DNA from: a virus
DNA length: 29,909 nucleotides
Reading direction: 5' to 3' (one strand)
IMG/VR virus record: IMGVR_UViG_3300025117_000192
Span: 1 to 29,909 of that record
Made by a program: the position numbers and the translations under genes. Below, in pieces: positions 1-29,909 of this stretch (its first letter is position 1; the number at the start of each line of letters is the position of its first letter). The notes beneath the pieces are model-generated. The model saw nothing but the letters and a program-made list of their open reading frames with translations, was not told the DNA's origin and searched no databases.

Positions 1-2
1 CG

Positions 3-1235
3 ATCGAGGCCACGAGGTTCTCCTCCTTTCCAGACCAGTACAAATTCCCAGGACGAGCGTCCGAAGTGATCGAGCGCGTCGGTAACTCCGTCCCTCCCCT
101 CCTCATGTTTCGCGTCGCTCAGCATATCAAGGAGAACCTCTTCATGCACCAGATCCAGAAGATGACTTCCAGCAGGAGGCCTTACGTCGAAGTGCTCGAC
201 GACCTGTGGACACGACACCTGGCCCAGCGTGAGCCAGACGCGCCGACCGTGGTTTCCCTCTTCGCGGGGGCCGGGGGCTCCTCCCTGGGGTACTCCGCTG
301 CGGGGTTCAGGGAGCTGCTCGCCGTCGAGTGGGACAAGCACGCGTGCCAGTGCCTGAGACAGAACTTCCCGGGGTTGACTGTCTACGAGGGGGACATCTC
401 GAAACTCACCACGGAGCGGGCGCTCGAGCTGGCAGGTATCACTCCGGGTGAGCTGGACGTGCTCGACGGCAGTCCACCATGCCAAAGTTTCAGCACGGCC
501 GGGAAGCGGGACATGAATGATCCGAGGGGGCAACTCTTCCGGGAGTACGTCAGGATGCTTGGCATATTCAGGCCAAAAGTTTTTGTTATGGAGAATGTCT
601 CAGGGATGGTCAAGGGCAAGATGAAGCTCATCTTCGCCGAGATCCTGCGGACGCTGCGGGGGGCAGGGTACGAGGTCGGGGCTTGGCTCCTGAACGCGAT
701 GCACTACGGCATCCCTCAGAGCAGGGAGCGCATGATCTTCGTGGGGGTCCGGTCGGACCTGGTGGGGGCCGGCCCAGGAGTACCCCCGGGATCTAGTAGG
801 GGGATCACGTTTCGGGAAGCAGTAGAAGGGTGTCCTGACGTAGGGGGGAAAGTACTTGGGGAATTTCTCCAGAGGATGGCACAGAGTCAGCCGAGGGGGC
901 TCTGGAGTAGTCATCTAGGGATCTGGCGGAGATTAAAGGGGAACGACGCCAGCTGTATGAGCACGAAATGGTGCTCCTGGGATGACACCCCGGGAACAGT
1001 CACCAAAGAATGGATTTCCCTGTCGGGGATGATTCATCCATGGCGTGAGAGATATCTGTCTGCGGGGGAAGTGAAGAGAATAGGGTCCTGGCCGGATCAA
1101 TATTTCTTTGTGGGGAAATTTGGTGATATAGTCCGGAGGGTAGGAAACTCCGTCCCTCCCCTCCTGATGGACAGGATCTCCCAGCACGTCCGCAGGGAGA
1201 TCCTCTCGAAGCTTAAACATCAGGCCCCTTTTTAG
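3..1235 (+). CDS. C5-cytosine DNA methyltransferase, tandem double-domain protein, 5' end outside window
   Basis: Methylates cytosine at C5 in DNA; in a phage this most likely protects the genome from host restriction. The frame is open from the window edge. The first ~45 codons read as the C-terminus of one methyltransferase (FPDQYKF, then the motif X-like RVGNSVPPLL). With no stop, a complete second enzyme follows: motif I FAGAGG (from base 261), motif IV PPCQ with the catalytic Cys codon at 480-482, motif VI ENV, motif VIII QSRERMIFVG, a short target recognition region, and a second RVGNSVPPLL at the end. GTG at 66 is only the first start-like codon and falls inside motif X of domain 1. 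An internal ATG at 144 with AAGGAG nine bases upstream could also yield the second enzyme alone. It converges with, and overlaps by four bases, the minus gene ending at 1232. The enzyme class is certain; the recognition sequences are unknown. Confidence 0.9.
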   Translation: MEATRFSSFPDQYKFPGRASEVIERVGNSVPPLLMFRVAQHIKENLFMHQIQKMTSSRRPYVEVLDDLWTRHLAQREPDAPTVVSLFAGAGGSSLGYSAAGFRELLAVEWDKHACQCLRQNFPGLTVYEGDISKLTTERALELAGITPGELDVLDGSPPCQSFSTAGKRDMNDPRGQLFREYVRMLGIFRPKVFVMENVSGMVKGKMKLIFAEILRTLRGAGYEVGAWLLNAMHYGIPQSRERMIFVGVRSDLVGAGPGVPPGSSRGITFREAVEGCPDVGGKVLGEFLQRMAQSQPRGLWSSHLGIWRRLKGNDASCMSTKWCSWDDTPGTVTKEWISLSGMIHPWRERYLSAGEVKRIGSWPDQYFFVGKFGDIVRRVGNSVPPLLMDRISQHVRREILSKLKHQAPF

Positions 1236-2752
1236 GCCTTCTCCTTCAGCAGGGGGATTCTCGCATACCGTCCCGCCCCATAGACGAGCTGGCCGGCCTG
1301 AGTCTGGAGCACGTCCTGCTCCCAGGGGTCGAGCTTCCCGGACTCGTGAGCGTACCGGGTAAGCGCGTTCGCGAGCGCCGCGCGGTTCACCCCGTCCAAG
1401 CTCTTCCCCGCTCCGGAGTCATCCATTTTCCACGCGGCGACCACCCCCGCGATCACGTTCTCCCGGCGACCCGGGACCGTGACGAGGTCCTGCTCCATCA
1501 TCCCCCGGATAGCGGAGGCGATGAGGATCTCCCGCACGGTCGGGACCGGGGAGTCATCCAGCACCACCGCCGAGTCCACGATCGAGTCTTCGCAGGCGAC
1601 GTCCCAGGCCCGGACGAAGTGACTGATCTTCGCGAGCGCTCCCTGGAACCCGACCCTGAACCCCTGTGCGAGCTTCTCGACACTGCCCTGGTGCCGGAGC
1701 CTGACGGTATCCTGTTCTGACTTGTCGATGACGATGAGGTTTAGACAGAGGTTGGCAGTCACTGAGGCACGACAGACGATCGACCCGCCCCCGGTGTCGT
1801 CCGTGCTCCAGGAAACGCCAGCCCGGAAGATCTCGCCGGCGACGTAGTGCTCCGGCCTGACTGTGCTGTGAAACAAGACCTCCCCGTGTGCCCTGTAGCC
1901 GTCGTACGCGACCGTGCCCCGGGCGTCCTGCGGTGCCGCCATGGCGACCGCCTCCGCGATCTGGTCCGCGTCGTACGAAGCGTACTTCGGCCCGGTGATG
2001 GCGAAGATCTCCCGCTGACCGCGGGGGCCGCGGAGCCGGAGCTGAAGCTCCTTCGCGGTCGCTCCGGGGAGCTGCTCCTCCTGCAGGCGGGTGTCGACCC
2101 AGTGGTTCACGTTCACTGCCCGGAGTGTCGGGGGGCAGTGGCTCAGGTAGGCCCCCCCGGCCGGGATGTCGAGCCGCCCGATGAGCTGCTGGAACGACCG
2201 GTGGGAGAGGTCGATCCCGATGGACTCTTTCCCGCGGGTCGTGAGTTTCCCGTCCGTCCGCAGGAAGAGGTTCGACGCCTGGACGGGGATGTCCTTCCGC
2301 CCTTCGGCCTGGACGGTCTGCGCCAGCTCCATGTGGACCACCTTCGCCGAGGGGAGGGCCTCGTACTCGAGCCGTGAGGTCCTGGCGTTCTCGACGCCGG
2401 TCTCGTTGACCCGGGTGCCTCGAGTGTAGAGGGGCTGCTTGAGGGCGAACCCGGAGTCTGCAGCCTGCGCTGCGTCGAGGGTCGACCGGATCTGCCCGGT
2501 GGTGTCCACGTGTCCTTCACCGCGGGGGACGGGTGCGATGGGTCCGTCCTTGATCGGTGCAGGAGTACGTTCCGGGTGGTAAAGGTCGAATTTTGGATCG
2601 CGAGGGATCGGGGGGAGGTCAGGAACAGGTACGGGATCCATTGTGGTGATGGACGGGCGGATGCCTGTGAGCTTGTGCAGGCGCTCAGCCTCCGCCATTG
2701 GATTCCCCTCAACCTCGACTACCTGCGTTCCTGCTGTGATTCGAAATTTCAT
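1232..2752 (-). CDS. DUF932-like phage protein (506 aa)
   Basis: Function unknown. The N-terminal ~110 residues are a Pro-rich linker (many P in residues 40-85) after a short beta-like start. The C-terminal two thirds resemble the DUF932 / phage-plasmid-like protein family: a FLRTDGKL stretch, a middle LRLRGPRG segment, a Gly-rich turn followed by VCRASVTANLCLNL, and then a RHQGSV motif where that family has its RxxCxN...RHxG signature. The assignment is by pattern memory, not by search. I chose ATG at 2752 because AAGGAG lies seven bases upstream; the longer frame would start at a TTG that overlaps this ribosome binding site. It is the second gene of a minus transcription unit whose promoter is at 2910-2938, directly behind a 31-codon gene, and it runs convergently into the methyltransferase gene. 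Confidence 0.75.
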   Translation of the reverse strand: MKFRITAGTQVVEVEGNPMAEAERLHKLTGIRPSITTMDPVPVPDLPPIPRDPKFDLYHPERTPAPIKDGPIAPVPRGEGHVDTTGQIRSTLDAAQAADSGFALKQPLYTRGTRVNETGVENARTSRLEYEALPSAKVVHMELAQTVQAEGRKDIPVQASNLFLRTDGKLTTRGKESIGIDLSHRSFQQLIGRLDIPAGGAYLSHCPPTLRAVNVNHWVDTRLQEEQLPGATAKELQLRLRGPRGQREIFAITGPKYASYDADQIAEAVAMAAPQDARGTVAYDGYRAHGEVLFHSTVRPEHYVAGEIFRAGVSWSTDDTGGGSIVCRASVTANLCLNLIVIDKSEQDTVRLRHQGSVEKLAQGFRVGFQGALAKISHFVRAWDVACEDSIVDSAVVLDDSPVPTVREILIASAIRGMMEQDLVTVPGRRENVIAGVVAAWKMDDSGAGKSLDGVNRAALANALTRYAHESGKLDPWEQDVLQTQAGQLVYGAGRYARIPLLKEKA

Positions 2753-2763
2753 TTTCCGCTCCT

Positions 2764-2859
2764 TCAATTGATGCCCGTGAGGGCTCCGACCGCGTCCAGA
2801 AGAGAGATGAACCCGTAGGTTCCCAGGGAGATCAAGCTGAGCCAGAAGAGTCGTTTCAT
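2764..2859 (-). CDS. 31-aa membrane micropeptide
   Basis: A 32-codon frame starting MKRLFWLSLISLG and ending LTGIN. Two basic residues at positions 2-3 are followed by a mostly hydrophobic run to about residue 27 with a single Asp, consistent with one membrane-spanning segment, N-terminus inside. TGAGGAT precedes the ATG by six bases. It is the first gene behind the minus promoter at 2910-2938, and its stop is 11 bases from the ATG of the next gene, so the two are likely co-translated. Function unknown; it could be a small membrane effector, a lysis-related peptide, or simply a leader that couples translation of the following gene. Confidence 0.6.
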   Translation of the reverse strand: MKRLFWLSLISLGTYGFISLLDAVGALTGIN

Positions 2860-2909
2860 TTCTGTATCCTCAGTAAGAAAAGTTCAAATCAATCTCAAAT
2901 CTTGTATCC

Positions 2910-2938
2910 AGTATAATCAGTATAAAAAGGTCAGTCAA
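2910..2938 (-). promoter_or_regulatory. sigma-70-type promoter for the minus cassette 2859-1232
   Basis: Read on the minus strand: -35 TTGACT (2938-2933), 17-base spacer, -10 TATACT (2915-2910). It lies about 50 bases before the micropeptide start and is flanked upstream by the AATAATTCAC box of the divergent promoter. Confidence 0.7.
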
Positions 2939-2940
2939 GA

Positions 2941-2984
2941 AAATAATTCACAAAATCGATCTTTTTTTCACGGGTGGCTATACT
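2941..2984 (+). promoter_or_regulatory. late-type promoter for terL (box + TCG + TATACT)
   Basis: AAATAATTCACA at 2941-2952, TCGATC at 2956-2961, a 17-base spacer, and TATACT at 2979-2984. This matches four other copies in the window (5304, 21888, 23451, 28585). The ATG of terL is only six bases past the -10, so the transcript would be leaderless or nearly so unless the true start codon lies downstream. Confidence 0.6.
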
Positions 2985-2990
2985 GCGCAC

Positions 2991-4682
2991 ATGCGAGACT
3001 CTCAGCAGGCACTCTCCCAGGTACAGATGGCTCGGGCCAGGCGCTCTCCCCTCGTCGACCGGCAGTACCTCTACCACCCCGACCGCTACCTCCCCGAGGT
3101 GCTCGGGATCACCTCCCGCGTCGGGGGCGGGCAGTTCGTCCGGGACGTCGCCGCGTCGTGGCTCCACATGCACCAGCGGGAGGCGCACCGGGGGGGTCGA
3201 CCGTGGCCCCGCAGGGACGACATCCCGGACTGGGACGGCTCGAGCATCATCCCGAACGTGTTCTGCTTACAGGGGTCACACAAGTGGGGAAAATCTGTCG
3301 AGGTGTCTGGCTTGCTCCTGTGGTCCTACCACGTCTCCAGCAGGATAATGGGGTGCGTCTACGCCCCAAAGATCGACCAGGCGAGCGCGATAACCTGGAG
3401 GTACATCGACGGGTGCCTCGACGGTCGCTGGGGAGGGGATATGTGCAGGCTCAAGTCTGTTCGCCTGGCGCGAGGCGGTGGCAGCAAGTCTCCCAACTTG
3501 ACCCTAGGGCTGGACCGGATAGTCAAGACTCAGGCCACGGAGCACGGTGTGAGCGTCCAGGGTGCTCACGAGTCCGTGGGTGTCCACGTCTTCGAAGAGG
3601 CGGAGGGCATCGACGGGAAGGACATCTACGACGCGGTGCTCGGCCTCGTCGCGGACGGCATCAGCCTCTGGTTCCTGTGTGCGAACCCTGCCTCGAGCAG
3701 TTCAGACTTCGCCAAGCTCTCAGGGGACAGGGTCCGCAGGTACGAGCTGAGCGCGTTCGACCACCCGAACGTGTCGACGGGGGAGGTGGTCGTGCCCGGG
3801 GCCGTGACGCGGGAGTGGATCGAGGCGCAGCTCTCCGGGAAGTCAGCCTGGGCCGTGCGGGTGGATGGGCCGGACCCCGACCGTGCCGCGTTCGAGCTGC
3901 CGTGGCGTGCTGGCGAGTGGTGGGCGCCGCGCCCTCCTTGGTGGTGGCGCGTGTGGGGGACACCCCCACCGACGACCGCTGCGGACGCTGTTGTCTCCTC
4001 TGCCGTGCTCCGGCAGGCGTCGAAGCGAGACGCCGGGGCGATCTTCCAGGCGTCGTCCCCCTCCCGCGCGACGATCGGGGTGGACTGCGCCAGGGGAGGG
4101 GAGGACTCCGGCTGGGTCGCGCGTCGCTGGTGCGGGTGCCTCGAGATGCGCTATCCCATCCACGATAGAAACACGGGGGCTTACGTCGGCGCGGTCGTCT
4201 CCGAGCTGGAGGAGCTGCTCCGGGGCGGGTGCCGAGAGGTGGAGGTCAGGGTCGACGCGGGGGGAGGGTTCGGGGCCTGGGTGGACGAGCTGCGTTCTTT
4301 GGGCTCGGTTTTAGACCTGTTCCCGGACGGTGCTCGGGTGATAGAGTGCCACTTCGGGGGGAGGGCGTACGACCAGGAGATCGGGGCGGACTGGGCATCG
4401 TGCGCGTACCTGGACGCGGGGGAGGATATCCGTGAGCTGGCCGTTGTGGGCTTCGACCCGGAGCTGGAAGAGGACCTCTGTTCGCGCAAGGTCCGGTGGG
4501 TCGTGCGCTCGGACGGGGATGAGAAGAGGGACGTCCGGCAGCTCGAGCGCAAAGAGGAGTTCAGGCGACGTATCGGCCGGAGTCCGGACCGGGGGGACGC
4601 CGCCGCGCTCGCGTGCGCTCGCTGGCCGCAGGGCAGTTCTAAGGGAGGGGTCGCGGACGCTTATGGTCGGGGGAGGCGTTGA
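2991..4682 (+). CDS. terL: Terminase large subunit (DNA packaging ATPase/nuclease)
   Basis: Motor that cuts the genome and pumps it into the prohead through the portal. ATPase half: Walker A GSHKWGKS (residues 95-102), Walker B VHVFEEAE (198-205), and a coupling motif with NP (LCANPAS, 229-235). Nuclease half: RNase H-like acidic positions in GVDCARGGED (about Asp365), EVRVDAGGG (Asp422) and the C-terminal RSPDRGDAAAL (Asp533/Asp536). The 563-aa length is normal for the family. No clear ribosome binding site precedes ATG 2991, and the -10 of its promoter is six bases away, so translation may be leaderless or start at Met13. The end overlaps the convergent minus gene 4661-4876 by 22 bases. No small terminase subunit is in the window. 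Confidence 0.95.
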   Translation: MRDSQQALSQVQMARARRSPLVDRQYLYHPDRYLPEVLGITSRVGGGQFVRDVAASWLHMHQREAHRGGRPWPRRDDIPDWDGSSIIPNVFCLQGSHKWGKSVEVSGLLLWSYHVSSRIMGCVYAPKIDQASAITWRYIDGCLDGRWGGDMCRLKSVRLARGGGSKSPNLTLGLDRIVKTQATEHGVSVQGAHESVGVHVFEEAEGIDGKDIYDAVLGLVADGISLWFLCANPASSSSDFAKLSGDRVRRYELSAFDHPNVSTGEVVVPGAVTREWIEAQLSGKSAWAVRVDGPDPDRAAFELPWRAGEWWAPRPPWWWRVWGTPPPTTAADAVVSSAVLRQASKRDAGAIFQASSPSRATIGVDCARGGEDSGWVARRWCGCLEMRYPIHDRNTGAYVGAVVSELEELLRGGCREVEVRVDAGGGFGAWVDELRSLGSVLDLFPDGARVIECHFGGRAYDQEIGADWASCAYLDAGEDIRELAVVGFDPELEEDLCSRKVRWVVRSDGDEKRDVRQLERKEEFRRRIGRSPDRGDAAALACARWPQGSSKGGVADAYGRGRR

Positions 4683-4876
4683 TTTTCTGCAGTAGCCTCC
4701 AGCTCTTGTCTGTTGATCTTTTGCCACTCGCGAAATTCATCAAAATGGGGATTCAGGTAGCGACCTTGTTCGATTTCTGGGCACGTAGAACAGAGCAATA
4801 CCTTGAAGCGCAGATCGTTGTCTTTGCTCGAAATCAGAGTGAATCTACAACCGCAAGACTGCCAAAAGGTTCTCAT
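4661..4876 (-). CDS. Small protein with possible zinc ribbon (71 aa)
   Basis: Function unknown. CGC at residues 8-10 and CSTC at 29-32 give two cysteine pairs spaced like a small zinc ribbon; the rest is charged with a basic, Pro-containing tail. The start ATG 4876 has AAAGGA about eight bases upstream, inside the end of the preceding gene (stop at 4881), indicating translational coupling. Its last 22 bases overlap the 3' end of terL on the other strand. Base composition is less GC-rich than terL. Second gene of the cassette transcribed from the promoter at 5274-5302. Confidence 0.65.
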   Translation of the reverse strand: MRTFWQSCGCRFTLISSKDNDLRFKVLLCSTCPEIEQGRYLNPHFDEFREWQKINRQELEATAENQRLPRP

Positions 4877-4880
4877 CGTT

Positions 4881-5246
4881 TCATTTCCTTTCGTTGAGTC
4901 GAGACTCTACCTCCGCGATGGCCTTGACGCAGGATATCCCGAAGAGCCCTTTTGCGAACTCGAACCCTTCCCACCGCTTCCCCCCGGGGTCGCAGTCCTT
5001 GACGTGCTGCGCGAGGATCCCCTGGAGCTGGTAGAGCGCTGTCTCGTCCGCCGTCTTGCGCGCTTCCTGCCTCGAGGGGAGGTCTCCGAGCCCGTCGACG
5101 GGTCGCAGGCTGTAGCTCGAGTACCAGCACTCGTGACCGTCGTCGTGCCTGACGAGGGCGTCGCACATCTGCTCGGTCAGGGGTTCCCACTGGATGACTA
5201 CCCCTTCGCGAGGCTCCATCCAGGGCTTGACTCTGCGTCCTACCAT
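4881..5246 (-). CDS. Hypothetical protein (121 aa)
   Basis: Not recognised. It begins MVGRRVKPW and has a Trp/Cys/Tyr-rich middle (HECWYSSYSL), then a helical C-terminal half ending in ESRLNERK. The frame is open to an ATG at 5273, but that codon abuts the -10 hexamer of the promoter and would precede any transcript. ATG 5246 has TTGGAGGTG seven bases upstream and is chosen. First gene of a two-gene minus cassette inserted between terL and portal. Confidence 0.7.
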   Translation of the reverse strand: MVGRRVKPWMEPREGVVIQWEPLTEQMCDALVRHDDGHECWYSSYSLRPVDGLGDLPSRQEARKTADETALYQLQGILAQHVKDCDPGGKRWEGFEFAKGLFGISCVKAIAEVESRLNERK

Positions 5247-5273
5247 AGACACCTCCAAAAATAGACTGCTCAT

Positions 5274-5302
5274 ACTATAATCAACCCCACTAGAAAAATC
5301 AA
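5274..5302 (-). promoter_or_regulatory. sigma-70-type promoter for minus cassette 5246-4661
   Basis: On the minus strand: -35 TTGATT (5302-5297), 17-base spacer, -10 TATAGT (5279-5274). The next A/T-rich bases upstream form the shared AATAATTCAC box. Confidence 0.7.
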
Positions 5303-5303
5303 C

Positions 5304-5346
5304 AAATAATTCACAGCTCGGAAAAATAATCGAGATAGTCTACACT
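5304..5346 (+). promoter_or_regulatory. late-type promoter for portal operon
   Basis: An 18-base block AAATAATTCACAGCTCGG (5304-5321) containing TCGGAA (5318-5323), then 17 bases, then TACACT (5341-5346). The block is identical to the copy at 28585 and one base different from the copy at 21888. The portal ATG follows 23 bases after the -10. Confidence 0.65.
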
Positions 5347-5369
5347 GCGACCAGAGGAGATCAACGATC

Positions 5370-6962
5370 ATGGGTTGGTACAACAGCTATTTTGGGATCG
5401 GGACGACGTCCCACGCGATCGGGTACACGACGTTCACCCTGCGGACACGGTTCGACCGGGCACTGCTCGAGGCGTTGTTCAGGCAGAACGGCGTCGCCCG
5501 GAAGATCATCACGAGGATGCCGTTCGACGCGACGCGGGAGGGGTGGACGAGGTACGACGGGATAGACGAAGATCTGTCCAAGGTGCTCGCGAAAGAGGAG
5601 CGCAGACTCCGAGTCGGGCGCGTCATGACCGACGCCCTGGTCTACGAGAGAGAGTTCGGGGGGGCCGCGGTCGTGCTCGACGTGGACGACGGGCTCAACC
5701 CCTGGGAACCCCTCGACGCGTCGCGCGTTCGGCAGGTGCGAAAACTCACAGCGCGTCATCGCTGGGAACTCTGGCCGAACACGTTCAGGGGTGGGAACTA
5801 CGCGGACCCGGAGACGTACCAGGTCACGCCTGACGACGGGAGTCCGACGCAGGTCGTGCACGTCTCCAGGATGCTCCTCTTCCCGGGGGAGTCCAGCTCG
5901 GACCAGGCCCGGATCGAGTGCTGGGGTTGGGGTGACCCCGTGCTCGAGACGGTCTGGGAGGAGATCCGGAACGTCGGGATCTCCGACTCCGGCGTGATAG
6001 AGTACCTCCTCCAGCTCAGCGTCCCGTTCCTGAAGGTGAAAAAATGGTGGGAGCTCATCGCGGGGAAGGACGGGAAGACTGCGGCCTCGACTATGCTCGA
6101 GGAATTCCGCCAGCGACTCAGCCTGTTCCGTCTCGCTGTGCTCGATTCTGAGGACGATGTCCAGCGCCTCAACGCTGCGGTGTCCGGGATCTCTGAGATC
6201 CTGGAGCACCAGAAGTCCCAGGTCTCGGCCGTGACAGACTACCCACAGACGCTCCTCTACGGGCGCAGCCCCGAGGGGATGAACGCGACCGGGCTCTCGG
6301 ACCTGGAGCTTTACTACGGGATCGTCCGGGCGAAGTGCCAGGAAGACAGGCTCCGGGACCCGATCGAGCAGCTCTACTCCATCATGGTCCACTGTCCTGT
6401 CTGGGGGGGCGGCGCAGTTACGAATCCTCTCCCACAGGAAGTCAGGGACCAGGATCCCGAAATCGAGTTCAGGCCTCTCTGGGTTCCTAGGGAGCTAGAA
6501 CGGGCTCAAGTCGAGGGGACACGTGCCACGGCCCGGAGCACGTACGCGGCGCTCGGTTGGATCGACCCAGACGAGGGTCGGAAATTACTCGAGCAGGACG
6601 GCATCCTCGAGCCGCCGTCCGTGGACGAGTTCGACACGGGAGAGGAACCGGAGCCTGAAGAGGCGAACCCTCTCACGCCTCCTCAGGAGGTCTCCGACGC
6701 GGTGAGTCTGGGAATCCTCCGGGCGCGTCGCGCGGGGCAGTCCGTCCCCGGGTGGGAGGAGTCCGTCGCTCGGGCGATAGCGGGGGGTCGTGCGATCACC
6801 CGGTCGCAGGCGACGCAGCTCCGGATCATGCTGCAGGACGAGACGGAAGGGCTTAGGGAATACTTCGGCGGTGACGTCACGCTCGAGTGGCTCCGGTCGC
6901 TCTCTGTGGTCCAGGCTGTTGCTCCTGCACATGCCTTCGCGCCCACCCTGCCGGAGGTGTAA
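5370..6962 (+). CDS. Portal protein (DUF1073-like)
   Basis: Forms the dodecameric ring at the head vertex through which DNA enters and to which the neck attaches. The N-terminal region carries the family-like LLEALFRQNGVARKII...FDATREGW (residues ~30-60), where arriving residues 'become' the clip/stem core; the region around 190-330 with KSQVSAVTDYPQTLLYGRSP is also typical of this portal type. Length 530 aa is normal. The C-terminal ~100 residues (acidic EEPEPEEANP, then a helical end) look like a tail extension. GAGGAGATC lies upstream of the ATG. Directly followed by the Mu F-like gene, two bases after the stop, the usual portal-minor head protein pair. Confidence 0.88.
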   Translation: MGWYNSYFGIGTTSHAIGYTTFTLRTRFDRALLEALFRQNGVARKIITRMPFDATREGWTRYDGIDEDLSKVLAKEERRLRVGRVMTDALVYEREFGGAAVVLDVDDGLNPWEPLDASRVRQVRKLTARHRWELWPNTFRGGNYADPETYQVTPDDGSPTQVVHVSRMLLFPGESSSDQARIECWGWGDPVLETVWEEIRNVGISDSGVIEYLLQLSVPFLKVKKWWELIAGKDGKTAASTMLEEFRQRLSLFRLAVLDSEDDVQRLNAAVSGISEILEHQKSQVSAVTDYPQTLLYGRSPEGMNATGLSDLELYYGIVRAKCQEDRLRDPIEQLYSIMVHCPVWGGGAVTNPLPQEVRDQDPEIEFRPLWVPRELERAQVEGTRATARSTYAALGWIDPDEGRKLLEQDGILEPPSVDEFDTGEEPEPEEANPLTPPQEVSDAVSLGILRARRAGQSVPGWEESVARAIAGGRAITRSQATQLRIMLQDETEGLREYFGGDVTLEWLRSLSVVQAVAPAHAFAPTLPEV

Positions 6963-6964
6963 CC

Positions 6965-7903
6965 GTGCCAGTGTCCCCTCTCCAGCAAGTTCTCCGGGCC
7001 TTCAAAATCCAGCGGAAGCGCGTCCCGAAATTCGGGCCGTACAAAGTCGCCGGGTCCGCGAAGCGCCTGGCCGAGCGCAGGCTCGTCGCCGTCGTGCGTG
7101 AGCTAGTCAGAGTGCTCGAGACTGACGCGATGGCGCTCCTGCCGCAGACCAGGGTGGACGCGGACCCCCTGCCCGACGTCCGAGGTGTCTTGAATTCCAG
7201 GACGACGCTCTACACGCGGCGCGCTCAGGCACAGATCGACCCCATCTTGCAGGAGGGGGAGCGCGAGCAGCGGGGGGCCGAGAAGCGCGTCGTGTCCCCC
7301 CTCGGGCTCGACGTGCTCGGGTCCGAGCCCTGGCTCAAGAAAGAGCTTGCGTCAAGGGGAAAGGATTTCAGCGAGCTGTGCGTCGACCTGACCCGGGAGA
7401 CGGAGCGGCGTATCGCCTCCGCCGCGCTCGAGACGCTAGAGAAGGGCCGCCCCCGTGAGTGGCTGCGTCGTCAGATACGAGAGGCCGGGGGCATAGAGGA
7501 GCGCCGCGCGAAGTTCATCGCCCGCGACCAGGTGGGGAAACTCCAGGGGGCGCTGCACGAGAACAGGCAGCGCGACCTAGGGATAGACAGCTACATCTGG
7601 AGGAACAGTCGGGACGAGCGCGTCGCCGGGAATCCTAACGGAGCGTACCCGGACCCGGACTCTGAGTCTACGACGCACGGGAATCACTGGGAGCGGGAGG
7701 GGAGACGTTTTCTGTGGACGAAGTCGGGGGGGAGGTTGGTCGAGGTGCTTTCAGACGGGAAGACTCGAGCGACTGAGTTCGCGGACGGCCACCCAGGCGA
7801 TCCGATTCAGTGCAGGTGCTTTGCCGAGCCGGTCATCGCTGGGTTGGAAGATCTGCAGCAGCTCGACAGGGAGGCACCTATCGCGAGGGAGTACAAGGGG
7901 TGA
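6965..7903 (+). CDS. Mu gpF / SPP1 gp7-like minor head protein
   Basis: Minor capsid protein that sits at the portal vertex and is needed for head morphogenesis. The C-terminal part shows the family signature: WRNSRDERV (around residue 210), then HGNHWEREGR, and near the end HPGDPIQCRCFAEPVI, the PGxxxxCRC element that closes Mu F domains. No toxin domain follows it; the protein ends soon after. The frame is open further upstream inside portal, but GTG 6965 is preceded by GGAGGTG and gives 312 aa, the expected size. It ends just before the convergent minus gene ending at 7906. Confidence 0.88.
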   Translation: MPVSPLQQVLRAFKIQRKRVPKFGPYKVAGSAKRLAERRLVAVVRELVRVLETDAMALLPQTRVDADPLPDVRGVLNSRTTLYTRRAQAQIDPILQEGEREQRGAEKRVVSPLGLDVLGSEPWLKKELASRGKDFSELCVDLTRETERRIASAALETLEKGRPREWLRRQIREAGGIEERRAKFIARDQVGKLQGALHENRQRDLGIDSYIWRNSRDERVAGNPNGAYPDPDSESTTHGNHWEREGRRFLWTKSGGRLVEVLSDGKTRATEFADGHPGDPIQCRCFAEPVIAGLEDLQQLDREAPIAREYKG

Positions 7904-7905
7904 TG

Positions 7906-8142
7906 CTAGAATGTCGTACGAATCTGGATGTCAAGCTCTTTCAGGGCTTTCTCTGGTGATCTTTCCCACGGACCTTTGATAGGGTAGTCCAGGGAGTAGT
8001 CTCCCCACTCTTCTGCATGGTATAGGAAGGTGATTCCCTCTGGAGATGGGATGCTGTGACCTATTCGAATGATCCTCCGTGTCTTTGAGACTCTTGCGAT
8101 ATAATCACCAGTACTACAGTTTTTCTCCCATACATAATGCAT
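7906..8142 (-). CDS. Hypothetical small protein (78 aa)
   Basis: Not recognised. Begins MHYVWEKN and contains IGHSIPSPEGITFLYHAEEWGDYSL; the C-terminus is a short amphipathic helix. A GTG at 8151 is in frame, but ATG 8142 has GAGGTG seven bases upstream and is preferred. Noticeably AT-richer than its neighbours, with A/T-ending codons common, so it may be a recent arrival. Last gene of the minus operon that starts with the sliding clamp; its start lies 11 bases beyond the stop of the preceding gene. Confidence 0.65.
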   Translation of the reverse strand: MHYVWEKNCSTGDYIARVSKTRRIIRIGHSIPSPEGITFLYHAEEWGDYSLDYPIKGPWERSPEKALKELDIQIRTTF

Positions 8143-8152
8143 AGATTCCACC

Positions 8153-8704
8153 TCAGAACGGAGCGTAGGACTCCTGATTTTTCACTCTCTCCAGGTTCTT
8201 GACGTTCACCCGCCCGTGCCGTTTCCCTGTCCCCTTGCACATCCCGCACGTCGGGCGCTCCTCATCCGTGCAGTAGCAGTCGCTCAGGTACTGGTCCCCT
8301 CCCCGGAGTGTGTACCGGTCCCACAGGATCGTCGCCGTGCAGAATGTCTCGTCGCCGGACAACACCTCGACAGTCCCGACGTCGTCCTGCTCGAGCCCGT
8401 GGAAATACTGCCCCGTGTTCCGGAGGAACGTCCCGGAGAGTCGCACGCGGTCGCCTACAGCGATCGATGTCTTCCCCCGGTGTTTCCTTGTGCCCCCTTG
8501 CGCGAACGCGAGACGGGCCTTGGCCTCGACGACGGTAGCGATGTCCTCCGCGCGACGCTCCCCCCGCTCACCCCGTACCAGGGAGTCGACCATGGTCAGG
8601 CGGTCGATCAGGTCTTCGCGGGGGAGGTCTGCCGGGTGGGTGTCCCCCTCTTCCAGCTCTAAGACCCGGAGCGCGGTCAGGGCTTCAAATATAGAATCGA
8701 TCAT
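8153..8704 (-). CDS. Hypothetical protein with CxxCxGxG zinc motif (183 aa)
   Basis: Function unknown. Helical N-terminus (residues 1-70), then a small beta-rich region beginning IAVGDRVRLSGT and containing DDVGTVEVLSGD, which resembles a KOW/SH3-like fold. A C-terminal cysteine cluster follows: CYC, then CGMCKGTGKR, the CxxCxGxG unit seen in DnaJ-type zinc fingers, although only one full unit is present. It may bind nucleic acid; that is inference. The start ATG overlaps the stop of the gene upstream (ATGA at 8701-8704), so translation is coupled. Confidence 0.7.
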   Translation of the reverse strand: MIDSIFEALTALRVLELEEGDTHPADLPREDLIDRLTMVDSLVRGERGERRAEDIATVVEAKARLAFAQGGTRKHRGKTSIAVGDRVRLSGTFLRNTGQYFHGLEQDDVGTVEVLSGDETFCTATILWDRYTLRGGDQYLSDCYCTDEERPTCGMCKGTGKRHGRVNVKNLERVKNQESYAPF

Positions 8705-9252
8705 GTCTCACCCCAGTATGCTGAGGGGTTTCTCCAGTCCGGGAAATGCTCATCGAGCCAAGCCATACACTCGTTCTCACACTCCCCTCTGAGAATATAG
8801 GGGCTGTCTGATACCTCTCCTTTGTCAACTGTGTAGAACACGGTTCCGTCGTAGTCTGTCACGTGAGCTATTATCCTGCTCCTTTCCGTGTAGTCGCTCT
8901 CTGCCTTGTACATGCTTACAGCGCGTACCCAGGCACGACGGTCGTAAAATGCAGCTTTGTAGAAGATTTCTGCTCGCTTTCTGCCTTTGCCGTCTACCAG
9001 ATCAGAGTGCATCGGGTGGTTAGTAGGACATATCTTCCACCCCTTCGGGAGTGTCACGTGCGTAAACAGGGGGTCGTTTGCTAACTGCTCCCCGAACACG
9101 ACGCCGTGAGCTTCGAGCGCAGTTTTGGATACAGTGTCGCACAGCGTCGGGAGCTGCTGCTGGCAGGCTATCAGGTTTGCTTGCCCGTGAGCTTCCTCGA
9201 GTTCGATGGATCCTTGACCTAAAAAGTGAACGCTTTTGTCCAGTCTGTTCAA
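8701..9252 (-). CDS. Conserved phage hypothetical protein (183 aa), TTG start
   Basis: Resembles a common phage protein of unknown function whose hallmark is a LIACQQQLP stretch (residues ~27-35), then DPLFTHVTLPKGW and a RAEIFYKAAFYDRRA segment. The open frame extends to 9360, but that part runs over the gene ahead. A TTG at 9252 has AGGAGGG eight bases upstream and overlaps the preceding stop (TTGA), giving a normal start region MNRLDKSVHF. Third-from-last gene of the clamp operon. Confidence 0.72.
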   Translation of the reverse strand: MNRLDKSVHFLGQGSIELEEAHGQANLIACQQQLPTLCDTVSKTALEAHGVVFGEQLANDPLFTHVTLPKGWKICPTNHPMHSDLVDGKGRKRAEIFYKAAFYDRRAWVRAVSMYKAESDYTERSRIIAHVTDYDGTVFYTVDKGEVSDSPYILRGECENECMAWLDEHFPDWRNPSAYWGET

Positions 9253-9443
9253 GATTCTTCCCTCCTGTAGAGGATTTTCCACCCCTCCACGATAATTTCC
9301 CAGGCCTCCAGCGCGAGGGCTTCTTTTCTCACTGGTGCGCTCAGGGCACACCACGGGCACTCGTAGTAGTACCAGTCCTCATAGTGGTGATACTTCGGTC
9401 TGTGTCCGCAGTTCGGGCACGTCGATGGCGCAGATTTTTTCAC
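9249..9443 (-). CDS. Small zinc-ribbon protein, Lar-like (64 aa)
   Basis: STCPNCGHRPK (residues ~7-17) and YYECPWCAL (~27-35) form a CxxC...CxxC zinc ribbon with the intervening Trp/Tyr cluster seen in restriction-alleviation Lar-like proteins; a helical tail WEIIVEGWKILY follows. Lar proteins modulate host type I restriction, but this ribbon is widespread in phage small proteins, so the role here is only suggested. The start GTG 9443 overlaps the preceding stop (GTGA), with GGGGGAG just upstream. The longer frame to 9647 is a shadow of the previous gene. Confidence 0.68.
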   Translation of the reverse strand: MKKSAPSTCPNCGHRPKYHHYEDWYYYECPWCALSAPVRKEALALEAWEIIVEGWKILYRREES

Positions 9444-9745
9444 GTTCTCCCCCTGTACACCAGGAGCAGGACGTCGACCACCCTGTCGAGGTCTGCCCCC
9501 GTGATACCTGCCCGCGTGAGTTTGACCCTGCTCACAGCCTCGAGCAGGACGATGCGCTCCTCGTCCCGAGCTGAGAGTACCTGGGCGATCCTGTCCGCAG
9601 TCGCTAGGTCTGGGCAGATCGTCCCGTCGAGCACACGTTGTCCCCACGCGGCGCTCATCCCGACCAGGGGGCCTAGCTGTGTCACGCCGACCCTCGCGCG
9701 GGTGCGCAGGGTGTCGACGATCTGGTGGACGGTCGGGGGGCTCAT
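9440..9745 (-). CDS. Small helical protein with possible helix-turn-helix (101 aa)
   Basis: Starts MSPPTVHQIVDTLR. Residues ~20-55 (VTQLGPLVGMSAAWGQRVLDG then DLATADRIAQVL) have the spacing of a lambda-repressor-like helix-turn-helix: a short helix, turn, recognition helix, then a fourth helix. It could regulate its own operon, whose promoter carries a perfect palindrome at 11404-11420, but this is inference. The ATG overlaps the stop of the clamp gene (ATGA at 9742-9745). The open frame runs further upstream only because it shadows the clamp gene. Confidence 0.65.
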   Translation of the reverse strand: MSPPTVHQIVDTLRTRARVGVTQLGPLVGMSAAWGQRVLDGTICPDLATADRIAQVLSARDEERIVLLEAVSRVKLTRAGITGADLDRVVDVLLLVYRGRT

Positions 9746-11352
9746 TCGATCCTCATGGGCATGACAAGACACAGGAGCGAGTCGTCCCCGGGGCGCGTCA
9801 GGGTGATGGGGTTCAGCTCGTTTCCGAACCGGATCAAGACTCGGGCGCTTCCGAGTGTCTTGATCTCGTCCCGGAGGTACTGCCCGTTGCACCCGATGCG
9901 GAATTGGATGTGCTCACAGTTCGGCTCTTTTCCCTTCTCTTTGAGCGCTCGATTGAAGTCCTCCAGCTCTTGGTCGGACATTACTGTCGTCTGTCCAGTC
10001 ACGTCAGCCTGGACGTCGTCCTGCATCTCCCCTGAGTCAGGATTCGCGACGTAGACCTCGATTCTGTTCGGGTGTGTCGTGAGCCGGACGCAGTGGGTCT
10101 TCTCACTTGCGATCGTCATGCAATACCGGATGGACTCATCGATCGCCTTGGCGTCGACCAATGCCTCCCGCAGGAACCGGGCCGGGACGACCTGTCGCCA
10201 GTCGGGGAAGTCCCCCTCGAGGCAACGGACGGTCAGGCTCGAGCCATCCTGGGCGTCGATCCGGACCATGTCCGATCGACCCAGGTCTGCGTAGAGATCC
10301 GCCAGGTGTCCGCCGTTTCCGGTCACCTGTGCGTAGGAGCAGAAAGTCTCCAGCCCGATCTTGTTCCCGAGCCAGGCGTCGAGGTTCTCCTTGCTCGTCC
10401 GGATGACGCAGGTCGCGTCTTTCTCGTTCCAGCCGTAGGACTTTGACGTGATGCCTCCAGTCGATCCTCGAGTGAGCATCCGACTATCCTTCCCCTCGTT
10501 CTCCCCCACGAGGAACAGGATAGAGTACCTGGACTTTCCCACAGGACAGCAGTTGTTAGGGATCCCGTCCAGGATCCCGTTGACCGCGATCGGCCTCCAC
10601 CATGTCAGGTGGACCACCCCTGGCGCAAGGTCCTTGAGCTTTTTCGAGACGCCGAGCGGGAGCAGCGGCCCGTCCAGCGTCGGTGCGCTGGTTCTAGCCC
10701 TGTGCGCGACAGCACGGTGACCGTCCGTGCTCACGGCCCCGATGTGCCCGTCAGGGTAGATCTCCAGGTACGCCCCGTTGAGTCCGTACCTGCTGTCGTC
10801 GGTGGCGACGGAGTGGAGGACGGGGGCCAGGAGCGCGGCCAGGTCTACGTCGAACTCCTGGGAGTCGCACCCCTTCGGGCAGGCGATCGGGTCCGGGATC
10901 TCGTTCCCCTCCTGGTGGTCCCACCGGACGGTCGAGAACGTTTTTTTCCCGAGCTTCCCCCGGACCTTGACACCGTCCCGGGGGAGGGGGTATTTTTCCT
11001 TGTGTGTCCCACCTTTCCCGTCGAAATTTGACTTGTCCATTTCCCCGTACTCAACCGGGGGGAGGGCCTCTGCCTCAATCTCCAAGACCCCGTCCGGGAG
11101 CGCGTCCACGGTCTTCAGGAGCTGCCGAAAATCAAGCAGCAACTTTTCACCCGTACATTCTCCGTCGAGTGGTACGGAGTGGGACACCTCCAGGTCAGAG
11201 ACCCGAAGCACGGCCCCCCCGTCGAACAGGTTCGGGACGACCTCCACGTTGTTCAGGGGGAGGATACTGCTCCCTGAACCGAACGTTTTCTTGAGCTTGT
11301 CGAGCGCCAATTTGAGCGCGCGACGCTGGCACTTGAGCCGGAAATCAATCAC
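9742..11352 (-). CDS. dnaN: DNA sliding clamp, DnaN-like (536 aa)
   Basis: Ring-shaped processivity factor that tethers DNA polymerase to DNA. N-terminal domain: IDFRLKCQRRALKLALDKL and a LRVSDLEVSHSV strand. Middle domain: LAALLAPVLHSVATDDSRYGLN with YPDGHIGAVSTDGHRA, the typical TDGHR motif. C-terminal domain: RIGCNGQYLRDEIKTLG, ending CLVMPMRIE, matching the (L/V)MPM end of bacterial clamps. At 536 aa it is much longer than the ~370 aa bacterial protein; extra sequence lies between domains 1 and 2 (Lys/Gly-rich, residues ~125-190) and in domain 2. I chose GTG 11352, with TGGAGG six bases upstream; the open frame continues to 11577 through the promoter and is not credible there. Head gene of the six-gene minus operon. 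Confidence 0.88.
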   Translation of the reverse strand: MIDFRLKCQRRALKLALDKLKKTFGSGSSILPLNNVEVVPNLFDGGAVLRVSDLEVSHSVPLDGECTGEKLLLDFRQLLKTVDALPDGVLEIEAEALPPVEYGEMDKSNFDGKGGTHKEKYPLPRDGVKVRGKLGKKTFSTVRWDHQEGNEIPDPIACPKGCDSQEFDVDLAALLAPVLHSVATDDSRYGLNGAYLEIYPDGHIGAVSTDGHRAVAHRARTSAPTLDGPLLPLGVSKKLKDLAPGVVHLTWWRPIAVNGILDGIPNNCCPVGKSRYSILFLVGENEGKDSRMLTRGSTGGITSKSYGWNEKDATCVIRTSKENLDAWLGNKIGLETFCSYAQVTGNGGHLADLYADLGRSDMVRIDAQDGSSLTVRCLEGDFPDWRQVVPARFLREALVDAKAIDESIRYCMTIASEKTHCVRLTTHPNRIEVYVANPDSGEMQDDVQADVTGQTTVMSDQELEDFNRALKEKGKEPNCEHIQFRIGCNGQYLRDEIKTLGSARVLIRFGNELNPITLTRPGDDSLLCLVMPMRIE

Positions 11353-11402
11353 GGTTGCCTCCAGTCTGGTTAAAAATTCAGCGAAATCAAAATCCTGTCT
11401 CC

Positions 11403-11432
11403 AATATACACAGTGTATATCGTTCTCGTCAA
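11403..11432 (-). promoter_or_regulatory. sigma-70-type promoter of the clamp operon
   Basis: On the minus strand: -35 TTGACG (11432-11427), 18-base spacer, -10 TATATT (11408-11403). It overlaps the palindrome 11404-11420, so a protein bound there would block it. An AAAAAATTCAC box lies just upstream, as at the other minus promoters. Confidence 0.7.
11404..11420. promoter_or_regulatory. Perfect palindromic operator in the clamp promoter
   Basis: ATATACAC-A-GTGTATAT, an 8+1+8 perfect inverted repeat covering the -10 and the adjacent spacer of the clamp promoter. This is the size and position expected of a dimeric repressor site. The candidate regulator is the helix-turn-helix-like protein at 9440-9745 in the same operon, or a host factor. 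Confidence 0.6.
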
Positions 11433-11476
11433 TAAAAAATTCACGGAGCACTGTGAAAAATATCAGGGAGGCGCGC

Positions 11477-12769
11477 GTGCAGGTAGTTCGTTTCGATTCA
11501 CCGGGAGAGGTTCTGAGTCGCGAAGTCGCAGCGGACGGGTCCGTTTCTGCGACGGCGGACGTCTCCAGATGCGGCATCTACGAGTACGCGCGGGCGGACG
11601 GGACGAAGCGCCGCGAGCTGGTCCTCCCGGAGCACCTTTTCGACCCTGCGTCCCTGAGGACGCTCGGGAACGTCGCCGTGACGGCGTGGCCCCCGGCGGG
11701 CCACCCTCCCGAACTCCTGACGCCAGAGAACACAGGAAAATACGCGGTCGGGCACGTCCACGAGACGGTCGACGCGGTCGACGCGACGGAAGAGCAGGAT
11801 TTTGGATACGTGAGAGTCCGACTGACCGGGCGGACGGCGGAAGCAGTGCGGAAGCTGTCGCAGGCGCGACTCTTCACCTCCCCCGGTTACGTCCTCCCGC
11901 AGTATGACCCGACCCCCGGAACGCATCCGCTCTGGGGTGCTTACGACGCGATTCAGGGTCCGAGAGTCTATAATCACCTGGCGCTCACAGATACCCCCCG
12001 GGGCGGTGACCAGATGGTGGTCCATCTCGATTCAGAAAATTCAGGCGACGCAGACGTCGCGACGCAGAGTTCTACCCAGGCTCGAGTAGACACTCGGCCA
12101 CACCAGGAGGCTACCGTGACGGTAAAAATGAGGCTCGACGGCGTCGGGCGGGAAGTCAGCGTGGACGAGGTGACGGCGGAAATCCTCAAGCAGGAGTTCG
12201 CCCGTAGGGACGCGGACGCTCAGTCTGCGACGGCCAGGTACGAGGTGCTGAAGGAGGAGCTCGACGCACACAAGACCTCCATGGATCAGGCGATGACTGA
12301 GATGGAGAAGATCAAGGCTGAGAAGGAGAAGCTCGCCGGTGAGCAGGCAGCGACCCAGGCAGTCGTGACCGACGCCAGAGCCCGCGCCGATGCTGCCGAG
12401 AAGCGTTTGGCGGACCCGAAGGTGCTCCGCGAGCTGATGGCCCCCCGGGTGGACCTGGAGACGACGGCGCGGGCCGTGCTCGCGACCGACCAGCACAAGC
12501 GGATCGACGCCATGACCGACGACGAGCTTCGGACCAATGTCGTAAAGACACTGCTCCCGGCCGTCAAGACGGACGGTGTGACGGGCGAGCGTCTCGACGG
12601 GATGTATCAGACCGCGGTCGCGACCCGGCAGGTGCGGACGGACTCGACACCCCCTGCACGGGATCCGAACGCCAAGGATCCTCAGTCGCAGGGTGGGAAG
12701 ACGACGGCCGAGCTTCACAAGGCCCGGACGGATGCCGAGTACGTCCCCCCGGGGAAGGGTCGGAAGTAA
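11477..12769 (+). CDS. DUF2213-type head maturation protease/scaffold
   Basis: Probable prohead protease fused to a scaffold. N-terminal domain (to ~residue 180) fits DUF2213: FDSPGEVLSREV, CGIYEYARADGTKRRELVLPE, FDPASLRTLGN, then GKYAVGHV and RLFTSPGYVL. The second half is a long charged coiled-coil (about residues 235-320, rich in E, K, A and D) as in scaffolds, ending in a basic, Gly/Lys tail. Start GTG 11477 has GGGAGG six bases upstream; the longer frame is a shadow of the clamp gene. 430 aa. First gene of the long structural operon; its promoter is not evident, because the usual -10 is absent at the expected place. Confidence 0.82.
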   Translation: MQVVRFDSPGEVLSREVAADGSVSATADVSRCGIYEYARADGTKRRELVLPEHLFDPASLRTLGNVAVTAWPPAGHPPELLTPENTGKYAVGHVHETVDAVDATEEQDFGYVRVRLTGRTAEAVRKLSQARLFTSPGYVLPQYDPTPGTHPLWGAYDAIQGPRVYNHLALTDTPRGGDQMVVHLDSENSGDADVATQSSTQARVDTRPHQEATVTVKMRLDGVGREVSVDEVTAEILKQEFARRDADAQSATARYEVLKEELDAHKTSMDQAMTEMEKIKAEKEKLAGEQAATQAVVTDARARADAAEKRLADPKVLRELMAPRVDLETTARAVLATDQHKRIDAMTDDELRTNVVKTLLPAVKTDGVTGERLDGMYQTAVATRQVRTDSTPPARDPNAKDPQSQGGKTTAELHKARTDAEYVPPGKGRK

Positions 12770-12792
12770 AATTTTTTCGGTGAATTTTTCTC

Positions 12793-12807
12793 CCGCCTGA
12801 GTGGCGG
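12793..12807 (+). other. Short GC hairpin before the ribosome binding site of gene 12829
   Basis: CCGCC-TGAGT-GGCGG, five base pairs, followed 8-9 bases later by GGAGGGATAGG and ATG 12829. Preceded by T-runs. Similar hairpins precede 14049 and 15453. Confidence 0.45.
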
Positions 12808-12828
12808 AAACGATGGAGGGATAGGATT

Positions 12829-13980
12829 ATGACCGCTGCACAGGTGAATTACGGGTCCGGCCCCAGCTCGACACTGCTCGCGGGGATGATTCCCCGGTGG
12901 GACGGGCGCGGGCCGCAGATCATCAGCCTGCTCAACAACAGCAAGGCTGCGCAGATCGAGACACTCCAGTGTACGTCGACCAGCTACGCGGTGACGCTCA
13001 AGAAGGGGACATCGTCCCGGAGTTTCAGCGCGACGGGGCTGGCTGGTGCGAACGCTTGCGCGACGCACCTCCACGACGCGATCGAGGCGGACGGCATCGC
13101 TTCCGGCTGGGTGAGCGCGAGTGTGCTCACGGATACTGTGACCTGCACGGCGCGGTTCGCTGGGACGGATGAGGACGTGACTTATTCCGGGACCACGAAC
13201 GTGACCGCGGTCGAAGCGACGGCAGCCAGCGACGGGGCCGCGATCGGGTTCGGCCTGGCAGTCATGCACGACAGCACGGATGGTCAGTGTCTCCGGCCGA
13301 CGAAGACGACCGCGGTCGCTCAGGTAGACTGGGCGACTCCGACCGCCGTCAACTCTCTCACGTACACGCTCGGTGTCCAGCTCAACGACGTGGACACCTA
13401 TCTCGCGGATTACGTCGCGGACGGTACCGCGATTGTCCAGGAGATCGTCGAGGGCATCGTCGCGCATCTCAACGCGGTGCTCCCCGCGTCGACCGTGCTC
13501 GCGGCAGAAGACAACACGAAGGTGACGCTGACCGCAGAAGTCGCGGGAACCCCGTTCACGACAGTGGTGGGGACTTCGACCACCGCGGTGTGGGCTATCG
13601 TTCATACGACCCCGAACACGACCCCCGGGTTCACCCGCCCCCTGGCGGGGTTCGCCGTCCGCTCCGACCACATCGGAGCGGCCGTGAATTACTCCGGCGG
13701 CGACGGGACGGGGGCGTCCGAGTACGACGCAGGGACAGACGTGGCCGTGATGGAAGCCGGCGCCCTGGCGGTCGAGACGGACGACACAGTGTCGAGGTTC
13801 GACCCCGTCTACGTCCGTATCACGGCGACCGGGACCGAAAAGGTCGGCTCCGTCCGGAACGACTCCGACAGCGGAGACTGCATCCTGCTCTCTGGGGCGC
13901 GGTTCCTCGACGCTGCGGTGGGCACCAGCGCGGCGCACGCGACCGTCCGTATCCAGTTCGACCTGTCCACCCTGACCTGA
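12829..13980 (+). CDS. Capsid cement/decoration-like structural protein (383 aa)
   Basis: Probable virion surface or head-stabilising protein. It is rich in Thr, Ala, Val, Gly and Asp, as beta-rich structural proteins are. Residues ~45-250 hold two loosely similar segments (each beta strands, then a helix such as ACATHLHDAIEADG and VQEIVEGIVAHLN). The C-terminal ~110 residues (GFAVRSDHIGAAVNY, then VETDDTVSRFDPVYVRI and DCILLSGARFLDAA) resemble structural cement proteins found next to DUF2184-type capsid genes. A strong site GGAGGGATAGG precedes ATG 12829. Placed between the protease/scaffold and the capsid gene, which supports a head role. Confidence 0.65.
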   Translation: MTAAQVNYGSGPSSTLLAGMIPRWDGRGPQIISLLNNSKAAQIETLQCTSTSYAVTLKKGTSSRSFSATGLAGANACATHLHDAIEADGIASGWVSASVLTDTVTCTARFAGTDEDVTYSGTTNVTAVEATAASDGAAIGFGLAVMHDSTDGQCLRPTKTTAVAQVDWATPTAVNSLTYTLGVQLNDVDTYLADYVADGTAIVQEIVEGIVAHLNAVLPASTVLAAEDNTKVTLTAEVAGTPFTTVVGTSTTAVWAIVHTTPNTTPGFTRPLAGFAVRSDHIGAAVNYSGGDGTGASEYDAGTDVAVMEAGALAVETDDTVSRFDPVYVRITATGTEKVGSVRNDSDSGDCILLSGARFLDAAVGTSAAHATVRIQFDLSTLT

Positions 13981-14017
13981 TTCCAGGCCTCCGGGTGACA
14001 CTGATTTTTCATTGATT

Positions 14018-14030
14018 CCCCCTGCGGGGG
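14018..14030 (+). other. Short GC hairpin before the ribosome binding site of the capsid gene
   Basis: CCCCC-TGC-GGGGG, five G:C pairs, located 5-6 bases before the GTAGGAGGATAGG that precedes ATG 14049. No T-run follows, so it is not a classical terminator. Confidence 0.45.
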
Positions 14031-14048
14031 GCCGAGTAGGAGGATAGG

Positions 14049-14957
14049 ATGAGCACAGAGCAGAGTCGGATGGATGCTGCATTTGTGGAGCAAGAGGTCG
14101 ACGTGCTGATGCCGGACGTCATCCTGGAGGCGTACCCCGACAGGACGTACGGGCAAGCGTTCAGCGTGGCCCCCGGGCTCTCTCCAGGTGCGAAGACTGT
14201 GACGTACCGGCACGCCAAGGGCGTCGGCGTCGCGAAGTTCGTGGACCCGGGGAGTCGTGAGGTTCCCCTCGTCGAGTACGACGTCGTCCCGAACACGGTC
14301 CCGATTCGGTTGATCCGGCTCGGCGCAGAGTACGACACCGAAGACGTCCGTGAGGGGCAGCTCACGGGCCGACCGCTCGACCGTGACAAGCTCGTGATCG
14401 TCGCGGAAGGGCACGAGGCGCTCATCGACGAGACGGCGTGGGTGGGTTCTCCCAACAGGGGCATCTACGGCGTGGCGAACCATCCTAATATCCTGCGACT
14501 CGTCACGCCGACGACCTTCGACTCGAACAGCACCGCGTCCGCGATCCTGGCCGCGATGCTCTTGCCGGTCTCAAAGATGGTCAGTCTGACGAAGGGGATC
14601 GAGCGCCCGAACACGCTCGCGCTGCCTCACGAGCAGCACGAATACGTCTCGAGCACGATGTACAGCCAGGCCGGGTCCGGGGACACCAGGACGATCCTGG
14701 AGGTGTTCCTCGCGTCTCAGAAACAGATCGACCTCGTCCTCCCTGTCCACCACCTCGAGGGGGCTGGCGTGGGCGGCGAGAACGTCGCCGTTTACTACAA
14801 CAGGGCGCGGACGAAGATCGAGCACCTGCTCGCCATGCGCCCGACCAGGAACCCTGTCGCCTGGGACGGTACGAATTGGAGGGTGGTCTACGAGTCGAAG
14901 ACTGGTGGTTGCAGCGTTAAGAAACCCTTCTCTGTGATTGATCTTGAGGGGATCTGA
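14049..14957 (+). CDS. Major capsid protein (DUF2184-like)
   Basis: Main head shell protein, HK97 fold expected. Family-like features: an N-terminal helix region with VLMPDVILEAYPDR, then YRHAKGVGVAKF and PIRLIRLGAEYDTEDVR, a central RGIYGVANHPNILR loop, the SAILAAMLLPVSK helix, RPNTLALPHEQHEYVSS, and a C-terminal beta region with YYNRARTKIEHLLAM. Length 302 aa is near the usual ~300 for this group. It has one of the best ribosome binding sites in the window (AGGAGG), as expected for the most abundant protein. Confidence 0.85.
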   Translation: MSTEQSRMDAAFVEQEVDVLMPDVILEAYPDRTYGQAFSVAPGLSPGAKTVTYRHAKGVGVAKFVDPGSREVPLVEYDVVPNTVPIRLIRLGAEYDTEDVREGQLTGRPLDRDKLVIVAEGHEALIDETAWVGSPNRGIYGVANHPNILRLVTPTTFDSNSTASAILAAMLLPVSKMVSLTKGIERPNTLALPHEQHEYVSSTMYSQAGSGDTRTILEVFLASQKQIDLVLPVHHLEGAGVGGENVAVYYNRARTKIEHLLAMRPTRNPVAWDGTNWRVVYESKTGGCSVKKPFSVIDLEGI

Positions 14958-14991
14958 CACGGTGCTGTGATCGCACTTTTGAGGACTTGAT

Positions 14992-15387
14992 ATGCATGTA
15001 AAAAATTGCACCCCTGGCCCGATATTCGTGGACATCCCGAGACGGCAGGCAGAGGAGGAAATTGACCCTGTGGCGCGTGCCCTGGCGTCGATAGACGTCT
15101 CCAAGGACGTCTCCCCGGCCGACGCGCTCCGGACGCTCGTGGCGCTCGAGCTGGCGAAAAAGCAGAGCGCGGACCTGGAGCGGGAGCTCCTGCGCTCATC
15201 CCTGCGTCGAGCGAAGGACACCGTGGACCTGTGGCCGGCTCACCAAGGGGAGGGTCAGCCCCAGCTCGTCAATGAAGTCCCCGACGAGAAGTGGCGGGCG
15301 ATCGAGCGTATGCCTGCCATCGCTGCTCGTCTGGCGTCGGGCGCTCTCCAGGTAGTAGGGTACCCGGCGACGTACGCACCGTTCTGA
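14992..15387 (+). CDS. Hypothetical head-region protein (131 aa)
   Basis: Not recognised. Extended N-terminus, then charged helices (PVARALASIDVS, ALRTLVALELAKKQSADLERELLRS), a short polar linker and a C-terminal helix MPAIAARLASGALQVV. TTGAGGACTT precedes ATG 14992. Lying between the capsid gene and the head-tail connector genes, it is probably a virion or assembly protein. Confidence 0.65.
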   Translation: MHVKNCTPGPIFVDIPRRQAEEEIDPVARALASIDVSKDVSPADALRTLVALELAKKQSADLERELLRSSLRRAKDTVDLWPAHQGEGQPQLVNEVPDEKWRAIERMPAIAARLASGALQVVGYPATYAPF

Positions 15388-15422
15388 GATTTGATAGTTT
15401 TCTGTTTTAACAATATGTGTTT

Positions 15423-15437
15423 TCGGCCCCCGGCCGA
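15423..15437 (+). other. Short GC hairpin before the ribosome binding site of gene 15453
   Basis: TCGGCC-CCC-GGCCGA, six base pairs, followed by a CCGGAG ribosome binding site and ATG 15453. Preceded by TTTTAAC and GTTTT stretches. Confidence 0.45.
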
Positions 15438-15452
15438 TCCGGAGAAACAAGA

Positions 15453-15869
15453 ATGAAACTCAACGTCAAGCAGGGCAATTCCGTTATGGTCTCGACCCAC
15501 ATCGGCAGGGGCGAAGAGCGTCGAATGCTCTTCATCGCGCCTTGGGGGTGTTCCCTGAGTACCCCGAAACCTGCCCCCCGCAACGCCGACTTGTCCCCTC
15601 GGGCGTACAGTATCGAGGTGTCCGGAGAGGTGGAACGACTCATCCGTGCTGCCGTCAAGGACGGACACAAGGGACTGCTCGAGCGGATCGATTTCTCCGG
15701 GATGATTTCGTCTCCTACGTTCGGGCAACTCCCCGACACAGAGGAGAATCGCCTGGCCGTGCGTGCTCGTGATGTCCAGGGGTGGCCGTACGAGAAGATG
15801 ACCGGGGCGTCACCTGACGAGCTGCGGAAGATGTCCGAGACGAAGTACGTCGCGCCGAAGGGGAAGTAA
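15453..15869 (+). CDS. Hypothetical head-region protein (138 aa)
   Basis: Not recognised. Starts MKLNVKQGN, with a beta-rich N-terminal half (VMVSTHIGRGEERRMLFIAPWG, residues ~11-32) and a C-terminal half with a RLIRAAVKDGHKGLLERIDF helix and an acidic/basic tail ending APKGK. The frame is open to a GTG at 15417, but that start would translate the hairpin 15423-15437; ATG 15453 has CCGGAG nine bases upstream. The stop abuts the GTG of the DUF4054 gene. Confidence 0.68.
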   Translation: MKLNVKQGNSVMVSTHIGRGEERRMLFIAPWGCSLSTPKPAPRNADLSPRAYSIEVSGEVERLIRAAVKDGHKGLLERIDFSGMISSPTFGQLPDTEENRLAVRARDVQGWPYEKMTGASPDELRKMSETKYVAPKGK

Positions 15870-16232
15870 GTGTCGATCGTCTGGTCAGACGTAACTTCTG
15901 CCTTTCCGAACGACGCGACACTGGCAGCAGTGGGCGCTACGGAGGGGCAGACGTACGTCGACTGGACGGACGAGCAGGTGGACGACGCGATCTTGGGAAC
16001 GCGCGCGGACCAGGTCCGGATCCTGCTCGCGGCGCACCTGGCGACGGTCGTATCCTCTGGTGGGTCCGGAGCCTCTGGCCCTGTCTCCTCAGAGAGTGTC
16101 GACGGGGTGAGCCGTTCCTACGCGGTGACAGCAGCAGCGGACGGGGACGACCTGTCCGCGACGAGCTATGGGCGTCGGGCTGCGATGCTGATGAGGACCA
16201 GTCCGAACGCGCGACTCCCGAGGGCGTTCTGA
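15870..16232 (+). CDS. DUF4054 head-tail adaptor
   Basis: Neck protein that docks on the portal, gp6-like. Pattern: an N-terminal VWSDVTSAFPN (the FP near residue 13), ILLAAHLATVVSS (a LaAHL helix, residues ~51-63), a Gly/Ser linker, SVDGVSRSYAV, and ATSYGRRAAMLMR (the TxYG motif). Length 120 aa fits. The start is GTG 15870, directly after the previous stop, so translation is probably coupled. Confidence 0.8.
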   Translation: MSIVWSDVTSAFPNDATLAAVGATEGQTYVDWTDEQVDDAILGTRADQVRILLAAHLATVVSSGGSGASGPVSSESVDGVSRSYAVTAAADGDDLSATSYGRRAAMLMRTSPNARLPRAF

Positions 16233-16233
16233 G

Positions 16234-16719
16234 GTGACTGTGGAGGACCGGGACCACGGATACAAAGACCTCCTGGAGCTGGTAGACGACCTGAAGCGGC
16301 GCAAAATGCACGTCGCGGTCGGGGTGCTTGACGGTTCCGGAGAGATCCCCGACGAGGGGATATCCGTCGCAGGTCTGGCGACCGTCCACGAGTTCGGGGC
16401 CTGGGCAGGAAAAAATCGAAAAGTCTGGGTCCCGGAGCGCGCGCCCATCCGGAAGACTCTCGACGAAGCCGAGAATCGGATCAACGTCGCGGCGACCAGG
16501 GTGCTCACGAAAGCAGCGCGGGGTGACATCTCGGTGGAGGCTGCGCTGGGGACGCTCGGAGAATTCGTCACGTCGCAGATCAGGCGGACGATACAGCGGG
16601 GGGTCGAACCCCCGAACGCAGAGTCCACGATCGCACGAAAGAAGAGCTCGAAACCTTTGATCGACACGGGGCTCCTGCTCCGGTCGTATACGTATCAGGT
16701 ACGAGAGGGAGAGGATTGA
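16234..16719 (+). CDS. Neck / tail completion protein, HK97 gp10-like
   Basis: Probable head-tail joining or tail-completion protein. ATVHEFG (residues ~49-55) and WVPERAPIRKTLDEAE (~65-80) match the HEFG...iPxRpfl pattern of this group; the C-terminal PLIDTGLLLRSYTYQV matches the (I)DTGxLxxSixxxV ending. 161 aa. The start is GTG 16234, one base after the DUF4054 stop. Confidence 0.75.
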   Translation: MTVEDRDHGYKDLLELVDDLKRRKMHVAVGVLDGSGEIPDEGISVAGLATVHEFGAWAGKNRKVWVPERAPIRKTLDEAENRINVAATRVLTKAARGDISVEAALGTLGEFVTSQIRRTIQRGVEPPNAESTIARKKSSKPLIDTGLLLRSYTYQVREGED

Positions 16720-17108
16720 TGACAATTTTATCGCAAGCGACCGACCCCCAGCATCCCGCAGTGACGGCGGAGGCGATCCCCTCCAGGGTTTTCGTCTGTG
16801 TCCGGGCGTCCGACCTGTCCGGGAAGGTCCGTGTCGCGACGAACGCAGAAGAGGACGTCGCCGGACTGCTCGGGTTCGCGCCGAAATCGGCCAGCGCAGA
16901 AAAGTCGATCCTCCTTTACCGCGATGGCGACGTTGTTCCCGGGTTCACCGGGTTGACGCCAGGGCAGGAGTACCATTTGAACGTGTCGAGTCTCGCGCTC
17001 GCGTCAGCACTCACGGCGGGGACGTGGACAAAAAAGGTGGGACTCGCTCGGAGTTCGACGCATCTCGAGTTGAGTTTTGGTCGGATGGTGTCTCAAACGA
17101 AACCGTAA
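16719..17108 (+). CDS. Virion surface-like beta protein, paralogue 1 (129 aa)
   Basis: Function unknown; probably a structural protein. The last ~55 residues carry GFTGLTPGQEYHLN, then GTWTKKVGLARSSTHLELSFG and end QTKP. This GLTPG-x-EY...GxARSxTxxxxSFG frame is shared with the next gene. A TTG start at 16716 is possible, but ATG 16719 with GGGAGAGG upstream is preferred; its A is the last base of the previous gene's stop. Confidence 0.65.
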   Translation: MTILSQATDPQHPAVTAEAIPSRVFVCVRASDLSGKVRVATNAEEDVAGLLGFAPKSASAEKSILLYRDGDVVPGFTGLTPGQEYHLNVSSLALASALTAGTWTKKVGLARSSTHLELSFGRMVSQTKP

Positions 17109-17123
17109 ATTGGAGGTAGACCG

Positions 17124-17546
17124 ATGACTGACCAGGTACGAATGAATGCGAATGCCCATCTTGTTTCTGTCGACGACGAACAGCAGAAATTCTCCGGCAC
17201 AGTAGCGGAAGCGGCTGGCGTCGTTCTCGGATCGATTGTATGGGGGGATGGCGCTGGCGCCTATTCGATCTACAACGCCAACGTCGAGGCGGACTGCGAT
17301 TCGATCCAGGGCATCGCAGATGGTACTTACGCGGATACTGTCATGGGCACATATCACGGCGATGGATCCCTCGTGACCGGGCTGGCTGGGCTGACCCCTG
17401 ACGCAGAGTATTATGCGGATCCGACCACCGGTCTGCTCGGGCTCATCGGCGCGATCGGCTCCGGCGAGTATACTGTCCTGATGGGGAAGGCGCGGTCTGC
17501 AACCACCTTCAAGATCAGCATGGGTTCCGTGTTCCAGAAACCGTAA
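17124..17546 (+). CDS. Virion surface-like beta protein, paralogue 2 (140 aa)
   Basis: Function unknown. Shares with the previous gene the C-terminal frame GLTPDAEYYAD, a Leu-rich strand, GEYTVLMGKARSATTFKISMG and an end QKP. The N-terminal half (VSVDDEQQKFSGTVAEAAG, IVWGDGAGAYSIYNAN) is also beta-rich. A small repeat protein or decoration protein is likely. TTGGAGGTAG precedes ATG 17124 by about six bases. Confidence 0.65.
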   Translation: MTDQVRMNANAHLVSVDDEQQKFSGTVAEAAGVVLGSIVWGDGAGAYSIYNANVEADCDSIQGIADGTYADTVMGTYHGDGSLVTGLAGLTPDAEYYADPTTGLLGLIGAIGSGEYTVLMGKARSATTFKISMGSVFQKP

Positions 17547-17564
17547 TCTCTCTGAGGTTCTGCC

Positions 17565-17909
17565 GTGTCGATCCCGTTTTCGTCCTCCTACACTGTCCGC
17601 ACTTATACTGTTGGTTACGGGTCGGACGGTCGCGCAACGGAGACGGGACCGACCACGCAGACCATTCAGGCGACCGTGACTCCTCTCGATGAACGAGCCC
17701 TCCAGGTGCTGTCTGAAGGGCTCCGAGTCGGGGCACGGTACAAAGTCCGGACCCAGACGGACCTCGGGGACCTGGGAGGCGACGGGGAGACGACGTCGAA
17801 GCGCGTCGTGGTAGACAGCCGGGAGTACCGGCTCGAGCAGTGGGGACGGTGGGACCAGACGAGCTTCGGGTCCCTGAATCACCAGAAGTACCTCGCGAGG
17901 GAGCTATGA
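17565..17909 (+). CDS. Probable head-closure / tail-joining protein (114 aa)
   Basis: A small beta-rich protein: SSYTVRTYTVG, QTIQATVTPLDERALQVLSEGLRVGARYKV, and VVVDSREYRLEQWGRWD. The last segment resembles stopper-type proteins (a DGxxYxVxxxxxW strand near the end). Position between DUF4054/gp10-like genes and the neck terminator supports this. Start GTG 17565 with CTGAGGTT upstream. Its stop overlaps the next ATG (ATGA). Confidence 0.6.
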   Translation: MSIPFSSSYTVRTYTVGYGSDGRATETGPTTQTIQATVTPLDERALQVLSEGLRVGARYKVRTQTDLGDLGGDGETTSKRVVVDSREYRLEQWGRWDQTSFGSLNHQKYLAREL

Positions 17910-18628
17910 AATATTTAGGAATTTTGCTTTCATTTTGCCTGACCATTGTCTCCCTTTCGGGGTGCGTGACCCAGCGAGCGCTCCTCCAGCTCAATGCTTC
18001 GGGGCATATGTCGGAATCCTCCGGCGTCGTCGGCATCGTCGAGGGTGACTACACAGGTCAACCCGCCGATACTCAGGTCTGGATCATCGGCGGACAGGCA
18101 TACGAGGCCGACAGTGGCGGCGGCATCACCGGTGGAAATATCGCTGTCACGATTGGAGGTGACGCCGATACCACCTATGCCTCGCTTGTTACTGCGATCG
18201 ACGGTGGACCCGGAAATGTAGATGCGGACGTCCCGGTACTCGGCAGGCTTCGGATTCGCACTGCGGTATCTGCCGGAGGGGCTGTTCAGAACTCCGGAGG
18301 TTCTGTCGCCGTCTCAGAAACCGCGGCGAATTTCGACTGGCGCGGGGCAAATACGAACCAGAACGGGAGAGGGACGGCGTCCAGACGTCGAGAGACTTGT
18401 CGACGGACGATCGATACACTCTTCGTCGCGGCGGCCAGTGCTCGACTCTGTGAATTCTCGTGGACCCCCTCGAGGGTGGTGAACGTACAGGTTCGAGCCG
18501 CAGACGGGATGCTGATCAACATCGGGTCAGACCTGTGGACGATATCCGGGAACGCTGTGCTCTGGACGGCGTCAGGAGTCGCACACATCGCGGACACGCA
18601 GATCGTGGACGTGACGGTAGAGGAGTAG
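17906..18628 (+). CDS. Predicted lipoprotein inside the neck operon (240 aa)
   Basis: The N-terminus MKYLGILLSFCLTIVSLSGC is a textbook lipoprotein signal: Lys2, a hydrophobic stretch, and the lipobox LSGC with Cys20 as lipidation site. The rest is beta-rich (VWIIGGQAYEAD, NIAVTIGGDADTTYASLVTAID) and resembles repeats in phage structural proteins, followed by an Arg-rich stretch (~165-175) and a C-terminal beta domain. The first ~60 bases are much AT-richer than the surrounding DNA, as if a signal sequence had been grafted on. GGGAGCT precedes the ATG, which overlaps the previous stop. It could be a superinfection-exclusion lipoprotein or a virion protein. No second strong start is seen. Confidence 0.62.
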   Translation: MKYLGILLSFCLTIVSLSGCVTQRALLQLNASGHMSESSGVVGIVEGDYTGQPADTQVWIIGGQAYEADSGGGITGGNIAVTIGGDADTTYASLVTAIDGGPGNVDADVPVLGRLRIRTAVSAGGAVQNSGGSVAVSETAANFDWRGANTNQNGRGTASRRRETCRRTIDTLFVAAASARLCEFSWTPSRVVNVQVRAADGMLINIGSDLWTISGNAVLWTASGVAHIADTQIVDVTVEE

Positions 18629-18630
18629 CG

Positions 18631-19194
18631 GTGACCCGATCTGGTCTTGAGAACGCGATCCGGGGGCTGGTTCAGCCCCGCTTGAACTTGACGACGATCT
18701 GGGCTCACCAGACGACGGCGACGGGTTCGGCGGTGGCCAGACCGAGCACCCCTCACGCGCTCCTGAACCTGATCTCGGACGTGGCGGACGGACTCCCGGA
18801 CTCTCTTGGAGACGCCCCCCAGCACGTCGTCGGGCTGGTCACGAGCCAGCTCGAGCACCTGACGGAGGACCGGTACGCGAGGTGCTCTGTGAAGTGTTTC
18901 GGGGCCGGCGCCTGGGACAAGCTCGACGACTTGCGACTCTACCTCCAGACGGCGACGGCGCGGGGGCTGGCGGACACGGCAGGGATAGGGATTTCGTCTC
19001 TCTCTGACATCACCGACCTGACCGCGCTCGATGGGGGAGGGTGGGAGCAGGTTTGCACGATGGATCTGGTAGTCCACAGGCGTGAGCGTCTCGAGAGTGA
19101 CGAGGGGTACATCGACGACGTGACGATCGGACTCACGTACAAAGACGGGGCGACGACTGTCGCGACAGATAGTATCGCAGTATCAGCTCCATAG
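18631..19194 (+). CDS. Phage neck terminator (gp12-like)
   Basis: Tail terminator/neck protein that caps the tail before head joining. LQTATARGLADTAGIGISSLSDIT followed by TALDGGGWEQVCTMDLVVHRRE is characteristic of the group: a Tyr-Leu-Gln stretch, a short acidic loop, then a strand with repeated aliphatic residues and a terminal HR. 187 aa. Start GTG 18631, two bases after the previous stop; the longer frame from 18460 is a shadow. The stop is followed by ATAGGAGG for the sheath gene. Confidence 0.75.
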   Translation: MTRSGLENAIRGLVQPRLNLTTIWAHQTTATGSAVARPSTPHALLNLISDVADGLPDSLGDAPQHVVGLVTSQLEHLTEDRYARCSVKCFGAGAWDKLDDLRLYLQTATARGLADTAGIGISSLSDITDLTALDGGGWEQVCTMDLVVHRRERLESDEGYIDDVTIGLTYKDGATTVATDSIAVSAP

Positions 19195-19203
19195 GAGGAC
19201 GAT

Positions 19204-20643
19204 ATGTCCGACGTTCCTATCAGCGACATCGTAAACGTCTCCATCTCCATCGCCACCGGTGCGACGCAGCAAGCCGGATTCGGCACGATCATGGTCGTGG
19301 GCCAAACGAACCTGCTCGGTTCGACCGTGCTCACGTGCGAGTCTGCGGCAGACTGGGTGACGGCGGGAGGCCTCACGACTGACCCTGAATACCTGGCCCT
19401 GGCAGCTATTTTTTCACAGCAGCCGACTGTCCAGGAGGTGAAGGTCAGCGAGCGTGACCCTGACGTGAGCGGTCAGCAACGGGTGACCTTCGCGGCGGAC
19501 ATCACGGCGGGTCAGACCTGCACGATCACCTACACCTACGTGGACCTGGCAGGCGCGACCCAGACGGAGACGGTCGCGATACTGTACGCCGTCTCCCACG
19601 CGAACACCGTCTCTCTGATCGAGGCCGCGCTCCTGGCGCTCAATGCCGTGACTGCCTGCACGGGCGTCGACGACACTCCCGGGGCGCTGTTCACGGTCAC
19701 GATCGATCCGGCACTGGTCCGGTCGGGGTCCGTGACGTTCACAGTCATGGCGACGGCAGGGGCCGGTGTCCCGCAGACGGGGACCGCGTCAGTAGTTCTA
19801 GCTCCGACGGTACTCACTGCCGACCTGAACGCGTTGGTTCTCGTGGATGACGCGTGGTACTGCCTGATCCTGACCCACGAGGGGACGGATAACCAGCGGA
19901 ACATGGACACCTACCGTGCCGCGGTGTGGGTCGAGGCCAATACCATCGACTGTATCCACATCGCGCAGAACGACCAGGCTGTGCTCGCGGCTGGGACCGC
20001 GGGCAATATCGCCAAGGTGCTCGAGGCCGCGTCGTACAACCGGACGCACGTTTTTTACCACCCGGAGTCGGAGTACGCAGCCGCAGCCCTGGCTGGACGG
20101 AACCTCAGCCAGAACCTGGATGTCTCCAGCATCGACTGGTACCTCCAGACATTGTCTGGGATCACCTCTCAGGATTACACGTCGACCCAGCGGTCGACCA
20201 TGGCCGCGGACCAGATCGGGTACTACACGACCGCCGCGGGGGGCGCACATTATTTCGGCGGCAAGATGGCGTCCCAGCGGTACATCGACCAGCAGCTCAC
20301 GGTCGACTGGTTCTCGTCCCGCGTGGCAGAGGACGTGCTCAGCTACCTGGTGCGTGGCGCCGCGTCCAACATCAAGCGGACGTACACGGACCTGACGATC
20401 GCAGCGATCGCCGGGCTCGTCAAGAAACGCTGGATCAACGGGGTGCGCGCGAACCACTTCGCTGAAACCCGGGAGGACGCCTCAGGCGACACGGTCGAGG
20501 GCATCATCCTGACCGCAGGGTCCGCCGCGTCGCAGAGCTCTGCGGACAAGACGGCTAGACTCTACGCGGGGCTCTCTGCGTCCATCCCCCTGGCGGGTGG
20601 TATCCGGACGGTCAATCCTTTGACGATTATTCTGGAGGTGTGA
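19204..20643 (+). CDS. Tail sheath protein (DUF3383-like)
   Basis: Contractile tail sheath, which makes this a myovirus-type phage. N-terminus SDIVNVSISIATGATQQAGFGTIMVVG fits DUF3383; the C-terminal half has YFGGKMASQRYIDQQLTVDWFSSRVAEDVLSYL and TYTDLTIAAIAGLVKKRW, and ends IRTVNPLTIILEV as in sheath proteins. Residues ~75-200 form an inserted, Thr/Val-rich domain with the SLIEAALLALNAV helix. 479 aa. AGGAGG precedes ATG 19204. Confidence 0.88.
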   Translation: MSDVPISDIVNVSISIATGATQQAGFGTIMVVGQTNLLGSTVLTCESAADWVTAGGLTTDPEYLALAAIFSQQPTVQEVKVSERDPDVSGQQRVTFAADITAGQTCTITYTYVDLAGATQTETVAILYAVSHANTVSLIEAALLALNAVTACTGVDDTPGALFTVTIDPALVRSGSVTFTVMATAGAGVPQTGTASVVLAPTVLTADLNALVLVDDAWYCLILTHEGTDNQRNMDTYRAAVWVEANTIDCIHIAQNDQAVLAAGTAGNIAKVLEAASYNRTHVFYHPESEYAAAALAGRNLSQNLDVSSIDWYLQTLSGITSQDYTSTQRSTMAADQIGYYTTAAGGAHYFGGKMASQRYIDQQLTVDWFSSRVAEDVLSYLVRGAASNIKRTYTDLTIAAIAGLVKKRWINGVRANHFAETREDASGDTVEGIILTAGSAASQSSADKTARLYAGLSASIPLAGGIRTVNPLTIILEV

Positions 20644-20647
20644 CGCC

Positions 20648-21079
20648 ATGATCGCATTCGACCCCCGTAAATTCGTGCTCTCGTTCAACGGCGTCCCCAT
20701 CTCTGGGTTTGGCGCAGGTACGTTTTTCAAGGCGACCAGGCGCAAACCGTTCGCTGCGCTCGAGGAACTCGGAGCGGACGGGGAGGGCGCTTTCGTCCTC
20801 TCCGGTGACCACTCGTATGATGTGGAGCTGACCTTGAAAAGGGCGTCTCCGTCGAACACACTGCTCAGCCAGTTCGCGAACGCGACCAGGATGGGCGCGC
20901 CAGTGGTCGGGAGCATGAGTGCGAAGGACATGAGCACGGGTGGGACGTTCGACAGCGAGGAAGTGATTCAGACGGATATGCCCCCGTTTGAGCGGGAGGG
21001 GGGCGGGAAGCTCGGAGAGAACGTGTGGAAGTTTTCGGCGAAGAAGGGCGTGGAGAACCAACCAGGAGCTTCGACCTAA
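20648..21079 (+). CDS. Tail tube protein (DUF3277-like)
   Basis: Inner tube of the contractile tail. FDPRKFVLSFNGVPISGFGAGTFF at the start, then LGADGEGAFVLSGDHSYDVELTL and LKRASPSNTLLSQFANA (TxxSxSNxxLS) match DUF3277. 143 aa is the usual size. CTGGAGG lies about nine bases before ATG 20648. Immediately downstream of the sheath gene; its end overlaps the convergent minus gene 21076-21243 by four bases. Confidence 0.88.
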   Translation: MIAFDPRKFVLSFNGVPISGFGAGTFFKATRRKPFAALEELGADGEGAFVLSGDHSYDVELTLKRASPSNTLLSQFANATRMGAPVVGSMSAKDMSTGGTFDSEEVIQTDMPPFEREGGGKLGENVWKFSAKKGVENQPGAST

Positions 21080-21243
21080 CAGAGCCGTGCGAACCACATC
21101 AGCTCTTTTTTCGGTCCCAGCGTGACCCTGACCAGCTCGTCCTTCGTGTACTCCTTCTGGAGCCCCCTCCCCAGCAGGACCACTTCGTTGTCCCCCCACC
21201 AGCGCCACATTTTCTCGAATGTTTCGAAGTGTATTTTTTCCAT
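21076..21243 (-). CDS. Hypothetical micro-protein (55 aa)
   Basis: A 56-codon frame beginning MEKIHFETFEKMWRWWGD and ending LMWFARLC, rich in Trp and charged residues; the ending with a WFARLC stretch and the YTKDELVRVTLG segment suggest a compact fold. GAGGACG lies about nine bases before the ATG, and the start is four bases past the stop of the preceding gene (21247). The stop overlaps the tail tube stop on the other strand. Function unknown. Confidence 0.6.
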   Translation of the reverse strand: MEKIHFETFEKMWRWWGDNEVVLLGRGLQKEYTKDELVRVTLGPKKELMWFARLC

Positions 21244-21246
21244 CAG

Positions 21247-21822
21247 TCACTCGTCCTCTGACTCCGCAGTGGGAACCACCAGGTCTGGGTGTTTCCCCTC
21301 GATCGCCTGAGCCACGCGCTCGAGCTTCTCTCCGAACACCCGAGCCAGCTCCTTGTTGCGCTCCCAATACCCGACGCAGTCCAGGACGTGCTTCAAATTG
21401 TAGTCCGTGACGAGCCATTCTTTGACGGCGGTAGGAGCTGTATCCAGGAGCCTCAAAGCTGCCGTTTTAGTACCATCTTGAGGGAGGGCGTCGCTGTTTC
21501 TGCCATTACCAATACCGCAGCCTCCCTCGAGATCGACGAGGGAGCTCTCCAACGAATTCATCCCTGCTGGGCACCTTTTACTGACGGCTCTGAGTGCTCG
21601 AAGCACGAACTTCCACAACGTCTTCGCGTCATTCGATGACCAAGTCTCCAGGTCATCTCCACAGAGTCTCGCGAACACAGGCTCGAACGAGTCGTCGCTC
21701 GACAGGATGCTCTTCGCGAGGATCTCCCTGTCTTCAAGAATCATCACTTCCAGGATCTTGTCTACCGGGATCCTGACGTCCACATATTCAATTCCCGCAG
21801 ACTCTACTCTCAAGTCATTCAT
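21247..21822 (-). CDS. Hypothetical protein (191 aa)
   Basis: Not recognised. Starts MNDLRVESAGIEY, with a helical middle (DAKTLWKFVLRALRAVSKRC, residues ~65-84), a Gly/Asn-rich loop (GGCGIGNGRN), another helical stretch (AVKEWLVTDYNLKHVLDCVGYWERNKEL) and an acidic C-terminus ESEDE. TTGGAGGTAG lies eight bases upstream of ATG 21822. First gene of a two-gene minus cassette; promoter at 21858-21885. Confidence 0.68.
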   Translation of the reverse strand: MNDLRVESAGIEYVDVRIPVDKILEVMILEDREILAKSILSSDDSFEPVFARLCGDDLETWSSNDAKTLWKFVLRALRAVSKRCPAGMNSLESSLVDLEGGCGIGNGRNSDALPQDGTKTAALRLLDTAPTAVKEWLVTDYNLKHVLDCVGYWERNKELARVFGEKLERVAQAIEGKHPDLVVPTAESEDE

Positions 21823-21857
21823 AAAATACTACCTCCAAGTTTTCCCTCCCTGTCTCT

Positions 21858-21885
21858 ACTATAATCAGGCAAGAGAAAAAATCAA
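21858..21885 (-). promoter_or_regulatory. sigma-70-type promoter for minus cassette 21822-21076
   Basis: On the minus strand: -35 TTGATT (21885-21880), 16-base spacer, -10 TATAGT (21863-21858), with the shared box just upstream. Confidence 0.7.
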
Positions 21886-21887
21886 CA

Positions 21888-21930
21888 AAATAATTCACAG
21901 CTCGACGTTGTTTCCACTGTGAGCTATTCT
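21888..21930 (+). promoter_or_regulatory. late-type promoter for tail assembly chaperone
   Basis: Block AAATAATTCACAGCTCGA (21888-21905) with TCGACG at 21902-21907, a 17-base spacer and TATTCT at 21925-21930. The predicted RNA start is near 21937, leaving a ~65-base leader with a strong hairpin. Confidence 0.6.
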
Positions 21931-21946
21931 GTTTTCGAACGTTCCG

Positions 21947-21980
21947 GCCGGGTGGCTGCGATGTTTGCAGCCGACCCGGC
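21947..21980 (+). promoter_or_regulatory. Strong leader hairpin before the tail assembly chaperone gene
   Basis: GCCGGGTGGCTGC (21947-21959), a 7-base loop, and GCAGCCGACCCGGC (21967-21980) pair over 13 base pairs with one bulged G, followed by ATCCCTTTT. It lies about ten bases into the predicted transcript and 23 bases before the ATG. It may stabilise or process the mRNA or act as an attenuator; the T-run is too short for a confident terminator call. Confidence 0.6.
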
Positions 21981-22003
21981 ATCCCTTTTCCCCGGAGTCC
22001 CCT

Positions 22004-22495
22004 ATGCCCCCGAAAGCGCAGAAGTCCGCAGAATCGTTCACGATCGGCGACCAGGTATTCATCGTCCACAGTTTCAGCTCGAGCCAGTCGCTCGATGTGC
22101 TCCTCATGCTCGGGGAAGTCATCGCCCCCGCGCTCGGGAAGCTGCTCAACAGGAAAGTCTCGAGCGACCTGTCGGACATCGCGGAGGCGGTCGACGAGCT
22201 GAAGGGCATGGACGTGGACATGGCACTCCCCTCCCTGCTGGCGGTTTTCGGCACGGTGCGGAAGATCGGGGGCATCGACCTGGTGGTCTCAATTCTCCAG
22301 ACCACGTACCACGAGGATCGGCCGATCAATACCCGTGCGCGGTTCGACGAGGTTTTCCAGGGACCTGGCGCACTCGTGGACGCGGCTCGAGTCCTCTGGC
22401 ACGTGCTCAGGTTCCAGCTCAGCCCTTTATGGGACGCGCTCCGGCCCCTGCTCTCAGGTCGGGGCGGCGACAAGGTCCCGACCCCCAAGAGCTAG
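22004..22495 (+). CDS. Tail assembly chaperone, short form (gpG-like)
   Basis: Coats the tape measure protein during tail assembly; located between tail tube and tape measure, the universal place for this gene. It starts MPPKAQKSAES and is a helical protein (LMLGEVIAPALGKLL, SDIAEAVDELKG, LPSLLAVFGTVRKIGG). 163 aa. ATG 22004 has CCGGAG eight bases upstream. The next frame (-1) continues without a stop or usable start to 22656, so a longer frameshift form is expected (see the separate entry). Confidence 0.72.
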   Translation: MPPKAQKSAESFTIGDQVFIVHSFSSSQSLDVLLMLGEVIAPALGKLLNRKVSSDLSDIAEAVDELKGMDVDMALPSLLAVFGTVRKIGGIDLVVSILQTTYHEDRPINTRARFDEVFQGPGALVDAARVLWHVLRFQLSPLWDALRPLLSGRGGDKVPTPKS

Positions 22496-22656
22496 GCCCG
22501 AACGTCGACTGGAGGATCTGGGGACCCGTCCTTGCGGGGCTCGGCACGCTCCGTGAGGTCAGGCACGAGTGGACCCTGACCGACCTGCTCGACGCTCACG
22601 AGGTCCTGGCCGTGCGCTCCGAGCTGGAGAGGTTGGCTTCGGAGCGCGTGAAATAA
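22482..22656 (+). CDS. Frameshifted extension of the tail assembly chaperone (gpGT-like)
   Basis: At the end of the short form the zero-frame codons are ACC-CCC-AAG-AGC-TAG, with a run of five C at 22482-22486. A slip of -1 on CCC (22484-22486) gives CAA-GAG-CTA and opens 56 codons to TAA at 22654-22656 (PNVDWRIWGPVLAG, then EWTLTDLLDAHEVLAV). After the TAG this frame has no ATG, GTG or TTG until the last 12 codons, so independent translation is unlikely. Size, position and the DLLDAHE segment fit the T extension of lambda-type chaperones. The slippery site is not a perfect X-XXY-YYZ heptamer. Confidence 0.62.
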
Positions 22657-22863
22657 TCACATTTCCTCTATCTGACACACCTTATCCCACTCCCCGTCAT
22701 CCTCTACCCACTTCAGCTCTCCACCACCTACAGGCTCGTAGGTTAGTTGGTCCCAGTACCCAGTACCATAAGTTATCAAGTAACTCTGGTCGCTACCTTT
22801 TCGCATCCATAGATCACCGAAACTTTCACGTGTTGGACACGCACGATGTTTTTTATCACACAT
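22657..22863 (-). CDS. Hypothetical small protein (68 aa)
   Basis: Not recognised. Starts MCDKKHRACPTRESFGDLW and is rich in Trp, Tyr and Gly (YLITYGTGYWDQLTYEPVGGG), ending acidic (VCQIEEM). AT-richer than its neighbours. ATG 22863 lies inside the end of the preceding gene (eight-base overlap), and GGGTGGA upstream could serve as ribosome binding site. The stop is adjacent to the end of the chaperone extension on the other strand. Confidence 0.6.
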   Translation of the reverse strand: MCDKKHRACPTRESFGDLWMRKGSDQSYLITYGTGYWDQLTYEPVGGGELKWVEDDGEWDKVCQIEEM

Positions 22864-23389
22864 TGTTAATCCACCCTGGTCGCTCCCGCCTCGTCCACAC
22901 TGCACGCTCGACTTTCGCCCGCCGGAAATACTCCCGGTAGTCCTCCACGACCCCCTCCCCCGTGTCGATGGTCAGCCCACCGAAGCACCGGGGCATCTCC
23001 GTCAGCCCCGCGTCCGGCAGGGTCGGCGCGTGCTCGAGTGCCCACTCCCACGCGGACCAGACCGCGGTTTCCCGCCCGAACCTGTGTCGATCCTCGTCGA
23101 GCAGCACCTCCGCGTGCTCGAGCAGGAACCAGAGGTTTCTACTCGACTCCCCAGCCCAGACAGACCAGGGGTGTTTCTGGTGTGTCGGAAGGTACGCAGG
23201 GATGCCCTGGCGGACGCGCTCAACGGGTGTCAGCCCCCGCAGGGGCTCACGGGAGACGTCCAGCCCGTCCTTGCGCCACCAGACGTTACCGACGAGCTGT
23301 AGCGCCTCCTTGGCGCCCCAGTAGAGAAAATTGTCGGGGTGGTACGAGGCGCGCTCCTGGTGATTAACGGCGAGCATGAAGACGTTCAT
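22856..23389 (-). CDS. Conserved phage protein of unknown function (177 aa)
   Basis: Matches a common but unnamed phage family that I recognise by pattern: a start like MNVFMLAVNHQERASYHPDN (the NxFxLxxxxxxxAxYhxD element), then KEALQLVG, HPWSVWAGESSRNLWFLLEHAEVL (the HPWxxWxxxSxxNxxWL element), DRHRFGRE, MPRCFGG, and VVEDYREYFRRAKVERAVW. No enzyme motif is evident. GGAGG lies eight bases before ATG 23389. First gene of a two-gene minus cassette. Confidence 0.72.
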   Translation of the reverse strand: MNVFMLAVNHQERASYHPDNFLYWGAKEALQLVGNVWWRKDGLDVSREPLRGLTPVERVRQGIPAYLPTHQKHPWSVWAGESSRNLWFLLEHAEVLLDEDRHRFGRETAVWSAWEWALEHAPTLPDAGLTEMPRCFGGLTIDTGEGVVEDYREYFRRAKVERAVWTRRERPGWINNV

Positions 23390-23420
23390 ATATTTCCTCC
23401 AGTGTTATGTCATTGTGTAT

Positions 23421-23448
23421 ACTATGAGCAATTTTCAGTGAAAATCAA
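23421..23448 (-). promoter_or_regulatory. sigma-70-type promoter for minus cassette 23389-22657
   Basis: On the minus strand: -35 TTGATT (23448-23443) and -10 CATAGT (23426-23421) with a 16-base spacer, or TAGTAT (23424-23419) with 18. Same organisation as the copies at 5274 and 21858. Confidence 0.62.
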
Positions 23449-23450
23449 CA

Positions 23451-23493
23451 TAATAATTCACCTATCGAAAAATCCTCAGCGATCGCGTACACT
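23451..23493 (+). promoter_or_regulatory. late-type promoter for tape measure gene
   Basis: TAATAATTCACC at 23451-23462, TCGAAA at 23465-23470, a 17-base spacer, TACACT at 23488-23493. The tape measure ATG is 20 bases past the -10, with AGGAGG between. Confidence 0.62.
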
Positions 23494-23513
23494 GCGGTCA
23501 GGAGGTCCACCCC

Positions 23514-25073
23514 ATGGCCGAGCGCGTCGTCATCCGTGAGCTCATCGTCAAGCTCCTGTTCGAGGGGAACGAGAGCGGCGTCACGAAGTTTAACCAGGCG
23601 TTGCAAGGGTTTTCGACTCTTGCACGGTACGCCGAGCAGGCATTGCGCAAGCTCTCTGACGCTGTGATAGGGACGACCCTCCAGATCGCGGACCAGGCCG
23701 ACGCTCTCGGGGAGTCTGCGGCGCAGGTGGGTGTCACGGCTCAGGTGTACGACGCCCTGACCGCTGCCGTCTTAAAAAATGGGGGGTCGGTCGGTGAGCT
23801 GGACGGGGGGCTCCGGATCCTGTCCGGGCACCTCCGGGAGTTCCGGGCGTCCGGGACGGGGGCGCTCAAAGACCTGCTCGGGCCGGACGCGAAAAAGAGC
23901 TTGGAAGGCATCACGTCCGTGGACGGGGCGCTCGGGGTGGTCGCCGACGCGCTCGCCAGGATCAAGAACCCGGCCGAACAGGTGGCCGCCGCGAACGACC
24001 TGCTCGGCAGGAGCGGGAACAAGCTCTTGCCGACACTTCAGGGGGGCGCCAAGGGCATCCGAGATATGCTCGAGTCCATGGTGGCGATGGGCACGTTCTC
24101 CCCTGAGCTGCTCCAGGCAGGGTCCGACCTGAACGACCAGCTCGCGGAGGGGGCACTCCTCTGGCGCGGCGTCAAGATCGCGGTCGGAGAGGAGACCGTA
24201 CCCGCGCTGCATGACCTAGTGACCGAGCTGAACCTCGCGTTCCGTTCGGCGAAGGAGACGTTCGGGCCGGAGATACGCGACGCGGCACGGATGCTCGCGT
24301 CAGGTTTTCGCGCGGCGAAGGATGCCTTGAAGTCACTCCGGACGGAGCTACTCGAGTCGGCTCGAGGCATGGCCGCGCTGAAGACGGTAGCAATTTTTCT
24401 TGGCTTCGCGCTCTCGGGGTTGGCGCTGGCGCAGCTCCCCGGTGCCATCCGAGCGCTGTGGGCGATGCGTTTCGCGCTCGAGCGAGTCATCCAGTCGACG
24501 ATCGTCTGGATCGTGGGGACTGCTCTAGCCGTCGCTCCGTACGTGATCGCGGCGGCGATGCTCACAGTGATCGCTCTGATAGTAGAGGACCTGGTGGGGT
24601 TCGTCACAGGGGCGAACTCAGCGTTCGGGCTCATGGTCGACAAGATGCACGAGATGGGTCCGATCTGGGACGCCATCGCAAACTCCCTCGAGTACGTGTT
24701 TGGGGGAGGGATCGGCAACGACCTCTACGACATGATCGAGGCCGTCTCCGGGGCGGTCGACCGACTCCGGGAGAAGCTCGGCCCGGTCGTGGACATGGTC
24801 GGGAAAGCAGCGAACCTGGCACTGATGATGGTCCCCGGAGGGGCGGGCATCGCTGCGGGTGCGAGAGCTCTGGGGTCCATGGTCCCGTCCGCGTCGTCCG
24901 TCGGCGCGCGGACCAGCAACGTGTCTGTGGGGGGCAGCTCGGTGAACGTCGCGGTGAACGGGGCAGGGAACCCCCGGGCAGTCGGCGCGGAGGTCGCCAG
25001 GCAGGCGGACGAGGTGATGGCCAGACACGCGACACAGGTCGCGCGAAACCTGGGTTCTGCGATGTCGTATTAG
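23514..25073 (+). CDS. Tape measure protein (519 aa)
   Basis: Sets tail length and is ejected with DNA. A helical, Ala/Leu-rich protein: long amphipathic helices in residues ~1-280 (YAEQALRKLSDAV, GVTAQVYDALTAAVLKNGG), then hydrophobic segments (VAIFLGFALSGLALAQL and ALAVAPYVIAAAMLTVIALIV, residues ~290-360) as is usual in tape measures, then a Gly/Ser-rich C-terminus ending VARNLGSAMSY. 519 aa is short for a contractile tail, which suggests a short tail (at roughly 1.5 angstrom per residue, under 80 nm; an estimate from the family rule). AGGAGG before ATG 23514. Confidence 0.85.
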   Translation: MAERVVIRELIVKLLFEGNESGVTKFNQALQGFSTLARYAEQALRKLSDAVIGTTLQIADQADALGESAAQVGVTAQVYDALTAAVLKNGGSVGELDGGLRILSGHLREFRASGTGALKDLLGPDAKKSLEGITSVDGALGVVADALARIKNPAEQVAAANDLLGRSGNKLLPTLQGGAKGIRDMLESMVAMGTFSPELLQAGSDLNDQLAEGALLWRGVKIAVGEETVPALHDLVTELNLAFRSAKETFGPEIRDAARMLASGFRAAKDALKSLRTELLESARGMAALKTVAIFLGFALSGLALAQLPGAIRALWAMRFALERVIQSTIVWIVGTALAVAPYVIAAAMLTVIALIVEDLVGFVTGANSAFGLMVDKMHEMGPIWDAIANSLEYVFGGGIGNDLYDMIEAVSGAVDRLREKLGPVVDMVGKAANLALMMVPGGAGIAAGARALGSMVPSASSVGARTSNVSVGGSSVNVAVNGAGNPRAVGAEVARQADEVMARHATQVARNLGSAMSY

Positions 25074-25298
25074 TTGCTCGTACTGTAAGCAATTGACCGG
25101 ATTGAATAATTCACTGGAAAAGATCGACAAACTTCCTGATTGACCTAAGTCGATCAAGATCTGGACCCCCTCAAAATCGCTGTGGGCTCCAAGGCGAGCA
25201 AAACGAAGGATGGTCAATAGCAAAGCTCATCTTTTCAAAAAATCGGTTCTAAGGCCTCTGGTAGCTCGCTGGCGACATCGAATTTTGGAGGATCGGTC
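25074..25298. other. Gene-free stretch with a degenerate promoter box
   Basis: The longest gap in the window. It contains TACTGTAAGCAATT (from 25081), resembling the minus promoter region near 23420, and AATAATTCAC at 25105-25114. The -35 and the + strand -10 are not preserved. A GATCGAC (25122-25128) and GTCGATC (25149-25155) pair form a 7-base inverted repeat. No credible ORF, tRNA or terminator was seen. Confidence 0.5.
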
Positions 25299-25373
25299 AT
25301 GATTTCTCGAATCACTCGTAGCCTGTATTTCCTCCTCTGGAGGGTAAGAATATGCCTCAGAAATCTCTCCTGA
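25299..25373 (+). CDS. Possible 24-aa leader peptide
   Basis: MISRITRSLYFLLWRVRICLRNLS, basic with a hydrophobic centre. TTGGAGGATCG precedes the ATG by seven bases, a strong site. It overlaps the start of the baseplate gene at 25352 in another frame, so ribosomes ending at 25373 could re-initiate there. It could equally be a chance frame; only the ribosome binding site supports it. Confidence 0.35.
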   Translation: MISRITRSLYFLLWRVRICLRNLS

Positions 25374-25879
25374 CCTGGGCCGGGTACACGTTCGACGTCG
25401 TGCAGTCGGAGACTGTCTCCGACGCGGCGCAGCTCGCGCAGCACCCGCTCGAAGACGGCTCTCTGGTGTCCGACCACCTGATCCAGACACCGACGCCAGT
25501 CTCTGCGGAAGTGCTGGTCACGGACATCCCGGGGGACGGGACCGCATACCAGCTCGGGAGGTCGAACGACGTTTACCTCTCCCTCCTGCAGGAGCTGGGG
25601 AGAGGGACGGAGTCGGACCTGTCTGACGGGGTCCGGGTCTACCCGGACATGATCCTGACCGCGGTGTCCCGGACCAGGGGAGCGCCGGAGGGAGTCGCCA
25701 GGCTCAGCCTCCGGTGGGACCCCGTCCGCCGCGCGTCCGGGCTCGAGGTCGCCGTCCCCCTGCCGCACACCTCGACGGTCGGAGCGGCGAAGCAGAGCGT
25801 CGGGAAAAAAGCCCCAGAGGCTGTCCCTGCGGCGACGCAGGCGAAGGCGAGCACGATCCTTTTCGACCTGATCAATTGA
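25352..25879 (+). CDS. Inner baseplate protein with Dit-like N-terminus (175 aa)
   Basis: Probable baseplate/distal tail component just after the tape measure. Residues ~10-60: TFDVVQSETVSDAAQLAQHPLEDGSLVSDHLIQTPTPVSAEVLV, the ExxxxxxxxxxxHPxExGxxxxDHixxxPxxxxxxg frame of Dit-like phage tail proteins. The middle is beta-rich; the C-terminus is a Lys/Ala linker with a terminal helix. TGGAGGGTAAG precedes ATG 25352. Followed 10 bases later by the plug-like gene. Confidence 0.75.
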   Translation: MPQKSLLTWAGYTFDVVQSETVSDAAQLAQHPLEDGSLVSDHLIQTPTPVSAEVLVTDIPGDGTAYQLGRSNDVYLSLLQELGRGTESDLSDGVRVYPDMILTAVSRTRGAPEGVARLSLRWDPVRRASGLEVAVPLPHTSTVGAAKQSVGKKAPEAVPAATQAKASTILFDLIN

Positions 25880-25889
25880 GGAGTATTCT

Positions 25890-26267
25890 ATGCCCGTTTC
25901 CATCCCCCTGAGATCTGACCTGGCCCGGTGGGAGCAGCAGGTAGAGCTCGGCGACACGTACGACGCGGACGGGGTGACATTCACCGATGCGAGGCTCTAT
26001 ACCCTGATTTTCGACTGGAACGGGCGCGCGTCGTGCTGGACGCTGGGGATACAGGACGCGGACGGGGCGGACCTGCTTCGGGGGAAGGGGCTCCGGCTCG
26101 GGTCGCTCAGGCTCCGGCGACACGGTCGGGAGTCAGGACTCCCACCGGGAGACTTCCTGCTCGTCGACCTGTCCGGGATGCACACCGAGGTGACACTGAC
26201 CAGTCTGGGGGTCGGTCATAGCTTATTGTATTACTCGAGCGGGGAGCTGTCGGAGGCTGGGCTGTGA
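25890..26267 (+). CDS. Baseplate plug-like protein (Pam3 gp18-like, 125 aa)
   Basis: Small baseplate protein. LYTLIFDWNGRASCWTLGIQDADGADLLRGKGL (residues ~36-68) has the fxWNxRxxxWxlxixdxdGxxll frame seen in the plug protein of simple contractile phages such as cyanophage Pam3; GLPPGDFLLVDLSG and the C-terminal LGVGHSLLYY agree. Ribosome binding site GAGGAG. Between the Dit-like and hub genes, as expected. Confidence 0.72.
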   Translation: MPVSIPLRSDLARWEQQVELGDTYDADGVTFTDARLYTLIFDWNGRASCWTLGIQDADGADLLRGKGLRLGSLRLRRHGRESGLPPGDFLLVDLSGMHTEVTLTSLGVGHSLLYYSSGELSEAGL

Positions 26268-26268
26268 C

Positions 26269-27099
26269 ATGACTGAGCTATTCGACCGACGATGCACCCT
26301 TCAGATATCGACGAAGACCAGCTCGAGGCAGTGGACCTCCGGGCAGAAAAACGAGCTCGACCTGACGTTCTCGGCCGAGAAGACGGCGGGAAGCGAGCCG
26401 AACCGGTGCGATATCTCCGTCTGGAACCTCTCGGAGGACTCCAGGCGCCTGGTGTCTGACGAGGGCGCGACGGTCAGGCTCTCGGCCGGGTACGTCGGGA
26501 CGGAGGCGCTGGTATTCGTCGGCGACGTGGACGACGTCCAAACATCCCGCGACGGTGCGGACGTGCTCTCCCGGATCTCCTGCTCGGACGGGGGGCTGGC
26601 GATCCGGAGCACCGTCGTGAACATCTCGACGAAAAAGGACACTCCCGTCTCGGACCTGGTGGACCAGCTCGTGGGACAGCTCGGCCTGCCGAAGGGTCCG
26701 ATCGCGGTCGTCTCCGGGGCGCTGAAACGAGGTTTGGCCGTGCTCGGCCCGGTCCAGAAGGCCCTCGACGAGCTGTGCAGCTCGAACGGTCTCCGGTGGT
26801 CGGTGCAGGACGGGGCCGTACAGGTACACCCTGTCACGGGCACGCCAGACGCGGTGGTCGTGCTTTCCCAGGACACCGGGCTCGTGGGGATACCAGAGCG
26901 CCTGGTCCAGCGTGACCAGAAGGGGGGGGTCGAACGCCGGGGCGTCAAGTGCAGGTCGCTCCTCCAGCCCGGGCTGAACCCCGGCCGGAGAATCCGGGTA
27001 AAATCAGAGTGGGTGTCTGGGGATTTCGTCGTCGAGCGGGTGGGGCACTCGGGGAGCACGGTCGGGGGGGAGTGGTACACGGACGTCGAGGCCTACTGA
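26269..27099 (+). CDS. Baseplate hub protein (gp27/gpD-like, 276 aa)
   Basis: Hub that joins the tube end to the spike. KNELDLTFSAEKT, RCDISVWNLSEDSRRLVSDEGATVRLSAGYVG and LVFVGDVDDVQTSRDG form the first beta domain; a helical pair (VSDLVDQLVGQLG, VQKALDELCSSNGLRWSVQDGAVQV) follows and a second beta domain ends EWYTDVEAY, with GRRIRVKSEWVSGDFVVERVGHSG typical of hub C-termini. Start ATG 26269 one base after the preceding stop. Its end abuts the convergent minus gene ending at 27100. Confidence 0.8.
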   Translation: MTELFDRRCTLQISTKTSSRQWTSGQKNELDLTFSAEKTAGSEPNRCDISVWNLSEDSRRLVSDEGATVRLSAGYVGTEALVFVGDVDDVQTSRDGADVLSRISCSDGGLAIRSTVVNISTKKDTPVSDLVDQLVGQLGLPKGPIAVVSGALKRGLAVLGPVQKALDELCSSNGLRWSVQDGAVQVHPVTGTPDAVVVLSQDTGLVGIPERLVQRDQKGGVERRGVKCRSLLQPGLNPGRRIRVKSEWVSGDFVVERVGHSGSTVGGEWYTDVEAY

Positions 27100-27528
27100 T
27101 CAGTTGTCGAACCAGAACACCATGCGGACATCCTCTACCGTAGATGGATAATCCTCAGGATACCGCTTGACGTCGTACCCATTCCCGAAAAGATATCCAA
27201 AAACACTGAACACATAACAGAGATCTGCTTCAGGATCCTTTATACGCGCTTCTCGTTCGTACCAATCCTGCACGTCCGAGAGTTCTTTTCCTGTGATCCA
27301 GGACAGATGATGCCAGTCTTCAACCCCCCTGTTATAGTCCATGTTGGTCAGTAATGACATATTGTCAGGTATCCCTCGTAAAGGGTATTGCTGATCACCT
27401 GGTTTGTCTGTTCTCACGCCAGCGAGTCGTGCGAACAGTGAGTAGTTGCGGGGAATGTTTAACGCCATCCAGTGATGCCATTCCCCAGAAACTTTTACTT
27501 CGATATGCGCATGAATGTCACAACCCAT
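27100..27528 (-). CDS. Conserved hypothetical, MGCDIH family (142 aa)
   Basis: A widespread phage and bacterial protein of unknown function that starts MGCDIHAHIEVK, with W.HHWMAL, PRNYSLFARLAGVR, YPLRGIPDNMS and a HHLSWITGKEL segment. The CDIHxH start suggests a metal-binding site, but this is inference. ATG 27528 has GAGGAG seven bases upstream; the frame to 27543 is a TTG that lies in that site. Clearly AT-richer than the flanking structural genes. Last gene of a three-gene minus cassette. Confidence 0.75.
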   Translation of the reverse strand: MGCDIHAHIEVKVSGEWHHWMALNIPRNYSLFARLAGVRTDKPGDQQYPLRGIPDNMSLLTNMDYNRGVEDWHHLSWITGKELSDVQDWYEREARIKDPEADLCYVFSVFGYLFGNGYDVKRYPEDYPSTVEDVRMVFWFDN

Positions 27529-27558
27529 TTTCGTTCTCCTCAATTTCTGTGAGCGCTA

Positions 27559-28086
27559 CTAATTTCCGGGGATACACGCATCACAATCGCAGTCCGGATG
27601 GGAAGCATTTTGTTGTCGACGCTCGAGCTCAGCCTCGAGCTGCTCCGTCGTGAACCCTGCCAGTGCAGCGATCATCGGATCGATTGCCGGAGTCAGAGAC
27701 GCCAGCGCCAGAGTCTGAACCCACGGAACGCAATCGAGTCGGGCCTGGACCTGATCCAGGAAGCTCGGGGAGCAGTGGTCGAAGCTCATAGAGGTTCCAA
27801 GATTCCCGTCACCCTGGAGTGAACTCTCGACCTGAAAACAATCGTACGTCCTCATCTGACTCTTCGCGCTTCCTGCAGGGGCGCAACAGACCACCACAGA
27901 ACCGGCCGGGACCTCCTGCTCACCCTCGTTCAGGAACTCGCCCTGAAGGGCGTACCCGTTTTTCTGCGACCGGTCGATCCCGGTCACGATCTTCAGCCAG
28001 CCGACCCGACGCCCCGACCCTGTCGGCTTCGTGAAAGTCCTTCGAATCATCGCCACACCGTTTCGCTCTACAATTTTCAGGTCCAT
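27559..28086 (-). CDS. Hypothetical protein with Cys/Asp tail (175 aa)
   Basis: Not recognised. Basic N-terminus (MDLKIVERNGVAMIRRTFTK), then a beta-rich region (VGWLKIVTGIDRSQKNG, AGSVVVCCAPAG), a helical C-terminal third (FTTEQLEAELERRQQ) and a tail with DCDCDAC, possibly metal-binding. CGGAG six bases upstream of ATG 28086. Second gene of the minus cassette promoted at 28534-28562. Confidence 0.65.
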   Translation of the reverse strand: MDLKIVERNGVAMIRRTFTKPTGSGRRVGWLKIVTGIDRSQKNGYALQGEFLNEGEQEVPAGSVVVCCAPAGSAKSQMRTYDCFQVESSLQGDGNLGTSMSFDHCSPSFLDQVQARLDCVPWVQTLALASLTPAIDPMIAALAGFTTEQLEAELERRQQNASHPDCDCDACIPGN

Positions 28087-28115
28087 GATTTTCTCCGAAT
28101 TCGTTGTGTTAGATT

Positions 28116-28484
28116 TCAGTCCTTATCCAAATCGATTGCGATTTCAAGTTCGTGTAACCACTCAGCTTTTGCGGAGGCCTTGAAAGACTCAATTACGTTG
28201 ATCAACGCAGAGCTGGAGCGCGATTCCCATGGGCGATCGTCGATAAGGTCTCTTCTGAGACGGATCACGTTTTTGCGCGTTGCAGAGGCCAACCCTTCGT
28301 CGGCGATATCGCGACGAAGACACATGGCCAAAGAACCCCTCTGCTCGTCCTTGACGGCTTTCTCGGATTCCCACCCAAGAATTATGGCAACGCCACCGTT
28401 TTGCACGGCTGTCACGAAGGCTTCGCGGGTTACCTTGGCTTGCGAAATCGTGTGAAGGATCAAAATCTCAACGTTGCTGGCCAT
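28116..28484 (-). CDS. Hypothetical protein (122 aa)
   Basis: Not recognised. Starts MASNVEILILHTISQAKVT, contains NGGVAIILGWESEKAVKD and a strongly charged helical C-terminal half (KNVIRLRRDLIDDRPWESRSS, then ASAKAEWLHELEIAIDLDKD). TTGGAGAAACGAA before ATG 28484. First gene of the minus cassette. Confidence 0.65.
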   Translation of the reverse strand: MASNVEILILHTISQAKVTREAFVTAVQNGGVAIILGWESEKAVKDEQRGSLAMCLRRDIADEGLASATRKNVIRLRRDLIDDRPWESRSSSALINVIESFKASAKAEWLHELEIAIDLDKD

Positions 28485-28533
28485 TTCGTTTCTCCAAGTT
28501 CGTGTTTCAATGTCTCAATCTCAGTATGTATCT

Positions 28534-28562
28534 ACTATAAGCTACCCCTAGATCAGAATCAA
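28534..28562 (-). promoter_or_regulatory. sigma-70-type promoter for minus cassette 28484-27100
   Basis: On the minus strand: -35 TTGATT (28562-28557), 17-base spacer, -10 TATAGT (28539-28534). Confidence 0.7.
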
Positions 28563-28564
28563 GA

Positions 28565-28627
28565 AAATAATTCACACATCACAAAAATAATTCACAGCTC
28601 GGAAAATCTCGGCAGGTAGTCTACAGT
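28565..28627 (+). promoter_or_regulatory. late-type promoter for spike gene, with doubled box
   Basis: Two copies of the box, AAATAATTCACA (28565-28576) and AAATAATTCACAGCTCGG (28585-28602), exactly 20 bases apart. TCGGAA at 28599-28604, a 17-base spacer, TACAGT at 28622-28627. The spike ATG is only six bases past the -10. Confidence 0.65.
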
Positions 28628-28633
28628 ACAGCC

Positions 28634-29335
28634 ATGGACGAGCAGGGGACACGGACTCTCACGAGCGCAGTAGCCACCGCGATCGACGCGGCGCTGCTCG
28701 AGGTGCGCACGGCGACGCCGGCGAGGATCGAGTCCTACTCGGCATCCGACCAGCGGGCCGTCGTCCTCCCCCTCCTGAAGCGGCGGACGAAAGTCGGGGC
28801 CGTGCTCGTCCCGAACCCGATCGGGAACGTCCCGGTTCTGTTCCCCCGGGCCGGGGGATACGCGATCACCTTCCCGGTCGCCTCCGGGGACACGGGGCTC
28901 CTGATCTGCTCGGACCGGTCCCTCGACCTCTGGCTCGAGTCCGGGGGGCAGGTGGATCCGCAGAGCGGTCGCCATCACGAGATGGGCGACGCCGTGTTCC
29001 TCCCCGGACTCCACGCCTGGGGGGACGCGATACCAGGGGCCAGTACGTCAGACATGGTCCTGATGCGGGAGGACGGCTCAGCCCTGGTCCAGATCGGGTC
29101 GGGGCTCGTGGAGATAGGCGCCCACCCTGCTGCGTCGTGGATCGCCCGTGCAGACTTCACGGACGCGCGGATTACCTCGCTACAGGCAAAGCTCGACTCA
29201 TTGATCGCGAAGTACGACCTACACACGCACCTAGGGGTGCTACCTGGTCCGGCAGTCACAGCTCCCCCGCTCCCCACAGAGATTGTGCTCGGGCCTCTGG
29301 CGACCGTCGCAGCCACGATTGGGAAGGTGACATGA
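28634..29335 (+). CDS. Baseplate spike protein (Gp138-N / gpV-like, 233 aa)
   Basis: Central puncturing spike. N-terminal OB-like region: LLEVRTATPARIESYSASDQRAVVLPLLK (the AxVxxydpxxxxvxVxp frame), then VLVPNPIGNVPVLFPRAGGYAITFPVASGDTGLLICSDRSLDLWL, matching Gp138 N-terminal domains. After this come a short beta-prism-like repeat (GSALVQIGSGLVEIGA), a coiled-coil segment (ARITSLQAKLDSLIAKYDLHTH) and a DLHTHLG metal-type motif. No ribosome binding site is evident and the leader is very short, so translation may be leaderless, as for terL. Overlaps the next ATG by four bases. Confidence 0.8.
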   Translation: MDEQGTRTLTSAVATAIDAALLEVRTATPARIESYSASDQRAVVLPLLKRRTKVGAVLVPNPIGNVPVLFPRAGGYAITFPVASGDTGLLICSDRSLDLWLESGGQVDPQSGRHHEMGDAVFLPGLHAWGDAIPGASTSDMVLMREDGSALVQIGSGLVEIGAHPAASWIARADFTDARITSLQAKLDSLIAKYDLHTHLGVLPGPAVTAPPLPTEIVLGPLATVAATIGKVT

Positions 29336-29909
29336 GCGTAACCAGCGACGCGGCGGCGACCGCGATCACGAACGCGATCAATGCGATGGCCCCGGCCGAC
29401 GTCCAGAGCCTGCTGAAAGTTATGAAGGCGTGGATGGCTCAAGAGGAGCCGTACTGGGCGGCAGGCGGGGGGTCTCAGCCGATCATCATCCGGCCGGACA
29501 CGATTACACCGGGAACCCGTCACGAAATTGTGGACGGGTGGCTGGGGCTTCGCTATCGCACAGGTTTTTACGAGTCGCGAAACATCCTGCTGGCGGACGG
29601 TGCCGAGTATGGTTGGAACGTCATCAACAGTGCCAACGTCGCAAGCGCCAACGAGAACACCAGTAATCCCGGGCAGGTGACGATCAATCCTACGGGAGGC
29701 GCCGCGAAGGACTGGTATCCTGCGACATACACGGCACCGAAGCGCACAAAGCTGTTTCCCTGCAACCAGAAGACTCAGTTTATCACAGCTCGACTCGCGA
29801 CGAACTGCGCGGCGGTGGGTGATGTTTCCGGGATCATGATCCATGGTATTGCAGACACTGGTAAATTCATTCGTTCATTTTTTCAGCGTTCGGGTGCCAA
29901 CGTCCTTTG
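29332..29909 (+). CDS. Structural protein downstream of spike, 3' end outside window
   Basis: The frame is open from ATG 29332 (overlapping the spike stop in ATGA) to the window edge, 192 codons. It begins MSVTSDAAATAITNAINAM, has a helical N-terminus (residues ~1-40), then a beta-rich stretch with NPTGGAAKDWYP and TAPKRTKLFPC. Probably a baseplate or fibre component from its place after the spike, but no family was recognised. Confidence 0.6.
   Translation, partial: MSVTSDAAATAITNAINAMAPADVQSLLKVMKAWMAQEEPYWAAGGGSQPIIIRPDTITPGTRHEIVDGWLGLRYRTGFYESRNILLADGAEYGWNVINSANVASANENTSNPGQVTINPTGGAAKDWYPATYTAPKRTKLFPCNQKTQFITARLATNCAAVGDVSGIMIHGIADTGKFIRSFFQRSGANVL

Follow-up and report, generated by a model that had tools for sequence, protein, structure and literature searches.

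A ten-letter box recurs between genes of this phage, often at fixed distances from promoter-like elements, and the question is which promoters it serves and in which direction. A sequence-only reading of the window (the whole stretch analysed, 29,909 nucleotides) had described five copies of a rightward, late-type promoter, thought to be read with an activator or an altered polymerase. As the window lies inside a 58,998-base record of the same phage (G001, with a 127-base terminal repeat), the pattern could be followed through the whole genome. Genes were called with a simple codon-usage script, and two minus-strand genes were added by hand:

45835-46203, minus strand: hand-added gene, from the ORF list
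51911-52114, minus strand: hand-added gene, read after the promoter at 52194 was noticed

Some weak plus-strand calls (503-2479) that overlap with the DNA polymerase gene are likely to be spurious. The Pfam and PHROGs scans covered part of the phage proteins, the genes at G001 50219-51910 lying outside them.

The box, AATAATTCAC, is asymmetric, its palindromy being limited to an AATNATT core. G001 holds 15 exact copies, 14 of them on the plus strand, and 14 are wholly intergenic with respect to the called genes, in a genome that is 11% intergenic; the remaining copy (13721-13730, minus strand) overlaps the final base of one gene. An equal frequency inside genes, which the sequence-only reading had named as speaking against it, is thus not observed. 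Shuffled intergenic DNA contains a mean of 0.02 exact boxes, with a maximum of 1 in 500. On the two strands of the window, seven exact boxes are found, all on the plus strand (2942, 5305, 21889, 23452, 25105, 28566 and 28586), and 24 matches when up to two mismatches are allowed, against 5.47 expected (maximum of 11 in 100 shuffles). The binomial values for the boxes, 8e-15 and 1e-8, overstate the significance because the copies are partly duplicates: 153 bp are shared at 85% between duplicated copies, and the 46305 and 50124 spacers are 88% identical.

Two classes of promoter adjoin the box. Rightward promoters, of which G001 has eight, consist of the box, 3 nt, TCG, 17 nt and a TACACT-like -10. 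Leftward promoters, of which it has 13, consist of the box, 2-4 nt, TTG, 16-18 nt and a mostly TATAGT-like -10, and are of the sigma-70 type. The features of the window are as follows:

2910..2938, minus strand: unit 1 leftward promoter, TTGACT-17-TATACT; predicted start 2903
2942..2951: unit 1 common box
2956..2984, plus strand: unit 1 rightward promoter, TCGATC-17-TATACT; predicted start 2991, on the first base of the terminase-like gene's ATG (leaderless)
5274..5302, minus strand: unit 2 leftward promoter, TTGATT-17-TATAGT; predicted start 5267
5305..5314: unit 2 common box
5318..5346, plus strand: unit 2 rightward promoter, TCGGAA-17-TACACT; predicted start 5353; portal gene at 5370
11403..11432, minus strand: leftward-only promoter, TTGACG-18-TATATT; predicted start 11396, ahead of a DnaN-like gene
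11435..11444: box variant AAAAATTCAC, with a leftward promoter only
21858..21885, minus strand: unit 3 leftward promoter, TTGATT-16-TATAGT; predicted start 21851
21889..21898: unit 3 common box
21902..21930, plus strand: unit 3 rightward promoter, TCGACG-17-TATTCT; predicted start 21937; tail assembly chaperone gene at 22004
23421..23448, minus strand: unit 4 leftward promoter, TTGATT-16-CATAGT, register by alignment to other copies; predicted start 23414
23452..23461: unit 4 common box
23465..23493, plus strand: unit 4 rightward promoter, TCGAAA-17-TACACT; predicted start 23500; tape measure gene at 23514
25105..25114: exact box with neither spacing, part of an intergenic element of ~200 bp that has three copies in the genome
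28534..28562, minus strand: unit 5 leftward promoter, TTGATT-17-TATAGT; predicted start 28527
28566..28575: unit 5 box 1, leftward spacing only
28586..28595: unit 5 box 2, lying 20 bp from box 1, with rightward spacing only
28599..28627, plus strand: unit 5 rightward promoter, TCGGAA-17-TACAGT; predicted start 28634, on the first base of an ATG (leaderless)

All five copies described earlier were recovered at their positions, with a box-to-TCG gap of 4 at 2941 and of 3 in the other four, and with a constant TCG-N20-TA. To these are added the exact boxes at 25105 and 28566, both without rightward spacing, a leftward promoter beside each unit copy, the double boxes and a unit at G001 16426 that lacks TCG. 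Genome-wide, the -35 place holds TCGNNN in seven of the eight rightward promoters and GTAGCA in the eighth, and the -10 is TANNNT in all of them. The gap between box and -10 is 26 nt in six, which puts the box between -48 and -39 relative to the predicted start, and 25 and 27 nt in the other two, where it is one base off. The spacers of many pairs are just 18-41% identical; box, TCG, -10 and initiator are nonetheless kept. With at most one box mismatch, the eight rightward sites are all on the plus strand, and the core TCG(A/G)NN-N17-TA(T/C)(A/T)(C/G)T gives eight plus-strand matches (seven with the box, one inside a gene without it) and none on the minus strand. A 2-mismatch box with rightward-type spacing on the minus strand (39647, TATTTT) is probably due to chance. 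An upstream TACTATAATC was rejected as a rightward -10, being the reverse complement of the leftward one.

The strict leftward pattern, TTG(A/C)(A/C/T)N-16..18-TA(T/C)(A/G/T)NT, matches 13 times on the minus strand, with GTGAATTATT or GTGAATTTTT 2-4 nt before the -35 in 11 of the 13, and three times on the plus strand, never with either string. Two further leftward sites fall outside the strict -10 pattern (G001 41171, CATAGT; 58863, TAGATT), bringing the total to 13; the -10 register of the former was moved from TAGTAT to CATAGT by alignment with other copies, before the initiator test. Sigma-70-like matches without a box are found at 9484 (TTGATT-17-TATAAT) and 52908, both on the minus strand, and at three plus-strand places. 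In 60 first-order Markov genomes, no box with up to two mismatches has a leftward promoter and no box with up to one mismatch has a rightward one. Three exact plus-strand boxes (G001 13787, 42824 and 52921) have neither promoter spacing, and the same holds for the sole exact minus-strand box.

The two classes are joined back to back. All eight rightward promoters have a leftward partner across the box or box pair, and each unit is a boundary between one or more minus-strand genes and a plus-strand gene; the other five of the 13 leftward sites have a box without a rightward partner. Counted from the predicted starts, the box lies near -48 to -39 in both directions. A C(-1)A(+1) initiator is present exactly 6-7 nt past the -10 in 12 of 13 leftward and seven of eight rightward promoters; at none of the eight other offsets examined does it occur more than once. 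The predicted leaders are of 0-67 nt, four predicted starts being the A of an ATG. Start-to-start distance is 86-88 in the six single-box units and 107 in the two double-box units, in which the boxes are 20 bp apart, box 1 having leftward spacing only and box 2 rightward only (n = 2). A loose intergenic scan, TA(T/C)NNT-N5-YR, finds 18 plus-strand and 22 minus-strand sites, of which eight and 11 are the promoters described here; the rest are without such a unit. Position 3 of the box is T in all eight rightward units and A in four of the five leftward-only sites (Fisher p 0.007, the copies not being independent). Units, spacings, initiators, strand bias and double boxes can all be read directly from the DNA.

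The initiator in seven of eight rightward promoters and the leaders of 0-67 nt give independent support for real phage promoters. The earlier proposal of an activated promoter class keeps its weak -35 and its box at an activator position, and loses the exclusive link of the box to that class, as the box also stands at 13 leftward promoters. The statement that all five copies precede structural modules holds for the terminase-like, portal, tail chaperone and tape measure genes; the gene at 28634 has no PHROGs match. Genome-wide, the rightward promoters lead toward operons that include head and tail genes, and one unit leads into NinH-like, ParB-like and DNA methylase genes. Ahead of the capsid operon, the DUF5906 gene and the terminase-small-subunit-like gene of G001, no rightward promoter of the box class was found; a weak candidate for the capsid operon, picked by eye at AAAAATTCAG (window 11372), was dropped, its TACACA being without the final T of a -10 and a CA initiator being absent.

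As the box lies midway between back-to-back promoters, a single DNA-binding protein could control transcription both ways at many sites of the genome. The reading that we favour, and regard as moderately probable, is that each copy is the centre of a divergent unit in which a putative regulator activates the rightward promoter and modulates the leftward one. The 10-bp operator would be placed at about -48 to -39 with respect to a strong leftward promoter and a weak rightward one alike. Unaided host RNA polymerase probably suffices for the leftward promoters, which lead toward replication and accessory genes. A putative DNA-binding protein on the box would substitute for the poor rightward -35 (TCG instead of TTG) and recruit polymerase toward the terminase-like, portal and tail genes, among others, and it would modulate, probably shut off, the leftward promoter. 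We infer protein binding at the box, rightward activation and leftward repression from this layout. Against this reading, the endolysin-like CHAP gene, expected to be late, is on the leftward strand. A bolder version, which we regard as a tentative possibility, is a genome-wide strand switch, in which one protein would move polymerase from the leftward promoters of replication and accessory genes to the rightward ones ahead of virion and other genes, at eight places simultaneously, TTG/TCG and A3/T3 setting the direction.

Other roles of the box have to be weighed. It could be an activator site used alike by both promoters, giving co-activation without any switch, with one factor raising transcription of both strands whenever that factor is produced: its position is equal on both sides, the double-box units give each promoter its own box and the leftward-only sites retain it. 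Of the window's six leftward promoters, however, the five listed (all but the one at 23452) agree with the sigma-70 consensus at 9-10 of 12 positions, so that an activator should be unnecessary for them, and we find this explanation rather doubtful. Lower still is the likelihood of a repressor operator that holds both promoters off. Temperate phages have repeated operators or stoperators in immunity-type regulons, and a repeated, near-invariant, asymmetric site, in one orientation and wholly intergenic in 14 of 15 cases, would suit such a regulon. But a search for the tyrosine integrase domain (PF00589) gave no match at E<=1, serine integrases and repressors lying outside this family search, the box does not touch the core of either promoter, and its distance of 25-27 nt from both -10s, restored by a second box where the promoters lie further apart, exceeds what simple blocking needs.

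It is similarly improbable that the box is an AT-rich UP element for the polymerase alpha subunit, at plain host promoters of unequal strength. Nine of its ten columns, the CAC end included, are invariant across the 13 leftward sites, which is too specific for alpha-CTD, as binding by this domain requires less sequence specificity. In favour of an UP element, the box stands just upstream of the -35 and has an A+T-rich core, and a partial UP element also occurs at Mu Pm (PMC4390567). A phage sigma factor or phage-modified polymerase, with box and TCG as its -35 region, would explain why TCG replaces TTG in seven of eight rightward promoters at a fixed distance to the -10. We consider it just as unlikely as the UP element, since the same box stands beside a TTG -35 leftward and Sigma70_r4 (PF04545) has no match at E<=1 in the record, other sigma regions being outside the family search. 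The altered polymerase suggested earlier is not needed, as the leftward and rightward promoters resemble each other in -10 type, spacing and initiator.

For the regulated divergent unit, the nearest parallels are Mu and phi29. At Mu Pm, which is read by sigma-70 host polymerase, a Mor dimer takes the place of the -35; it is centred at -43.5, on a 16-bp element with two 5-bp inverted repeats (PMC4390567). The rightward promoters, with starts that are predicted, resemble Mu Pm in having a recognisable -10, no usable -35 and a putative regulator site near -43.5. They differ from it in their 10-bp asymmetric box without dyad, common to two divergent promoters and repeated in the genome, and in that no Mor domain was found, the Mor family (PF08765) giving no match at E<=1 in G001. 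In phi29, p4, with p6, acts at A2b/A2c and A3 and helps to repress early and activate late promoters, and four p4 sites lie between A2c and A3 (PMC10899789 and PMC11476376). Neighbouring divergent promoters with a regulator site between them are common to phi29 and to these units, whose early and late roles are putative; the units differ from phi29 in having one or two short boxes each, in mirror spacing, and in numbering eight, plus five leftward-only sites. The best reading would be a rightward geometry that matches Mu Mor, in a two-way layout that is phi29-p4-like. Ordinary divergent sigma-70 promoters likewise lie between oppositely oriented genes, but here a near-invariant box is locked to both, with a -35 of TTG on the left and TCG on the right (seven of eight).

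p4 is absent from the matches of the general Pfam and PHROGs scans, which included part of the genes and no p4-specific search. A NinH-like (Fis/NinH-type) protein, a candidate box binder by location only, failed the motif test: the signature G-N13-C, given for Fis/NinH-type binding sites in PMC7166090, is present in at most two of 15 boxes at any fixed register. The structure model of the candidate was unusable (pLDDT 43.5).

Conservation rests on paralogous copies in one genome, because only same-phage relatives were found. Searches of viral contigs with portal, capsid, terminase-like and DNA polymerase A queries, six short peptides each and thus reaching only close relatives, gave only records of the same phage. 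A scan of viral contigs for box, TCG and TA matched at least 119 stretches, those of the same phage being recognised by shared DNA; a stricter leftward-unit scan matched 15, eight of the same phage and seven with a single match and without the rightward pattern. The leftward promoter scan of genome contigs gave no match, and P0001 had one 41% match there, in Agreia bicolorata (L146). Among the matches listed (40/1427, 7/7 and 12/389), isolated-phage proteins are 26-28% identical for the portal, 28-31%, over about one third of the protein, for the terminase-like protein and 25-30% for the sheath; a DUF4942/methyltransferase gene reaches 41%.

No account of such units was found in the literature covered, mostly open-access papers, and among the matches listed for the box string none concerned phages. 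The early-to-late switches compared here, those of Mu and phi29, act at one or few promoters, whereas this genome has a single short site at the activator position of two divergent promoters in eight units. Natural variation in box number (one or two), box base 3 (T or A) and -35 (TTG or TCG), together with the exact predicted starts, makes the activator and switch models directly testable. If the strand switch is true, accessory genes would be insertable between virion operons with a ready-made unit. The units suggest how virion operons may be interrupted by reverse-strand genes with the genes downstream still being expressed.

Five late-type promoter copies, ascribed by the sequence-only reading to an activator or altered polymerase, are found at their reported coordinates, and two further exact copies of the 10-bp box, at 25105 and 28566, bring the number in the window to seven, all on the plus strand. 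Scanning IMG/VR with the box pattern retrieved a record of the same phage that runs to 58,998 bases (L085, hereafter G001) and includes the entire window, beginning at base 17,720. As 127 bases are common to both ends of G001, the phage genome, at 58,871 bp, is probably complete. G001 carries 15 exact boxes, 14 of them on one strand. With 89% of G001 within called genes, 14 of the 15 are entirely intergenic and the other covers the last base of a gene; in shuffled intergenic DNA, a mean of 0.02 exact boxes is expected.

The direct repeats reach upstream of the box, to TACTATAATC, whose opposite strand reads as a sigma-70-type promoter: GTGAATTATT, 2-4 nt, a TTGATT-like element, 16-18 nt and a TATAGT-like element. 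A strict -35/-10 scan of G001 gave 13 matches on the minus strand, 11 of them immediately preceded by the box or by its variant AAAAATTCAC, and three on the plus strand, none of which has a box upstream. The leftward promoters number 13, counting the 41171 and 58863 sites, whose -10 elements (CATAGT and TAGATT, respectively) fall outside the strict scan pattern. A minus-strand gene lies 0-44 nt from every predicted leftward start (13/13); 11 of these genes were called independently of the promoters, the other two being entered manually (one ORF, and one noticed later).

The two promoters mirror each other around the box:

Leftward (minus strand): box, 2-4 nt (mostly 3), TTGNNN, 16-18 nt, -10.
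Rightward (plus strand): box, 3 nt (4 at 20661, 2 at 16426), TCGNNN (7/8), 17 nt, -10.

The distance from the box to the -10 is 25-27 nt, mostly 26, on both sides; at 26 nt, the box occupies -48 to -39 of both promoters, centred at -43.5 relative to predicted starts. These starts are 86-88 apart in six single-box units and 107 apart in two double-box units, in which box 1 is spaced for the leftward promoter and box 2, 20 bp further, for the rightward one. The natural reading of this spacing is that each promoter would require a box at a set position of its own, a single box mostly serving both. The -35 element begins with TTG in all 13 leftward promoters, versus TCG in seven of the eight rightward ones. 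Position 3 of the box is T in 8/8 rightward units and A in four of the five leftward-only sites (3767, 8359, 29154 and 58863; 9343 is the exception). AAAAATTCAC and AATAATTCTC, at G001 8359 and 8379, make up another pair of boxes with the 20-bp distance, the third in the genome; this pair has a leftward promoter only, adjoins the 3' end of an endolysin-like gene and is perhaps a decayed double unit.

At offset 6 past the -10, a CA dinucleotide begins in 12/13 leftward and 7/8 rightward sites; at each remaining offset from 3 to 11 it does so once at most. This lends independent support to initiation at these sites; the copies, being partly duplicates, do not count as independent trials. Window 28486-28636 is duplicated near G001 52,118-52,268 (85% over 153 bp); many rightward spacers are only 18-41% alike. 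In four cases (G001 9304, minus; 20710, 46353 and 52262, plus; the second and third being window 2991 and 28634), the predicted +1 is the A of an ATG start, which suggests leaderless messages in this phage. The remaining predicted leaders are 11-67 nt long. In that of the tail chaperone gene (window 21937-22004), a strong inverted repeat rich in G+C, with a short run of Ts behind it, was noticed by eye and may be an attenuator.

Exact boxes are also found near one end of each copy of a ~200-bp intergenic element (81% identity between two copies), with neither promoter spacing:

Window 25074-25287 (G001 42793-43006).
G001 ~13787-13990.
G001 52890-53103.

Two copies have, 17 nt past the box, a minus-strand TACAGT-N5-CA that faces the 3' terminus of the upstream plus-strand gene.

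The leftward genes encode, among others, DNA polymerase A, a PD-(D/E)XK nuclease, a DnaN-like protein, a DUF4942/methyltransferase protein, an SSB-like protein (below the Pfam cut-off) and the endolysin-like CHAP protein. That all five reported copies precede structural modules holds for those ahead of the terminase-like, portal, tail chaperone and tape measure genes, which make up four of the eight rightward units. The genes at window 28634, behind the fifth reported copy, and at G001 52262, both under rightward units, had no family match in the scans made. Another unit leads NinH/Fis-like HTH (below the Pfam cut-off), ParB-like and DNA methylase genes, and the remaining one lies ahead of the gene at G001 50219. 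No rightward promoter of the box class precedes the capsid operon or two other plus-strand genes or operons. Given this mixed content and the capsid operon, we do not claim that leftward promoters are strictly early and rightward ones strictly late. A tRNA-Asn(GTT) gene (2821-2893, minus, in L125, the stretch covering G001 8359/8379) separates the DNA polymerase gene from its minus-strand neighbour. Among the matches listed, the structural proteins (window 19204-20643, 5370-6962 and 2991-4682) share only ~25-31% identity with their counterparts in isolated phages, which suggests that this contractile-tailed phage lacks close sequenced relatives.

The geometry of the rightward side, with predicted starts, matches that of Mu Pm, where a Mor dimer centred at -43.5 stands in for the -35 and the host sigma-70 polymerase transcribes (PMC4390567). 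The layout of the whole divergent unit recalls the phi29 system, in which p4, with the aid of p6, represses A2b/A2c and switches on A3 (PMC10899789 and PMC11476376). Family searches of G001 found no Mor domain, sigma region 4 or tyrosine integrase. Their sole HTH_8 match, below the family cut-off, is an 84-aa protein at G001 16484, encoded under its own unit and by this position a candidate box-binder; its AlphaFold model is unusable, and the G-N13-C signature of Fis/NinH binding (PMC7166090, section 19) is absent from the boxes at any fixed register.

The sequence-only reading was correct in its observation and partly right in its interpretation, which was too narrow and missed the leftward half. 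Because the box belongs to both promoters, polymerase and factor at the rightward promoter would be predicted to crowd the leftward one. The mirror-image promoter units form a regulon, most likely governed by a box-binding protein together with the host polymerase. We are highly confident in the existence of both promoters, moderately so in a single factor working on both from the box, and less so in an early/late switch.
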